Assembly (NCBI GenBank): GCA_000471925.1
Contig: CP006667.1
Span: 3,038,001-3,102,000, forward strand
Source of the DNA: Ralstonia pickettii DTP0602
GTDB taxonomy: Bacteria > Pseudomonadota > Gammaproteobacteria > Burkholderiales > Burkholderiaceae
Direction of reading: 5' to 3'
DNA length: 64,000 bases
Shown: piece by piece, positions 1 to 64,000 of the stretch
Position numbering within the stretch: the first letter of the stretch is position 1
Layout of the letters: each line of letters starts with the position of its first letter
Notes under the pieces: generated by a model
Database searches by the model: none
Told to the model about the DNA's origin: nothing
Seen by the model: only the letters and a program-made list of their open reading frames with translations
Translations under genes and position numbers: made by a program

Positions 1-1339
1 GCGGGCCATCGATGGCGACCACGCCCTTCTGGTTGGACGGGCATTCCTCGCCGGTGTTCTCGTCGACGATCTTCAGGTCGTAGCCATAGGCCGGCACGCC
101 GGGCGAGCCCAGCTTTGGCGGCAGCGGCTCGATGCCGCGCTGGATCGCGAGGATCGGCCAGCCGGACTCCGTCTGCCAGTAGTTGTCGACCACCGGCTTG
201 CCCAGGCCGTCCTGGATCCAGCGGGCGGTGGGCTCGTCCAGCGGCTCGCCGGCCAGGAACAGCAGGCGCAGGCTGGACAAGTCATAGCGCGTGAGCCAGG
301 CCGGGTCCTGCTTCTTCAGCACGCGGATCGCAGTCGGCGCGCTGAACATCAGGTTGACCTTGTACTGCTCAACCAGCCGCCACAGGATGCCGCCGTCAGG
401 GCGGATCGGCGTGCCTTCATACATCAGCGTGGTCATGCCGGCCAGCAGCGGGCCGTAGACGATATAGCTGTGCCCCACCACCCAGCCGATGTCCGAAGCG
501 GTGAACATGGTGTCGCCGGGCTTGCCGCAGAAGATGTATTCCATCGACGTGGCCAGCGCCACCGCGTAGCCACCGGTATCCCGCTGCACGCCCTTGGGCT
601 TGCCGGTGGTGCCGGAGGTGTAGAGCACGTAGGACGGCTCGCTCGATTCCAGCCACACGCACGGCACCTGCTCGCCGGCGACGCGATCGCGCCAGGCGGC
701 GTAGTCTTCGTCGCGACCTTCGGTGCGGGGCATCCCGGCCAACTGGCGGTCCACCAGCAGCACCTTCTCCGGCTGGTGCGAGGACAGCCGGATGGCCTCG
801 TCCAGCAGCGGCTTGTACGGCACCACCTTGCCGCCGCGCGAGCCGGCGTCGGCGCTGATCACCACGCGCGGCTGTGCATCGTCGATGCGCGCCGCCAGGC
901 TGACCGAGGCGAAGCCGCCAAATACCACCGAATGGATCGCGCCGATGCGAGCGCACGCCAGCATCGCGAACGCGGCCTGCGGGATCATCGGCATATAGAT
1001 CAGCACGCGGTCGCCCTTCTGCACGCCCAGCGCCTGCAGGATCGCGGCCATGCGGTTGACCTCGTCGTGCAGCTCGGCGTACGTGAAGCTGCGGGACTGG
1101 TCGGTCTCGGTGGAGATCCAGTGCAGCGCGGGCTGGCTGGCGCGGGCCGCCAGGTGGCGGTCGACCGCGTTGTGGCACAGGTTGGTGCGCCCGCCCACGA
1201 ACCAGCGCGTAAAGGGCGCGCGGCTGTTGTCGAGAACCTTGTCGAACGGGGTTTCCCAGTCGATGCGCGCCGCCTGTTCGGCCCAGAACCCCTCGGGGTC
1301 GGCCAGCGAACGGGCATGCACGGCATGGCTTGCCGTCAT
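1..1339 (-). CDS. prpE: Propionate--CoA ligase (partial, C-terminus beyond window edge)
   Basis: Acyl-CoA synthetase of the AMP-forming acetyl-CoA synthetase superfamily, cytoplasmic, activating propionate with ATP and CoA. The start ATG at 1339 has an AGGAGA ribosome site just upstream. About 446 residues are visible and the frame runs off the left edge, so the C-terminal lid domain is missing from view. The AMP-binding P-loop reads YTSGTTGKPKGV, and the N-terminus (GFWAEQAARIDWETPFDKV) is ACAS-type. It is clearly different from the acsA at 54591-56573; the RDTGGYAVAL stretch after the P-loop is typical of PrpE rather than Acs. Confidence is high for the superfamily and good for propionate as substrate, which is inferred from family resemblance only. 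Confidence 0.88.
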   Translation of the reverse strand, partial: MTASHAVHARSLADPEGFWAEQAARIDWETPFDKVLDNSRAPFTRWFVGGRTNLCHNAVDRHLAARASQPALHWISTETDQSRSFTYAELHDEVNRMAAILQALGVQKGDRVLIYMPMIPQAAFAMLACARIGAIHSVVFGGFASVSLAARIDDAQPRVVISADAGSRGGKVVPYKPLLDEAIRLSSHQPEKVLLVDRQLAGMPRTEGRDEDYAAWRDRVAGEQVPCVWLESSEPSYVLYTSGTTGKPKGVQRDTGGYAVALATSMEYIFCGKPGDTMFTASDIGWVVGHSYIVYGPLLAGMTTLMYEGTPIRPDGGILWRLVEQYKVNLMFSAPTAIRVLKKQDPAWLTRYDLSSLRLLFLAGEPLDEPTARWIQDGLGKPVVDNYWQTESGWPILAIQRGIEPLPPKLGSPGVPAYGYDLKIVDENTGEECPSNQKGVVAIDGP

Positions 1340-1482
1340 GGCTGTCTCCTCCGCGTCAGCGGTTGTTGTGATGATGGCGGTAGTTTGCCACCGGCGCGGC
1401 CGCGCGGGGATGGACTTTGGGAGGGGTGCCACGCCAAGGTCCGTTGCAGGCACAAACCCGGCACAGACCCGGGCACAAAAAA

Positions 1483-1510
1483 AGAGGGCGTGCCGCCGGC
1501 ATCGCCCTCT
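1483..1510 (-). terminator. Rho-independent terminator of mltD
   Basis: AGAGGGCG at 1483-1490 pairs with CGCCCTCT at 1503-1510 over a 12-base loop. On the minus strand the stem is followed by a run of seven T (A run at 1477-1483 on the plus strand). It lies 43 bases beyond the mltD stop and upstream of prpE. Confidence 0.85.
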
Positions 1511-1552
1511 TGCTCTACACCCCGCCGGCTCGCGCCGGCGCCCTGGCTTGCG

Positions 1553-3247
1553 TCAGCGCGCCTTGGCACCCTTGCTGCCGGGCTTGGCCGACGCCTTCAC
1601 CGCCGGGCCGGACTTGGACTCGCGCGCCACGCGCGCCGGCGCCGCCTTGGTGGTGCGCCGCGGCGAGGCCTCGACCACCACGCGCTTGCGCGGCTCGGCC
1701 TTGCCCTTGGCCGAGACCCGGACCACACCGCCCTTGCCGGCCTTTACGCTCCGTTCCGCGCGTTCGGAGCGCTCTTCACGGTCGGCCCGGTCGGCCTGCT
1801 CGGCCCGCGCCGCCCGCACCGCGCCGGCGCCACGCACCGGCACCATCAGCACCAGGCTCTGTCCGGCCACCAGCTTGGTGCCGGACAGCTTGTTCCACGA
1901 CTGCACCTGCCGCGCCGACACGCCATAGCGGCGCGCCACCGAGGCCACCGTATCGCGCCGCCCGGCGCGTACCACCACGCGGCGCGCGTCGGGCAGGTCA
2001 GGCTCCATCGCCAGCATCGCGCTGTCGGCCAGGCTCGCGCTGATGTCCTGGTCGTGGCGCCCCGAGCGCGGGATCATCACGGTCGAACCTGCCTTCAGCC
2101 GCATGCCCTTGGGGATGCTGTTGATCTCGCGCAGCGTATCGGCGTCGACGTTCAGCCGCGCCGCCAGGGCTTCGACGCGCTCGCGGCCATCCACCGTCAC
2201 CGCGGTCCAGCTCGAGAGCCCGCCGCGGTAGGTGTTCAGGTTGTACTGGAAGCGCTCGGCATTGTCGAACGGCAGCAGGATCTGCGGATTGGACGCGCCC
2301 AGGATCACCGGCCGGTTGAACGACGGGTTGAGCGCCTTGAACTCTTCCACCGACATGTCTGCCAGCTTGGCCGCCAGGTTGACGTCGATATCGCGCGAGG
2401 TGGTCACCGTGACGAAGTACGGGTGGTCCGGGATCTCGGGCAGCTTGACCCCGTACGCCGCCGGGTTGGCGATGATGTTCTTGACCGCCTGCAGCTTCGG
2501 CACGTAGTAACGTGTCTCGTTGGGCATGGTCAGGCTGGCGTAATCGGTCGGCAGCCCGCGCGCCTGGTTGCGCGCGATCGCGCGCGACACCGCACCCTCG
2601 CCCCAGTTGTACGCCGCCAGCGCCAGGTGCCAGTCGCCGAACATGTCATAGAGCCGCGCCAGGTAGTCCAGTGCGGCGTCGGTCGAGGCCAGCACGTCGC
2701 GGCGCTCGTCGCGGAACATGTTCTGCTTGAGGTTGTACGACTTGCCCGTGCTCGGGATGAACTGCCACATGCCGGCTGCCTTGGCAGTGGATTGCGCCTG
2801 CGGGTTGAACGCGCTCTCGACAAAGGGCAGCAGGGCCAGCTCGGTCGGCATCTTGCGCCGTTCCAGCTCCTCGACGATGTGATACAGGTACCGGCTTGAA
2901 CGCCCGACCATCCGCTCCATGTATTCCGGCCGCTGCGCATACCACTGGGTGCGGTCGTCGACCAGCGTGCCCTCCAGATCCTCCATGGCGAAGCCGCGCC
3001 GGATACGATCCCAGATATCGGTGGACGGCCCGCGCAGCCAGTTCAGGCCGCCCTGGTCGACATTGATGGTGGAAGTGGTAGAAGAAAGCGCCGACTTGTC
3101 GCTGAGGGTATTGAGCGGATCCTGGCGCTTGGCAGTCTGGGCGGTCGGGGCGCCGTTGGCATCGGCGTCAGGCGGCGTGGGGGTGCTGGCGCAGGCTGCA
3201 AGCAGCGCCGCGCAGGCCACTACCGCCAGTAATCGACCAATTTTCAT
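1553..3247 (-). CDS. mltD: Membrane-bound lytic murein transglycosylase D
   Basis: Peptidoglycan lytic transglycosylase that cleaves the MurNAc-GlcNAc bond with formation of anhydro-MurNAc, anchored in the outer membrane as a lipoprotein. The 564-residue product starts with a lipoprotein signal (LLAAC, lipidated Cys19). The SLT domain spans about 120-250 with catalytic Glu144 in the LPFVESAFNP motif. Two LysM peptidoglycan-binding repeats follow, about 365-415 and 445-495. The C-terminal 70 residues are very rich in Lys, Arg and Ala, an unusual basic tail that may contact the negatively charged cell wall. gloB lies upstream with a 140-base gap and the same orientation, and a terminator closes the gene. 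Confidence 0.93.
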   Translation of the reverse strand: MKIGRLLAVVACAALLAACASTPTPPDADANGAPTAQTAKRQDPLNTLSDKSALSSTTSTINVDQGGLNWLRGPSTDIWDRIRRGFAMEDLEGTLVDDRTQWYAQRPEYMERMVGRSSRYLYHIVEELERRKMPTELALLPFVESAFNPQAQSTAKAAGMWQFIPSTGKSYNLKQNMFRDERRDVLASTDAALDYLARLYDMFGDWHLALAAYNWGEGAVSRAIARNQARGLPTDYASLTMPNETRYYVPKLQAVKNIIANPAAYGVKLPEIPDHPYFVTVTTSRDIDVNLAAKLADMSVEEFKALNPSFNRPVILGASNPQILLPFDNAERFQYNLNTYRGGLSSWTAVTVDGRERVEALAARLNVDADTLREINSIPKGMRLKAGSTVMIPRSGRHDQDISASLADSAMLAMEPDLPDARRVVVRAGRRDTVASVARRYGVSARQVQSWNKLSGTKLVAGQSLVLMVPVRGAGAVRAARAEQADRADREERSERAERSVKAGKGGVVRVSAKGKAEPRKRVVVEASPRRTTKAAPARVARESKSGPAVKASAKPGSKGAKAR

Positions 3248-3387
3248 TAAGTTCTCGAATCGTGACGCTAAAAGGTTGCGTGATGCTAAAAAAAACGGCC
3301 TATCGCGTCAATCAGATTTTCTACATAGCAAGGCCGCGCCATTCCTTGCCAGACAAGGGGCGACGGCCGGGACTGCATTATATTCAG

Positions 3388-4188
3388 TCAGCGGAAATTA
3401 TCCTTCCAGCCGCGCAGTGCGCCGAATGCAGCGGCGTCGCTATCGGTACTTCCGCCCTGCGCCACCACCGCGTCACGCACCGCTGGCTCGCGCGAACGCA
3501 AGAAAGGATTGACCGCGCGCTCGTGGCCGATGGTGGTCGGCAGCGTCGGCTCACCTGCCTCGCGCAGCGCGGCGACCCGGTCCTCCCACGCCGCCAGTGC
3601 GGCATTGCCGGGCTCGACTGCTCGCGCAAAGCGTACGTTGCTGCGCGTGTACTCATGCGCGCAATAGACGCGGGTATCGGACGGCAGGGCAGACAGCTTG
3701 TCGAGCGACGCCAGCATCTGCGCCGGCGTGCCTTCGAACAGCCGCCCGCAGCCGCTCGCGAACAAGGTATCGCCGCAGAATACCGCGGGACCGGCCTCGC
3801 CCAGCTCGCCCACATAGGCGATGTGGCCGGCGGTGTGCCCGGGCACGTCCAGCACGCGCAGCGTCAGCGCCGGCTCGGCCAGTGTCACCACATCGCCTTC
3901 GCGCAAGGCCTGGGTGCGCCCGCCGATGCGCTCGCGGACCGGCCCCAGCACCGGCATCGCCTCGCTTGACGGGGTACGCGGGTGTGCCGCCAGCAACTCC
4001 GCCACGCCGCCCTGGTGATCGCCGTGGTGATGGGTGATTACAATAGCGCCCAGAGCCAGCCCCTTTTGCGCCAGGAAACGCTCCACCGGCGCAGCCTCGC
4101 CGGGATCGACCACGGCGGCGCAACGCCCGTCGTGGATGGCCCAGATATAGTTATCCTGGAATGCCGGGATCGGCTCAACCTTCAACAT
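3388..4188 (-). CDS. gloB: Hydroxyacylglutathione hydrolase (glyoxalase II)
   Basis: Metallo-beta-lactamase-fold thiolesterase that hydrolyses S-lactoylglutathione to lactate and glutathione in methylglyoxal detoxification, cytoplasmic. The ATG at 4188 gives 266 residues, the usual family size; the frame stays open upstream but that part would run into the divergent methyltransferase gene. The metal-binding motif THHHGDH is at 52-58, with further ligands in the GHTAGH, CGDTLF and CAHEYT motifs. The two start codons of gloB and the methyltransferase are only 12 bases apart and face away from each other, an arrangement common in beta- and gammaproteobacteria. Confidence 0.95.
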
Positions 4189-4200
4189 GCGCGTGCTCCT

Positions 4201-5001
4201 ATGTCCAATCGTCCCACTCGCCCGATTGTAAGCTGGGAAGACTGGCTGGCCTCGCCTCCCGGTGAGTACATGCTGCGCTGGGAAGCCCAGCAGTATGACC
4301 GGACCGTGGCCGACGTCTTCGGCTACCACGCAGTGCAGTTAGGCCTGCCTTACATCGACACCCTGCGCGAGAACCGGATGCCGTTCTCGGCGCTGGCGCT
4401 GGACCCGTCCAGCGGCCCGCACGGGCCGCGCGCGGCACATCCAGACGCGCGCCAGCTGCTGTGCCGCTTCGACGAGCTGCCATTCGACGAGCAAAGCATC
4501 GACCTGGTCACCCTGCCCCATATCCTCGAGTTCACAGAAGACCCGCACGAGGTGCTGCGCGAGGTCTCGCGCGTGCTGATGCCCGAGGGGCGCGTGGTGA
4601 TCACCTGCTTCAACCCGATGAGCCTGTGGGGCGCGCGCCAGGGCATGAACCGGCTCGGCGCCACGCCCTTCCTGCCCACGGACGCACAGCAAATCGGCTT
4701 CGTGCGCATCAAGGACTGGCTCAAGCTGCTCGGCCTCGATATCATCCGCGGCCGCTTCGGCTGCTACTGCCCGCCCTACCGCACCGACCGCTGGCTGCAG
4801 CGCGCCGCCTTCATGGAAAAGGCCGGCGACCGCTGGTGGCCGATTTTCGGCGCGGTCTATATGATCTCGGCGATCAAGCGCGTGCGCAATGTGCGCCTGG
4901 TCGGCCCGGCCTGGAAGAGCAAGCCGGCGCTGTCGCCGGTGGCGTCGCCCGTGGCCACGCCCACCGGAACGCACGGCAAGACGCCCGGCAAAGCGCGCTG
5001 A
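4201..5001 (+). CDS. SAM-dependent methyltransferase (class I, Methyltransf_11 type)
   Basis: A 266-residue protein with a Rossmann-type methyltransferase core. The clearest parts are the post-motif region [20 protein letters not shown] and the following [20 protein letters not shown]. The N-terminal glycine motif is poorly conserved, and the last 30 residues are Pro/Lys/Ala-rich and probably disordered. It starts at 4201, back to back with gloB, and is followed by rnhA, the same order as in many Burkholderiales. The methyl acceptor is unknown. Membership of the family is confident; no substrate can be read from the sequence. Confidence 0.85.
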
Positions 5002-5072
5002 CGCCGCGCGCCTTTTCGCCTCATTCGCCTTCAATGCGCCGCCCGCCACGCGGGCGGCCACTACGGAAACAC

Positions 5073-5510
5073 ATGGAAGAAGTCACGATCTACTCCGACG
5101 GCGCCTGCAAGGGCAATCCCGGCCGCGGCGGCTGGGGCGCGGTGCTCGTCGCCGGCACCAGCGAGAAAGAACTGTTCGGCGGCGAGCCCAACACTACCAA
5201 TAACCGCATGGAAATGACCGCGGTGATCGAAGCGCTGCGCGCGCTCAAGCGGCCCTGCACGGTGCGGGTCTACACCGACTCGCAATATGTCCAGAAAGGC
5301 ATCAGCGAATGGCTGCCCGGCTGGAAGGCGCGCGGCTGGAAGACCGCCGACAAGAAGCCCGTCAAGAACGCCGACCTGTGGCAGGAAATGGACGCGCTGG
5401 CGCAGCAACACCAGATTTCCTGGCACTGGGTGCGCGGCCACAACGGCCACCCCGGCAACGAGCGCGCCGATGCGCTGGCCAACCGCGGCGTCGAATCGAT
5501 CGGACGCTGA
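5073..5510 (+). CDS. rnhA: Ribonuclease HI
   Basis: Endonuclease that degrades the RNA strand of RNA-DNA hybrids (R-loops, primers), cytoplasmic. The 145-residue product matches the family length. The four carboxylates of the RNase H fold are visible in the motifs [29 protein letters not shown] and NERADALAN, and the basic handle region [15 protein letters not shown] is present. The start is the ATG at 5073; the frame is open far upstream but overlaps the methyltransferase there. It is followed 48 bases later by dnaQ, and the rnhA-dnaQ neighbourhood is conserved in proteobacteria. Confidence 0.97.
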
Positions 5511-5558
5511 CGCCTCGCCACAACAACAACCGCGGGGCGCACGCGCCGCTCCGCTAGA

Positions 5559-6299
5559 ATGCCCGCCATGCGACAAATCGTTCTCGATACCGAAACCACC
5601 GGCCTGAATGCCGCCACCGGCGACCGCCTGATCGAAATCGGCTGCGTCGAGCTGCTCAACCGCCGCTTGACGGGGCGCCACCTGCACTTCTACGTCAACC
5701 CAGAACGCGACATCGACGAAGGCGCGATCGCCGTGCACGGCATCACGCTCGAGTTCCTGGCCGACAAGCCCCGCTTTGCCGACGTCGTCCACGAGATCCG
5801 CGAATTCGTCGCCGATGCCGAGCTGATCATCCACAACGCACAGTTCGACCTGGGCTTCCTCGACATGGAATTCCAGCTGCTGGGCCTGCCGCCCTTCCGC
5901 CAGCACGCCGGCAATGTGATCGATACCCTGCGCGAAGCGCGCCAGATGTTCCCCGGCAAGCGCAACTCGCTCGATGCACTGTGCGACCGCCTGGGCATCA
6001 GCAACGCCCACCGCACGCTGCACGGCGCACTGCTCGATGCCGAACTGCTGGCCGAGGTCTACCTGGCCATGACGCGCGGGCAGGATTCGCTGGTGATCGA
6101 CATGCTCGACAGCAACGCCGCCAACGGCAACGCGATCGCTTCGGCCGACCTGTCACGCCTGGTGCTGCCCGTGCTGCGCGCCAGCGAAGCCGAACAAGAG
6201 GCTCACCTCGCGCTGCTAAAGGGCCTGGACAAGGCCAGCGGCGGCAAGACGGTCTGGCAGGAAGCCATCGCGGACGAGCCGGGAAGCCTTGCTGCCTGA
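5559..6299 (+). CDS. dnaQ: DNA polymerase III epsilon subunit, 3'-5' proofreading exonuclease
   Basis: DEDDh exonuclease that proofreads for the replicative polymerase. ExoI is LDTETTGLN near the N-terminus, ExoII is HNAQFDLGFLD, and ExoIII is HGALLDAELLAEVY with the catalytic His and Asp. The C-terminal tail after the exonuclease domain, about 180-246, should carry the clamp- and alpha-binding region. Two starts are possible, ATG at 5559 and ATG at 5568; the second gives MRQIVLDTETTG, the usual DnaQ N-terminus, and may be the real one. tRNA-Val follows 91 bases after the stop. Confidence 0.95.
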   Translation: MPAMRQIVLDTETTGLNAATGDRLIEIGCVELLNRRLTGRHLHFYVNPERDIDEGAIAVHGITLEFLADKPRFADVVHEIREFVADAELIIHNAQFDLGFLDMEFQLLGLPPFRQHAGNVIDTLREARQMFPGKRNSLDALCDRLGISNAHRTLHGALLDAELLAEVYLAMTRGQDSLVIDMLDSNAANGNAIASADLSRLVLPVLRASEAEQEAHLALLKGLDKASGGKTVWQEAIADEPGSLAA

Positions 6300-6318
6300 C
6301 AAAAAATCAAAAAAGGGC

Positions 6319-6347
6319 TTTACAAGATACAGGGGCCTCGGCATAAT
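6319..6347 (+). promoter_or_regulatory. Sigma-70 promoter of tRNA-Val
   Basis: TTTACA at 6319-6324 and CATAAT at 6342-6347 are separated by 17 bases and lie 44 bases before the mature tRNA. The GC-rich bases just after the -10 box are compatible with stringent control of a stable RNA, which is inference. Confidence 0.65.
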
Positions 6348-6390
6348 CTCATTTCTCCGCTGCACGACGGCAACGACGACGCAGCAGCAG

Positions 6391-6465
6391 GGGTGGTTAG
6401 CTCAGCGGTAGAGCACTGCCTTCACACGGCAGGGGTCACAGGTTCAATCCCTGTACCACCCACCA
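6391..6465 (+). tRNA. tRNA-Val (anticodon CAC)
   Basis: The cloverleaf is complete: acceptor GGGTGGT pairs with ACCACCC, the anticodon stem TGCC/GGCA holds loop TTCACAC (anticodon CAC), the T-loop is TTCAATC, and CCA is encoded. An integrase begins 136 bases downstream, so the 3' end is the likely attachment site of the island. Confidence 0.97.
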
Positions 6466-6472
6466 GATTCGG

Positions 6473-6497
6473 AAAAGCCAGCCTTGCGCTGGCTTTT
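6473..6497 (+). terminator. Rho-independent terminator of tRNA-Val
   Basis: AAAAGCCAGC at 6473-6482 and GCTGGCTTTT at 6488-6497 form a perfect 10-bp stem with a 5-base loop, ending in a T run. It sits directly behind the tRNA. Confidence 0.9.
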
Positions 6498-6601
6498 CTC
6501 ATTTCCGGGGTTAGGACGCACTAACCCTTCGATTTCTGGCCTCCCTCGAATCGGTCCGGTTGCCACAAATTTGCCACACGCAAACTTGTGAAGGACCACG
6601 A

Positions 6602-7612
6602 ATGGCGACTATTCGGCAACGGGGATCGAACTGGGAAGCCCAGATTCGACGCAAAGGCTGGCCCACCCTCTCCCGCAACTTCTCGACCAAGGGCGACGCC
6701 CGGGCATGGGCAACCGTCATTGAGTCCGAGATCGAGCGCGGCGTCTTCATTGATCGCACCGAAGCCGAAAAAAACAGCCTGGGCGATCTGATTCGGAGAT
6801 ACCTGCACGAGGTGTCCGCCCAGAAGAAGGGCGCGCAATCGGAGCGGTATCGTCTCACCGCGATGCTTCGCGATCCCCTTACGCAGGTGAAGGTCGCGGC
6901 TTTGTCAGGCAAGCTCATCGCCGAGTGGCGCGACAAACGCCTGAAGCAGGTATCCGGCTCGACAACGAACCGTGACCTGAACCTGATTTCCCACGTGATT
7001 AATGTGGCACGCAAAGAATGGGGAATCCACATTGACAATCCCGTGTCGATGATTCGCCGGCCCGCGGAAAATCGCGGGCGCAACCGACGCCTGGGATTTG
7101 GAGAGGAGGAACGACTCCTCGCCGCACTCGAAACACCTCCACGCGACCCCAGAGGACGCCTTGCCGGCCCTAGCAATCCCTGGATGCGACCACTCGTGAT
7201 CGTGGCCATGGAAACCGCCATGCGGCGGGGCGAGTTGCTCTCGCTTCATTGCAGGGATGTCGATCTCAGCGACAGGTACGCTCGTCTTCACGACACCAAG
7301 AACGGCTCAGCACGCGATGTACCGCTTTCAACGAGGGCCACGGCCACCCTGGCAACACTCCCTCGTCATATTTCTGGCCGCGTTTTCCCCATTACCGCCG
7401 ACGCGGTCAAGAAATCGTTCACCCGGGCCGTAGCAAGAGCTGGCCTGGAGGATTTTCATTTCCATGACCTCAGGCATGAGGCAACTAGTCGCATCGCCGA
7501 CAAATTGGACAATGTACTCGAGCTTTCAGCGGTCACTGGACACAAGTCGCTGTCGATGTTGAAGCGCTACTACCATCCGCGCGCGCGGGATCTCGCGCTA
7601 AAGCTCGGATAA
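6602..7612 (+). CDS. int: Tyrosine-type site-specific integrase of the island
   Basis: Site-specific recombinase, 336 residues, that would integrate and excise the island at the adjacent tRNA-Val. The N-terminal SAM-like core-binding domain spans about 60-150. The catalytic domain shows the first Arg in TAMRRGELLSL, the H-x-x-R box in FHDLRHEATSR, the second His in TGHKSLSM and the nucleophile in KRYYHP, so all key residues are present and the enzyme looks functional. The start ATG at 6602 follows GGACCACGA with only a weak ribosome site. The position right behind a tRNA 3' end and transcribed away from it is the standard arrangement for genomic islands. No excisionase gene was recognised nearby. 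Confidence 0.93.
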   Translation: MATIRQRGSNWEAQIRRKGWPTLSRNFSTKGDARAWATVIESEIERGVFIDRTEAEKNSLGDLIRRYLHEVSAQKKGAQSERYRLTAMLRDPLTQVKVAALSGKLIAEWRDKRLKQVSGSTTNRDLNLISHVINVARKEWGIHIDNPVSMIRRPAENRGRNRRLGFGEEERLLAALETPPRDPRGRLAGPSNPWMRPLVIVAMETAMRRGELLSLHCRDVDLSDRYARLHDTKNGSARDVPLSTRATATLATLPRHISGRVFPITADAVKKSFTRAVARAGLEDFHFHDLRHEATSRIADKLDNVLELSAVTGHKSLSMLKRYYHPRARDLALKLG

Positions 7613-7703
7613 CGAATAGGCCACAAAACACTGATGCGGCGTATGCAGTGGTAGCACCCACTGCACCCGCCTGACCACAACCAACCTTACAAGGAGGTTT
7701 GCT

Positions 7704-7913
7704 ATGGCTGACGCCATTCTAGCCGCGCACCCGCTGCGCACCCTGCCCCAGGACAGCGACCTGTCCTGCGTGCTCGACCTGGAAAACCCGTTCTACATGA
7801 CTCTGGAGCGGCTGGAAGGGCTGATCACGACCCAGCCAGCGGGCGAGATCCGAGCCTATCTCTATGGCCTGTGGGACATGCGCCGTGCTGCTGTCTACGC
7901 CGAGGGAGCCTGA
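7704..7913 (+). CDS. Small hypothetical protein of the island
   Basis: A 69-residue protein not recognised as a known family. It has a very good ribosome site (AAGGAGG at about 7690, seven to eight bases before the ATG), which supports translation. The sequence is acidic with no membrane segment, and the centre (FYMTLERLEGLITTQPAGEIRAY) is likely helical. Its stop is one base from the ATG of the next gene, so the two are probably co-transcribed. Similar small proteins are common in conjugative or integrative islands of Burkholderiales, but I cannot assign a function. Confidence 0.6.
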   Translation: MADAILAAHPLRTLPQDSDLSCVLDLENPFYMTLERLEGLITTQPAGEIRAYLYGLWDMRRAAVYAEGA

Positions 7914-7914
7914 C

Positions 7915-8259
7915 ATGCGGCGCGCACTATTGCTAGCCGCCGCCTTGGCCGGAGCCTGCCCGGCAGGGGCCGAGACAGTGGCAGACATCCTGCGGGCTGG
8001 CCAAGCCGCTGCGGCAGCGCTTGAAGCCCAGCGGCAGGCAGAGGAACGGGCTGTGTGGAAGGCCAACGAGGAGGCCATCGACAACACCCCGGTGTGGACG
8101 TGTACCTGTGTAAATGGTCAGGAGATCTGGAGCTTCAAGACCGTCAGGCAGATACGAGCCGAGAGCGGGGTCAGAACCGAACGCTCGCAGGCCCTATTCA
8201 ACGCCTACCCGCAGATGAGCACACAACTCAACGCGCAGCTGACCAACCGTTGCCAGTAG
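7915..8259 (+). CDS. Secreted hypothetical protein
   Basis: A 114-residue protein with a clear Sec signal peptide (RRALLLAAALAGACPAGA, probable cleavage after AGA near residue 19). The mature part begins with an Ala/Glu/Gln-rich helix (about 25-50) and then has the motif TCTCVNGQ and a C-terminal Cys (TNRCQ), so a periplasmic protein with a disulphide is likely. The start ATG lies one base after the upstream stop, giving a two-gene operon. Function unknown; no family recognised. Confidence 0.6.
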   Translation: MRRALLLAAALAGACPAGAETVADILRAGQAAAAALEAQRQAEERAVWKANEEAIDNTPVWTCTCVNGQEIWSFKTVRQIRAESGVRTERSQALFNAYPQMSTQLNAQLTNRCQ

Positions 8260-8421
8260 TGGTCTATGGCAGGCTTCATGTCGCTCGCCATGAAGCACGA
8301 ATTCGTTGGACTGCTCTGCACCAGTTGCTCACTGTCTCCTGCCGACCCATTACCGTCATTCAGGTCGCAGGGGCGTCAACGGCCGTTCTCAACTGCTGAT
8401 TCAACCGGTGGTTGCAACGTA

Positions 8422-8526
8422 TTGAGCGTATTGATGGTTGGTCTTCGGGGAGTTGGGAAAACGGTTCTCCTCGATCAGATGCGACACGACGCCGAAGCCA
8501 GCGGCGCTCACACTGTCGTACGGTGA
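8422..8526 (+). pseudogene. Truncated P-loop ATPase fragment
   Basis: About 35 codons encode LMVGLRGVGKTVLLDQM, a Walker A strand-loop-helix typical of AAA-type ATP-binding proteins found in mobile islands, followed by DAEASGAHTV and a stop at 8524-8526. Walker B and the rest of the ATPase are absent, and upstream no matching N-terminus is visible in frame, so this is a deletion remnant rather than a gene. Confidence 0.6.
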
Positions 8527-8543
8527 TGTCCATGGTATGCCTC

Positions 8544-9731
8544 TCAGTGGCGTTCAACCTCTTCGGGCTCTTTGGGTTCCGGCCAACCCGCAGGCCGCCA
8601 TCCGCCTACTTCCTTGAACATAATTAGTTCTGGAATCAAGCATTCGAAGCTCTGGAGAGCCCGTTCCTTGATGAGTCTCCAAAACTCGGCTTTGAAGATT
8701 GCAAGCCCCTCCTCAAAATTGTTCAACGCAACGGGCGCAGCTAGGATGGCCGCCTCGTGAGCGCTCTCCATAAAGATTCTCTTCATGACATCATGCGGGT
8801 GCGACCACATGACAGTCGCATAGAGAACGTTATGAGCTGACCGCGTGTGTAGCACCGGCATTAACATATGGAAGCCACAGCTTTTATCTCTTAAATACAC
8901 CCATTCAAGCACCAATTTTGTTTCGTCAAGAAGCTTAATTGATGTGATACGGATTTTGTGAGTCTCCAAGAATGGGCAATCTCTATTTTGCGCGTGAGCT
9001 AGCTCCTTCGCTCGTTCAACCACGGCCCGATTCTCGGGCTCGCCTTGCTGAAAAGTCACAACATTTCTCGACTCTCTTAATGGGGGAATCGCTTGTAAGT
9101 ATTCCTCGCCGATATAAACGAGTCGGTAGCCATCATGGCCAAGATTTCGGTCCCGTTCCGGACACAGCTCAGGGATCCGTGAGTGGGCATTGCCTTCATA
9201 GACGGCATGAAGCCATTCAACCTCGTCCAACTTTTTCTGTACGCCGCGCCAAGTGAAAGTGGTATCCAGAAAGAGACCGAACTCCTCGCCGTTCAGTCCC
9301 GGCGGATGATCACGGTTGAATTCGCTAAGCCGTGCCGCCATATAGGGCAGCGCCGCGCCGTGATGAGTAGGGGAGTAGGCTTGAAAGGTATCAGCAATGG
9401 TCTGGCGCACGCCGACATTAAGCGAGCCCTGCAGTCCGAGGACCGTGTTTGCGTGGGCAGCCAAGGTGGTCCGCATTGGAATCAGGACGAAGCAATCAGA
9501 GAGAGGCTGCCTAAAGCGCTCAATACGGTATTGCCGGCGAATCGCCGAGACTATTTGGACCTCGCCGAGTGATCCCGGCAGAGGATGCTGTGAGCCTGTA
9601 GTGAATCCACGCGCTGACAGTCGTGATGGATCCGGTGCCAAGCTAAAAGTATCGCCGTTCCTACGCGGTTGGCAGACCCAGTCAAGTAGTTGGGGGTCGC
9701 TTAATTGCACAGGATCTGTGATCGCGTCCAT
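8544..9731 (-). CDS. Hypothetical protein of 395 residues
   Basis: The open frame starts at ATG 9731 and has no recognised family. It lacks an obvious signal peptide or membrane segments and looks like a soluble cytoplasmic protein with mixed alpha/beta composition. The C-terminus ends in a Pro/Glu-rich stretch (EPKEPEEVERH). Base composition in the middle (8600-9300) is visibly lower in GC than the flanking core genes, which suggests foreign origin. It lies between a broken ATPase and IS21 debris with no partner genes, so context gives no clue to function. The long intact frame in such a degraded area argues that it is either recent or maintained. Confidence 0.6.
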   Translation of the reverse strand: MDAITDPVQLSDPQLLDWVCQPRRNGDTFSLAPDPSRLSARGFTTGSQHPLPGSLGEVQIVSAIRRQYRIERFRQPLSDCFVLIPMRTTLAAHANTVLGLQGSLNVGVRQTIADTFQAYSPTHHGAALPYMAARLSEFNRDHPPGLNGEEFGLFLDTTFTWRGVQKKLDEVEWLHAVYEGNAHSRIPELCPERDRNLGHDGYRLVYIGEEYLQAIPPLRESRNVVTFQQGEPENRAVVERAKELAHAQNRDCPFLETHKIRITSIKLLDETKLVLEWVYLRDKSCGFHMLMPVLHTRSAHNVLYATVMWSHPHDVMKRIFMESAHEAAILAAPVALNNFEEGLAIFKAEFWRLIKERALQSFECLIPELIMFKEVGGWRPAGWPEPKEPEEVERH

Positions 9732-10024
9732 AGTCGCCTCGTATAGTTAGTCAGGGCATCATAGTTAGTGCCCTTCGGTGTAGGGCCGCCGCACGCGCCA
9801 GGAACAGGATGCGGCGAGCGCGGCCGAGCAGTTTGCTGCTCGACGAGATCGAGTAGGCGCAGAACGGTCTTCGGCATCGGTCTGCCTCCCTTCGGTCGCA
9901 CCTCCGGATCGTGACTGAATGGCGCATACCTTCCTCCTGCCTGAGCATGCGCCGACGATGCTTTAAGTCTAGTCCAAGGGGAAAAAGCCGCGCGGGACGC
10001 GCGCGAGGCTGCATCGAACCGTGC
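9732..10024. other. Degraded intergenic stretch, no gene seen
   Basis: Only short frames on both strands; the minus strand carries a run beginning [15 protein letters not shown] that I do not recognise. The stretch borders the IS21 remnant and is probably decayed mobile DNA. Confidence 0.4.
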
Positions 10025-10571
10025 GTCACGCGATGCCTCCTAAGACCCAAGGCGGCGGAGGTCCCGGACGTGCCCATGCGGCTGGAGTTCAGGCCCGGCG
10101 AGGCCGCCCAGATCCGACTTCGGTGCCGGTCCGACGCTCACCGATGTGTACACCGGCGAGATCCACAAGACCTGGTACTTCGTCATGACGCTGTGCTGGT
10201 CCCGGCATCAGTACGTCGAGCTCGTGCGCGACCAGACCATTGCCACCTGGCTGCAGTGTCACCGACATGCCTTCGAATGGTTCCATGGGGTGCCGGCGCG
10301 GCTCATTATCGACAACCCCAAGTGCGCCATCATCAGGGCCTGCCTGTATGAGCCGAACGTCCAGCGGGCCTACGCCCAATGTGCCGAGGGCTATGGCTTC
10401 CGCATTGATCCCTGTCCGCCACGGGACCCACAGAAGAAGGGCATCGTGGAATCGGGAGTCAAGTACGTAAAGAACAGCTTCGGGCCCCTACGCGACTTCC
10501 GCGACCTCGCCGATGCCAACCGTCAGGTGCGCGCCTGGGTCATGGCTGAGGCCGGCATTCGTATCCACGGC
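10025..10571 (+). pseudogene. IS21-family transposase (istA) remnant, frameshifted
   Basis: Two frames together encode the middle of an IstA DDE transposase. The first (about 10025-10118) reads MRLEFRPGEAAQI, where a typical IstA continues with DFG; the second frame continues DFGAGPTLTDVYTGE and runs through FEWFHGVPARLIIDN with the second catalytic Asp and then KKGIVESGVKYVK with the Glu, to AEAGIRIHG. So a frameshift near 10118, a missing helix-turn-helix N-terminus and a missing C-terminus make it inactive. No istB helper gene is present. Confidence 0.8.
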
Positions 10572-10578
10572 AGACCCG

Positions 10579-10700
10579 GCGTACCTGTGTCACGTCCATG
10601 CCCTCGGCCTCCGCGATCTCGGCCACCGACGCCGCCCGCTGCTCGCCCAGCAGGCGTTGCCAGTGGTGCGCCAGCCCGAGCGCCCGCATCAGCGCGGTGC
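10579..10700 (-). pseudogene. Fragment of a recombinase-associated protein
   Basis: The minus strand encodes ALGLAHHWQRLLGEQ followed by AASVAEIAEAEGMDV, which resembles the C-terminal helical segment of small proteins encoded next to phage or plasmid recombinases (pattern W-Q-R-L-L then V-x-E-I-A-x-A-E). It is about 40 codons long with no start or stop of its own and lies head-on against the IS21 remnant. Confidence 0.4.
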
Positions 10701-10737
10701 CAAAGCACGACCCGACCCGGGCTCACCCTTACATCTG

Positions 10738-11085
10738 TATCCTACGATCGGCTACGGGCATCTCTGCGATCCGAGGCACCCACCGATCACGGAGGCCGAG
10801 GCAGAGCGCTACCTGGCGCACGATCTGCAAACAGCGCTCGCCGCCACGCTGCGCTACTGCCCGGTGCTGGCCACCGAGCCAGAGGGACGGCTCGCGGCCA
10901 TTGTGGACTTCACGTTCAACCTTGGGGCTGGACGCCTACAGACGTCGACGCTGAGGCGACGGATCAATCAGCGGGATTGGACCGCTGCAGGACAGGAACT
11001 GCGGCGCTGGGTCTATGGTGGCAGGAAGGTGATGCCGGGACTCGTCGCCCGCCGAGAAAGCGAAAGTATTCTTCTCCTGAAGTAA
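10738..11085 (+). pseudogene. Phage-type lysozyme (GH24 endolysin), N-terminally truncated
   Basis: The frame encodes the motif YPTIGYGH, then EAEAERYLAHDL, then DFTFNLGAGRLQTSTLRRRIN and ends RRESESILLLK, all typical of glycoside hydrolase 24 lysozymes of phages. The first 20-30 residues with the catalytic Glu are replaced by unrelated sequence, so the protein should not hydrolyse peptidoglycan. It points to a prophage contribution to the island. The fusion junction is just upstream of the TIGYGH motif. Confidence 0.75.
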
Positions 11086-11138
11086 CGTGAGTCAATCAGC
11101 CAAGACTGGTTACACATAGAGCACTGATCATCCCGAAT

Positions 11139-12290
11139 TCAGATGCCCGGCTGCAGCTCAATCCGCACCTCGCGAGCCTTCCCCTCTCGCTCAACAGATA
11201 AAACGACAATGTCGCCCACCCGACGATCATCCAGTTGCGCCAAGAGGCCAGCAACACCGTCAATGGACTTCCCGTCAACAGCGGTGATAAGGTCGCCGGG
11301 CACCATCCCTTCCTGAGTAGCGCGTATCCCGACCAGCCCGGCTCGCTGCGCTGCCGAACCGGGCTGTACCAACAGGACAAACACGCCACGGCGGCCGGTG
11401 ACCATCTGCAAGCGCGCATTGAGTTGCTCGTCCACTTCAATACCCAAAGCCGGGCGTACGTACTTGCCGGTCTTGATCAGCTGCGGCACCACCCGCATGA
11501 CGGTGTCCACCGGCACAGCGAAGCCAATGCCAGCCGACGCGCCGGACGGACTGTAGATGGCGGTGTTGATGCCAATGAGACGCCCGGCGGAATCGAGCAG
11601 CGGCCCGCCGGAGTTGCCGGGGTTGATGGCGGCATCGGTCTGGATCAGATGCTCGATGGCAGGGCCGCCGGCATCACCGGGCAGGGAACGATCGAGTGCT
11701 GAAGTGATGCCCGTGGTTAGGGTCCAGTCCAGGCCAAAGGGGTTGCCAATGGCGAAGACCTTTTGCCCCACCTTGAGGTCGGCGCTGGTGCCAACCGGTA
11801 CGGCCGGCGGACGCTTGAAGCCAACGCCGATCTTGAGCACTGCGATGTCGTGAGCCGGACTTGCGCCGACCAGGGCGGCCTGATAGTCGCGACCATCGGC
11901 GAGTTTCACCGTCGCTTGTGAAGCGCCCTGGATGACATGAAAGTTGGTGACAACGTGTCCCGCGTCATCCCAAATGAATCCGGAGCCGGTTCCGCGCGGT
12001 ACGGAGAAGACGTTACGGGTCCAGACATCCCGAACCAGTTGGGCCGTGGAGATGTACACCACCGAATCGCGTGATTTCTCGAAGAGTTCGATGGTCGAAC
12101 GTTCATCGGCAGCGAGATCTCCGCGAGGGGTGACCGTTCTCTCGGTGGCCTGTCGGGGGCTGAACCACGCCTCGATCGCCGGCAGGAACTGCCACAACAG
12201 CATGAGCGCTGCGATACAGGCGGTGATGACCAGCCAGCGCCGGAGAAAATGGTCTGGTGCGAGGCGGCCGTAAGGGTCGTGGTAAGCCAT
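11139..12290 (-). CDS. degP: DegP/HtrA-like periplasmic serine protease of the heat-resistance locus
   Basis: Trypsin-like protease of the S1C family, 383 residues, degrading or refolding damaged envelope proteins. A single membrane anchor lies at 18-38, not a cleaved signal, so the enzyme is probably tethered to the inner membrane facing the periplasm. The catalytic triad is visible as His118 (NFHVI), Asp148 (HDIAV) and Ser227 (GNSGG). One PDZ domain occupies about 285-380. It is the last gene of the minus-strand unit hsp20-clpK-ftsH-trx-psiE-M48-degP and lies 20 bases after the M48 gene. LHR/tLST islands usually end with such a degP gene. Only one PDZ domain, so it is closer to DegS/AlgW architecture than to DegP. 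Confidence 0.9.
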   Translation of the reverse strand: MAYHDPYGRLAPDHFLRRWLVITACIAALMLLWQFLPAIEAWFSPRQATERTVTPRGDLAADERSTIELFEKSRDSVVYISTAQLVRDVWTRNVFSVPRGTGSGFIWDDAGHVVTNFHVIQGASQATVKLADGRDYQAALVGASPAHDIAVLKIGVGFKRPPAVPVGTSADLKVGQKVFAIGNPFGLDWTLTTGITSALDRSLPGDAGGPAIEHLIQTDAAINPGNSGGPLLDSAGRLIGINTAIYSPSGASAGIGFAVPVDTVMRVVPQLIKTGKYVRPALGIEVDEQLNARLQMVTGRRGVFVLLVQPGSAAQRAGLVGIRATQEGMVPGDLITAVDGKSIDGVAGLLAQLDDRRVGDIVVLSVEREGKAREVRIELQPGI

Positions 12291-12310
12291 GGGATGTCTC
12301 CTAGTTCGAA

Positions 12311-13276
12311 TCAGCGCCAGAGGCCGCCGGGATACCAGCGCGGTGAGCGCATCGCCTTGACGGATTCCGGAACGGAGTAGATGGAATCAGGCCGCAGCGT
12401 CACAGGATGCTGGGGCACGAGTTCAAGTAGCCGGGCGATGCGCTCCGACGTCGCCGGATGCGTGCGCAACCAGGACGGTTCCGGATTGCCCCACCCCGGC
12501 ATGAGCCACGCGCGCCAGGAGCGACTCACCCGCTCGATCTTTGCCAGGGCCGATGCCAGACCGTGCGGGTCGCCGGTCAATTGCGCGGCCAATAGATCGG
12601 CATCGAATTCACGTACGCGGGACAAGCCAAGCTGAGCGAGCAGTGCCAGCTGTGGCGAAGCCGCCAACAAGAACAGACCGAACCAATTCACGTCTGCGAC
12701 TCCGACGAGCAATGCAGGCAGGCTGAGAACAATCGCAACCTGCCCCAGCATGGCCAGCACGCTGGTGAGGCGGCTGATGTAATCGGCCAAACCCATGACA
12801 CGGAGATCGTCATTGGCGATATGCGCCATCTCGTGTGCAATGACCCCTTCCAACTCACGCGGTGTGAGGTTGCGTAACAGGCCCTCGGTGAGCGCAATGG
12901 CTGAATGGCGCTTCGAACCGGTTGCAACGGCATTGACGACGGTGCTGGGCACATAGTGTGGAGTCGGGACGGCAGGCAAGCCCGCGCGGTTGGCCAACTC
13001 GCGCACCATCGCCCAGATTTCGGGTGCTTCACCCGGCCGGATGACACGCGCGCCATACAACTTCAGCGTCAGCGCCGAAGCTGCCGCCGGTTCGAGTAAC
13101 AAGGCGAATAGGCTTGCTCCCAGGGCGACCCAAAGACCCGTTTCGCCGAATAATAGGCCACCGGCGAGTGCGGCGATACCGATCAAAGTCAAAACCAGCA
13201 GCGCTGTCTGCAGGCGGTTGCTCAAGCGATGCTGTGGCCAGAATTGACGTTCGTCGCGTGGGTCACTCGCTGCCAT
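12311..13276 (-). CDS. M48-family zinc metalloprotease (HtpX-like)
   Basis: Membrane-embedded metalloprotease, 321 residues from the ATG at 13276, chosen because the longer frame would run further into psiE. Two hydrophobic segments lie at about 23-43 and 46-66, and two more in the second half (about 175-215). The zinc motif HEMAH is at 148-152 with the distal ligand in REFDAD. HtpX-type enzymes cleave misfolded inner-membrane proteins and act together with FtsH, which is encoded in the same unit. It overlaps the end of psiE by 14 bases, implying translational coupling. Confidence 0.88.
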   Translation of the reverse strand: MAASDPRDERQFWPQHRLSNRLQTALLVLTLIGIAALAGGLLFGETGLWVALGASLFALLLEPAAASALTLKLYGARVIRPGEAPEIWAMVRELANRAGLPAVPTPHYVPSTVVNAVATGSKRHSAIALTEGLLRNLTPRELEGVIAHEMAHIANDDLRVMGLADYISRLTSVLAMLGQVAIVLSLPALLVGVADVNWFGLFLLAASPQLALLAQLGLSRVREFDADLLAAQLTGDPHGLASALAKIERVSRSWRAWLMPGWGNPEPSWLRTHPATSERIARLLELVPQHPVTLRPDSIYSVPESVKAMRSPRWYPGGLWR

Positions 13277-13757
13277 GCATGGCGTCCTCGGCAATTCGGT
13301 CATCGCGCTCACGCAGCAGCCAATAGGTCAGACCCAGGGCCAGGGTGGCGCCAGCCAGCGCTGCGACTTTGGCCGGGCTGACATCGGGATCGAGGATCAC
13401 GAACTTGCGGGACAGCGCGATCAACCCGATCAGGATGACCGTCTTGACCTGAATGATGCTGTCACGGCGCAAGACCACGCGCACGATGGAATGCTTGAAT
13501 TCCATCGCGATCAGGAGCGTCATGATCATGCCGAACACACTCTGGAAGATCTTGTGGTCGAGCGGATTGAATGCATCGATGATCAGCAGGCTGAAGACAA
13601 TTTGGATCAGCTGCACCAACGACACCACGACAATCACCGCGATCACCACTGAAAGGATGAGGGCGACGGTCTGCTCGAAGCGTTCGTAAAACGTCATCAC
13701 CGCCCATTCACGACGGAGTCGTTCGAATGTCGTCCCGGTCTGATTGCTGTTATTCAT
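13263..13757 (-). CDS. psiE: PsiE-family inner-membrane protein (first copy)
   Basis: A 164-residue protein with four predicted membrane helices, including LILSVVIAVIVVVSLVQLI and a helix near FGMIMTLLIAMEFKHS, the best conserved PsiE signature. PsiE (phosphate-starvation-inducible) has no established biochemical role, but it is a regular member of the transmissible heat-resistance locus. The start ATG at 13757 has a GGAGGAG ribosome site; the frame is open 20 codons further upstream without a good site. A second psiE lies at 20801-21292 with strong similarity in the central helices. Confidence 0.85.
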   Translation of the reverse strand: MNNSNQTGTTFERLRREWAVMTFYERFEQTVALILSVVIAVIVVVSLVQLIQIVFSLLIIDAFNPLDHKIFQSVFGMIMTLLIAMEFKHSIVRVVLRRDSIIQVKTVILIGLIALSRKFVILDPDVSPAKVAALAGATLALGLTYWLLRERDDRIAEDAMHGSE

Positions 13758-13792
13758 GCGCCACTCCTCCAAAAACAGGCCATTCCAACCAT

Positions 13793-14230
13793 TCAACGCA
13801 GTTGCGCGGATACCCACCGCACGATGTCCTGCGCCCCCATGGCGCCGGCCTGGCGCGTGACTTCACGCCCCCCTTGAAAAAAGACCAAGGTCGGAATGCT
13901 GCGAATACCGAACTGGGCGGCCAAATGAGGCTCTGCCTCGGTATTCACCTTGGCTAGCCTGATCTTGGGTTCAAGCAAGCGCGCCGCCTGCTGATACTGC
14001 GGGGCCATCATCTTGCAGGGCCCGCACCACGGTGCCCAAAAGTCGATCAGCAAGGGAATGTCGCTGCGCTCCAGGTGGCGCGGGAACGTCGCCGCGGTCA
14101 GTTCAATGGGCTCGCCGGTAAAAAGGGCACGCTGGCATCGGCCACAGTTGGGCTGGTCATTGAGCTTTGCTGCTGGCACGCGGTTGATGGATTGGCAGTG
14201 CGGGCAGACGATATGAACGCTGTCGCTCAT
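13793..14230 (-). CDS. trxC: Thioredoxin with N-terminal zinc motif (Trx2/TrxC type)
   Basis: Cytoplasmic disulphide reductase, 145 residues from the ATG at 14230. The N-terminus has two CxxC pairs (Cys9/Cys12 and Cys29/Cys32) forming the zinc finger of thioredoxin 2; the active site WCGPC is at 68-72. The start codon overlaps the ftsH stop in the sequence ATGA, so translation is coupled. A thioredoxin of this type is a fixed member of LHR/tLST islands, where it may protect against oxidative damage that goes with heat or chlorine stress. Confidence 0.9.
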
Positions 14231-16107
14231 GACATGGCTCCTTTGGGGTTGAGTTGTTGTGAACCCACCGTCGGGGCCGATATTTCGCTCGTCTCGCACT
14301 TCAGCCCTTGGGTCAACTGGCGGATGTCGATTTCGTCGAGCGTTTCTCGCGAAAGCAGCTCGCGAGCGCATCGCTCAAGCACGTCGCGATTGGTTTCAAG
14401 AATTCGGTAGGCGCGATCGAATACCCCCATTACGATGTCACGAATCGCCTGATCGATGCGCGCCTGGGTCGATTCGGCCACCCGGCAGCCCCCCTGCGCC
14501 AGTTCGGGCGCATCGAGAAATCGCGGCCGCTGCGCCTCGTACGCGATGTAGCCCAGGCCTTCGTCCATGCCATAGCGCGTGATCATGTCGCGGGCGATGT
14601 CGGTAGCCCGCGCAAGGTCGTCTGCCGCGCCGGTGGAGAGCTCGCCGAAGACGAGCTTCTCGGCGGCGCGTCCTCCCAGCAGGACGGCGATCTTGTGCTC
14701 CAGATCGGCGCGCGTCATCAGGAACCGATCCTCGGTGGGGCGTTGCAGCGTGTAGCCCAGCGCGCCGATGCCGCGAGGGATGATCGAGATCTTGTGGACC
14801 GGGTCGGTTCCCGGCAACGCCAGCGCCACCAGTGCGTGCCCCATCTCGTGAAAGGCCACCGTCTCGCGCTCCTTCGGGTTGAGCACGCGATTCCTCTTCT
14901 CGAGACCGGCGACGATGCGTTCGATGGCGGCGGTGAAGTCCTGCAGCTCAACGGCCGATGCCTTGCGCCGTGTCGCGGTCAGTGCCGCCTCGTTGACCAG
15001 ATTCGCGAGATCGGCGCCGGAAAAGCCGGTCGTCAGCGCGGCGACCTGTTCGAGATCGACGTTTGCCGCAAGAGTGATTTTCTTGGCATGGACCTTCAGG
15101 ATATCGAGCCGGCCTTTCTTGTCGGGTCGGTCCACCAGCACCTGGCGGTCGAAGCGGCCGGCGCGCAGCAGTGCCTGGTCGAGAATCTCCGGGCGATTGG
15201 TCGCGGCGAGTATGATCAGCCCCACCGAGCTGTCGAAGCCGTCCATTTCGGTGAGCAGCTGATTGAGCGTCTGCTCGCGTTCATCGTGGCCGCCGATGGG
15301 CCCGCCCACACCCCGCGCCCGGCCGAGCGCATCGAGCTCGTCGATGAAGATGATGGCCGGCGCCTGACTGCGCGCCTGCTCGAACAGGTCACGCACGCGC
15401 GCCGCCCCCACGCCGACGAACATCTCGACGAACTCCGAGCCGGAGATGGAGAAGAACGGCACGCCGGCCTCGCCGGCTACCGCCTTGGCCAGCAGCGTTT
15501 TGCCCGTGCCGGGTGGCCCGACCAGCAACACGCCCTTGGGAATCCGGGCGCCCAGACGACCGTAGTCTTGCGGGTTTTTCAGGAAATCGACGATCTCGAC
15601 CAGTTCCGCCTTGGCCTCATCCACGCCCGCAACATCCGCGAACGTCACACCGGTGTTCTTTTCCACGAAAACCTTGGCGCGGCTCTTGCCGATGCTCAGG
15701 AATCCGCCCATGCCTTGCTTCTCGGCGAAGCGGCGAAACAGGAAGAACCAGACGCCGAAGAACACCACGGCAGGCAGAATCCACGACAGGATGTCGCGCA
15801 GCCAGGTGCTCTCCACCACGCGCGCATAGGGGACGTTGTACTTGGATAGGCGTTCGGCCAGATCGGGCTCGACCCGAGTCGCAACGATCATGGTCTTGCC
15901 CCGGCCGTCCGGCGACTTCAGGCGCCCGGTCACCGTGCGATCCGACACCAGCACTTCGGCGACGCGGCCTTCGGCCAGCGCTTTCTCGAATTCGCTGTAG
16001 GGCACGGGCTCGACGGTCTTCGCCGCTTGCCAATAGTTCTGCAGCATCAGCAGCAACATGAAGGCGACGATCCAGTAGCCGATGTTCCATTGATCTTTCT
16101 TTTCCAT
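14227..16107 (-). CDS. ftsH: FtsH-family ATP-dependent zinc metalloprotease (island copy)
   Basis: Membrane-anchored AAA+ protease, 626 residues, that extracts and degrades damaged membrane proteins. Two membrane helices lie at about 9-27 and 107-125 with a periplasmic loop between. Walker A GPPGTGKT is at 197-204, Walker B FIDELDA at 254-260, the second region of homology RAGRFDRQ at about 315-322, and the protease site HEMGH at 420-424. It sits 178 bases after clpK in the same direction. It is a second, horizontally carried FtsH besides the expected chromosomal one (not in the window). The GGC-rich C-terminus ([12 protein letters not shown]) differs from housekeeping FtsH. Confidence 0.93.
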
Positions 16108-16240
16108 GGCAGGGAATCCTCGAAACCGCTATTTCGACGAAAGGCCGCCAACGTGGCAGCAATTCAATGCGCCACCTGAATCAAGCCACAGGTCACGCCC
16201 GTTCATGAGGAGGTGCCCGGCCGCATCAAAGAGAAAGCAC

Positions 16241-16278
16241 GGGCTGCCCGTCTCGAATTTTCAGGATTAGGGCAGCCC
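16241..16278 (-). other. Inverted repeat between clpK and ftsH
   Basis: GGGCTGCCC at 16241-16249 and GGGCAGCCC at 16270-16278 are perfect complements around a 20-base loop, just after the clpK stop. There is no T run. It may protect the clpK message 3' end or reduce read-through into ftsH. Confidence 0.5.
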
Positions 16279-16284
16279 CGCGCT

Positions 16285-19128
16285 TCATGCTTTTTCACTT
16301 TCGGACTTCTTCTTGCGCGCCCCCTTGTTCGACTCCTTGGACGAGCCCGGCGGTTGCGCAGATTCGGCGGACGCTTCGTCGCTGGCCGGAGCGGGTTGCT
16401 TTCGCTCGAACTCGACCCGCTCCGCCTTGTCGTCCCAACGTGTACAGGCGTGATCACCCTTGCCGATGCCGCCGCCGAGCATCTCGCGCGCCAGTGCCGT
16501 TTCCAGCTCGCTGCGGATCAGTCGTTTGAGCTCGCGGGCACCGAATTCGGGCTTGTAGCCTTCTTCCGCGAAGTGATCGACCAGCGTCCCATCGAACGTC
16601 AGCGTCACGCCCTGGCTCGCGGCATTGCGGGCCACGCGATCGAGTTGCAGGCCGACGATGTGGCGGATCTCCTCCTTGCCCAGCGCATGGAAGACGATGA
16701 TCTCGTCGATGCGGTTGAGGAACTCGGGGCGGAAGTGCCCGCGCAGCACGTCCATCACCTCTGTCTTGGTCTTCTCGTACTCCTCGCCGGCCGCTCCGCG
16801 CGCCTTCAGCCGGCGCTGAATGATGTCGGATCCCAGGTTGGACGTGGCGATGATAATGGTGTTGGTGAAGTCCACCACGCGACCCTTGCCGTCGGTGAGC
16901 CGCCCGTCGTCGAACACCTGCAGCAGGATGTTGTAGACGTCGGGGTGGGCCTTCTCGATCTCGTCGAGCAGCAGCACGCTGTAGGGCTTGCGACGGACCT
17001 TCTCCGTGAGCTGGCCGCCTTCGTCATAGCCGACGTAGCCCGGGGGAGCGCCCACCAGCCGTGCCACGGTATGGCGCTCGCCGTACTCCGACATGTCGAT
17101 GCGCAACAGGGCGCCCTCGTCGCCGTAGATGGATTCGGCCAGCGCCTTGGCGAGCTCGGTCTTGCCGACGCCGGTGGGGCCCAGGAACAGGAACGTGGCC
17201 ACGGGCTTGCCGCCTTCGCGCAGACCCGCGCGCGACAGCCGCACCGCATCCGCCACAGCGCGTACCGCCTCGTCCTGCCCCACCAGGCGCTCGTGCAGCC
17301 GCTGCTCCAGGTGCAGCAGCTTCTCGCGCTCCTCCACCGTCAGCTCATTGACGGGGATGCCGGTCAGGCGCGAGACGATCTGCGCCACGTGTTCCGCCTT
17401 GACTTCGGCGCTGCCCGAGCCGCGCTCGCGTTCCCAGTCCTCGACCAGCTTCTTGAGTTCGGCCTCCTTGGCATCGATGCGCTTGCCGATCTCCGCCGCC
17501 TTGTCGTATTGCTTGCGGGAAGCCACGTAGTCCTGCTCCCGGCGCAACTGGTGCAGTTCGGACTCCAACTCCTGCACCGCAACGGGGCGGGCCGTCGCCG
17601 ATAGCTTCACGCGGGCGGCAGCCTGATCGAGCAGATCGATGGCCTTGTCCGGCAGGAAGCGCGCGGTGACGTAGCGGTCGGACAGCTCGGCGGCCGCGAT
17701 GATCGCGTCCTCGGTGATGCTGACCTTGTGGTGCGCTTCGAAGGTATCGCGCAGGCCGCGCAGGATCATGATGGTCTGCGCCACCGTTGGCTCGGGCACC
17801 ATGACCGGCTGGAAGCGCCGCTCCAGCGCGGCGTCCTTCTCGATGTACTTCTGGTACTCGTTGAGCGTCGTCGCGCCGATCAGGTTCAGCTCACCGCGCG
17901 CCATCATCGGCTTGAAGACGTTGGCCACGTCCAATCCGCCTTCGCCACCGCCCTGGCCGGCACCAACAATGGTGTGCACCTCGTCGATGAAGAGGATCAG
18001 CTCGCCCTGGTGCTCGGAGATCTCCTTCAGCACCTTCTGCACGCGTTCCTCGAACTCGCCACGGTACTTCGCGCCGGCCACCATGGAATTGATGTTCAGC
18101 TCTACCAGGCGCTTGTCGCGCAGCGTCTCGGGCACCTCGCCGGCCACCATGCGCTGTGCCAACCCCTCGACGATGGCGGTCTTGCCCACGCCAGGCTCGC
18201 CGATCAATACGGGGTTGTTCTTCTTGCGCCGCGCCAGCACCTCGATGGTGGTTTCGATTTCCTGCGCGCGTCCGATGACCGGGTCCAGCTTGCCCTCACG
18301 CGCCATCTTGGTGAGATCGCGCGAATACTTGTCGAGCTCCGGCGTATTGGTCGGCGTCTCGGCGCGGCCATCCTCCGCACCTTTGCCGACCACCTTGTTT
18401 ACTTGCTGGCGCAGGGCCTGCGGCGTGAGGCCATAGCGGCGCAGCAAGTTGGCGGCCAGCCCTTCGCCCTCTTCGGCCAGACCGATCAGGAAGTGCTCGG
18501 GCCCGACGTAAGAGTGTCCTAATTCATTGGAGGCGACGAAGGCGCGACTAAGCGCATCCTTCACGCGTGGCGACACGCCGATCTCGCCTTCAAACGGCTT
18601 GTCGCCGCGCTTGGCTTCGGCTTCAATCTGGCGTTTGAGGTCATCGACCTTGATCTTAAACTGGCTCAGGATGGTCTTGACCACGTCGCTGTCGGCCAGC
18701 GCCAGCAGCAGGTGTTCCGTATCGACTTCGGAGCGACCGAACTCCGCGGCACGCTTGGCAGCTTCCTGCAACAGGGCCTCGGAGTGTTCGCTGATGCGGC
18801 TGGCCAGCCCGCTGCCGCGACGGCGCGGCGTGCCAGCCCCTGCGGAGGCTGGTTCGCCGAACGACGCATCGACCACTTCATCGGCATCGGCCGCAACTGG
18901 TGCCGAGTCTTCTCCGATGCGGAAGAAATCGCTGCCCAGAAAATCTTCGAACAACCCGCTGCGCGAGCCGAAAAGGGCTTCCAGCGGGGAAATGGTGCGC
19001 TTTTGCTGGCGCACCAATTGGCGGTAGTGATCGTCACACAAAAGCATGGTGCTGTGGCGACCATTGAGATTGGCTTCCACCCGCACCTTGGCAGGTTGGC
19101 CGCAGACTTGGCATTGTTTTCTGGCCAT
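16285..19128 (-). CDS. clpK: ClpK (ClpG-GI) heat-resistance disaggregase
   Basis: Hsp100 AAA+ ATPase, 947 residues from the ATG at 19128, that pulls proteins out of aggregates without the DnaK system and gives heat resistance in Klebsiella, Pseudomonas and others. The extended N-terminus carries a zinc motif (Cys6, Cys9, Cys31, His34) that marks this subfamily, followed by a Clp-N repeat domain (about 130-270). NBD1 has Walker A GEPGVGKT and NBD2 has GPTGVGKT, with a middle domain of about 80 residues between. No ClpP-binding IGF loop is obvious, consistent with a stand-alone disaggregase. The C-terminus is Lys/Glu/Ser-rich. It lies downstream of hsp20. Confidence 0.94.
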
Positions 19129-19226
19129 GCTGGCGCTCCTTGGGTCATTTAGATGACGAGGTGCAGCATGCCGCGGCACCTCGTCTCTTGGTTGGTCTTC
19201 GTGGCGACCGCAACGGAATTTCCGAG

Positions 19227-19580
19227 TTAGCTTTCAATCGGAATCGAACGGCCGTGCTTCGGTGCACTCGCTTCGCGCTTGTCCATGGTGATCGTGAGCA
19301 CCCCATTCTTGAATGAGGCCTTGATCGAATCCTGGTTGGCATCGTCAGGCAGGTTCAGTGCACGCTGGAAACTGCCGTAGGAGCGTTCGACACGATGGAA
19401 GCCGCCTTCCTTCTTCTCCTGCTCCTGGCGCTTTTCACCTCGCACCATCAGCACGTCGTTGTCGAGCGTGAAGCCCGGCAAGTCACTGCGCTGTACCGGC
19501 AGCGAAGATGCTGTCTGCTGCTCTTCTTGCTCCTTCTTGAACCAGTTCCAGGGAGCCCACTTTTTGAGATCAAGATCCAT
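19227..19580 (-). CDS. hsp20: Small heat-shock protein Hsp20, internally shortened
   Basis: A 117-residue protein. The N-terminus (DLKKWAPWNWFKKEQEE) and the second half of the alpha-crystallin domain (DVLMVRGEKRQEQEKKE, then GVLTITMDKRE) match the Hsp20 of heat-resistance islands. Between them the family normally has some 70 more residues with the first beta strands of the domain; here SLPVQRSDLPGF runs straight into the middle of the domain. The reading frame is intact, so this is an in-frame deletion that probably spoils dimerisation or client binding. It heads the clpK unit, 98 bases upstream of clpK. Confidence 0.85.
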   Translation of the reverse strand: MDLDLKKWAPWNWFKKEQEEQQTASSLPVQRSDLPGFTLDNDVLMVRGEKRQEQEKKEGGFHRVERSYGSFQRALNLPDDANQDSIKASFKNGVLTITMDKREASAPKHGRSIPIES

Positions 19581-19645
19581 GTGTAACCGTCCGCTGAAGG
19601 CCGTGTGCGTAAGGTGAATGTATCCAGAGTAGTCACCATCAGAAT

Positions 19646-20063
19646 TTGGTGGGGACTACTTTGGAGTCTCTGGCAAAACGGGGCGGTCGCCTGCACGGGA
19701 GCCGCAATCACCCGATTGAACTCAAACGTAGGCTGGCAGAAGCTGCGTGCGTGCCAGGCGTTTTTGTTTCAAAGCTAGCGCTGGAACACGGCCTGAACGT
19801 GAACATGGTCTTTCGCTGGCGTCGCATGTATCGCGCGGGCCATTTCGGTACCCCTGAGGTTGCGAACGACCCACTGCTGTTGCCCGTCATCGTTGAGGCA
19901 CCCCCAGTCGAAGGATCGGTCGACGTGCCTCCTGCAGGGGAACCAATGCGATCAGCCGGAAGCATCGCCCACCGGAGTCATACGGTTGCAACTGGCCAAG
20001 GGACAAGTGAGCATTGAAGGCCGGGTCGATCCGGAAGTCCTGCGCACGGTGGTGCAAGCCTGA
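19646..20063 (+). pseudogene. IS66 TnpA-like protein, frameshifted
   Basis: The frame from 19646 encodes the helix-turn-helix region of IS66 OrfA proteins (HPIELKRRLAEAACVPG, then LEHGLNVNMVFRWRR). After about 19940 the homology moves to another frame, which ends SPTGVIRLQLAKGQVSIEG and then stops at 20063. So one or more small indels break the gene. The typical order tnpA-tnpB is kept, with tnpB starting five bases later. Confidence 0.75.
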
Positions 20064-20067
20064 GCCA

Positions 20068-20343
20068 ATGAAGGGGCCGCCGGCGAACACCCGAATCTGG
20101 GTTGCCGCAGGTTTTACGGACATGCGATGCGGCTTTGATGGCCTGGCGGCCAAGGTGCAGACGGTACTTCAGAAGGATCCCTTCTCGGGCCACGTGTTCA
20201 TCTTCAGAGGCAAACGTGGCGATCTGCTCAAGTGCCTGTATTGGCGCGATGGCGGACTGTGCCTGTTTGCCAAACGGCTGGAACGGGGGCGCTTCGCATG
20301 GCCGCGCGCCGAAGGTGGGATAGTTGGCCTACTGCACTATTAA
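20068..20343 (+). pseudogene. IS66 TnpB (OrfB) protein, C-terminally truncated
   Basis: The 91-residue product matches IS66 OrfB: TRIWVAAGFTDMRCGFDGL, VFIFRGKRGDL and RLERGRFAWPRAEGG are hallmarks. The family is normally about 110-120 residues; here the end GGIVGLLHY is followed by a stop, so the C-terminal 20 or so residues are lost, together with the downstream tnpC. Confidence 0.8.
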
Positions 20344-20800
20344 GCACATCATAGGTGTGTAAAAAACCTTCGACTGCGTTTTCTGGAGAATCAACGACTT
20401 AGCAGCTAACTCAGCTAGCGCTCCCCCGCATTAGAACCGGAAATGGCGAGACTGCCGTGACGCGAAGCGCAAATTCGCTGGACTGCGCCTCACCGGTTGT
20501 ACGGCAGCTTTCGAGGTCCAACGGTCATCCGTGAGCCCGCGGACGCCGAAACGTTCACGGCCTTTCCGGACGGTCACGGATCGCGGGAAAGGGTCGATCA
20601 ACGCTGCGCCGTGGGTGTCCGTCTCCGGAAGGGCGGCGGGATCACTCCCAACCCGGAGCGGCCTGTAGCTCACCGAAACGCGGTCGGCTCGAACAGCTCT
20701 TGAATAAGGATGAGGCGCGCGAGAAGGTGACGGGGCTCTGCTCACCCTTTGCAATCGAGCGTGGCCGGCGCCTCCGCCGCGAGAGCGGCGGCGATCAATG
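20344..20800. other. Gene-free stretch between IS66 remnant and psiE
   Basis: About 450 bases without a convincing gene. Short frames on the minus strand are Arg/Ser-rich and look like noise. A GGCCTGTAGCTCA string near 20660 resembles a tRNA 5' end but no cloverleaf follows. Confidence 0.5.
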
Positions 20801-21292
20801 TCATTCCGGGGAGCTTTCCGCTTCCACCGGATCATCGCGCTGACGCATGAGCCAATAGACCCCGCCCAGTGCCAGGAGTGCGGCGGCCAGTGCGCCAATT
20901 CGGTACGGATCGGTGTTCGGATCAAGAATGATGAATTTGCGCGCGATCGCGAGCAAAGCAATCAGCACGACCGTTTTCACCTGCACGATATGGTCGCGTC
21001 GAAGCATCACGCGGATGATGGAGTGCTTGAATTCCATCGCGATCAACAACGTCATGATCATGCCGAAGACCGTCTGGAACACAGCATGATCCAGCGGGTT
21101 CAGCGCTTCCCACACGAGCAATACGAGTACCGCGCGGATGAGTTGCCACATTGATATGGCGATGATTACGGAAATGACGCCGCTCAGGATATACGCGACT
21201 GCCTGTTCGAAGCGCTCGTAAAAGCCAAGGACGCGCGGCTCCAACCGCAGTGCGTCCATCACTCTGCTGGCCACATTTCTGTTCTCATTCAT
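20801..21292 (-). CDS. psiE: PsiE-family inner-membrane protein (second copy)
   Basis: A 163-residue four-helix membrane protein with the same FGMIMTLLIAMEFKHS signature as the copy at 13263-13757. The conserved block around that motif and ILDPNTDP is very similar, while the N- and C-termini differ, so the two are paralogues acquired or duplicated before divergence rather than a recent tandem copy. It is the last gene of the second minus-strand heat-shock unit. Its distance of 225 bases from the hsp20 upstream, with a strong hairpin in between, suggests separate or attenuated expression. Confidence 0.85.
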   Translation of the reverse strand: MNENRNVASRVMDALRLEPRVLGFYERFEQAVAYILSGVISVIIAISMWQLIRAVLVLLVWEALNPLDHAVFQTVFGMIMTLLIAMEFKHSIIRVMLRRDHIVQVKTVVLIALLAIARKFIILDPNTDPYRIGALAAALLALGGVYWLMRQRDDPVEAESSPE

Positions 21293-21445
21293 GGTGAGCT
21301 TCCATGTTGTTCATGGTTGCTGTCGTATGCGGGTTGTTTCCAGCTATACCTGTGTGGGTCAGGTTTCCTTGCTCGTTGGAGGTGCGAACCTCTTTTGAGC
21401 GTGTCGTATGCGCGCCGTTAGCGGCGTCGGTCCCGCAGTGCCGCC

Positions 21446-21477
21446 GGGTGGCGTGGCGAATTATTGCCACGTCACCC
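21446..21477 (-). other. Strong RNA hairpin between hsp20 and psiE
   Basis: GGGTGGCGTGGC at 21446-21457 and GCCACGTCACCC at 21466-21477 form a 12-bp stem (one G-U type pair) with an AT-rich 8-base loop. No T run follows, so it is more likely an mRNA-stabilising or attenuating hairpin than a classical terminator. Confidence 0.55.
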
Positions 21478-21516
21478 GCCGGGCACGCTACCGTCCGACC
21501 CTACACGCCGAGGAAC

Positions 21517-22083
21517 TTACTTGATCTCGATCTTCCTGACCGCGGAGCGCGCGGAATCCGTTTTCGGCAAACGAAGCGTCAGGACGCCCTTGTCAAACTT
21601 CGCATCCGCCTTGTCGACGTCGACCCCTTCGGGCAGCGGAATCGTGCGAGTGAATGAGCCGTACGACCGTTCCAGCCGGTAGCAGCCATTTTCCTCGCTC
21701 CTCGTGTCCTGCTTCTTCTCGCCACGCAGGACCAGGACGCCGTCATCGATGAACGTCTGCAAATCCTCGCGACCCAATCCCGGCAACTCAGCGGTGATAC
21801 GCAGCGCGTCGCCGTCGTCGACGACATCGATGCGCGGCTGGAACTGCGACGAACTGAAGTCGCCGAACCATCGGTCAAGACCGCCGACGCCTGCGAAGGG
21901 ATCGTGCAGCAACTCGCCCATCGCCCGCCACGGGTCCGACGAAAAGAGCAGGGACGCATCGCGCCACCCGGTCAACCAATGCTTCGACGTTGGCGCACTG
22001 GACGAAGGTTGCTCGCCGGCTTTTTCGGTTTGCGTTTTGCGCAAGAATTTGAACGGGTTCCATTTGCTCAGATCGGTGTTCAT
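21517..22083 (-). CDS. hsp20: Small heat-shock protein Hsp20 (full length)
   Basis: A 188-residue ATP-independent holdase chaperone. The N-terminus (DLSKWNPFKFLRKT) resembles the shortened Hsp20 at 19227-19580, but here the whole alpha-crystallin domain is present, about 80-185, from FQPRIDVVDDGD through AELPGLGREDL and GVLVLRGEKKQD to GVLTLRLPK. The start ATG has GGAGGA just upstream. It is the third sHSP after the promoter region of this unit, with the small unknown gene at 22156 between it and the next. Confidence 0.92.
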   Translation of the reverse strand: MNTDLSKWNPFKFLRKTQTEKAGEQPSSSAPTSKHWLTGWRDASLLFSSDPWRAMGELLHDPFAGVGGLDRWFGDFSSSQFQPRIDVVDDGDALRITAELPGLGREDLQTFIDDGVLVLRGEKKQDTRSEENGCYRLERSYGSFTRTIPLPEGVDVDKADAKFDKGVLTLRLPKTDSARSAVRKIEIK

Positions 22084-22155
22084 TTCATCCTCCTACGAAT
22101 TGCATGGTGATTGACATGCAGTACGCACGGAAAGGCCCGACGCCGCCAAGACGTG

Positions 22156-22437
22156 CTACGCGGCCAAACCCAGCGCTTGCACCGGTTCGCCTAACACACC
22201 GCGATTGATCAGTTGCACGGCGTATTGCATGGCGTCGCGTTCGGCTTCCTGCCGGCTGCGCCACCGCTCGCCGTAACGCGGCAGATGCCAGTCCGCTAGC
22301 ACTTCGCCGTTCATGCAAATCTGTACGATCGCCACATAACCGTCAGGAGCGGATACCGGCGTTTGAATGTGTCGAACCGGCACTGCACGGATGTTGATTT
22401 GATGCCCTTTCCAGGATTCCTGTGTCACGTCATTCAT
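22156..22437 (-). CDS. Small conserved hypothetical protein in heat-shock unit
   Basis: A 93-residue soluble protein. Its centre reads like a short beta-rich domain (GYVAIVQICMNGEVLADW) followed by a helix (RSRQEAERDAMQYAVQLIN). The pattern, a modified phenotype with a final helix containing evenly spaced Ala/Gln, resembles small stress-related proteins seen next to sHSP genes in Burkholderiales, but I do not recognise a named family with certainty. It lies 72 bases after an hsp20 stop codon, or about 80 bases before the next, in the same direction, so it should be induced with the chaperones. Confidence 0.65.
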   Translation of the reverse strand: MNDVTQESWKGHQINIRAVPVRHIQTPVSAPDGYVAIVQICMNGEVLADWHLPRYGERWRSRQEAERDAMQYAVQLINRGVLGEPVQALGLAA

Positions 22438-22518
22438 AGCGAACTCCGAGAAGTACAGTGGTGGCGATCCGCGGGCGCCACACCTGGTTTCCTCATTGTC
22501 GTGATGGTGTGCTCCGGC

Positions 22519-22932
22519 TTACCCGAGCTTGACCTCTATGCGACGAGGCCGGGCTTTTTCACTGCGCGGAATGCGTAGCTTCAGCACACCGTCCTGCAGG
22601 TTCGCCTCGATCTTGGCCGTGTCGAAGTCTGGACTCAGCGTGAAGGCTCGGAAGTAGCTCGGTGCCGGTATTTCGGCATGCAGCAGCCGCAAGCCGTCGG
22701 GTGTCGGCACGCTGGCCTCGGCCTCGATCACGAGGTTGCCGTCCTGCACCTTCACATCGAGCCGGTCCTTCGAAACGCCGGGCAGATCGGCGACAACTGT
22801 GATGCCCGTTTGGTCTTCGAAGACATCGACGGCCGGCACGATAGTTCCCCGACGTTCCCCGGACTTCGCCTGCGTGCGCGGCGTCACGCGGGTTTTCTGT
22901 TCGCGTTCGACAACTTGAGTGGTATCGCTCAT
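22519..22932 (-). CDS. hsp20: Small heat-shock protein Hsp20
   Basis: A 137-residue sHSP. The N-terminal arm is charged (EREQKTRVTPRTQAKSGER); the alpha-crystallin domain runs from about 35 to 132 with PAVDVFEDQTGITVVADLPG, the loop DGNLVIEAE and the end GVLKLRIPRSEKARPRRIEV. The Cys-free sequence and the A-x-x-x-n-G-V-L motif near the end are standard for class B sHSPs that form mixed oligomers with a class A partner. The next gene upstream, 15 bases away, encodes such a partner, so the two probably act together. Confidence 0.92.
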   Translation of the reverse strand: MSDTTQVVEREQKTRVTPRTQAKSGERRGTIVPAVDVFEDQTGITVVADLPGVSKDRLDVKVQDGNLVIEAEASVPTPDGLRLLHAEIPAPSYFRAFTLSPDFDTAKIEANLQDGVLKLRIPRSEKARPRRIEVKLG

Positions 22933-22947
22933 GGCTCTCTCCTCAAA

Positions 22948-23388
22948 TCATTGGACCGTAATCGACCGGGGCCTGGACGACTCATGCTTGCTGACCGTCA
23001 CGCACAGACAGCCGTCGACATAACGCGCCTGCACCTTGTCGGGGTTAGCGTTCTGCGGGAGTTCGATGACCCGCCTGAAGGTGCCGGCGAAGCGCTCCTC
23101 GGCGTAGACCTTCCGGTCGCTATCGCCATCGGGCACTGATGGTTTGCGCTCGCCGCTGATCGTCAACAGGCCCTTGCCGATCGAAACGTCGAGTTCGGCC
23201 GGTTTCATGCCGGGCGCGAAAGCGACGATCTCGATGGTGTCGTCGGTGACGCCGATGTTGACTTGCGGGAACGCACCGCGCCTGGCGGAGCGGATGCTGG
23301 ATGGGAAGCCCCCGAAGAGTTCGTCGATCTGCCGCTGAAAGCGGTCGAATTCGCTGAAGAGGTCGTTCCCGAAGTAGAGATCACTCAT
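22948..23388 (-). CDS. hsp20: Small heat-shock protein Hsp20 (first gene of the unit)
   Basis: A 146-residue sHSP of the IbpA-like class. The N-terminus (DLYFGNDLFSEFDRFQRQI) forms the flexible arm; the alpha-crystallin domain spans about 40-140, with PQVNIGVTDDTIEIVAFAPG, GLLTISGERK and the YAEERFAGTFRRVIELP block before the final CLCVTVSKHE. It is the first gene behind the sigma-32-like promoter at 23514-23543 and is followed by a second sHSP 15 bases downstream, an arrangement like ibpA-ibpB. Confidence 0.93.
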   Translation of the reverse strand: MSDLYFGNDLFSEFDRFQRQIDELFGGFPSSIRSARRGAFPQVNIGVTDDTIEIVAFAPGMKPAELDVSIGKGLLTISGERKPSVPDGDSDRKVYAEERFAGTFRRVIELPQNANPDKVQARYVDGCLCVTVSKHESSRPRSITVQ

Positions 23389-23513
23389 GGTCGTATCCTC
23401 CTTTCATCCACAAAAGGAAGGCGAACGGGCGTACGCGCTCCAGTTCGCCTGCCAGATACCTGACAAACAAATGAAACACGCAGCGCGATAACGCGACTGC
23501 CTGAGCGAGATTC

Positions 23514-23543
23514 AAAATAGGAACGCCTCCGCGAAATTTCAAG
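23514..23543 (-). promoter_or_regulatory. Sigma-32-like heat-shock promoter (minus strand)
   Basis: On the minus strand CTTGAAA (23543-23537) is followed after 15 bases by CCTATTTT (23521-23514), close to the sigma-32 pattern CTTGAAA-N13-15-CCCCATNT. It points to the sHSP gene at 22948-23388, leaving a leader of about 120 bases. Confidence 0.75.
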
Positions 23544-23569
23544 AGGTCGCAGGGTCACGTCGCCCGAGC

Positions 23570-23596
23570 CTTGAAATCCGCTCTGTCGCCCCTATT
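23570..23596 (+). promoter_or_regulatory. Sigma-32-like heat-shock promoter (plus strand)
   Basis: CTTGAAA at 23570-23576 and CCCCTATT at 23589-23596 with 12 bases between them match the sigma-32 consensus. It faces away from the sHSP unit and lies about 38 bases before the ATG of a frameshifted gene at 23634, so the original gene was probably heat-induced. Confidence 0.75.
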
Positions 23597-23633
23597 CTCG
23601 ACGCGCATTGCGTTTTTTCACAAGGAGGCGAGT

Positions 23634-23923
23634 ATGGATTTCGATGTGGAATGGCTGACGCTGGGCAAACACCGGGCGTCGCGCAACAAGCCATGGCGCG
23701 ATTGCGCGATGGCGAGGCAATCTTCGTGACATCGCCTGCCGCGGGTTGCCACCTGGAGTCCGTGCAACTCGATTTCGGCGCGTTGACGCCGGCATTCACA
23801 GCCGCCAGCGACAGCGCTGCTGAGGCATCGCCGGGCGCGACTCCGGGCGGTGAACATGCCGATCTGGATGCCGACTACACGTTCCGCTGCAAGGCGCCCG
23901 CAGCGCTCCATCAGGTCGCGTAG
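23634..23923 (+). pseudogene. Frameshifted remnant of a secreted metal-related protein (DUF2796/ZrgA-like)
   Basis: An ATG at 23634 has a strong ribosome site (AAGGAGG) but its frame stops at 23729. A second frame, 23651-23923, encodes MARLRDGEAIFVTSPAAGC and HADLDADYTFRC, which resemble the central part of the DUF2796 (ZrgA-type) periplasmic proteins linked to zinc uptake. The signal peptide and both ends are missing. A sigma-32-like promoter precedes it. The family assignment rests on two short motifs and is moderate. Confidence 0.5.
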
Positions 23924-24046
23924 CGGCCGACATGCGATCGATCGTGCCAAGATGTTTGTCGGAAAACCGGGCATCCGGGTTGATGCCATCCACGTGGCCA
24001 ATGGACGCTGCCCGCCCTGCGAGCGACCTCTTTGGAGGCTGGCAAG

Positions 24047-26098
24047 TTATTCCACCGCCGGAAGGTGCAGCGTAACGGTCGTGCCCTTGCCTACTTCGCT
24101 CTCAAGAGAAGTATGGCCGCGATGCAGCAACACAATCTCGCGCACGAGGGCGAGGCCCAGACCATCGCCGGCCGACCCGCGCTGCAGCTTGCCGCGGAAA
24201 AACTTGTCGAACACCAGCCTGAATTCGTCGACTTTGATCCCCATGCCTCTATCGGTCACTTTCAGCACGGCGTTGCCGCTTTCGTCCGACGCTCTAGCGA
24301 CCGACACGTTGACTTCTCTCCCAAGGCCGTACTTCACGGCATTCTCGAGCAAATGGCGTATCACGCTGGCGAGGGAGGCGGAGTCGCCCATCACATAGAC
24401 TGGCTCTCGCGCAGACTCCAGAGTCACCCGGTTATCGTTCCCAAATTCTGCCTCAACAACGTCTCGCACGAGACTTGCGAGATCCACCCGGCGAAACGTC
24501 ATCTCGGATGCTCCAAGGGTTTCCAGGCGCGTCAGTTGAAGATGATTTGAAACGAACTGGCTGATGCGCTGGGCTTGCGAACGAATCGTGCGATAGATGC
24601 CAAGGCGTTTTTCCGGGGGGATCAGATCGGCGGCGAGGAGGTCGGCATATCCGACGACGTTTGCGATGGGAATCTTGCTTTCAGCTTCTACGGTAGCAAT
24701 GAAATGCGATCTGACCCGTTCCTCGCGCCGCATTGCGCTTACGTCGCAGACAGACACCACGCAGCCAGCGCCGTCGCTGGTATGTACAACACGGATTGCA
24801 TAGCTGGATGAGTCCGCTATATCGAACTCGATAACGCTGCTGAAGTCGTGTGAGGCTGCGGTCCGGTCGATCTCCGCAAGCAGTTCGGACGGGGTGGCTG
24901 AGTCCCGCGTGGGACGTTGGCCTCGATACAGAAGGTCAACGAACCGTTGTGGCGTGGCGCCGCGCAAGTCCCCAGGCGAAGCGCCTAGGGTGTCGCACAG
25001 CCCGCCGTTGGCGTCTTCCACCTGGCGATCCTTATTGAAAATGGCAACGCCGCCCGGCACGGCAAAGAACAGCGCATGCAGGTGCTGGTTCCTTTCTCGT
25101 AGCCGGCGGCTGACCACTGCCTCCCGATGCGCCAGCTTCGCCATCCTCATGATCGACTTTGCTTGGCGCATCTGGACGAGGATGATCAGTGCGGATACCA
25201 AGCTTGCGATGCAAGCGACGAGGAGCAGCCTGCCGCGGTACACTGATAGTGCTTCATGGCGGTTGTAGCCGACCACAACCGCTAGGTTTCCTCTCGATAG
25301 CCGATGTACGCCATAAATGCGCTCGACGCCGTTCAGTGGGCTGTTCTCCACCACTTCGGCGTGGGCCGCGGCAACTACAGCTCGCCGGGCTGAGGAGCTC
25401 GCCGGCAGTGGCTGCCCAGGGTCGTAAGCCGACCCGCTCCAACGCACCCGGTAGATGAAGTCATTGGTACCCAGCAGACCGATTGCACCCTGGCTGCCCA
25501 AATGGATGATGCTTTGGGAGATGTTCGTCAGCGAGAGTGGGTCAAGCGACACCGCGACGACCCCCACGAAACGGCCTGTCGGCGCCACGATTCCCTTGGA
25601 AAGCAGGACTACCCAGCGACCTGAACTACGCCCCCGCAGCGGCTTGCTGACAAACAATGTTGGCCTGGGATTGTTGGCATGTACGCGGAAATGCTCGCTA
25701 TCGCCTACGTCAAGCGCTTCGAAGGTCGGATTGGTCGATGCCCTGAGGACGCCCCTTTCGTCCAGAATCGCGGTTTGAAGGAAGGATTCGGCACTGAGAT
25801 GACCGTTGCGGGTCCATTCGGCAAGCGGCAAGTCCGGACCTCGTTCGATGACGGCGCCGCCTACCAGAGAGGTCAGTTGGTCCGCCTCCATCAATGTGCG
25901 CTCGACGTGCTGGCCAAGGGTATAGGCAAGACGGTCGGCATCGACCTGGATCCTGCGTAATTCGCTGCCTCTGTCCCACCCGGCCCACAGGGCGGATCCC
26001 AGCCAGACCAACAATAGGAGCATGAATGCCGAAATACCCGGGGTGATGGTGCCCGCGGTGCCTTCCGCCACTACCGGCCTATATATCTCCAGACCCAT
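24047..26098 (-). CDS. Membrane sensor protein, histidine-kinase type without phosphoacceptor His
   Basis: A 683-residue protein from the ATG at 26098 (the frame stays open to 26284, but that part encodes an improbable Pro/Arg/Cys-rich lead). A membrane helix near 28-42 is followed by a periplasmic Cache-type sensor region to about 295, a second helix near 300-320, a PAS-like segment (about 345-455) and a HisKA/HATPase module. In HisKA the box that should read AHELKSP reads EAESKIP, with Ala472 (codon 24683-24685) in place of the His. The ATPase domain keeps its N box (ENAVKYG), G1 (DRGMGI) and G2 (GDGLGLAL). So it can bind ATP but should not autophosphorylate. The response regulator at 26329-26919 lies upstream in the same direction. 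Confidence 0.85.
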   Translation of the reverse strand: MGLEIYRPVVAEGTAGTITPGISAFMLLLLVWLGSALWAGWDRGSELRRIQVDADRLAYTLGQHVERTLMEADQLTSLVGGAVIERGPDLPLAEWTRNGHLSAESFLQTAILDERGVLRASTNPTFEALDVGDSEHFRVHANNPRPTLFVSKPLRGRSSGRWVVLLSKGIVAPTGRFVGVVAVSLDPLSLTNISQSIIHLGSQGAIGLLGTNDFIYRVRWSGSAYDPGQPLPASSSARRAVVAAAHAEVVENSPLNGVERIYGVHRLSRGNLAVVVGYNRHEALSVYRGRLLLVACIASLVSALIILVQMRQAKSIMRMAKLAHREAVVSRRLRERNQHLHALFFAVPGGVAIFNKDRQVEDANGGLCDTLGASPGDLRGATPQRFVDLLYRGQRPTRDSATPSELLAEIDRTAASHDFSSVIEFDIADSSSYAIRVVHTSDGAGCVVSVCDVSAMRREERVRSHFIATVEAESKIPIANVVGYADLLAADLIPPEKRLGIYRTIRSQAQRISQFVSNHLQLTRLETLGASEMTFRRVDLASLVRDVVEAEFGNDNRVTLESAREPVYVMGDSASLASVIRHLLENAVKYGLGREVNVSVARASDESGNAVLKVTDRGMGIKVDEFRLVFDKFFRGKLQRGSAGDGLGLALVREIVLLHRGHTSLESEVGKGTTVTLHLPAVE

Positions 26099-26221
26099 GA
26101 ATCCTGGCCACCCCGAAAAAAAGTAGGTACAGACAGCCGCTAGAGGCGGCGCCGTCGAACGGCGAGGTGGTGCAACTGCCGGAGCACTAGGAAGGCCGGT
26201 GCGTGGTTGCGTCTCTCTCCA

Positions 26222-26263
26222 ATATGTGCAAATATGATAGCAACATACTTGTATATGTGCAAA
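26222..26263. repeat. Direct repeat ATATGTGCAAA, two copies 31 bp apart
   Basis: ATATGTGCAAA occurs at 26222-26232 and 26253-26263, in an AT-rich patch 125-165 bases upstream of the sensor start. The 31-bp spacing equals three helical turns. The overlapping 13-mer GCAAATATGATAG (26228-26240) recurs at 27022-27034 upstream of the second kinase. Candidate operator of the neighbouring response regulator. Confidence 0.5.
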
Positions 26264-26328
26264 ATCGATATACAATGCACGCACGGATCTTTGGGGTGCG
26301 TCACATCCCGCGATTTCGGATAGCAGCT

Positions 26329-26919
26329 TTAGGCTTGGTTGGCGTCGCGCTGGTTTGTCACCAGCGATCGCAGCATCGATAGCGGAATGGGCTTGGAGAA
26401 CACATGGATGCGCTTGGGAAGACCACCAAGATCGGCGATCGCGTGCTTGTCAAGCGACGTCACGACCACAACTTGCGACGTGGCACCTTCTGGCCGTGCG
26501 TCGAGTGTCCGGCACAAACGAAAGCCGTCCATGCCCGGCATGACGAGGTCGAGGATGATCAGGTCGGGACTTGACCTGCCAATCTGGAGTAGCGCATCGT
26601 AGCCATTTCTTGCTTGGAGAATCTCGATTGGGGGCGCCAGGTTCGCTAGGGCGGCGGAGTATATCTCCAGCAGGTGTTCGTCGTCCTCTACCAAAAGGAC
26701 GCGAAACACTCTTTTGTGGTGATCGGTGCTACGCCCGCTCGACTGATCCCGTTGGTCCGCCACCAGGCGGTCCACCACCTCGGCCGGTATGCGTCGATGA
26801 CCACCGTCTGTTTTCCATGCCGGGAGGCGTCCGTTTGCAACCCAGAGTTGGATCGTGCGTAGCGAAACGCCAAGCTTCTCAGCAGTGGACTTGGTGGAGT
26901 AGTAGCGCGGATCGGTCAT
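26329..26919 (-). CDS. Response regulator with N-terminal MerR/excisionase-type HTH and C-terminal receiver
   Basis: A 196-residue regulator with reversed domain order. Residues 5-55 are a winged helix-turn-helix of the MerR/excisionase type (YYSTKSTAEKLGVSLRTIQLW, then GGHRRIP). After a linker of about 15 residues the receiver domain runs from 71 to 190, with the acidic pocket at 78-80 (EDD), phosphoacceptor Asp124 (LIILDLVMPG), Thr154 and Lys176 (SKP). Most response regulators have the receiver first. The gene lies between the two kinases and is 300 bases from the divergent one. It is likely phosphorylated by the intact kinase at 27227-28585. Confidence 0.88.
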   Translation of the reverse strand: MTDPRYYSTKSTAEKLGVSLRTIQLWVANGRLPAWKTDGGHRRIPAEVVDRLVADQRDQSSGRSTDHHKRVFRVLLVEDDEHLLEIYSAALANLAPPIEILQARNGYDALLQIGRSSPDLIILDLVMPGMDGFRLCRTLDARPEGATSQVVVVTSLDKHAIADLGGLPKRIHVFSKPIPLSMLRSLVTNQRDANQA

Positions 26920-27226
26920 CTGGCTTGTGTCATGTGACGCAACCGTGGTGCGAGGAGTTGCGCTTGAATCCCATTATTCTATAGGAAGACGAGAAAACAC
27001 AACTTCTTGCCAAGAATAAACGCAAATATGATAGTCCCTCGACAACCTGGCGATCGGTGTCAGGTTTTCTTCGGTGCACCCTACGTGGATAGCCTGGGCG
27101 ACTGGCACGGTAAAGGCAAATCTGTGTGGAAACAGAACCTGGCAAATGAAGTGCTGTTGATATCTGTGCCGAAGCACCACCCTGCGAATCGCTCGACGGT
27201 CTTGCTGCTTTGCTTCTTCGGTGCCT

Positions 27227-28585
27227 ATGAAATTGCGCTTTTACCGGCCGGCTGCGACAGCAGCGGCAGGTTCCAGGAGCCGGCGGTTTTGGCCGGCGAT
27301 CGCTCTATTCACTTGCCTCTGGGGCGCAGTTGCGTTGTGGCGCATTCTTGCAACCGTAGGTGACGGTGCTCGCGAATCCCTTTCCAATATCAGTCAGCGC
27401 TCGTTGACGATCATCGTGCTTTTCGGACTGATTTCCTTCCTCCTGATCGTGCGCTTGCACCTTACACAGGCTCGGACAATGTATGAACTCGCGGCTCTGG
27501 CCGAGCGGGAGGCGGTCATCAGCGACGGTCTGAGGAAAAAGAAGGAGCGGCTGCGCACGTTATTCCAAGCGATGCCCGACGGTGTCGCCGCACTTCGGCA
27601 CGACGGGGTCGTTGATGAAGCCAACGATGCTTTGTGTGACATGCTTGGCGTATCGCTGAGCCAACTGCGCGGCGCCACACATCGCGCATTCGTCCAGTTG
27701 CTCTATCGCGGGCGACAGCCTTCGCGGCATGGCTGCAGCGCAGCCGAACTGCTCGCTGAGCTGGACCGCACCAGCGCCGCGACGGATTTTGCAGCGCTGA
27801 TCGAGTTCGACGTGCCCGACTCGCCAGCCTACGAGGTTCGCCTGGTTCATGCAGCCGACGGAAATGGCACGGTGCTGGTGCTAAGAGACATGACCGATCG
27901 CATCCGGCACGAACGGATGAAATCCCATTTCGTGTCGACAGTCGCGCACGAACTCAAGTCACCCATGGCGAGCGTTGCGGGCTACGCCGAGTTGCTGGCG
28001 GAAAACACGGTCCCGCAGGAAAAGCGGCCACGCATCTACCAAGCGCTGCGCTGCCGCGCAGCGCAGATCAACGCAATACTCTCCGACCTGCTTGACCTGG
28101 CACGTATCGAAGCGCGTAGCACGGGACAAGCCGAGATGCAGGAAGTCGACATGATCTCGCTCGCCCGTAGTGTGGTCGCCAACGCGTTCTCGGAAGAGCG
28201 GCGGATACGCATAGTGGCAGCGCGTGAGCCGGTCATCGCTATGGGCGATCGGCAACAGCTTGAACGCGCCATCCGCAATCTGATCGACAACGCCCTCAAG
28301 TATTCAGCACCGCAAAGCGCAGTCGAAGTCGTGATCGCCGCCGCTGACGCCGGCGACAAGGTCTCGATTTGCATCCTTGACGAGGGTATCGGCATGACGC
28401 AGGAAGAAGCACACATGGCGTTCAACTGTTTTTACCGAGCCGGCCGGCCTGGCGGGCCGAGTGGCACGGGTCTTGGGCTGACCATCGTGCGGCAGATCGT
28501 ACTGCAGCACTGCGGCGAAATTGTGCTGGATACTGAGGCCGGGCGCGGTACGTCCGTCACCCTTTACCTACCAGCGGCAGCGTGA
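27227..28585 (+). CDS. Histidine kinase with intact HisKA (paralogue of 24047-26098)
   Basis: A 452-residue sensor kinase from ATG 27227 (a GTG six bases earlier is an alternative). Two membrane helices (about 24-44 and 63-81) enclose only a short periplasmic loop, so the large Cache sensor of its paralogue is missing. A PAS-like region (about 110-225) follows, then HisKA with phosphoacceptor His241 (STVAHELKSP), N box (DNALKYS), G1 (DEGIGM) and G2 (GTGLGLTI). From the PAS region to the end it aligns with the other kinase without large gaps. Its stop overlaps the start of the EAL gene (GTGA), so the two are made together. Confidence 0.9.
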   Translation: MKLRFYRPAATAAAGSRSRRFWPAIALFTCLWGAVALWRILATVGDGARESLSNISQRSLTIIVLFGLISFLLIVRLHLTQARTMYELAALAEREAVISDGLRKKKERLRTLFQAMPDGVAALRHDGVVDEANDALCDMLGVSLSQLRGATHRAFVQLLYRGRQPSRHGCSAAELLAELDRTSAATDFAALIEFDVPDSPAYEVRLVHAADGNGTVLVLRDMTDRIRHERMKSHFVSTVAHELKSPMASVAGYAELLAENTVPQEKRPRIYQALRCRAAQINAILSDLLDLARIEARSTGQAEMQEVDMISLARSVVANAFSEERRIRIVAAREPVIAMGDRQQLERAIRNLIDNALKYSAPQSAVEVVIAAADAGDKVSICILDEGIGMTQEEAHMAFNCFYRAGRPGGPSGTGLGLTIVRQIVLQHCGEIVLDTEAGRGTSVTLYLPAAA

Positions 28586-29505
28586 GAAGCGGGCGTGGCG
28601 AAGCATCGGTCTTGGCAAGGATGCTAAGGCGTACCTTAGCTGGCGGGTTCCGAGGCCATGGGGCACGGCTGTTGCGGGCACTGCGCAAGTCTTCTGCGAC
28701 GGATGTGCGCCGGGGCCTGCGAAATGGCGAGTTCATTCCGTACTATCAGCCGGTGATCGACCTTGAATTGGGGGCGTGCCTCGGCGTCGAAGTGCTGACC
28801 CGCTGGCAGCATCCGCGTCGCGGCCTGCTCGAGCCGGGCGCCTTCATCTCCGTTATCGAACAACGACGGATGGCGGTGGCGCTGACGCGAACCCTAATCC
28901 CACAAGTTGTGCGTGACCTGTCGCAACTGGCGCTCCCGCCGACATTCCACGTGGCGTTCAACGTCACCGGCGAGCACTTCGCCGATCGTGCGTTCTGGGC
29001 CGACGACTCGCCTGTGTTCGACCTGCTAAGCGCCAACGTGACACCCCTACTCGAGATTACCGAACGCAATGCGATTGTGCTGAGCGAGCCCCAGCGCAGC
29101 GAAGTCAAGCGTGCAAAGGCGCGGGGGCTGAAGCTGGCAATCGACGACTTCGGCACGGGGTACTGCAGTCTCGCGTATTTCAAGACGTTCGATCTCGATG
29201 TCATCAAGCTTGACCAGAGTTACGTCCAAGCCGGGTCAGGAGATAGAGTCAGTACCAAGGTCATTGACGTGATCGTCGAGTTCGCGAGGGCGTTGGACCT
29301 CACGGTAATAGCCGAGGGCGTGGAAACCGAGGACCAGCGGGCTCGGCTTATTGCCAAGGGAATACGCCTTGCGCAAGGATATCTCTTCGGCCGGCCGATG
29401 GCGCTTTCGTCCTTGCGCCCCTGGCTAGGCGAGCGTGCGCACGGCGTGCCGGTATCAAAAGTCGGATACGGAACCACAAATGACTTTGGGGATTCCGCAC
29501 CCTAA
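28582..29505 (+). CDS. EAL-domain c-di-GMP phosphodiesterase
   Basis: A 307-residue protein that should hydrolyse c-di-GMP to pGpG. It starts with GTG at 28582 overlapping the kinase stop by four bases. The EAL domain spans about 45-285. The signature reads GVEVLTRW (Glu70, EVL in place of EAL, a tolerated change), and the other catalytic motifs are NVTGEH, ITERN, DDFGTGY, KLDQSYV, EGVET and QGYLFGRP, so metal and substrate ligands look complete. No membrane or receiver domain is attached; input should come from the coupled kinase, by protein contact or through the regulator, which is inference. Confidence 0.9.
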   Translation: MRSGRGEASVLARMLRRTLAGGFRGHGARLLRALRKSSATDVRRGLRNGEFIPYYQPVIDLELGACLGVEVLTRWQHPRRGLLEPGAFISVIEQRRMAVALTRTLIPQVVRDLSQLALPPTFHVAFNVTGEHFADRAFWADDSPVFDLLSANVTPLLEITERNAIVLSEPQRSEVKRAKARGLKLAIDDFGTGYCSLAYFKTFDLDVIKLDQSYVQAGSGDRVSTKVIDVIVEFARALDLTVIAEGVETEDQRARLIAKGIRLAQGYLFGRPMALSSLRPWLGERAHGVPVSKVGYGTTNDFGDSAP

Positions 29506-30001
29506 TATGCAAAGGAAGCCTCATGGGCCCTCGACCTGCAACGGCGCAATGGCCAATGAAGCAACATTCAACATCGCGAATTGAATGACCGCTTGCTGGG
29601 TGGAACCGACGCCTGAACGTCCAAACAACGGTGCGTGTGAGTGACGCTTCTTGGCCGACAGCGGTCGTGCGCTATACCGGCGCCGAACCCGGGCTTCTCG
29701 ACCAATCAGCCGTTTCAGCCAGGTGCCGAGAAGGGGCCGATAACGACTATGTCCGTCACCCTGGGGCAGCCGCGCCCACATCAACTGCACGGCAATCCAG
29801 CCAATCTCGGATTTCCAGTCCAGCAAGTGCGCACGTAGTCCAGCCAATTCCCTTTCCCTACACGAAGAGTTAGCGGGGAAAGGCATACAGACCGGATGTA
29901 TGTCCGCTAAGGCAGCCGAGAAGCCGTCTGTGACTAGCACGTCGGCGGACGGAGGCCCCGGCTAACCCCTTCGCGAGCGATTTGGCCGCCCGTCGCGAAC
30001 G
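29506..30001. other. Gene-poor end of the island
   Basis: No convincing gene. The minus strand has an open frame at 29521-29940 (139 codons, Arg-rich) that I do not recognise. The stretch may hold decayed mobile DNA, including GGGGTTAGCCGGGGCC (minus strand, near 29965), which looks like a transposon end but has no partner. Confidence 0.4.
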
Positions 30002-30378
30002 ATTCCAGATTGGGTGAAAGCTATCCCACATTCCAGCGCCAACCAAGCTTACGGCTGAGCATATCCCGCAGCCGAGGCATGCTGGAAATCCAGCCCTTCC
30101 GCACCACCTCAGGCGAGGGAACCATATCCTCGGGATGCAGCGCAAAGTAGCGCTCACTGGCGTGTCCGATGCGTTCAGCTTCAAGGGGAAAGCGAGATTG
30201 GATAACCATCGCGGCGAGGCGAAAAATGTTCGCCTCCCGTTGGTCGCGTGCAACGGTCACCTGTCCGCGTCCGGCTGCAACGCAGCGGAGCAGCATTTCG
30301 TCCTCTACATCCCTTGGGTTTTCCACGGCGAATGCCTTCCTCAAAGCTGGGTGAATGCCATTCCAGATTGGGTGAAAG
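30002..30378. repeat. Direct repeat ATTCCAGATTGGGTGAAAG, two copies
   Basis: The 19-base string occurs at 30002-30020 and again at 30360-30378, 358 bases apart. The copies flank the hypothetical gene at 30021-30398. They could be attachment-site or target-site duplications at the island's right end. Confidence 0.7.
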
Positions 30379-30398
30379 GTGCCAGAGAAGCGCCTCAT
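30021..30398 (-). CDS. Hypothetical protein at the island edge
   Basis: A 125-codon open frame whose composition looks protein-like: charged helices (FAVENPRDVEDEMLLRCVA; REANIFRLAAMVIQSRFPLE) and a basic end. No family recognised, no membrane segment. There is no good ribosome site before the ATG at 30398, and its first 12 codons lie over the direct repeat at 30360-30378, so it may be the tail of a once longer gene. Confidence 0.4.
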   Translation of the reverse strand: MRRFSGTFHPIWNGIHPALRKAFAVENPRDVEDEMLLRCVAAGRGQVTVARDQREANIFRLAAMVIQSRFPLEAERIGHASERYFALHPEDMVPSPEVVRKGWISSMPRLRDMLSRKLGWRWNVG

Positions 30399-30425
30399 AC
30401 GGTACTTATACTGGAACCGGACCTC

Positions 30426-30449
30426 GTCGGTTCGAGTCCGGCGCAGGCC
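30426..30449 (+). other. tRNA 3'-half-like sequence (T-arm plus acceptor strand)
   Basis: GTCGG-TTCGAGT-CCGGC (30426-30442) has the form of a T-arm with the canonical TTCGAGT loop, followed by GCAGGCC that could be an acceptor strand. No D- or anticodon arm precedes it and no CCA follows. Possible relic of an attachment site. Confidence 0.3.
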
Positions 30450-30729
30450 CCTCTAGGGTCGCGCGGGGCAGCTGAGACTTGCATGCTAATGGCAAGACCC
30501 GATCCCAGCCACGCGCCCCCGTGGCGCTGCGGCAACCATTTGAACGCAATGCTGCGGAGTTGCCGGCACATTGGCAGGCGCGCGCAGTTTATGTTGCAAA
30601 CAGTTGCGAATTCGACCTTGACATCTGCTAATCTCAAAACCGAGTCCCGCCAATGGGCGGGGCCAGCAGCAGAATGCCTCAGGAACGGGAAACGGATTCG
30701 GGTCAGTGCGCAGAAGAAAGAAGTCAATC

Positions 30730-32781
30730 ATGCAGCACTCTTTGAAGTACCGGATGGCGTTCGCCACTGCGGGTGTGGTGACGCTGATCATCGTGCTGCG
30801 CGCCCTCTACGCCCAGTACTACGCCTACGACAGCCTGAAAGGGCTGTTGCAGGAGCAGCAGGACACGCTGGTCCGGCTGGTGGCCGAACAACTCGACGAA
30901 AAACTGCAAGGCCGCGCCACAGCACTGCGGCGCTTGGCGCGCCAGCTCTCCCCGATGCTTTCCGCCAGGCCGGCCGACCTGCGCCGCGCTGCCGAAGGTG
31001 TGATCGACATACCAGACACCTTCAACGCCGTCTTCCTGGCCACCCCGGACGGGCAGATGGTGTTCAGCACTGCCGTGCCAGACGGCGTGCGCCTGCGGCT
31101 GGACGACCGCGACTACTTCCGCGATATCCGGCGCGGCCAGCAATTTGCCGTGTCGGACCTACTTCAGGGCAAGCTGACCAACGCGCCCGGCGTGGTCCTC
31201 GCAGTGCCGTTGCATGGGCCGGGCGGAGAACTGCGCGGCGTGGTCGGCGGCGTGCTGAACCTGTCGGCCAACAATTTCCTGCGCGAACTTGCGCACGCCC
31301 GCGCGGGCATCACCGGCAGCTTTTGCCTGGTCTCCGCGGGATCCACGCCCCGTTATGCGATGCACCCCGACCCCGCCCGCGTGCTGACGCCGGCGCTGGC
31401 GGTCGGCGAAGCCTGCGGTGCCGAGCAGCCTGCCTCGTATTCGGAGGTGCTGCGGCCAAGACAGCCGATCGTGGCGCGCTACCTGCTGGCGTCCAACGGC
31501 TGGGAAGTGGTCTCGGTGCTGCCGGCGTCCGAAGCCTATGCGCCGCTGATCGACGTACGCGAGCGCACCTTCATCGTTGCCGCCGTGTCCTTGCTGGTGG
31601 CCGCCGCGCTGATGTGGCTGGTGATGCGCCACCTGCTCGAACCGCTGCAGCGGCTGCACCGGGCCGTGCGCCAGATCGCCACCAACCCGGCCGCACTGGC
31701 GGACCTGCCCACCGGCCGCCCGGACGAGATCGGCGAACTCGCCACCACCTTCGCCGAGGTGGTGGCGCAACTATCCGAGCGCGAAGCCGCGCTGAAGGCG
31801 GCCAAGGATCGCGCCGCCGAGAGCGAGAAGCGCATCGAGGCGATCGCCAACCATGTACCGAATTTCGTTTCGTTCATCGACATGCAGCAGCGCTATGTCT
31901 TTGTCAACCAGGCGTACGCGCAGCACTATGGCCTGCCGGCGCAGCAGATCGTCGGGCTGTCGCTGCGCGAATTGTGGGGCACGCAGGAGTACCTGGCGTG
32001 CCAGCCCTATCTGGAACAGGCTTGCGCTGGCCGCGTCGTGACCTTCACACGCGAAAGCGCCGACGGCAACGAATGCATGGAGGTCACCTACCAGCCAGCC
32101 TGGAACGATGCGCAGGACTCGATGATCGGGTTGCATATGTTCGGGCGCAACGTCACCCACGAGCGCGAAAAGCTGCGCAACCTGGAGGCGCAGACCGTCT
32201 CCGACTACCTCACCGGCCTGCTCAACCGCAAGGGCTTCGACCGCCGCCTGGCCGAATGCATGGGGCGCACGAGCGCCGGCGGGCGGCCGCTGGGGCTGCT
32301 GCTGGTCGACCTGGACGACTTCAAGGCCGTCAATGACAACTACGGCCACCCGGTCGGCGACCGGCTGCTGATGGCCTTCGCGCAACGGCTGCGCGCGTGC
32401 GTGCGCAAGGGCGATGCGGTGGCGCGCATCGGCGGCGACGAGTTTGCGGTGATCGTCGACGGTGTTGCCGACCGGCATGCGCTGGAGGCCGTGGCCAACG
32501 CCATCGTGCAGGCCGCGCGCATGCCGTTCCTGGTCGACGGGCACACGCTCGCGGCCACGGCCAGCGTAGGCTCGGCGCTGCACAGTGCCAGGCATGCGAT
32601 GACCGTCAGCGAGCTGTTCATGCACGCCGACATGGCGCTATACGATGCCAAGCGCCACGGCAAGGCGTGCCATGCGGCGCAGGCCGAAGCGTTGGCCGAG
32701 GTACTGGCCGAAGCGCAAGCGGCCGAGAAGGTGGCCGAGAAGGCGGCCCCCTCCCCCGAGCCATCCGGCCTGACGACTTAG
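30730..32781 (+). CDS. Cache-HAMP-PAS-GGDEF diguanylate cyclase
   Basis: Membrane sensor that should make c-di-GMP from two GTP. From the ATG at 30730 the 683 residues contain a membrane helix at 11-28, a periplasmic dCache-like domain to about 280, a second helix near 285-305, a HAMP segment, a PAS domain (about 375-490, start IEAIANHVPNFVSF) and a GGDEF domain. The active site GGDEF is at 568-572, preceded by the product-inhibition I-site RKGD, so both activity and feedback are expected. The last 40 residues are Ala/Glu/Lys-rich and probably disordered. A start eight codons upstream (30706) is also open. Confidence 0.9.
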   Translation: MQHSLKYRMAFATAGVVTLIIVLRALYAQYYAYDSLKGLLQEQQDTLVRLVAEQLDEKLQGRATALRRLARQLSPMLSARPADLRRAAEGVIDIPDTFNAVFLATPDGQMVFSTAVPDGVRLRLDDRDYFRDIRRGQQFAVSDLLQGKLTNAPGVVLAVPLHGPGGELRGVVGGVLNLSANNFLRELAHARAGITGSFCLVSAGSTPRYAMHPDPARVLTPALAVGEACGAEQPASYSEVLRPRQPIVARYLLASNGWEVVSVLPASEAYAPLIDVRERTFIVAAVSLLVAAALMWLVMRHLLEPLQRLHRAVRQIATNPAALADLPTGRPDEIGELATTFAEVVAQLSEREAALKAAKDRAAESEKRIEAIANHVPNFVSFIDMQQRYVFVNQAYAQHYGLPAQQIVGLSLRELWGTQEYLACQPYLEQACAGRVVTFTRESADGNECMEVTYQPAWNDAQDSMIGLHMFGRNVTHEREKLRNLEAQTVSDYLTGLLNRKGFDRRLAECMGRTSAGGRPLGLLLVDLDDFKAVNDNYGHPVGDRLLMAFAQRLRACVRKGDAVARIGGDEFAVIVDGVADRHALEAVANAIVQAARMPFLVDGHTLAATASVGSALHSARHAMTVSELFMHADMALYDAKRHGKACHAAQAEALAEVLAEAQAAEKVAEKAAPSPEPSGLTT

Positions 32782-32807
32782 GCCAAGGCGCAGGACAGCA
32801 CGAAAGT

Positions 32808-32832
32808 CAACGGGCGCCAGCGGCGCCCGTTG
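32808..32832. terminator. Hairpin terminator between convergent genes
   Basis: CAACGGGCGCC (32808-32818) and GGCGCCCGTTG (32822-32832) form a perfect 11-bp stem with a 3-base loop between the GGDEF gene and glpV, which converge. It lacks a long T run but is very stable. Confidence 0.7.
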
Positions 32833-32880
32833 CAGTCGATCAGGTGCGCGGAGCAGACCCCGAGGCCCGCTCCGGCCAGC

Positions 32881-34620
<1,740 letters not shown>

Positions 34621-34738
34621 CGACGTCTCCTCAAGATTTCCCCTCCCCGGCTATGGTCTGGGTGGCGGCCCCGGGGCAGGGATAAGCCGCAAATTCCCGT
34701 CAATCCTGCAAACAACCTTCCATCAAACCTGGCCGTCC

Positions 34739-35047
34739 TCAGCCCTTGCGCATGATCAGCGCCAGCACCAGCATCGACACCCCGAAGCTGATCCAGACCG
34801 ACGGCTCTTCCCCCAACGACAGCCAAGCAGTGACTTTCTCGCCCAGCCCGACCCACGCGAGGTTGACCCAGGCCGCGCACATCAGGCCGATAAACAAGCG
34901 GTCGCCGCGTGTGGTAGCGATCGGGAGAAAGCCTTTGCGCAGCACCGAAGGCGCGCGTATTTCCCAGATGGTCATGCCGATCAGCATGACCACGATGCAG
35001 CCGAAGAACACCGCTACCGGCGTCGTCCAGACCATCCAGCTCAGCAT
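34739..35047 (-). CDS. glpU: Small integral membrane protein of the glycerol transporter operon (DUF2160)
   Basis: A 102-residue protein from the ATG at 35047 (AGGAGA upstream). Three hydrophobic helices are visible (about 6-24, 40-60 and 78-98), with the motif FLPIATTRGDRLFIGL between the first two. It is the DUF2160 family, always found inside glycerol-type ABC operons. Role unknown: perhaps a stabilising or regulatory membrane subunit. It lies between glpQ and glpV. Confidence 0.85.
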   Translation of the reverse strand: MLSWMVWTTPVAVFFGCIVVMLIGMTIWEIRAPSVLRKGFLPIATTRGDRLFIGLMCAAWVNLAWVGLGEKVTAWLSLGEEPSVWISFGVSMLVLALIMRKG

Positions 35048-35089
35048 TGCGCCGTCTCCTCTTGATGTGACTAGCGTTGATCCATGCAC

Positions 35090-35912
35090 TCACACGCGGC
35101 CCATCGCAAAGCCCTTCGCGATGTAGTGCCGCACGAACCAGATCACGATGCCACCCGGCACGATGGTCAGCACGCCGGCCGCGGCCAGTACGCCCCAGTC
35201 CATGCCCGAGGCCGACACCGTGCGCGTCATGGTGGCCACGATCGGCTTGGCGTTGACCGAGGTCAGCGTGCGTGCCAGCAGCAGCTCGACCCAGCTGAAC
35301 ATGAAGCAGAAGAACGCCGCCACGCCCACGCCGGCCTTGATCAGCGGCAGGAAGATGGTCAGGAAGAAGCGCGGGAACGAGTAGCCGTCCACATAGGCGG
35401 TCTCGTCGATCTCGCGGGGCACGCCCGACATAAAGCCTTCCAGGATCCACACCGCCAGCGGCACGTTGAACACCAGGTGCGCCAGCGCAACGCCCAGGTG
35501 CGTGTCCATCAGCCCGATAGTGCTGTAGAGCTGGAAGAACGGCAGCAGGAACACCGCGGGCGGCGTCATGCGGTTGGTCAGCAGCCAGAAAAAGACATGC
35601 TTGTCGCCGATGAACTGGTAGCGAGAGAAGGCATAGGCCGCCGGCAGCGCCACGGAGATCGAGATCACCGTGTTCATCGCCACGTAGATCATCGAGTTGA
35701 CGTAGCCCGAATACCAGGACGGATCGGTAAAGATGGTCTTGTAGTGCTGCAGCGTGAATTCCGCCGGCCACAGCGACAACGTGGACACGATCTCCTCGTT
35801 GGTCTTGAACGACATGTTCACCATCCAGTAGATCGGCACGAAGGCGAACAGCAGGTAGACCAGCAGGAAACCGGCGCGCCACCAGGTGGCGCGGTTGGCG
35901 GGGGTGCGCATA

Positions 35913-35920
<8 letters not shown>
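35090..35920 (-). CDS. glpQ: Glycerol ABC transporter permease (second)
   Basis: Inner-membrane permease of the MalG-like class, 276 residues with six predicted helices. The cytoplasmic coupling loop (EAA motif) is visible as REIDETAYVDGYSFPRFF with the conserved G. It forms the heterodimeric channel with the product of glpP, whose gene it overlaps by eight bases. The N-terminus MADMRTPANRATWW has no signal peptide, as expected. Confidence 0.92.
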
Positions 35921-36793
<873 letters not shown>

Positions 36794-36797
<4 letters not shown>

Positions 36798-37900
36798 GAC
36801 ACCAGTTCCTCGTTGACGTAGTAGCAGGTATGGCGGTTGAACAGCGACAGCCAGGCGGTGTCGCCCGCGCGCAGGCTGGCGGCTTCAGTGCCGAGCCGCG
36901 CGCGCAATGTGCCGGCCTGGCCGCCGGCCTCGTGTACGGTGCCGGTCAGCAGCCAGTAGGTGCCGATGTCCTGCGCGCGCTCCACGCGCACCGGCACCGC
37001 CTGCGCGTCGCGCTCCGGTGCCAGGTTCAGGTATTCCGGCCGCACGCCGATGCGGAAGCTGCCCGCTGCGCGCAGCGCGGCCTCTACCGAAGGCGTCAGC
37101 GTCGGGGTGTAGCGGCGCCCGGCCAGCTCGACCGCGTCATCGCGCCACTGGCCGGTCAGGAAGTTCATGCCCGGCGAGCCGATGAAATGCCCGACGAAGG
37201 TATGCGCCGGCCGCTCGAACAGCGCATCGGCCGGTCCCACCTGCACCGCCTTGCCGCGCGACATCACCACCACCTGGTCGGCAAAGGTCAGCGCCTCGGT
37301 CTGGTCATGGGTCACGTAGATCAGCGTCAGGCGGAATTCGTGGTGGATCTCCTTGAGCTTGCGCCGCAGCTGCCATTTGAGTTGCGGGTCGATCACGGTC
37401 AGCGGCTCGTCGAACAGGATGGCCGACACGTCGTGCCGCACCAGCCCGCGGCCGAGCGAGATCTTCTGCTTGGCGTCGGCGGCCAGGCCGCTGGCGCGGC
37501 GGTCGAGCGTGGACGACAGGTCCAGCATCTCGGCCACACGCCCTACCCGCTCGCGCACCTGCGCCTCGGCCACGCCGCGGTTGCGCAGCGGGAAGGCCAG
37601 GTTTTCGCCGACGGTCATGGTGTCGTAGATCACGGGGAACTGGAACACCTGGGCGATGTTGCGCGCCTGCGGCGTGGCTGCGGTGACGTCGCGGCCGTCG
37701 AAGGCGATGGTGCCGTGCGAGGGCCGCAGCAGTCCGGAGATGCAGTTCAGCAGCGTGGTCTTGCCGCAGCCCGACGGGCCCAGCAGTGCGTAGGCGCCGC
37801 CGTCTTCGAAAGTAAATTTGAGCGGCAGCAGCGCGTAGTCTTCGTCCGTGCGCGGATCGGGCACGTAGGAATGCGCGAGATCCAGGTCGATGCGTGCCAT
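36794..37900 (-). CDS. glpT: Glycerol ABC transporter ATPase with degenerate signature motif
   Basis: Cytoplasmic ABC ATPase, 368 residues from the ATG at 37900, 1 base after the glpS stop. Walker A GPSGCGKT is at 41-48, the Q-loop near 87, Walker B with catalytic Glu at 160-165 (ILFDEP) and the switch His at 198 (YVTHDQ). The signature LSGGQ is replaced by LAADA (139-143). The C-terminal TOBE region (about 270-360) is MalK-like. Together with GlpS, which keeps LSGGQ but lost its switch His, it should make a heterodimer with one working ATP site. Confidence 0.9.
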
Positions 37901-37901
37901 G

Positions 37902-39038
<1,137 letters not shown>

Positions 39039-39113
39039 CCGGTCTCCATGTTCGATATGCTTTCCACATCACCGCTTTCGCATGACGCATGCGCACAGAT
39101 CTTGGCTTTACGC

Positions 39114-39133
39114 TCGTTTTAGCAATAAAACGA
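39114..39133. promoter_or_regulatory. Candidate GlpR operator
   Basis: TCGTTTTA (39114-39121) and TAAAACGA (39126-39133) form a perfect 8-bp inverted repeat with a 4-base spacer, in the AT-rich region between the divergent glpS and glpR genes. A related TTTTCGTTT lies at 39163-39171. DeoR-family GlpR proteins bind A/T-rich repeats with a TCG core. Confidence 0.7.
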
Positions 39134-39194
39134 ACATAAAACAATAGTGCAGCGCATCATTTGTTTTCGTTTCTGTTTGAACTAGAATCCCGGC

Positions 39195-39965
39195 ATGACC
39201 CTTAATCCCCGCCAGACCGCCCTGCTCGAAGAAGTCCGCAGCCAGGGCTTTGCCTCCATCGACGAACTTGCGCGCAAGTTCGGCGTGACGCTCCAGACGG
39301 TGCGCCGCGACGTCAATTTGCTGGCCGAGACCGGCATGCTGGCGCGCTTTCACGGCGGCGTGCGGGTGGAAGGCTCCACCACCGAGAACATCGCCTACCG
39401 GCAGCGGCAGGTGCTCAACGCGGAAGGCAAAGTGCGCATTGCGCGCGCGGTGGCCGCGGCGGTGCCGGAAGGCTGTTCGCTGATCCTGAACATCGGCACC
39501 ACGGTGGAAGAGATTGCGCGCGGGCTGATGCACCATCGCGGGCTGCGCGTGATCACCAACAACCTGAACGTGGCCAACATCCTGGCCGACAACCCCGATT
39601 GCGAGGTCATCGTTGCCGGCGGCGTGCTGCGCTCGCGCGACCGCGGCATCGTGGGCGAGGCCACGCTGGAATTCATCCGGCAGTTCAAGGTGGATATCGG
39701 GCTGATCGGCATCTCGGGGATCGAGACCGACGGTACGTTGCGCGACTATGACTTCCGCGAGGTCAAGGTGGCGCGGACCATCATCGAGCATTCACGCGAA
39801 GTGTGGCTGGCGGCGGACGCCAGCAAGTTCAACCGCCAGGCGATGGTTGAGCTTGCGCATGTGTCGCAGGTCGACCGGTTCTTTACCGACGAGCCGCTGG
39901 CGGCGCCGTTCGACCAGATCCTGGCCGACAGTGGGGTGAAGTGTGTGGTGGCGGGGCGGGAGTGA
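39195..39965 (+). CDS. glpR: DeoR-family transcriptional repressor GlpR
   Basis: A 256-residue repressor. The winged helix-turn-helix is at about 5-60 (ASIDELARKFGVTLQTVRRDV), followed by the DeoR C-terminal sensor domain (about 75-235) with the motifs NIGTTVEEIA and ITNNLNVA that bind the phosphorylated effector, presumably glycerol 3-phosphate. It is divergent from glpS with 156 bases between, holding a palindromic operator, so it should repress the transporter and itself. Confidence 0.92.
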   Translation: MTLNPRQTALLEEVRSQGFASIDELARKFGVTLQTVRRDVNLLAETGMLARFHGGVRVEGSTTENIAYRQRQVLNAEGKVRIARAVAAAVPEGCSLILNIGTTVEEIARGLMHHRGLRVITNNLNVANILADNPDCEVIVAGGVLRSRDRGIVGEATLEFIRQFKVDIGLIGISGIETDGTLRDYDFREVKVARTIIEHSREVWLAADASKFNRQAMVELAHVSQVDRFFTDEPLAAPFDQILADSGVKCVVAGRE

Positions 39966-39978
39966 GCCGCACGTACGG

Positions 39979-40000
39979 CATCCCCGCGCAGGCGGGGATG
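39979..40000. terminator. Hairpin between convergent glpR and purU
   Basis: CATCCCCGC (39979-39987) pairs with GCGGGGATG (39992-40000), 9 bp with a 4-base loop. A second GC-rich palindrome (CCCGCATGCGGG) follows at about 40026. No T run, so termination efficiency is uncertain; the pair resembles repetitive extragenic palindromes. Confidence 0.5.
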
Positions 40001-40056
40001 TGGCGGCGTTGCGCACGCAGCGCTCCCCCGCATGCGGGAACGCCGGGATGAAGGAC

Positions 40057-40923
40057 TTACTTGAACACCACAGTCTTGTGGCCGTTCAGCAGGACGCGGC
40101 GTTCGGCGTGCCACTTGACCGCGCGCGCCAGCGCCACGCATTCCACGTCGCGGCCCACTGCTGTCAGTTGCTCCGGATCCATGCTGTGGTCGACGCGCTC
40201 GATTTCCTGCTCGATGATCGGACCTTCGTCCAGCTCGGCGGTAACGTAGTGCGCGGTGGCGCCGATCAGCTTCACGCCGCGATCGTGCGCCTGGTAGTAC
40301 GGCTTGGCGCCCTTGAAGCTGGGCAGGAACGAGTGATGGATATTGATCGCGCGCCCTGCCAGCTTGCGGCACAGGTTGTCGGACAGCACCTGCATGTAGC
40401 GCGCCAGCACCACCAGGTCGATCTTCTGCTCTTCCACCACCTCGAACACGCGCGCCTCCTGCGCTACCTTCTGTTCGGCCGACGCGTTCATCAGCGGCAG
40501 GTGGAAGAACGGCACGTCGTACGACGCGGCCAGCTGGTAGAAGTCGCGATGGTTCGACACGATGGCCGCGATCTCGACCGGCAGGCCGCCCACCTTGGCG
40601 CGGAACAGCAGGTCGTTCAGGCAGTGGCCGATCTTGGACACCATGATCATCACGCGCGGCTTGACCGCGGCGTCGTTCAGCTCCCACTGCATGCCGAACT
40701 GGTCGCCCACCGGCGCGAACGCGGCCTTCAGTGTGTCCAGGTCCGGGCCGCCGGCGGCGGGCATGAAGTGCACCCGCATAAAGAAACGGCCGGCGTACTC
40801 GTCACCGTACTGGTCCGAATCGACGATATTGCAGCCGTGCTGGAACAGCAGGCCCGAAACGGCGTGGACGATGCCCGGCTGGTCAGGGCACGAAAGGGTC
40901 AGGATGAATCCGGTGTTGCTCAT
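40057..40923 (-). CDS. purU: Formyltetrahydrofolate deformylase
   Basis: Hydrolyses 10-formyl-THF to formate and THF, balancing one-carbon pools and feeding formate to PurT. The 288-residue protein has an N-terminal ACT domain (about 5-85, with PDQPGIVHAVSGLL) and a formyltransferase-like catalytic domain with NIHHSFLPSF and the HYVTAELDEGPII motif including the catalytic Asp. Length and motifs are standard. It converges with glpR. Confidence 0.96.
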   Translation of the reverse strand: MSNTGFILTLSCPDQPGIVHAVSGLLFQHGCNIVDSDQYGDEYAGRFFMRVHFMPAAGGPDLDTLKAAFAPVGDQFGMQWELNDAAVKPRVMIMVSKIGHCLNDLLFRAKVGGLPVEIAAIVSNHRDFYQLAASYDVPFFHLPLMNASAEQKVAQEARVFEVVEEQKIDLVVLARYMQVLSDNLCRKLAGRAINIHHSFLPSFKGAKPYYQAHDRGVKLIGATAHYVTAELDEGPIIEQEIERVDHSMDPEQLTAVGRDVECVALARAVKWHAERRVLLNGHKTVVFK

Positions 40924-41010
40924 GATGTGTTGTTCTGTCGGAGGGGCGCGGCGCGGGGCCGGGAAACTCAGGTCAGCGTGGTCCGCGGGGAAGAAAACCG
41001 CGGCACCGCC

Positions 41011-41907
41011 TCAGGCGCGACGATCATCGCTGCCGAGCCAGCCGCGCCGGCGAAGGGCATCCAGCGTCACCAGTGTCGCATCGACCGTCATGGCGCCGCT
41101 CGCCATGATAGCAAGCAATGCGGGCAGGCCGACGCGCCTGTGTTCGCTAACCTCCCCATCCTGGTTGCGCGGGGTGAAGGCGGGCGGCAGCAGCAGATCA
41201 TAGACGTAGACCTGTTCCCACTGCACGCCTTCGGGCAGGTCGCGCAGGACCTCGATCATGCCGTGCGCCTGCGCGCCCTGCGCCAGCGCGGGCGGGATGC
41301 CGGATTCTTCCTCGCACTCGCGCACCAGAGTCGCCAACGGATCGCTGCCGTGCGGCATGCCACCGGCGACCAAGTTGTCCCACATGCCGGGGTCGACCGC
41401 CTTGGCGGGGCTGCGCCGCGAGATCCACAGCGCGGGGCCGCCGTCGACCTCACCATCAACGATGCCGTTCATGTGCGAGGCGAAGGTCAGCAGCCCGAGA
41501 AAGCGCGCCACCGCTCGCTCCACCACGGCCACCGCGGGCGCGTCCAGCGCCGGGGTGACCGCGAACAGTTCATGGCGCCAGCCGCGCACATGCCCTGCAT
41601 CGGCAAGTCGGTGCGCCAGCGCTTCCAGCGCGGCGCTGCGCACGTCGAAATCATTGCGCCCAGGCAGCAGCTCCGCGGCAGCAGCGTCGTCTTCAGGTCC
41701 GAGGATGCAGCCCATGCCGCGCAGGATGCCGGCATGCGCACGCGGCAGCCAGCCGACCTGCTGTCCGGCCACCATCAGGCGCAGCTTGCTGGCGGCATCG
41801 AAGCAGCTTCGCGCCGCCAGCGACGCGGCGATCCGCACGGCGTGGCTGGCATCGGCACCATCGCCGGCGAGGTCCCCAGGCTGCATCGAAGTCATTTTGG
41901 CCATCAC
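41011..41907 (-). CDS. DUF4743/Nudix hydrolase
   Basis: A 298-residue two-domain protein. The N-terminal DUF4743 part (about 25-145) includes [15 protein letters not shown]; the C-terminal Nudix domain has the box [20 protein letters not shown] then SG, with the metal-binding Glu residues in place. Related proteins in yeast and plants are linked to thiamine pyrophosphokinase or damaged-thiamine diphosphate hydrolysis, so a nucleotide or oxidised thiamine diphosphate substrate is plausible. Several in-frame ATGs lie close together at 41907-41886. It is divergent from glpK with 53 bases between. Confidence 0.85.
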
Positions 41908-41960
41908 GAATCCAGGCGCCGGCTGGGCCGGCGCGCCTTGTCATTTTCAGGATTGAACGC

Positions 41961-43532
41961 ATGAACCAGCAAGCAGCGCAGGCGCAGCGCCCCGCCCCGC
42001 CCCAGTCCGCCGAGTCGCAGTACGTGCTGGCGCTCGACCAGGGCACCAGCAGCTCGCGGGCCATCCTGTTCGACCATGAGGGCAACGTGGTGCGGCTGGC
42101 GCAGCGCGAGTTCCGCCAATATTACCCACATCCCGGCCACGTCGAGCACGACCCCTACGAAATCTGGCAGTCGCAGCTGGCGGTGGCGCACGCGGTGCTG
42201 TCCGATGCCGGCATCTCGGCCTCGCAGGTGCGCGCCATCGGCATCACCAACCAGCGCGAGACCACCGTGCTGTGGGACCGCAAGACCGGCGAGCCGGTCG
42301 GGCGCGCGCTGGTCTGGCAGGACCGCCGCACCGCGCCGATGTGCGAGGCGCTGCAGGCCGCCGGCCACGGCGAGCTGTTCCGCGAAAAGACCGGCCTGAT
42401 CATCGACGCCTACTTCTCCGGCACCAAGCTGCGCTGGATGCTCGACAACATCGAGGGCGCGCGCGAGCGCGCCCAGCGCGGCGAGCTGGCCTTCGGCACC
42501 GTCGACACCTGGCTGATCTGGCAACTGACCGACGGTGCGCGCCATGTCACCGACGCCTCCAACGCCTCGCGCACGATGCTGTTCAACATCCACACGTTCG
42601 CGTGGGACGACGCGCTGCTGGCGCTGCTCGACATCCCGCACGCGCTGCTGCCCGAGGTGGTGCCGTCCAGCGGCGAGGTGGCGCGGACCTCGGCGCGCCT
42701 GTTCGGCGTGGAGATCCCGATTGCCGGCATCGCCGGCGACCAGCAGGCCGCGACCTTCGGCCAGGCCTGCCTGTCGCCCGGCATGGCCAAGAACACCTAT
42801 GGCACCGGCTGCTTCCTGCTGATGAATACCGGGTCGCAGCCAGTGACTTCGCACAACCGGCTGCTGACCACCATCGGCTGGCAGTTCGGCGGCCAGACCC
42901 AGTATTGCCTGGAAGGCGGCGTGTTCATGGGCGGCGCCACCATCCAGTGGCTGCGCGACGGACTCAAGATCATCAACAGTGCGCCCGAGGTCGAGCCGCT
43001 GGCGCGCCAGTGCGACGACACCGGCGGCGTGGTGCTGGTACCCGCCTTTGCCGGCCTGGGCGCGCCGCACTGGGACGCCTTTGCGCGCGGCACGCTGGTC
43101 GGCATGACGCGCGGCACGGGCCGGCCGCAGATCGCGCGCGCGGCGCTGGAGTCGATCGCGCTGCAGAGCGTGGACGTGCTCGAGGCCATGCAGAAGGACG
43201 CCGGCATCTCGCTGGCAGAGCTGCGCGTGGACGGCGGCGCCTCGCGCAGCGATCTGCTGATGCAGATGCAGGCGGACCTGCTCGGCACCCCGGTGGTACG
43301 CCCGCGCGTGACCGAGACCACCGCGCTGGGCGCCGCCTACCTGGCCGGCCTGGCCACCGACTACTGGAGCGACCCGTCGCAGATCGCGCAGCAATGGCAG
43401 GTGGAACAGCGCTTCGAGCCGCACCTGTCGGCCGACGAGCGCGGCCACCGGCTTGCGCGCTGGCATCGCGCCGTGGACCGCTCGCGCGACTGGGCACGCG
43501 AGGACGAGGCCGAGCGCGGCGGCCACGGCTGA
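41961..43532 (+). CDS. glpK: Glycerol kinase
   Basis: FGGY-family kinase that phosphorylates glycerol to glycerol 3-phosphate in the cytoplasm. The 523-residue protein has the N-terminal ATPase motif [14 protein letters not shown], the glycerol-contact region TNQRETT, and the C-terminal signature [15 protein letters not shown] with catalytic Asp earlier in the FGGY fold. An extra 25-residue Pro/Gln/Ala tail precedes the core. glpD follows after 63 bases, and the transporter operon lies 3 kb away, so this is a complete glycerol-use cluster. Confidence 0.97.
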
Positions 43533-43595
43533 CGGCCGCCTTTTCCCTTTTTCGCTACAACGCCAGCCAACCAGCACACACCCCCGATAAGCGTC

Positions 43596-45200
43596 ATGCA
43601 AAGAATCACCACACCGATCGAGCCCCCCAAGCGCGCCGCCCTGCTCGCCACCCTGGAGCGCGAGCCGCGCTGGGACGTGATCGTCATCGGCGGCGGCGCC
43701 ACCGGCCTCGGCACCGCGGTCGACGCCGCCTCGCGCGGCTACCGCACGCTGCTGGTCGAAGCCGCCGATTTTGCCAAAGGCACCTCGAGCAAGGCCACCA
43801 AGCTGGTCCATGGCGGCGTGCGCTACCTGGCCCAGGGCAATATCAGCCTGGTGCGCGAGGCACTGCACGAGCGCGGCCTGCTGGCGCGCAACGCCCCGCA
43901 CCTGGTGTGGCCGCTGGGTTTCGTGGTACCGGCGTACCAGATGTTCGACCAGCCCTTCTACGGCATCGGCCTGAAGGTCTACGACATGCTGGCCGGCAAC
44001 CTCAACCTGGCCGGCAGCCGCTGGCTGAACCACCGCGAGGTGCTGGCCGCGGCGCCCAACCTGGCCGAGCATGTCAGCGGACGTCCGCTGCGCGGCGGCA
44101 ACCTGTACTTCGATGGCCAGTTCGACGATGCGCGGCTGGCGGTGGCGCTGATGCGCACGCTGTTCGACGTCGGCGGCACCGCGGTCAACTATATGCGCGT
44201 GACCGGACTGAGCCAGCAAGGCGGCGTGATCAGCGGCGTCACGGTGCAGGACGTGCTGGGCGACGCCACCTTCCGGCTGCGCGCGGACTGCGTGATCAAT
44301 GCCACCGGGGTCTGGGTCGACGCCATCCGCCAGATGGAAGACGGCCACGCGCGCACCATGGTCGCGCCCAGCCAGGGCGTGCACCTGACGCTGCCGCGCA
44401 GCTTCAATCCCGGAGGGCGCGCCATCCTGATCCCCAAGACCGACGACGGGCGCGTGCTGTTCGTGGTGCCGTGGAACGGCCACACCATCGTCGGCACCAC
44501 CGACACGCCGCGCCGCGACCTGCCGCTGGAACCGGACGCCGGCGCTGACGATGTCGATTTCATCCTGGAGACCGCATCGCGCTACCTGGCCAAGGATCCC
44601 ACGCGCGCCGACGTCACCAGCGTCTGGGCCGGGCTGCGGCCGCTGGTCAAAGCCACCGGCGAGGCGTCGACCGCATCGCTGTCGCGCGAGCATACGATCC
44701 TGGTGTCCAAGGCCGGTCTGATCACCGTCACCGGCGGCAAGTGGACCACCTACCGCAAGATGGCCGAGGACGTGATCGAAACCGCGATCCAGCGCCAGAT
44801 GGTGCGCGCCGCGCCCTGCGTGACCGCCGAACTGCCCCTGCACGGCGCCGCGGGCCTGCCGTCGGACCTGCCGCCGCCGGACTCGGTATCGCCGGACCGC
44901 TACTACGGCAACGAGCTGGAAACGCTGCGCGCCCTGCCCGGCTACGACCGGATGCTGGCGCCCGCGTCCGGGCTGACCGAGGCCCATGTGCGCTTCGCCG
45001 CCCGGCACGAGCTGGCCCGGCGCGTCGAGGACGTGCTGGCGCGCCGCAACCGCGTGCTGTTCCTGGACGCACGCGCCGCCGTGGCAGCCGCGCCGGCCGT
45101 GGCCGCGATCCTGGCCGAGGAACTCGGCGAGAACGAAGCCTGGCAGGCGCGCGAGATCGAAAGCTTCCGCGCACTTGCCGCCGGCTACATGCTGGGCTGA
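43596..45200 (+). CDS. glpD: Aerobic glycerol-3-phosphate dehydrogenase
   Basis: FAD-dependent, membrane-associated enzyme oxidising glycerol 3-phosphate to dihydroxyacetone phosphate with electrons to ubiquinone. The 534-residue protein has the FAD motif DVIVIGGGATGLGTAVDAA at about 29-47, the KLVHGGVRYLAQG region and the conserved WAGLRPLV and GGKWTTYRKMA motifs. Length and order of motifs match GlpD. It probably shares a transcript with glpK. Confidence 0.96.
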   Translation: MQRITTPIEPPKRAALLATLEREPRWDVIVIGGGATGLGTAVDAASRGYRTLLVEAADFAKGTSSKATKLVHGGVRYLAQGNISLVREALHERGLLARNAPHLVWPLGFVVPAYQMFDQPFYGIGLKVYDMLAGNLNLAGSRWLNHREVLAAAPNLAEHVSGRPLRGGNLYFDGQFDDARLAVALMRTLFDVGGTAVNYMRVTGLSQQGGVISGVTVQDVLGDATFRLRADCVINATGVWVDAIRQMEDGHARTMVAPSQGVHLTLPRSFNPGGRAILIPKTDDGRVLFVVPWNGHTIVGTTDTPRRDLPLEPDAGADDVDFILETASRYLAKDPTRADVTSVWAGLRPLVKATGEASTASLSREHTILVSKAGLITVTGGKWTTYRKMAEDVIETAIQRQMVRAAPCVTAELPLHGAAGLPSDLPPPDSVSPDRYYGNELETLRALPGYDRMLAPASGLTEAHVRFAARHELARRVEDVLARRNRVLFLDARAAVAAAPAVAAILAEELGENEAWQAREIESFRALAAGYMLG

Positions 45201-45278
45201 GCGGGCCGCCGGCGGAACTGCCGCCGCCGGCACCCGTCTGACCTGCCCGGCACGCAACCCCTCCGCAAAGGCAACCCG

Positions 45279-45656
45279 ATGACGAACCGCCCGCCCCTGA
45301 TCCTCGCTCGCACCCTCGCACTGCTGGCAACTGTTGGCGCCTGTGCCACCGCCCATGCCGCGCGCGCCCCCGGCATCGACGGGGTGCGTTTCCAGGAGGT
45401 GCGCACCGTGCACTACCAGTGCGACGGCGGCAAGACACTGTCGGTGCGCTACTTCAACAGCGCCGACAACCAGGCGGCCGTATTCCGCCTTGACGGCAAG
45501 CCGGTGCTGGCGGTCACCACCGTGTCGGCGTCCGGCGCGCGCTATGTCGGCGGGCGCTACGAGTGGTGGACCAAGGGCGAGGAAGGCACGCTGCGCGACC
45601 TGATGCAGGGCGAGAATGCCACGCCCGCGCTGGGCGGCTGCCACGCCAAACCCTAG
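45279..45656 (+). CDS. MliC-like C-type lysozyme inhibitor
   Basis: A 125-residue exported protein with a Sec signal (LALLATVGACATAHA). The mature domain fits the MliC/PliC family: VHYQCDGGKTLSVRYFNSADN near the start, the YEWWTKGEEGTL motif and a second Cys in GGCHAKP, giving one disulphide. The Cys in VGAC might also be a lipobox, so either periplasmic or lipid-anchored. Such proteins protect against host or phage lysozyme. It lies downstream of glpD. Confidence 0.8.
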   Translation: MTNRPPLILARTLALLATVGACATAHAARAPGIDGVRFQEVRTVHYQCDGGKTLSVRYFNSADNQAAVFRLDGKPVLAVTTVSASGARYVGGRYEWWTKGEEGTLRDLMQGENATPALGGCHAKP

Positions 45657-45739
45657 CGGCCGGCGCTGTCGCACTGCATCCTCTTTTGATGCAGCGGCGT
45701 TCCGGGCGATAATGCGGGGATTGAATCAGGGAGAACACC

Positions 45740-46120
45740 ATGGACGAGATTGAAGATCTGTCCGATCTGCCGATGCCCCGCTTTATCTGGGGCTTCGCCG
45801 TTATCGCAGGCAAAGGCGGCGAGGTCATGCACGACGAGTTCGAGTATCTGACCCACACCCGCAGCCCGCGCTTCACCTGCCGGGTAGTCGAGCTTGAAGA
45901 CATGCCGGCGGAAAGCGAGGAAGACGCCATCGACGGCCGCATCGTCCACGACGACGACCCGAGCCGGATGTTCTATATCACCGACGCCGGCATGGCGCTG
46001 GTCAACTTCCACCTGTTCGACAAGATGCCGGACAAGCAGAAGTTCAAGCGCATCTGCGACGAGGCCATCGCCAACTGGATGCTGCGTCGCGAATTCCTCG
46101 ACGACGAAGAAGAGGACTGA
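45740..46120 (+). CDS. Conserved hypothetical protein, acidic
   Basis: A 126-residue acidic protein without membrane segments. Motifs such as PRFIWGFAVIAGKGGEVMHDE and an end LDDEEED are visible, but I recognise no domain. A GGGAGAA ribosome site precedes the ATG. It has no obvious operon partner. Confidence 0.65.
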   Translation: MDEIEDLSDLPMPRFIWGFAVIAGKGGEVMHDEFEYLTHTRSPRFTCRVVELEDMPAESEEDAIDGRIVHDDDPSRMFYITDAGMALVNFHLFDKMPDKQKFKRICDEAIANWMLRREFLDDEEED

Positions 46121-46167
46121 CGCTGCGGGGGCACGGGCAGGCGGCGGCCTAGGCTGCCGCCCGGTAA

Positions 46168-46455
46168 TCAGCCCTCGCCCTGCTCCGGCGGCAGCGCGCC
46201 GCCCAGCAGTTCATTGAGCAGCCCGGTCATGCCGCCCGGGTGCTCGGCGGCAAGCGCCTGCAGGCGCTTCGCCAGCGCGCCGTCCAGCTTGCACGCAAAG
46301 GGCACCAGGCCCTGCTCCTGATCCAGCCGGCGCTGCTCGCGCCGGTCCGGGCGCGCGGCGGCGCCACCGGGGATACCGCCCCGGCCCGCCCCAGCCTGCT
46401 TCAGGCTGTTGGCGATCTTCAGGCCCTTGTTTTTTTCCAGGTCCGTTTTCTTCAC
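46168..46455 (-). CDS. Hypothetical protein (GTG start)
   Basis: A 95-residue protein from a GTG at 46455 (KKTDLEKNKGLKIANSLKQ). The frame is open further upstream to 46518, but that part looks non-coding. A Gly/Ala linker is followed by a charged helix pair (DRREQRRLDQEQGLVPF; LAKRLQALAAEHPGG) and a helical end LTGLLNELLGG. Such small Lys/Arg proteins are common in Burkholderiales; function unknown. Confidence 0.55.
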   Translation of the reverse strand: MKKTDLEKNKGLKIANSLKQAGAGRGGIPGGAAARPDRREQRRLDQEQGLVPFACKLDGALAKRLQALAAEHPGGMTGLLNELLGGALPPEQGEG

Positions 46456-46548
46456 GGCGTCATCCGAAAGTCTGTCGAGGCCGGTATTGTACGCACCCCC
46501 GGCACACACCGGCGCCAAAGCACCAGGCCATCGGCGCCATGGCCGGTC

Positions 46549-46773
46549 CTAGTCGTTGCACACCTCGATTAGTTCGGCGGCCACCCGCTGGATTTCCGCA
46601 TATATGGAAATGGCGTCCATCGGCCCGGTGCAGCCCACGGCCGTGGCCTGGCTGGCGTCCGCGCCGGGAGGCAGGAACACGAATGCCATGCCGGGCTGCC
46701 AGCCGGGATGCTTGCGCAGGCTGTCATTGAGGATGTCGAGATACTGCGCGCGCGTGAAGACGTGCTTTGCCAT
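46549..46773 (-). CDS. Hypothetical protein, 74 residues
   Basis: Starts at the ATG 46773 with GGAGGT at seven bases. The sequence AKHVFTRAQYLDILNDSLR is helical, the middle has GWQPGMAFVFLPPG and a single Cys near the end. No family recognised. Confidence 0.6.
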   Translation of the reverse strand: MAKHVFTRAQYLDILNDSLRKHPGWQPGMAFVFLPPGADASQATAVGCTGPMDAISIYAEIQRVAAELIEVCND

Positions 46774-46885
46774 TGCTACCTCCGGAGCCACTGCCGATGC
46801 GCCGTGCGGGCGCGGGAGTCATGGCGGGGATCGTAGCATGGCAGTACCGGCCGGCGTCACCTTGCGGCGCCGGCCGGCGGGCGGA

Positions 46886-47302
46886 TCAGCACTCGCCCTT
46901 CTTGGCGTGGCCAGGTGGGCAGTGGTAGCCCTTGTCCTTGTGGCCTTTATCCTTGTGGTCCTTGTACCCGCCCTGGTCCCAGCGGCCAGGCACCAGCACC
47001 CAGCCGTCGCGCGACTGGATCCACCGCGGCGACTCATAGACATAGCCGGGGCGCTCGCGATCCCAGCGGCCCTTCTTCCAGGCGTGCTTGTGGTGGTGGT
47101 CGTCCCAGTCCCAGTAGCCGGGCATCCACACATAGCCAGGGCGCGGCGCGGGCACGACCTCGTACATCGGGGCCGGCGGTGGCACGCCGATGGCAATATT
47201 GACCGACACCTGGGCCATCGACGTGGCACTGAACGTCAGGCCCGAGCCCAGCACGGCTGCTACCAGGATGGCCCTGGCGGGCCGGAGCACGCGATGTGTC
47301 AT
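46886..47302 (-). CDS. Exported YXWGXW-repeat protein
   Basis: A 138-residue exported protein (signal AILVAAVLGSGLTFSATSMA, cleavage after AMA/SMA near 30). The mature part has the repeats YVWMPGYWDWDDHHH, YVYESPRWIQ and WVLVPGRWDQGG typical of the YXWGXW family, with a His-rich and Lys-rich tail (DHKDKGHKDKGYHC). The His and Cys could bind metal. Periplasmic or surface function unknown. Confidence 0.8.
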   Translation of the reverse strand: MTHRVLRPARAILVAAVLGSGLTFSATSMAQVSVNIAIGVPPPAPMYEVVPAPRPGYVWMPGYWDWDDHHHKHAWKKGRWDRERPGYVYESPRWIQSRDGWVLVPGRWDQGGYKDHKDKGHKDKGYHCPPGHAKKGEC

Positions 47303-47428
47303 GGAAGCCCTTTCTTGTGGAGGAACATGCGCACAGTCTAGCGCGCACGCCTTGGCGCGCAATGTAAGAAAGGGTTTCCGATTATCACAACGACGCCGGC
47401 GCGCAACAGTGTCTCGCGCGCCGGCGGA

Positions 47429-47632
47429 CTAGTGATCTTCAGCCATCGCCTTGAGTTGGGCCTCGCCCGCGACGCGCGCGGCGTCAGCCGTGGTAAAGGT
47501 GTCATCCGAGACGATGGCGCGGCGAATCTGCTGCGCGCCGAAGTCAACCAGCGCGATGATCCACACATAGCGCCCCGCCTGGGGTGCGGTCTGCACGAAA
47601 GCTTTCAGGTTGGGCCGGGATTCACTTGCCAT
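47429..47632 (-). CDS. Small hypothetical protein
   Basis: A 67-residue protein from the ATG 47632. A beta-rich start (YVWIIALVDFGAQQI) and a C-terminal helix (ADAARVAGEAQLKAM) are predicted by eye. Ribosome site AAGGAGA lies nearby. No family recognised. Confidence 0.6.
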   Translation of the reverse strand: MASESRPNLKAFVQTAPQAGRYVWIIALVDFGAQQIRRAIVSDDTFTTADAARVAGEAQLKAMAEDH

Positions 47633-47725
47633 GATCCATCTCCTTGCTTGAGGACCAGCTTGGGACGAGCCTGAGACATGCCGCAGCACAGCTGTGCTGG
47701 GAACTCTAGCACATGGCCCGCGCAC

Positions 47726-48130
47726 TTACCGGGCACCGGCCTCGTTGCCGTAGGCACGCAATTCGCGCGCCCGCGCCGCCGTCATCCGGGCCATGCAAGA
47801 CGCGCCCGCCACCCGCGCCGCCGTGCCGCCGGCCGGATCCGCCACATAGGCGCAATTGGCATCGCGGAACTGCAGCCACTCGCGCTGCGCCACCCGCAGC
47901 AAACCCGTGCGCGGCGCCACCAGCCGGCGTAGCAAGCCCTGGTAGGCGGTATTCAGCGCAATGTCCTGTTGCCGCAGTTCGGCCGAGGTACAGCCGAGCA
48001 TGTCGGCCGTCGACCCGGCCTTGGCCATGCAGCGCTCGTATTCCGCGCTCAGGCCATTGCTTTCCGTGGCGCTGGCTGGCGTGGACGCCGCAGTGAGGGT
48101 GAAGATGGCAAGGCAGGCGATGGCGCGCAT
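47726..48130 (-). CDS. LprI-family lysozyme-inhibitor-like exported protein
   Basis: A 134-residue protein with a signal peptide (IACLAIFTLTAASTPASA). The mature domain is the DUF1311/LprI type: Cys pair ERCMAKAG and LGCTSAELRQQDIALNTAYQ, LLRVAQREWLQFRDANC and a last CMARMT. Four Cys should form two disulphides. In Mycobacterium LprI inhibits lysozyme; a similar role is possible here. A second, unrelated lysozyme inhibitor family is encoded at 45279-45656. Confidence 0.8.
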   Translation of the reverse strand: MRAIACLAIFTLTAASTPASATESNGLSAEYERCMAKAGSTADMLGCTSAELRQQDIALNTAYQGLLRRLVAPRTGLLRVAQREWLQFRDANCAYVADPAGGTAARVAGASCMARMTAARARELRAYGNEAGAR

Positions 48131-48188
48131 ATGGGTTCTCCCTTTCCTTGGTGGCGTGACGCAACGTGGCGGAGGCGTCCGGTACCGC

Positions 48189-48650
48189 TCAGGCCAGCCA
48201 GCGTCCCAGCGTGGCTACCGCGATATTGACCAGCCCGAGTACCAGGTTGGTCCCCACAGCCTGCCGGATCCGGTTCAGGGCGGCACCGGCGGCCGGCCAG
48301 TCCTGCGCATCCACGGCCCGGCTCAGCACGCGGTACGGACCAAACCAGACATAGCAGAAAACCACCGCCATGACGATGCCGATGCCCGCCATCAGATGCC
48401 AGTTGCGTGGGGCACCGGCCATGCCCACGGCGACCATCATCGCCACGCCACTCAGCACGATGACGATCACCGCGGCCCAGACCCAGGGGAAGAAGCGGCC
48501 GAACACGCCGCGCCACAGCCGCAGCCGCGCCGGCGGCTCCAGCACGCTGCCGGCCACCGGCCGCAGGCACAGGTAGGCGAAGAACATGCCGCCCACCCAG
48601 ATGGTGACGCTGGCAACGTGCAGGAAGCGGAGCAAGGGGTCGGCGATCAT
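48189..48650 (-). CDS. CopD-like integral membrane protein
   Basis: A 153-residue membrane protein from ATG 48650. Four helices: LRFLHVASVTIWVGGMFFA, VWAAVIVIVLSGVAM, MAGIGIVMAVVFCYVW and VLGLVNIAVATLG. The LH-x4-IW-x-GG pattern with an early His is the CopD/DUF2269-type signature. Possible copper or haem binding through the His; partner genes (copC) are absent. Confidence 0.75.
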   Translation of the reverse strand: MIADPLLRFLHVASVTIWVGGMFFAYLCLRPVAGSVLEPPARLRLWRGVFGRFFPWVWAAVIVIVLSGVAMMVAVGMAGAPRNWHLMAGIGIVMAVVFCYVWFGPYRVLSRAVDAQDWPAAGAALNRIRQAVGTNLVLGLVNIAVATLGRWLA

Positions 48651-48970
48651 GGCGGCATGCGGCGGCGAGGCGCGCTTGGGGGGTGGAAGGGGACGAAGGG
48701 GCGAAGCCACATTCTATGTGTTGTGTCCGCCACGGCGAAGACCTGCAAGTCGCGCCGCCACACTTCAGGAAAACCTCCGGGAACCGATAAACGTTCCGTA
48801 ACATCCAGCGCCGCTTGCGGGCTACACGAAAACGCTGCTTCCGAAGCCCGTTTTTTGGCCCCGCGCGCGTCATTCTTGAACGCCTGATCGCCCGAAACAC
48901 GCGCCCGAACAATACCCGCGGCCGTGGCCAGCCAGCACGCCTCAGCCGCACCGCAAACCCATCCCTGACC
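48651..48970. other. Intergenic region upstream of yfiR
   Basis: About 320 bases without an identified gene between divergent genes. The yfiR frame is open leftward to 48815, but the extra codons look non-coding. No clear promoter was pinned down. Confidence 0.45.
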
Positions 48971-49570
48971 ATGGCTCCTGCCCCAGCCAGCGCCCTTTCC
49001 CGTGCCGATCTCACGCATCCACGCCCGCTGCTGCGCCGTTGCCTGCCGGCCCTGCTCGCCGCGACGCTGGCCGTGCTGCCCGCGATGCTGCCGCCGGCGG
49101 TGACCGCGCAGCCCGCGCCGCAGCGCACCGACCTGGTCGCGCGCGTGGTCTTCAGCCTGCTCGGCTACGCGCGCTGGCCCGTGGAGCGCGACACGGTGCG
49201 CCTGTGCGTGGACAACGCCAGCCGCTATTCCGCGCGGCTGATGGAGGGCGGCACGCTCGCCAGCGGGCGGCCGGTGCAGACGCGCCAGGTCGACGTGCTG
49301 GCCGACATGCTGCACCCGGCCTGCGATGCTCTCTATGTCGGCGCGATGAACGACGCCCGACGCAAGCGCCTGTCGGCCGAACTGACCGGCCGTCCGGTAC
49401 TGGTGGTCACCGAGGAAGACTTCGAGTGCGAGGTGGGCAGCATGTTCTGCCTGAACATCCGCGACAACCAGGTCTTGTTCCGCGTCAACCTCGACACGCT
49501 GGCCCGCAGCGGCGTGCACGTACACCCCGGCGTGCTGCAACTGGGACGCCGCAAGGGAGCGCCGTCATGA
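48971..49570 (+). CDS. yfiR: YfiR-family periplasmic repressor of a diguanylate cyclase
   Basis: A 199-residue exported protein (signal in LPALLAATLAVLPAMLPPAVTA) of the YfiR/DUF4154 family. The core has FSLLGYARWPVERDTVRLCV and later VVTEEDFECEVGSMFCLNI, with conserved Cys in the same places as YfiR, where disulphides control folding. YfiR binds the periplasmic domain of YfiN and keeps it off. The stop overlaps the start of yfiN (ATGA). An OmpA-like yfiB gene was not found next to them. Confidence 0.85.
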   Translation: MAPAPASALSRADLTHPRPLLRRCLPALLAATLAVLPAMLPPAVTAQPAPQRTDLVARVVFSLLGYARWPVERDTVRLCVDNASRYSARLMEGGTLASGRPVQTRQVDVLADMLHPACDALYVGAMNDARRKRLSAELTGRPVLVVTEEDFECEVGSMFCLNIRDNQVLFRVNLDTLARSGVHVHPGVLQLGRRKGAPS

Positions 49571-50832
49571 GGGCGCGCAAGCCGGCGCCGGGCACTCCGG
49601 TCCGCCCCACACTCTACAGCGTGCTGCGCCGCATCCACCTGGGCGTGGCGCTGATTGCCGTATTCACCGCGGGCGTGTCCCTGACCGCGCTCGGCATGAC
49701 CGCGCTGCGCGTCTATGCCGACCACAACGTGCGGCTTGTGGCCCGCTCCATCGCCTATACGCTGGAGGCGCCGGTGGTCTTCCACGACCAGGCGGCCACT
49801 GGCGAAACGCTGGCGGTGATCGCCGCGTCCGAGGACATCGCGCGCGCCACCGTCTACGACCGCGACAACCGCGTGCTGGCCGAGTGGCGGCGCCCCGGCC
49901 AGCCGCAGCTGACTGGCCTGCCCCACGCGCTGGGCGAGTGGCTGAGCATGGGCGCCGTCGACCAGCCGATCCTGCACCAGGCACAGCAGGTCGGCGTGCT
50001 GCGCGTCAGCGGCGACCCGCGCAACCTGCTGCACTTCCTGCTGCAGGGCGCTCTGGGCCTGCTGGGCTGCCTGCTGCTGACCGCGGTCGGCGCGCACTAC
50101 CTGGCCAGCCGGCTGCTGGTGCAGATCGTCGAACCACTGCGCAACCTGATGCGAGTGGCACACGCGGTGCGCTCCGAGCGCGATTTCGCACAGCGCACGC
50201 CACCCGCCAGCATCGAAGAACTCAACGCGCTCAGCGAAGACTTCAACGGCCTGCTGGACGAACTACAGACCTGGCAGAACCAGCTGCAGCACGAGAACCG
50301 CTCGCTCGCCCACCGTGCCAACCACGATGCGCTGACCGGCTTGCTCAACCGCGCGGCCTTCGTCGAGGCGCTCGAGCGCGCCGTGCGCCATGCCGCCGCC
50401 AACGACGAGTACGCGGCGGTGCTGTACCTGGACAGCGACGATTTCAAGCGCATCAACGACCACCACGGCCATGCCGCCGGCGACGCGGTGCTGGTGGCCG
50501 TGGCCCAGCGCATCCGCGCCAGCCTGCGCGCCGGTGACACCGTGGCACGCATCGGCGGCGACGAATTCGCGGTGCTGGCCGCCGCGCTGCGCGCGCCCCG
50601 CGACGCCATCCATATCGCCGAACATATCCTGCAGGCCATGGCCGCCCCGATCGCCCTGCCCGACGGCAGCACGGTGCGAGCGTCGCTGAGCATCGGCCTG
50701 GCCGTCTTCCCCGTCCACGCGCAAGGCAGCCAGGCGTTGCTGCACGCTGCCGACGCCGCCATGTACGGCGCCAAGCGGCGCTCCGGCGGCATCTGGCAAA
50801 GCGCCGAACCGCGCCTGGACGTCACGCTGTGA
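49567..50832 (+). CDS. yfiN: YfiN-type diguanylate cyclase
   Basis: A 421-residue inner-membrane enzyme making c-di-GMP. A first helix (about 25-48), a periplasmic segment of about 110 residues with VRLVARSIAYTLEAPVVF, a second helix (about 158-178), a HAMP stretch and a GGDEF domain (motif at 330-334). The I-site RAGD lies five residues before it. The periplasmic part is typical of YfiN/TpbB, the target of YfiR. The four-base overlap with yfiR supports a toxin-like off/on pair controlled by envelope redox or stress. Confidence 0.88.
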   Translation: MRARKPAPGTPVRPTLYSVLRRIHLGVALIAVFTAGVSLTALGMTALRVYADHNVRLVARSIAYTLEAPVVFHDQAATGETLAVIAASEDIARATVYDRDNRVLAEWRRPGQPQLTGLPHALGEWLSMGAVDQPILHQAQQVGVLRVSGDPRNLLHFLLQGALGLLGCLLLTAVGAHYLASRLLVQIVEPLRNLMRVAHAVRSERDFAQRTPPASIEELNALSEDFNGLLDELQTWQNQLQHENRSLAHRANHDALTGLLNRAAFVEALERAVRHAAANDEYAAVLYLDSDDFKRINDHHGHAAGDAVLVAVAQRIRASLRAGDTVARIGGDEFAVLAAALRAPRDAIHIAEHILQAMAAPIALPDGSTVRASLSIGLAVFPVHAQGSQALLHAADAAMYGAKRRSGGIWQSAEPRLDVTL

Positions 50833-50906
50833 GAATCCTCATGACCGAACCTTCTGCCCTGCGCTGTTTGATGCCGCGCTGGAAATTCTGGACGGCAAGG
50901 CCGTCT

Positions 50907-51182
50907 TCAGTCCCCGAACGGATTGGGCGCGCGGTTCTCCAGCGCTTCGTTCAGGTCGAACTCGTCGCGCACCTTGTCCACCACCGCGCGGATGCTGGCC
51001 TCATAGCCAGTAGCGTTGCCGAAGCCTGTCATATTCCAGTTGCGGCCGCGGGCATCTCGGGGATGCGGCACCGGGGCCGGTACCCGCACTTTGGCCCCGT
51101 CCTCACCGATTTCATAGATTTCCTGGATGCGCCGGCTCACCTCATCCTGCAGGGCATGCCGGCCGCGCTCGCGCTTGGCCAT
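50907..51182 (-). CDS. Small hypothetical protein
   Basis: A 91-residue protein from the ATG 51182 (AKRERGRHALQDEVSRRIQ). Charged, helical start and end (KVRDEFDLNEALENRAPNP), with a basic/aromatic middle (GRNWNMTGFGNATGYE). No family recognised. Confidence 0.55.
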   Translation of the reverse strand: MAKRERGRHALQDEVSRRIQEIYEIGEDGAKVRVPAPVPHPRDARGRNWNMTGFGNATGYEASIRAVVDKVRDEFDLNEALENRAPNPFGD

Positions 51183-51235
51183 GACTGACTCCACGATGGA
51201 TCCGGGGCCATCCTAGCACGGGGGTACGGGTAAGC

Positions 51236-52084
51236 TCAAAGGGCCGTCTTGGCCGCCTGGTAGGCAGCGTAGAGGCGCTGGAAAACCGGCCCCGGCACAC
51301 CCTTGCCAACGGTGCGGCCGTCGATCGTCACCACCGGCAGCAGCTCCTTGCTGGCTGACGACAGCAGCACCTCGTCGGCGGCAAACACCGCTTCCTTTGC
51401 AATCCGGCGCGCCTCCATTGGAATCTCCAACGCCGCGCAGATCTCCTCCATAAAGCCGTAGCGGATGCCTTCGAGGATCAGGTTGTCCTTGGGCGGCGCC
51501 AGCACGCGGCCATCGCGCACCACCCAGACGTTGGACGACGACGCCTCCGTCAGCCAGCCATCCCGGAACTGGATCGCCTCGGTCGCGCCATGCTCCGCCG
51601 CATGCTGCGCGGCCAGCACGTTGCCCAGCAGCGAGGTCGACTTGATCTGGCAGTTCAGCCAGCGCCGGTCCTCCATCGTCACGCACGCCACGCCCTGCTC
51701 GCGCATCTGCGCCGATGGCAGTGCCATGGGGTTGGTCATGATCAGCACCGTCGGCACCACTTCCTTCGGGAAGGCATGGGCACGCTTGGCCACGCCGCGC
51801 GTCACCTGGATGTAGACCATCTGGTCTGACATGCCGTTGGCCTCCACCACCTCGCCGATCAGTTCCATCCACTGACCCGCACTGTGCGGATCGGGAATCC
51901 CGATGGCCTCCAGACTGCGATGCAGCCGCGCCAGATGCTGCGCGCCGCGGAACGGCTTGCCGCCGTAATACGGGATGACTTCGTAGATACCGTCGCCGAA
52001 GATGAAGCCGCGGTCGAGGACGGGGATGCGGGCTTCGGAGAGTGGGGTCAGGGTGCCGTTGAGGTGGACGACGGGGTCGGTCAT
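51236..52084 (-). CDS. dat: D-amino acid aminotransferase (PLP fold type IV)
   Basis: A 282-residue transaminase of the branched-chain/D-alanine aminotransferase family, cytoplasmic. The PLP lysine is Lys148 (CQIKSTSLL). The N-terminal DRGFIFGDGIYEV and the SSNVWVV motif are typical of D-amino acid transaminases supplying D-Glu or D-Ala for peptidoglycan. The 12-base gap to the next gene is short. L-branched-chain amino acid substrate cannot be excluded. Confidence 0.88.
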   Translation of the reverse strand: MTDPVVHLNGTLTPLSEARIPVLDRGFIFGDGIYEVIPYYGGKPFRGAQHLARLHRSLEAIGIPDPHSAGQWMELIGEVVEANGMSDQMVYIQVTRGVAKRAHAFPKEVVPTVLIMTNPMALPSAQMREQGVACVTMEDRRWLNCQIKSTSLLGNVLAAQHAAEHGATEAIQFRDGWLTEASSSNVWVVRDGRVLAPPKDNLILEGIRYGFMEEICAALEIPMEARRIAKEAVFAADEVLLSSASKELLPVVTIDGRTVGKGVPGPVFQRLYAAYQAAKTAL

Positions 52085-52233
52085 GGTGGGCTTGAACGGA
52101 AGAAATGGAGGGAATGCATTGATTGTTCCACACCGCTCTCGGGAGGCTTATGCAAGATTCGCATGACGGCGCCGTGGTCCGCGGCGCGCGAATCGCGACT
52201 CCATGGCACACCAGAACCAAAACCCGTAAAGCA

Positions 52234-52265
52234 AAAACCCGCAGGGCTTGCGCCGTGCGGGTTTT
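52234..52265 (-). terminator. Rho-independent terminator of tRNA-Ser
   Basis: AAAACCCGCA (52234-52243) and TGCGGGTTTT (52256-52265) form a 10-bp stem with a 12-base loop; on the minus strand a T run follows. It lies 10 bases behind tRNA-Ser. Confidence 0.88.
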
Positions 52266-52275
52266 GTCTGAATTC

Positions 52276-52366
52276 TGGCGGAGAGAGGGGGATTCGAACC
52301 CCCGATGGGCTATTAACCCATACACGCTTTCCAGGCGTGCGACTTAAACCACTCATCCATCTCTCC
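52276..52366 (-). tRNA. tRNA-Ser (anticodon GGA)
   Basis: On the minus strand the acceptor GGAGAGA pairs with TCTCTCC, discriminator G, CCA encoded. The anticodon stem ACGC/GCGT holds loop CTGGAAA (anticodon GGA), and a long variable arm (GTATGGGTTAATAGCCCAT) identifies a class II tRNA. The T-loop is TTCGAAT. Confidence 0.97.
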
Positions 52367-52439
52367 GGGAAGTCCGCGATTATAGCAGAGTTGTCCGACG
52401 AATCCAGTGCTTCGTCGCGATACTTCGCCTTACCCTGCC

Positions 52440-54491
52440 CTACCCCTTGCGCAGGTAGGTCACCAGCCGGTCGATCACCGGCGCATTGCGCGGCGTCAGC
52501 AGGCTGACAATGATGGCCACGGCAAACCCCGCGGGCACGCCAAAGGCGCCGGACGCGATCGGGTCGACGCCGAACCAGCGGTTGCCGAAAATGCCGGTCA
52601 TCTTCGTGAAGAACGGATAGTTGACGAAGATGTAGTACACCGCCACGGCCAGCCCTGCGGCCATGCCGGCCACGGCGCCGGCGGCGGTGGTGCGGCGCCA
52701 GAAGATGCCGAGCACCAGCACCGGGAAGAAGCTGGATGCGGCCAGCGAGAAGGCTGCGCCCACCAGGAACAGGATATTGCCCGGCCGCAGCGAGGTGACG
52801 TAAGAGGCAAACAGCGCTACGCCAAGCAGCACGATCTTGGCGGTCGTCACCCGCCGCTGATGGCTCGCCTGCCTGTCGACCATGTGATAGAAGACATCGT
52901 GCGACAGCGCATTGGCGATCGTCAGCAGCAGCCCGTCGGCAGTGGACAGCGCCGCCGCCAGCGCCCCGGCCGCGATCAGGCCGGAGATCACGTACGGCAG
53001 CCCGGCGATTTCCGGGGCGGCGAGCACGATCATGTCGGGCTGCAGCAGGATTTCGGCCCACTGCACGATGCCGTCGCCGTTGACGTCGCGGATGCCGAAT
53101 ACCGGCGGGTCGACCTTGCGCCATTGCACCACCCACTGCGGCAGCTCGGCATATGAGGTGCCGACCAGGTGCGTAAAGAACTCGTACTTGACCAGCGCCG
53201 CCAGCGTGGGCGCGGACACATAGAGCAAGGCGATGCAGAACACCGCCCAGGCTACGGAATTGCGCGTTTCCTTGACCGACGGCGTGGTGTAGAGCCGCGT
53301 CAGGATATGCGGCAGGCTGGCGGTACCGACCATCAGGCAGAACACCAGCAGCACGAAATTGAGCCGCTTGGTCTTGCGCTCCTGCTCCGACTCCGCGGGA
53401 TAAGGCTCGGTGGAGGACAGCGAATGGCGGCTGCGCGCGAGCGCATCTTCGCGCTGCTGATTCCATTGCTGCTGCGCGGTGCCCGCATCGCGCGGGAACT
53501 CCAGCCGCTCGCGCTCCAGTGCCTTGAGCTCGCGCAGCGGGGCGTTGCGCGCACGCAGGTCCTGCAGGCGCGCGTCTAGCGCGTCGCGTTCCTGCATGAA
53601 GGAATCCGGCAGCCGGGCGATGCGTTCCTGCAGCAGGATGGCCTGCTGCTTGTAGTATTCGCGCACGGCCTGCTCGGCGGGCTCGCGTTCGAGTTGCTGC
53701 TCGCGCGCGTCGAGCTGCGCCAGCAGCGTGCCGTAGCTCAGTTGCGGCAGCGGTTCCTGGTGGTGCTTCCACGCGATCATCGACACCGTAACCAGGAAGG
53801 CGGCGATCATCATGATGTACTGCGCCACCTGGGTCCACGTGACCGCGCGCATGCCGCCGAGGAACGAGCAGACCAGGATGCCCGCCAGCCCGAAGAAGAT
53901 GCCGACGGCAAACTCCACGCCGATAAAGCGCGTCACCACCAGGCCCACGCCCTGGATCTGCGCCACCAGGTAGACGAACGAACACAGCGAGGCCGCCAGC
54001 ACGGCGATGGCGCGCACCGGCAGGTTGCCGCCGGGCTTGCCGTTGCCGTAGCGCGCGGCAAGGAAATCGGGGATGGTATAGCCGCCGTACTTGCGCAGGT
54101 ATGGCGCCAGCAGAAAGGCCACCAGGCAGTAGCCGCCGGTCCAGCCCATCACATAGGCCAGGCCTTCATAGCCGGACGAGAACAGGATGCCGGCCAGGCC
54201 GATAAAGGACGCGGCGCTCATCCAGTCGGCCGCGATCGCCATGCCGTTGAACAAGGCCGGCACGCGCCGCGAGGCGACGTAGTACTCGTTCAGGTCCGAG
54301 GTGCGGCAGATCAGCCCGATGCAGGCATAGATCGCGATGGTGACAAACAGGAAGACATAGCCGAGCCACAGCGCATCGGCATTGGAGCGCTCCAGCAGCC
54401 CCATCATGGCGACGAAACCGAACAGCCCTAGCGTGAACAGGCCGTAGTACAGCAGCAGCCGGCGGCGAAAGCGCGACTGGGCATCGGGCAT
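52440..54491 (-). CDS. Sodium:solute symporter (acetate-type, VC_2705 subfamily)
   Basis: A 683-residue secondary transporter of the SSS family, probably bringing acetate or other short monocarboxylates in with Na+ for the adjacent acsA. Thirteen or so helices are expected; typical parts are the first helices, the ADWMSAASFIGLAG motif and ISGLIAAGALAAALSTADGLL. A charged insertion of about 110 residues (about 260-370, coiled-coil-like) interrupts the fold on one side, and an EF-hand-like loop (469-480, DVNGDGIVQWAE) occurs before a later helix. Both are typical of the VC_2705 subgroup, I believe, but the calcium role is untested. Confidence 0.88.
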   Translation of the reverse strand: MPDAQSRFRRRLLLYYGLFTLGLFGFVAMMGLLERSNADALWLGYVFLFVTIAIYACIGLICRTSDLNEYYVASRRVPALFNGMAIAADWMSAASFIGLAGILFSSGYEGLAYVMGWTGGYCLVAFLLAPYLRKYGGYTIPDFLAARYGNGKPGGNLPVRAIAVLAASLCSFVYLVAQIQGVGLVVTRFIGVEFAVGIFFGLAGILVCSFLGGMRAVTWTQVAQYIMMIAAFLVTVSMIAWKHHQEPLPQLSYGTLLAQLDAREQQLEREPAEQAVREYYKQQAILLQERIARLPDSFMQERDALDARLQDLRARNAPLRELKALERERLEFPRDAGTAQQQWNQQREDALARSRHSLSSTEPYPAESEQERKTKRLNFVLLVFCLMVGTASLPHILTRLYTTPSVKETRNSVAWAVFCIALLYVSAPTLAALVKYEFFTHLVGTSYAELPQWVVQWRKVDPPVFGIRDVNGDGIVQWAEILLQPDMIVLAAPEIAGLPYVISGLIAAGALAAALSTADGLLLTIANALSHDVFYHMVDRQASHQRRVTTAKIVLLGVALFASYVTSLRPGNILFLVGAAFSLAASSFFPVLVLGIFWRRTTAAGAVAGMAAGLAVAVYYIFVNYPFFTKMTGIFGNRWFGVDPIASGAFGVPAGFAVAIIVSLLTPRNAPVIDRLVTYLRKG

Positions 54492-54531
54492 GGGGGCGGC
54501 GGTCCGTGGTCGGTGGGGCGCTATCGTAACA

Positions 54532-54565
54532 AACCCGCCGGCGCGCGGAAACGCGGCGGCGGGTT
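54532..54565 (-). terminator. Hairpin between acsA and the symporter
   Basis: AACCCGCCG (54532-54540) pairs with CGGCGGGTT (54557-54565) around a 16-base GC-rich loop that can itself pair. It lies 25 bases after the acsA stop. It may be a terminator or mRNA stabiliser; the symporter follows in the same direction. Confidence 0.65.
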
Positions 54566-54590
54566 CGGCGGCAGATGCACGGCTACGGGA

Positions 54591-56573
54591 TTACTGCGCC
54601 TGCTTGAGCTGCTCCAGGATCGCCGGGTTCTCCAGCGTCGAGGTGTCCTGCGTGATTTCCTCACCCTTGGCCAGCGACCGCAGCAGGCGCCGCATGATTT
54701 TGCCCGAGCGCGTCTTGGGCAGGTTGTCGCCAAAGCGGATGTCCTTGGGCTTGGCGATCGGGCCGATTTCCTTGCCGACCCAGTTGCGCAGCTCGGTGGC
54801 GATCTTGACGGCCTCTTCGCCAGTGGGACGCGCGCGCTTCAGTACGACGAAGGCGCAGATCGCCTCGCCGGTCATGTCGTCCGGGCGGCCCACCACCGCG
54901 GCTTCGGCCACCAGCGAGTTCGCCACCAGCGCCGACTCGATCTCCATCGTGCCCATGCGGTGCCCCGACACGTTCAGCACGTCGTCGATGCGGCCCATGA
55001 TGGTGAAGTAGCCGGTGTCCTTGTCGCGGATCGAGCCGTCGCCGGCCAGGTAGAGGTTGCCGCCGAGCTCCTCGGGGAAATAGCTCTTCTTGAAGCGCTC
55101 CGGATCCCCCCAGATGGTGCGGATCATTGCCGGCCACGGGCGCTTGACCACCAGGATGCCGCCGTTGCCGTTGGGCAGGTCATGGCCGGTCTCGTCGACG
55201 ATCGCGGCCATGATGCCCGGCAGCGGCAGCGTGCACGAGCCCGGCACCAGCGGCGTCGCGCCCGGCAGCGGCGTGATCATGTGGCCGCCGGTCTCGGTCT
55301 GCCAGAAGGTGTCGACGATCGGGCAGCGCTCGTTGCCGATGTTCTTGTAGTACCACATCCAGGCTTCGGGGTTGATCGGCTCGCCCACGGTGCCGAGCAG
55401 GCGCAGGCTGGACAGGTCGTATTGCTTGGGGTGGATCTTCTCGTCGGCCTCGGCGGCCTTGATCAGCGAGCGGATCGCGGTCGGCGCGGTGTAGAAGATG
55501 CTGACCTTGTGGCGCGCGATCATGTCCCAGAAGCGGCCGGCGTTGGGGTACGTGGGCACGCCTTCGAACACCACCTGGGTGGCGCCAGCGGCCAGCGGGC
55601 CATAGGCAATATAGGTATGGCCGGTGACCCAGCCGATGTCCGCGGTACACCAGAACAGGTCGTCGGGCTTGATGTCGAAGGTCCACTTCATCGTCATCAG
55701 CGCCCATAGCAGGTAGCCGCCGGTGCTGTGCTGCACGCCCTTGGGCTTGCCGGTGGAGCCGGAGGTGTAGAGCACGAACAGCGGATGCTCGGCGCTCACC
55801 GGCTCGGCTTCGCAGGTGTCCGGCTGGTCCGCGCTGACGTCTTCCATCCAGCGGTCGCGGCCTTCGGTCCAGGCCACGTTGCCGCCGGTGCGGCGGTAGA
55901 CGATCACGTTCTTGACGGCGTCGCAGCCGCCCAGTGCCAGCGCATCATCGGCGATCGCCTTCAGCGGCAGCGCCTTGCCGCCGCGCATCTGCTCGTCGGC
56001 GGTGATCAGCGCCACCGCGCCGACGTCCACTAGCCGCTCCTGCAGCGACTTGGCCGAGAAGCCGCCGAACACCACCGAATGCGTGGCACCTAGCCGTGCG
56101 CAGGCCTGCATCGCCACCACGCCTTCGATCGACATCGGCATGTAGATCACGACCCGGTCGCCCTTCTTGATGCCAAGCGACTTCAGGCCATTGGCGAAGC
56201 GGCAGACCTTGCCATGCAGCTCGCGGTAGGTGACGCGGCTGACGGTGCCGTCGTCGGCCTCGAACACGATCGCGACCTTGTCGGCGTTGCCGTTCTGCAG
56301 ATTGCGGTCCAGGCAGTTGTAAGACGCGTTGAGCTCGCCGTCTTCGAACCACTTGTAGAACGGCGCGTTGCTCTCGTCCAGTACCTTGGTGAAGGGCTTG
56401 TTCCAGTGCAGCAACTCACGCGCGTGGCGGGCCCAGAAGCCCTCATAGTCGCGCTCGGCTTCTTCGCACAGCGCCTGATAGGCCTCCATGCTGGGGATCG
56501 CGGCTTGCCTGGCGAATTCCTCGGGCGGGTTGAACACGCGATGCTCGTGCATCACCGATTCGATAGCGGACAT
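54591..56573 (-). CDS. acsA: Acetyl-coenzyme A synthetase
   Basis: A 660-residue AMP-forming enzyme that converts acetate, ATP and CoA to acetyl-CoA. The start ATG at 56573 has CAGGAGA upstream; the frame is open beyond but noise-like. The P-loop is [12 protein letters not shown], the motif [13 protein letters not shown] is Acs-specific, and the acetylation-regulated Lys625 lies in [10 protein letters not shown]. The SSS symporter follows, an acetate uptake and activation pair. Confidence 0.96.
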
Positions 56574-56808
56574 AGGTCTTGTCTCCTGACTTTGGACTGG
56601 CTTTGGCTGCCACGTTACGCCCGACGCCTTACTGAAACCTGACGCTCGGCGGCTGCGCGCGCCCACGGCACGGTTGGGGCAGTTCCCGGTGCGCATGCTG
56701 CAGCGCAGCAGGAACAGTCCAGCCATCGGGGGCGAAAGTGCGGCCTTCTCCATTAGGCTAGCACAGCTATAATGCCGCGACCCCTATACCTGAACGCGGC
56801 GCTGACCC

Positions 56809-57858
56809 TTGCCGCGCTCCCCAGGCCCACCAGCCCGCCGTGCCATATGCCGGCCCGCACGCCGGACGACCGAGGCAGTAACCTGTGTCCGCCAACCCTC
56901 CCGTCCAGACCTCCGCCTCCCCCCCCCCGTCTACGCCCTCTTCCTGATCGCCTCGATGGCGCTGGTCGGCAGCAATGTCGGACTGGGCAAATCGATCATC
57001 GCGCATGTGCCGGTGCTGTTGTTCGCGCTGCTGCGCTTTGTCATCGCCATCATCTGCCTGGCGCCGTGGTACCGGCCGGCGCGCATGCGCCGCGTCTCGC
57101 GCGGCGAATGGCTGAACCTGTTCCTGCAGGCGTTCTTCGGCACCTTCCTGTTTACGCTGCTGATGCTCAACGGCGTGCGGCTGACCAGCGCCATGGCCGC
57201 AGGCGTGATCACCAGCACCATCCCCGCCACGGTGGCGATCCTGTCCTGGCTGCTGCTGCGCGAGCGGCTGTCGCGGCGCACGGTGGCATCGGTGCTGCTG
57301 GCGGTGGCCGGTATCGCCGTGCTCAATATCGCCCGCGGCGACTCGCATGGCACCGGCAGCGGCAGCCAGGCCTGGCTGGGCAACCTGATGATCCTGGGCG
57401 CGGTGGCGTGCGAATCGATCTACGTGATCCTGTCGCGCCGGCTCACGCAAACGCTGGCAGCAATCGAGATCTGCGCCTATACGCACCTGATCGGCGGGCT
57501 GCTGATGCTGCCGCTGGGCCTGGCGCCGCTGCTGACCTTCGATGCCTCGACGGTACCTACGCAGACCTGGCTGATGCTGCTCTGGTATGCGCTGTCGGCC
57601 AGCGTGTTCTCCTTCTGGCTGTGGATGAAGGGCATCCGGCATGTGCCGGGGCAAGTAGCGGGCGTGTTCACCTCGGTGCTGCCGGTGGCGGCAGCCACCT
57701 ACGGCATCGCCTTCCTGGGGGAGAAGCCGGGCTGGCCGCACGGCGTGGCGCTGGCGTGCGTGCTGGCCGGAATCGTGCTGGCGAGCTGGCCGGGCCGGAT
57801 CGCGCGCGGCGCGTGGCGCGGCAAGGCGGCCGGCGCGGATCCGGGCGCGGCGGGCTGA
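56809..57858 (+). CDS. EamA/DMT-family transporter, start over a poly-C tract
   Basis: Ten-helix drug/metabolite transporter with two EamA repeats (about 40-180 and 190-330): VYALFLIASMALVGSNVGLGKS, then FFGTFLFTLLMLNGVRLTSA and later YALSASVFSFWLWMKGI. The first 40 residues of this frame are an unlikely Arg/Pro-rich lead. A much better N-terminus (GTG at 56885, reading VSANPPVQTSASPP) sits in another frame that joins the transporter exactly at a run of ten C (56919-56928). With 11 or 8 C the two would be one frame. The true start and frame state are thus uncertain. Confidence 0.8.
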   Translation: MPRSPGPPARRAICRPARRTTEAVTCVRQPSRPDLRLPPPVYALFLIASMALVGSNVGLGKSIIAHVPVLLFALLRFVIAIICLAPWYRPARMRRVSRGEWLNLFLQAFFGTFLFTLLMLNGVRLTSAMAAGVITSTIPATVAILSWLLLRERLSRRTVASVLLAVAGIAVLNIARGDSHGTGSGSQAWLGNLMILGAVACESIYVILSRRLTQTLAAIEICAYTHLIGGLLMLPLGLAPLLTFDASTVPTQTWLMLLWYALSASVFSFWLWMKGIRHVPGQVAGVFTSVLPVAAATYGIAFLGEKPGWPHGVALACVLAGIVLASWPGRIARGAWRGKAAGADPGAAG

Positions 57859-57971
57859 GCCACGCGGGCGAGAAATGGTAACGGTCTTCGGTTACGGTCG
57901 GTAACACAGCCCGGTCATCTGCGCTTGGTACAATCCACGCCGACTTTCAACTCGCCGACACCGCCCCGCCC

Positions 57972-58523
57972 ATGGCTTCCAATCCAATGACCAGGCCGCA
58001 GACCATGCGGCCGATCCCGAGCATCATCTTCGCGTCGCGCTGGCTGCAGTTGCCGCTTTACCTGGGCCTGATCGTGGCCCAGGGCGTCTATGTTTACCAT
58101 TTCCTGGTCGAAGTCTGGCACCTGCTGGCGCATGTGACGGAATTCGACGAGAACAAGATCATGCTGGTGGTGCTGGGCCTGATCGACGTGGTGATGATCT
58201 CCAACCTGCTGATCATGGTGATCGTGGGCGGCTACGAGACCTTCGTGTCGCGCCTGGGCATCGACAACCACCCGGACGAGCCGGAGTGGCTGGACCACGT
58301 CAACGCCGGCGTGCTCAAGGTCAAGCTGTCGATGGCGCTGATCGGGATTTCGTCGATCCACCTGCTGAAGACCTTTATCGATGCGGAGCAGCGCACGACC
58401 CACACCATCATGTGGCAGGTGGCGATCCACATTGCCTTCCTCGCCTCTGCGGTGGCCATGGCCTGGGTGGACCGGATGGTGTCACACCCGGCCGGCACCC
58501 ATGCGAAGTCAGGGACACATTGA
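57972..58523 (+). CDS. UPF0114 (YqhA-family) inner-membrane protein
   Basis: A 183-residue protein of the YqhA family. Four helices are seen: [41 protein letters not shown], a weaker one, and the last [15 protein letters not shown]. The conserved motif [21 protein letters not shown] is diagnostic. Function unknown; sometimes linked to acid or membrane stress. It precedes fumA. Confidence 0.9.
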
Positions 58524-58695
58524 GACGACGCTGAGCGTTGGCTTCACACCGGACCGCGGCCATGTGCCGCGGTTTTTTGTTTTGAGGCGCCGGCGCCACC
58601 TCCACGCGTGTAGACCGATGTATGCAGACGGGCAGAAGGCCCCGGCTCAGTGTATGATTTCGCGCTGTGTTTCACCGCTGCCCACCCCCCACAAA

Positions 58696-60219
58696 ATGAC
58701 TGTCATCAAGCAAGAAGACCTCATCCAGAGCGTCGCCGACTCCCTGCAGTACATCAGCTACTACCACCCGATGGACTACATCACCAGCCTGGGCCGCGCC
58801 TATGAGCTGGAGCAGAGCCCGGCGGCCAAGGACGCGATCGCACAGATCCTGACCAACAGCCGCATGTGCGCAGAGGGCAAGCGCCCGATCTGCCAGGACA
58901 CCGGCATCGTCACGATCTTCGTCAAGGTGGGGATGGACGTGCGCTGGGATGGCGCCACCATGGGCCTGACGGACATGATCAATGAAGGCGTGCGCCGCGG
59001 CTACACGCACCCGGACAACGTGCTGCGCGCGTCGATCGTCAGCCCGCCCGAAGGCGCCCGCAAGAACACCAAGGACAACACCCCGGCCGTGATCCACTAC
59101 GAGGTCGTGCCGGGCAACACCGTCGACATCCAGGTCGCGGCCAAGGGCGGCGGCTCGGAGAACAAGTCCAAGTTCGTGATGCTGAACCCGTCCGACTCGA
59201 TCGTCGACTGGGTGCTGAAGACCGTGCCGACCATGGGCGCGGGCTGGTGCCCGCCGGGCATGCTGGGCATCGGCATCGGCGGCACGGCCGAGAAGGCCAT
59301 GGTGATGGCCAAGGAATCGCTGATGGAGTCCATCGACATCCAGGACATCATCGCCCGCGGCCCGAAGGACTGGGTCGAGGAACTGCGCGTCGAGCTGTAC
59401 GAGAAGGTCAATGCGCTGGGCATCGGCGCGCAGGGCCTGGGCGGCCTGGCCACCGTGCTGGACGTCAAGATCATGGCCTGCCCGACGCACGCCGCATCCA
59501 AGCCGGTCGCGATGATCCCCAACTGCGCCGCCACCCGCCACGTGCACTTCACGCTGGACGGCAGCGGCCCGGCCAAGCTGGAAGCGCCTGACCTGTCGCA
59601 ATGGCCGGAGGTCGAGTGGGAACCGAACACCGAGACCTCCAAGCGCGTCGACCTGAACACGCTGACGCCGGAAGAAGTCGCCTCGTGGAAGCCGGGCCAG
59701 ACCCTGCTGCTCAACGGCAAGATGCTGACCGGCCGCGACGCCGCGCACAAGCGCATCGCCGACATGCTGGCCAAGGGCGAGAAGCTCCCGGTGGACTTCA
59801 AGAACCGCGTGATCTACTACGTCGGCCCGGTCGATCCGGTGCGCGACGAGGCAGTCGGCCCGGCCGGCCCCACCACCGCCACGCGCATGGACAAGTTCAC
59901 CGAGATGATGCTGGCCGAAACCGGCCTGATCTCGATGATCGGCAAGGCCGAGCGCGGCCCTGTGGCGATCGAAGCCATCAAGAAGCACAAGTCGGCCTAC
60001 CTGATGGCCGTGGGCGGCGCCGCCTACCTGGTGGCCAAGGCAATCAAGGAAGCCAAGGTGGTCGGCTTCGAAGACCTCGGCATGGAAGCGATCTACGAGT
60101 TCGACGTCAAGGACATGCCGGTGACGGTCGCCGTGGACAGCGAAGGCACCTCGGTGCACAAGACCGGCCCGGCCGAATGGCAAGCCAAGATCGGCAAGAT
60201 CCCGGTCGCCGCGCTGTAA
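58696..60219 (+). CDS. fumA: Class I fumarate hydratase (4Fe-4S)
   Basis: Cytoplasmic fumarase, 507 residues from the ATG 58696, hydrating fumarate to malate in the citric acid cycle. It has the single-chain class I architecture with the N-terminal hydrolyase part to about 290 and the C-terminal part from about 310. Cluster Cys candidates are Cys66 (CQDTG), the Cys in MACPTHAASK and the Cys in PNCAATRHV. The cluster makes it sensitive to oxygen and superoxide. It follows yqhA and is closed by a strong bidirectional terminator. Confidence 0.95.
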   Translation: MTVIKQEDLIQSVADSLQYISYYHPMDYITSLGRAYELEQSPAAKDAIAQILTNSRMCAEGKRPICQDTGIVTIFVKVGMDVRWDGATMGLTDMINEGVRRGYTHPDNVLRASIVSPPEGARKNTKDNTPAVIHYEVVPGNTVDIQVAAKGGGSENKSKFVMLNPSDSIVDWVLKTVPTMGAGWCPPGMLGIGIGGTAEKAMVMAKESLMESIDIQDIIARGPKDWVEELRVELYEKVNALGIGAQGLGGLATVLDVKIMACPTHAASKPVAMIPNCAATRHVHFTLDGSGPAKLEAPDLSQWPEVEWEPNTETSKRVDLNTLTPEEVASWKPGQTLLLNGKMLTGRDAAHKRIADMLAKGEKLPVDFKNRVIYYVGPVDPVRDEAVGPAGPTTATRMDKFTEMMLAETGLISMIGKAERGPVAIEAIKKHKSAYLMAVGGAAYLVAKAIKEAKVVGFEDLGMEAIYEFDVKDMPVTVAVDSEGTSVHKTGPAEWQAKIGKIPVAAL

Positions 60220-60254
60220 GCAAGGCAACGCGGTAGAATCTGCCGTCGCGCTCG

Positions 60255-60284
60255 AAAAAAGCCGGGTTCCGACCCGGCTTTTTT
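60255..60284. terminator. Rho-independent terminator after fumA
   Basis: AAAAAAGCCGGGT (60255-60267) and ACCCGGCTTTTTT (60272-60284) form a 13-bp stem with a 4-base loop and a T run; it works in both directions. murI starts 30 bases later. Confidence 0.93.
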
Positions 60285-60314
60285 CTGCCCAATTTTCTGT
60301 TGCCCTCCCCTCCC

Positions 60315-61124
60315 GTGAACCCCGCACCCATCGGCGTCTTCGATTCCGGCCTTGGCGGCCTGTCCGTGCTGCGCGAGATCCGCACGCTGCTGCCGCATGA
60401 ATCGCTGCTATACCTGGCCGATTCGAAATACGCGCCGTACGGCGAGAAGCCCGAGAAATTTGTCGAAGCGCGCACCCTGCAGGCCTGCGCATGGCTGATC
60501 GCCCAAGGCTGCAAGGCGCTGGTGATCGCCTGCAACACGGCCACCGGCCATGCCGTGGAACTGCTGCGCAAGCAACTGCCGCTTCCGATCATCGGTGTGG
60601 AACCGGGCCTGAAGCCGGCCGCCGCGGCCAGCCGCAGCAAGGTGGTGGGCGTGCTGGCGACCGCCAATACGCTCAAGAGTGCCAAATTCGCGCGGCTGCT
60701 GGCGTCGCTGGATGGCGAAAGCCGCTTTATCTGCGAAGCCGGCCTTGGCCTGGTGTTGCTGATCGAGCAAGGCGATGTCGACGGCCCCGCCGTACGCGAG
60801 CGCCTCGATGCCTACCTCACGCCCATGCTCGAAGCCGGCGCCGACACGCTGGTGCTGGGATGCACCCACTACCCTTTCCTCTCCGGCACCATCCGCGCGA
60901 TGGTGGGCGACCAGCTGGCGCTGGTGGACACCGGTAGCGCGATTGCGCGCCAGCTCGCGCGCAAGCTGGCCGAGCACGGCATGGCTGCCGCGCCCGATGC
61001 CACGCCGCACGACCGCTTTGCCTCCACCAAGGACGCCGCGCACCTGCGTGCCATGGCAGCCACGCTGCTGCAGGTGCAGGCCGATGCCGAGACAGTGGTG
61101 ATTGAGCCGGCGCCCGCGCTGTAG
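60315..61124 (+). CDS. murI: Glutamate racemase
   Basis: Makes D-glutamate for peptidoglycan, cytoplasmic. The GTG at 60315 (VNPAPIGVFDSGLGG) is the likely start, giving 269 residues; a TTG 15 bases upstream is in frame. The two catalytic Cys are Cys73 (ACNTATG) and Cys183 (LGCTHYP), with Asp10 and Ser11 (FDSGLGG). All are in the usual places. Confidence 0.95.
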   Translation: MNPAPIGVFDSGLGGLSVLREIRTLLPHESLLYLADSKYAPYGEKPEKFVEARTLQACAWLIAQGCKALVIACNTATGHAVELLRKQLPLPIIGVEPGLKPAAAASRSKVVGVLATANTLKSAKFARLLASLDGESRFICEAGLGLVLLIEQGDVDGPAVRERLDAYLTPMLEAGADTLVLGCTHYPFLSGTIRAMVGDQLALVDTGSAIARQLARKLAEHGMAAAPDATPHDRFASTKDAAHLRAMAATLLQVQADAETVVIEPAPAL

Positions 61125-61148
61125 CCGACACTGCGGCCGGTCCCCTCC

Positions 61149-63449
61149 CTACTGCAGAAAGCCCAGCGGACGGTGCTCCCGCACCTCGGGCTTGATTGCA
61201 TGCTCCTGGCGCAGCTGCGCCAGGAATTCATCCGGTGTCAGCGCCTCACCCAGCAGCACGCACTGGCGCTTGACGGTGGCGAAGTCGCCCGGCGTCAGGC
61301 AATCCATTGCATCGAGTTCGCGGCGCATGGCGTCGGTCAGGCGAGACTCTTCGCCATCGAGCGCCTCGTCGACGAACATCGTCGCCCGCTGCGCGGGCTT
61401 CAACGACAGGAAACGGATCTTGAACGAGAAGCGCCGCAGCGCGGCCTCGTCGATGCGGTCGAACAGGTTGGTGGTGCAGACAAAGATGCCGTTGAAGCGT
61501 TCCATGCCCTGCAGCATCTCGTTGACCTCGGAGATCTCATAGTTGCGCACCGCCTGCTGGCGACTCTGCATGAAGCTGTCGGCCTCGTCCAGCAGCAGCA
61601 CCGCACCGTCTTCCTCGGCGCGGGCAAACATGGCGGCGATCTGCTGCTCGGTCTCGCCGACGTACTTGCTCATCAGGTCCGAGGCGCGGCGGATCATCAG
61701 CGGCAGGTCCAGCTCGGCGGCGATATGCTCGGCCAGCGCGGTCTTGCCGGTGCCGGGCGGGCCGTAGAAGCAAAGCGTGCCGCGCTGGCGCACGCGCAGG
61801 GCTTCGACGATCTTCACCACCTCGTAGCGGGTTTCGAGATGCAGGTTCTCCAGCCGGTAGTGCGTGACCACCGGTCGGGCCTCGGCTTCCGGGCGCAGCC
61901 CCATGGCGCGGTCGGCGTGCTCGAGCTGGCGCAGGATCAGCGCTTCCACCGGCTCTTCCACATCGGGCCGCGCCAGCTCGACGAAGCGCGCAGCGGACTG
62001 TACCTGTGCCGGCGTCAGCGTCTTGCGCGCGGCGAGCCCGGCGATGAAGGCATCGCTGACGTCCAGCCCGCCCAAGTGCTTGCGGATGATGTTCTCGCGC
62101 ACCAGCGGCGGCGGGATCTTCAACTCCAGGTGGAACTGGAAGCGGCGCAGGTAAGCCGGGTCGATCTGGCGAATCGAGTTGGAGATCCAGATCACCGGCA
62201 CCGGGTTCTGCTCAAGCGTCTGGTTGACCCAGGCCTTGCCGTTCACCGAGGCGCGCGTGTCTTCCTGGCCGAACAGGCTCATCAGCTCGCGCGCGCTGCC
62301 GGGAAAGACGTCTTCCACCTCGTCGAACAACAGCGCGGTATGCGCACGCCCGCGCAGGAAGGCCTGCGACACCTGCAGCGAGCGGTAGCGGTCCTTGCCC
62401 GACAGGCTGTTGCCGTCGCGGTCCAGGCAATCGACCTCGTACAGTTCGCAACCTGCCTCACGCGCCAGCAGCCGCGCGAACTCGGTCTTGCCGGTGCCGG
62501 GCGGGCCGTAGATCAGCACGTTGACGCCGCTGGCGTGCTGGCGCGTGGCATTGGACAGCAGCGCGCACAGGTAGCGCGCGTCGGTCTCGACATGGGGATA
62601 GTCGGCGGTGGTCAGCGTGGGCGGAGCGGCCGGGCGGGTGAAGACCGCCATCATCTCGGCCTCGTTGGCGTAGTTGCCCAGCAGCACGTGCAGCAGGCGG
62701 TCGGACAGCCGCATCAGGTCGCCGAGGTCGGTCACGCTGTTTTCCGGGAGCGGCTGTTCGATCAGGTTCAGCGTCTCCAGCCGCGAGCCCGGGCGCAGCG
62801 AGGCGGCCACGTCAGCCGCGCCGGCGCCGGTCAGCCCAGCCAGGATCTGGAACGCTTCCTGGCTGTGCGCCACCTTGCAGTCGACCATTACCGCGCGCAG
62901 GTCGCGCTTGTACTTGGCCAGCGCCGCGTACAGCAGCAGCTTGCGCTCGTGCTCGGGCAGGTCCAGCACATGGCTGAGCATGTCGATATTGCGCACCAGC
63001 AGCACGCGCTCGCCTTCCAGCCGCTGGGCGATGGCCGCGGCCGAGGCGTCGAACACCGCGAACATGTCCTTCGCGTGGTGCTTGACGTACTCGTCCAGGT
63101 AATAGAACAGCGCGCTTTCATCGAAGGCGCTGTTCCACTGGCCGTGGCGATCCAGGAACTCTTCAGGGGTCAGGCGCGAAGCGCCCTTCCAGGCAGGCAT
63201 GTCGGCGCAGCGCGCGGCCAGGAAGCGCTGCACGCGCAGCACCACGCCGTACGGCCACACCATTTCCTGCGCGCTGACGGTCAGGACATCGTTGATATTG
63301 CTGCGCAAATTGAAGCGCGGGCCCAGCACGCACACCACGCGCAGGGCAAACTGGGCGCACATCCAGTCCAGCGCGGAGCTGGACGACGTCCCGGCCATGG
63401 AGCGCAGAATCGTCGAGCGGTCATCTTCAGCGGAACGTGTGAAGTCCAT
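61149..63449 (-). CDS. Double-AAA ATPase, ATP-dependent protease/unfoldase-like
   Basis: A 766-residue cytoplasmic ATPase with two AAA domains. The first has GPPGTGKT (Walker A) at about 312-319 and DEVEDVF; the second has GPPGTGKT at about 560-567 and LLLDEADSF, followed by an arginine finger region RRFSFKIRF. The N-terminal 290 residues contain no known domain. No zinc or serine protease motif is visible, so it is an unfoldase or remodelling factor, not a protease. It stands alone; partner unknown. Confidence 0.85.
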   Translation of the reverse strand: MDFTRSAEDDRSTILRSMAGTSSSSALDWMCAQFALRVVCVLGPRFNLRSNINDVLTVSAQEMVWPYGVVLRVQRFLAARCADMPAWKGASRLTPEEFLDRHGQWNSAFDESALFYYLDEYVKHHAKDMFAVFDASAAAIAQRLEGERVLLVRNIDMLSHVLDLPEHERKLLLYAALAKYKRDLRAVMVDCKVAHSQEAFQILAGLTGAGAADVAASLRPGSRLETLNLIEQPLPENSVTDLGDLMRLSDRLLHVLLGNYANEAEMMAVFTRPAAPPTLTTADYPHVETDARYLCALLSNATRQHASGVNVLIYGPPGTGKTEFARLLAREAGCELYEVDCLDRDGNSLSGKDRYRSLQVSQAFLRGRAHTALLFDEVEDVFPGSARELMSLFGQEDTRASVNGKAWVNQTLEQNPVPVIWISNSIRQIDPAYLRRFQFHLELKIPPPLVRENIIRKHLGGLDVSDAFIAGLAARKTLTPAQVQSAARFVELARPDVEEPVEALILRQLEHADRAMGLRPEAEARPVVTHYRLENLHLETRYEVVKIVEALRVRQRGTLCFYGPPGTGKTALAEHIAAELDLPLMIRRASDLMSKYVGETEQQIAAMFARAEEDGAVLLLDEADSFMQSRQQAVRNYEISEVNEMLQGMERFNGIFVCTTNLFDRIDEAALRRFSFKIRFLSLKPAQRATMFVDEALDGEESRLTDAMRRELDAMDCLTPGDFATVKRQCVLLGEALTPDEFLAQLRQEHAIKPEVREHRPLGFLQ

Positions 63450-63718
63450 GGACGGGTTCCCCGAGCGCGCCGTGGCGGGCGCGCGACCGGCGCACCGCCT
63501 CGTCTGCAGTTTCTTCCTATGCTAGCGCGCTTTGCCCCCCTCCGCGCACGCACGGAAAGATCAGGCGCCAGCGATTGTGGCCTGGGCCACCGAAGCATCC
63601 GGTTGGTTGCGGGCGCGCAAACCCGCACGAGATTGCGCTAAGCGTTCCAAAACGCTGCCTGGATTTGGGGGTATAACGTGTCGTGGCAGAAATTTCCAGT
63701 TGCGACGCACAAATCACA

Positions 63719-63737
63719 ACAAATAAGAATCATTATC
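63719..63737. promoter_or_regulatory. Fur box
   Basis: The 19-mer ending AGAATCATTATC matches the Fur consensus (GATAATGATAATCATTATC) at 14 of 19 positions and lies 74 bases upstream of a small ORF and 213 bases upstream of the gene at the window edge. Iron repression is likely. Confidence 0.75.
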
Positions 63738-63810
63738 GTTTATACTACCGCGCTGACACGCTGCCCCAGAGTGGCGCTCCCACGGCAACCCTGTTGAAGG
63801 AGCGTTTATC

Positions 63811-63876
63811 ATGGAATTGCTGCTCAGCCTGCTGGTCGGTTGCGGCATCTCGCTGATCCTGTTTTATCGCAAGTGA
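63811..63876 (+). CDS. Small membrane peptide (21 residues)
   Basis: ATG at 63811 with a strong AAGGAG site eight bases upstream gives a 21-codon frame: ELLLSLLVGCGISLILFYR then Lys and stop. It is a single hydrophobic helix with a basic end, like many small membrane peptides. It lies behind a Fur box, so it may be made in low iron. Too short to identify. Confidence 0.5.
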   Translation: MELLLSLLVGCGISLILFYRK

Positions 63877-63949
63877 CGGTGCGCCAGCGCCGCTGCGTGC
63901 ACCGCTGCAGGCGTCCTCGCGCCTGCCGGCAGACTTTTGTTGTTGACAC

Positions 63950-64000
63950 ATGTTCGATCAACGCTTCTTCAAGATTACGCTCGCCGTTCTGCTGTTCCAC
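63950..64000 (+). CDS. Start of an iron-regulated gene (partial)
   Basis: ATG at 63950 opens a frame to the window edge, 17 codons (MFDQRFFKITLAVLLFH). The Fur box upstream, the basic start and the hydrophobic helix beginning there fit a TonB-type energy transducer of an exbBD system, but the visible part is too short to be sure. Confidence 0.5.
   Translation, partial: MFDQRFFKITLAVLLFH

Follow-up and report, generated by a model that had tools for sequence, protein, structure and literature searches.

Is the gene cluster behind a tRNA-Val gene in a Cupriavidus genome, that of a soil bacterium (source record: Ralstonia pickettii DTP0602), one rearranged variant of the transmissible heat-resistance locus (tLST/LHR), as an earlier sequence-only reading had concluded, or does it consist of separate parts? 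A stretch of 64,000 nucleotides, referred to here as the window, was analysed.

The tRNA-Val(CAC) gene was located by ARAGORN at 6391–6465 (plus strand), and it is followed by a tyrosine integrase gene at 6560–7612 (plus strand; PF00589, E 6.8e-24). The island extends from ~6506 to 30456, with a right tail (29658–30456) beyond which the flank again aligns with that of the sister genome, C. necator A5-1 (G069). Its GC content is 0.608, compared with 0.674 and 0.668 in the flanks. Both flanks were used to search 23 other genomes of the same genus. They were found merely 81–189 bp apart in five genomes (G003, G008, G014, G015 and G019), three of which (G003, G014 and G015) were additionally inspected as sequence, ~1 kb apart in two (G007 and G017), and ~5–36 kb apart in nine (G002, G004, G005, G006, G009, G010, G013, G018 and G022). 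Five genomes (G001, G016, G020, G021 and G023) gave no comparable gap, the right-hand gene of the site being non-adjacent, and the flanks lay on separate contigs in two (G011 and G012). Judged by the lower GC content and the five empty sites, the island is acquired DNA, as had been proposed, and the same genes do not occupy the same place in all relatives.

Comparison with the relatives' empty sites indicated that the tRNA's own terminator runs to ~6505, so that foreign DNA begins ~40 nt past the tRNA gene, behind this terminator. When up to three mismatches were allowed, the tRNA-Val 3' end was found once in the whole 64-kb window, with no repeat at the far boundary; such a repeat does occur in G010. 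Because the native terminator continues beyond the tRNA, canonical tRNA-end integration lacks support, no tRNA repeat having been found either. The proposed order of integrase behind tRNA-Val was thus confirmed, but no tRNA att site is demonstrable.

The left end of the island carries a rare gene, w395 (8544–9731, minus strand), for which no match was found in Pfam, PADLOC or plasmids. Only the window's own copy was detected among 399 genomes of the order, and the species-genome collection yielded two loci (G017 and G069), both previously found in the genus set. The gene lies near stress genes in all four genomes of the genus that carry it. Further mobile-element sequences include an integrase-core transposase fragment (10146–10572, plus strand; PF00665, the first part of an ORF at 10146–11090), a phage lysozyme-type gene adjoining degP (10513–11085, plus strand; PF00959, E 3.9e-27), and an IS66 TnpB remnant upstream of the sHsp20-GI gene (20014–20343, plus strand; PF05717, 106 bits). 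Together with the integrase, these elements flank the tLST part, as is expected of a tLST.

The tLST part, module A, has its genes at 11139–19580, all on the minus strand, within a stretch (10696–19666) that is common to the sister genome (G069:C1:755088–764062) at 99.14% identity over 8,981 columns. Family models verified the proposed genes for a degP-type serine protease (11139–12290; Trypsin_2 and PDZ; 84% identical to the E. coli tLST protein), an M48/HtpX-like protease (12311–13276; PF01435; 73%), PsiE copy 1 (13263–13757; PF06146; 79%), thioredoxin (trx, 13793–14230; PF00085; 83%), FtsH (14227–16107; Peptidase_M41; 94%) and the ClpK disaggregase (16285–19128; NF033606 at 2119.3 bits, cut-off 1900; 93%). 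The proposed hsp20 gene was also located (19227–19580), but with an in-frame internal deletion: its product aligns to residues 1–35 and 109–187 of the 189-residue E. coli protein. The sHsp20-GI protein therefore is without ~73 internal residues (~36–108), and the whole hsp20 expected of a tLST is not present. The same deletion recurs in G069, where, in addition, the reading frame is broken.

DNA identity to the best E. coli tLST records was 83–84% over the matched stretches, and 87% over the clpK-ftsH-hsp20 stretches; tLST copies share more than 80% mutual DNA identity according to the available part of PMC8290217. The GC content of module A (0.628), like that of the whole island, lies near the 61% expected of a tLST. 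In trees, the window ClpK and E. coli ClpK fell into one group, separate from the ~62%-identical ClpG proteins of the genus, and the idea that it is a core gene of the genus was rejected on this separation. Given the acquired state of the island, the NF033606 match of ClpK and its place in the trees, neither observation that the sequence-only reading had named as contrary to its island, a clpK phylogeny that tracks the species tree or identical gene content in place in all relatives, was made.

The yfdX1, yfdX2, hdeD, kefB and cls genes had no tblastn match at E ≤ 1e-5 in the window, which supports the earlier claim that yfdX, hdeD and kefB are missing, and the second tLST sHSP is absent from module A. 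The tLST dna gene (orf1), which in a complete tLST immediately precedes hsp20 and encodes an HTH regulator of 93 aa (HTH_17), had no tblastn match below E = 0.79 in the window and is absent from G069 too; it was found in five other Cupriavidus tLST loci (G034, G020, G066, G079 and G072C32). Module A is, as far as sequence comparison can tell, tLSTa-like and degenerate, with dna and part of sHsp20 lost. It might even be a silent relic that confers no heat resistance without dna, the upstream region and a whole sHsp20, leaving module B, described below, as the sole working part of the island. The absence of dna, the shortened sHsp20 and the IS66 remnant upstream are consistent with such a relic, as is the E. 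coli tLST promoter, which is placed just upstream of orf1/dna in the accessible text of PMC8290217. However, clpK, ftsH, trx, psiE, the M48 gene and degP are still full-length open frames, and G069 carries 99% identical proteins; we therefore regard a silent relic as unlikely, though not negligibly so.

The second cassette, module B (20501–29657), comprises a trio of sHSP genes, another copy of psiE, the gene for an HTH-receiver regulator, two paralogous kinase genes (HK1 and HK2) and an EAL gene. It is common to G069 (G069:C1:596446–605603) at 99.56% over 9,161 columns. In G069, modules A (99.1%) and B (99.6%) lie ~150 kb apart and away from tRNA-Val. The compared flanks are 95.2–96.3% identical to the window, and since only ~11.6 kb of flank in total was compared, the flanks may have diverged faster locally.

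A single tLST/LHR variant that underwent rearrangement, gained genes and was subsequently divided in G069 would account for the presence of psiE and hsp20 in both halves, for the minus-strand orientation of all genes from the regulator through degP, for the 36% identity over 44 aa that the regulator of module B shows, in its HTH, to tLST dna, and for an HK1 relative that adjoins clpG, with psiE nearby, in G072. It is nevertheless quite improbable in our judgement, given the distance between the modules in G069. Furthermore, no module B genes are present in the examined stretches of the five dna-bearing Cupriavidus loci, other replicons carry relatives of parts of module B in the absence of tLST, and PsiE copy 2 is merely 59% identical to tLST PsiE. 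The island is, on these comparisons, a composite of two cassettes and not a single rearranged tLST/LHR; its history may have been a joining here or a splitting in G069. Thus the earlier view holds in that part of the island is tLST-derived and acquired, but 20501–29657 is a separate unit, to which the kinases, regulator and EAL gene, described as additions to the tLST and all present by family models, belong. Module B as a transposon was rejected, as no long terminal repeats were found at its ends, where short matches (≤13 nt) were at chance level.

Within module B, family models substantiated the proposed second set of three sHSP genes and psiE, all on the minus strand: psiE copy 2 (20801–21292; PF06146), hspA (21517–22083; PF00011), hspB (22519–22932; PF00011) and hspC (22948–23388; PF00011), with a small gene showing a sub-threshold DUF6566 match between hspA and hspB (22156–22437, minus strand; 20.5 bits, cut-off 26.7). 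A pattern match identified a sigma32-like promoter of the sHSP operon (23515–23543, minus strand), both elements of which show little or no variation across the 10 loci aligned. The structured hspC leader (23386–23514, minus strand), a candidate RNA thermometer, is conserved in the same 10 loci, and in alignment the conservation of both promoter and leader is evident. The leader also matches strongly ahead of sHSP genes in two genomes outside the genus. In total, 17 leader matches were aligned and 13 strong ones counted; four weak matches (22.8–24.2 bits) were excluded, including three that had no sHSP match alongside in their genomes.

ROSE-like RNA thermometers are structured leaders of sHSP genes in which the last hairpin lies over the Shine-Dalgarno sequence. 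The hspC leader is predicted to resemble them in both respects, the Shine-Dalgarno sequence being paired within its last hairpin; it differs in that this hairpin is predicted to be very stable and that the Rfam ROSE families gave no match up to E = 1 across the island or E = 10 across the leader. Predicted accessibility of the ribosome-binding site rose from 0.01 at 25°C to 0.11 at 60°C, a small opening, and one of four leaders folded no better than shuffles (z -0.88). Pairs changed on both sides numbered three of 38, none in the last hairpin, and 83 of 500 shuffles reached this number, so that covariation did not exceed the shuffle range. The sHSP operon is probably the heat-inducible part of the island, given the conserved sigma32-like promoter that it carries in its own right and the predicted masking of the ribosome-binding site by its leader.

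The signalling genes begin with HK1 (24047–26284, minus strand), a sensor-kinase relative with a weak dCache match. Motif alignment placed HELKSP of HK2 against AESKIP in HK1, and its HisKA score (22.9) fell below the cut-off of 26.9; HK1, as aligned, is without the phospho-acceptor His. The His is likewise gone in all four close HK1 relatives. The ATP-binding domain is kept (HATPase_c, 85.6 bits), with the N, G1 and G2 stretches retained. The regulator (26329–26919, minus strand) combines HTH_17 with a receiver domain (PF12728 and PF00072), and HK2 (27221–28585, plus strand) has HisKA with the His motif and HATPase_c. The EAL protein (28582–29505, plus strand; PF00563, E 2.4e-56) is probably a c-di-GMP phosphodiesterase that would cleave c-di-GMP. 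We infer an interplay of HK1 and HK2.

A related regulator-kinase-EAL unit was found on other replicons in six Cupriavidus genomes (G076, G062, G021, G023, G032 and G061), with a regulator 67–71% identical to that of module B, a divergent kinase and, in five of the six, an EAL protein 63–67% identical. Unlike in module B, where a His-less HK1 accompanies a shorter HK2 with the His, the unit there has one full-length His-motif kinase. It lies without sHSP, psiE or clpK genes in the 20-kb stretches examined, which, together with the sHSP operon's own promoter-like site, points to the regulator, kinases and EAL gene as passengers with no control over the sHSP genes. That is a real possibility, but a somewhat doubtful one, since both parts remain together in G069 at 99.6% and the HK1 relative in G072 stands next to clpG.

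Considered together, the island is likely to be a composite Cupriavidus island behind tRNA-Val, in which the degenerate tLSTa-like module A is accompanied by an independently shared module B with an sHSP operon and a putative signalling unit. Module A encodes proteases, thioredoxin and the ClpK disaggregase, with the dna regulator and part of sHsp20 lost. Heat would probably turn on the sHSP operon through the sigma32-type promoter, and the leader hiding the ribosome-binding site may be a second heat switch at translation. Beside the operon, the putative signalling unit would consist of HK2 with its His motif, the His-less HK1 with a possible sensor domain, the HTH-receiver regulator and the EAL enzyme. 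The module B sHSPs may stand in for the damaged sHsp20 as holdases for ClpK.

A more far-reaching version, which we offer as speculative and rather unlikely, holds that module B represents a second kind of transmissible stress cassette in Cupriavidus, one not described before. An opening leader and the sigma32 promoter would drive the three sHSPs, HK1 would detect and HK2 phosphorylate, and the regulator and EAL protein would link c-di-GMP to heat or envelope stress; the cassette would have joined a crippled tLST and would supply the lost holdase.

With tLSTa/TLPQC-1/LHR the island shares the gene order degP, M48, psiE, trx, ftsH, clpK, with proteins 73–94% identical, whereas it is without dna, cls, the second tLST sHSP, yfdX1/2, hdeD and kefB, has a shortened sHsp20, and is joined to module B. 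tLST variants that lack the envelope module and carry c-di-GMP genes have been published (PMC8290217). The accessible sections of PMC7685784 describe an island whose cargo is of the tLST type and which lies at the tRNA-Gly 3' end; in one strain a GGDEF-EAL gene replaces kefC. That island similarly carries tLST cargo beside a tRNA gene, but in those sections module B is unreported, and the present island starts ~40 nt downstream of tRNA-Val, where the search for a tRNA repeat gave none. Against the literature searched, the composite build and module B appear new, which is not proof that module B is unpublished.

A pair of C. necator-like genomes thus bears a worn tLST, which in one of them lies next to a distinct sHSP cassette, itself shared independently. 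With this pair it can be tested whether stress islands arise by the exchange of holdase and regulator modules around ClpK as the disaggregase, and whether a kinase relative that lacks the His has a role in a cassette of this sort.

The segment at 6506–30456 is an island, as the sequence-only reading had proposed. The host genome (8.13 Mb, 3 contigs) has this island behind tRNA-Val(CAC) at 6391–6465; a tyrosine integrase gene sits at 6560–7612, and the GC content of the island is 0.608, compared with 0.674 and 0.668 outside it. When both flanks were searched in 23 other genomes of the genus, five (G003, G008, G014, G015 and G019; three, G003, G014 and G015, read as sequence) had a near-empty site with the flanks 81–189 bp apart, two carried about 1 kb of other DNA and nine about 5–36 kb, while seven were uncomparable: in five the first gene to the right was not adjacent, and in two the flanks were split over contigs. 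This variety of inserts indicates an insertion hot spot. In the sister genome, C. necator A5-1 (G069), the same site is occupied by 1.46 kb of unrelated DNA, and the flanks align again from window position 30457.

The island boundary at tRNA-Val is unusual. Canonical integration into the tRNA end was considered and is unsupported, because no second copy of the tRNA-Val 3' end was found within the 64-kb window and the native terminator of the tRNA runs on to about 6505, with foreign DNA only after that. In one relative, G010, a repeat of the tRNA 3' end lies about 11 kb inside the insert. The right edge (30420–30456, GGTTCGAGTCC) resembles by eye the T-arm of a different tRNA; ARAGORN called no tRNA there. 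At 7637–7711 (+) the sequence scored 46.9 bits against the model of the R1162-like plasmid antisense RNA, below the gathering threshold of 55.

All genes named in the sequence-only reading were present and borne out by family models, and yfdX1, yfdX2, hdeD and kefB were missing, as it had stated; cls and dna are likewise absent from the window. In module A, degP, M48, psiE, trx, ftsH and clpK preserve the gene order of the E. coli transmissible locus of stress tolerance (tLST), at 84%, 73%, 79%, 83%, 94% and 93% protein identity, respectively. The tLST core is dna-hsp20-clpG in section 11 of Kamal et al. (PMC8290217), and two of these three genes, dna and hsp20, fail in module A. The dna gene was found in neither the window nor G069, and is present at 66–77% identity in five other Cupriavidus loci. 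The sHsp20-GI alignment covers residues 1–35 and 109–187 only, its HSP20 domain begins at profile position 26, and an IS66 remnant lies upstream; the protein is whole in other genomes, and the deletion is common to G069, where the reading frame is broken as well. Judged from sequence, module A is therefore a tLST-derived remnant and not a complete tLST. A phage-lysozyme gene (10513–11085) adjoins degP, and G034 and G020 also have similar DNA beside their tLST degP (L012:8224–8604 and L014:2576–2956).

The module A ClpK scored 2119.3 bits against its family model (cut-off 1900) and, in a 21-protein tree, clustered with its E. coli counterpart and four more from Cupriavidus, separate from the other ClpG proteins of the genus. 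In a 27-protein tree, in which 10 of 24 inner branches were weak, it joined G069 and one further protein, with the G034 and G066 ClpK placed with E. coli and Vulcaniibacterium. Seven of the 60 genus genomes carry ClpK of this type (at least 92%), one of them as two separate pieces. A third ClpG lineage, in G005, G017, G028 and G072 (loci L016, L022, L129 and L098), has psiE near clpG and, in some members, an AraC regulator, a PRC-barrel or HdeD-like gene, an HK1 relative or EAL genes nearby, and is possibly another stress locus type.

Comparison with G069 separated the two halves of the island. Module B (20501–29657) matched G069:C1:596446–605603 at 99.56% over 9,161 columns, and module A (10696–19666) matched G069:C1:755088–764062 at 99.14%, about 150 kb away. 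The segment 8424–10572 is 98.7–99.2% identical to G069, where it is inverted and flanks module A at the opposite end. As the flanks are only 95.2–96.3% identical (about 11.6 kb compared), both modules look more recently shared with G069 than the backbone. The G069 stretch around both modules is mostly 58–64% GC, and one 20-kb piece of it gave eight short matches in the window's genome and matched, over 5 kb at 94%, a Cupriavidus necator replicon of 1.19 Mb. Among 60 genus genomes the whole of module B was found only in G000 and G069; relatives of its sHSP trio (about 62–74%) occur elsewhere, including the third contig of the window's own genome, and relatives of its regulator-kinase unit in six genomes. 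From these alignments, module B is a separate unit. The earlier proposal of a rearranged tLST variant stands for the derivation of module A, a degenerate locus, but probably not for the island as a whole, of which module B is a separate part.

The inverted segment includes w395 (8544–9731, – strand), encoding a 395-aa protein without known family, for which a search of about 5.8 billion proteins returned nine clusters, the window's own included. It is carried by four of 60 genus genomes (other copies at L016:4794–5978, L161:10001–11185 and in L158), and each copy has stress genes in its vicinity: tLST genes in the window and G069, psiE in G017 and G028, the last with clpG nearby too. With four copies in one genus, this association is a lead and not a test.

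Upstream of hspC, the first gene of the sHSP trio, a pattern search, relaxed after the site had been seen, located CTTGAAA-N15-CCTATTT, which we take to be of the sigma32 type; across 10 aligned loci CTTGAAA is invariant and the second element nearly so. The leader of about 125 nt 3' of this site is strongly conserved; in the window, its fold beats those of shuffled sequences by 4.6 standard deviations (3.0, 0.9 and 2.2 in three relatives), with a terminal hairpin predicted by the consensus to span the Shine-Dalgarno. Leader matches at E ≤ 0.01 occurred in seven of 300 order genomes. The strong ones outside the genus, in G343 (another genus of the family) and G325 (another family of the order), lie ahead of sHSP genes, and three weak ones had no adjacent sHSP match. 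In these two genomes the leader precedes sHSP pairs (loci L164, L165, L166 and L171). Speaking against a thermometer, covariation was within the range of shuffles, Rfam ROSE gave no match, and the predicted opening was small even at 60°C. The leader is a candidate RNA thermometer and no more.

The module B kinases HK1 and HK2 are paralogues (42.5% over 407 aa). The His motif is present in HK2, gone in HK1 and its three close relatives (83–99%), which all retain ATP-binding stretches, and intact in a 58% relative and in six regulator-linked kinases. HK1 matched dCache weakly (24.9 bits; cut-off 45), and in G072 a relative of it adjoins clpG, with psiE nearby. HK1 may tune HK2. The regulator has close relatives assigned to Cupriavidus. 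Its HTH resembles the E. coli tLST dna protein, also HTH_17 (36% over 44 residues, E=2e-5), and the regulator might act on module genes. The EAL protein retains motifs that are presumably catalytic.

Published work (PMC8290217 sections 11–12; PMC7685784; PMC5347186) describes tLST islands without an envelope module or with c-di-GMP genes, and islands near tRNA genes or within integrative conjugative elements; a Cupriavidus gilardii locus is also on record. Relative to these published tLST islands, what looks new here is the composite build and the unusual partner cassette.
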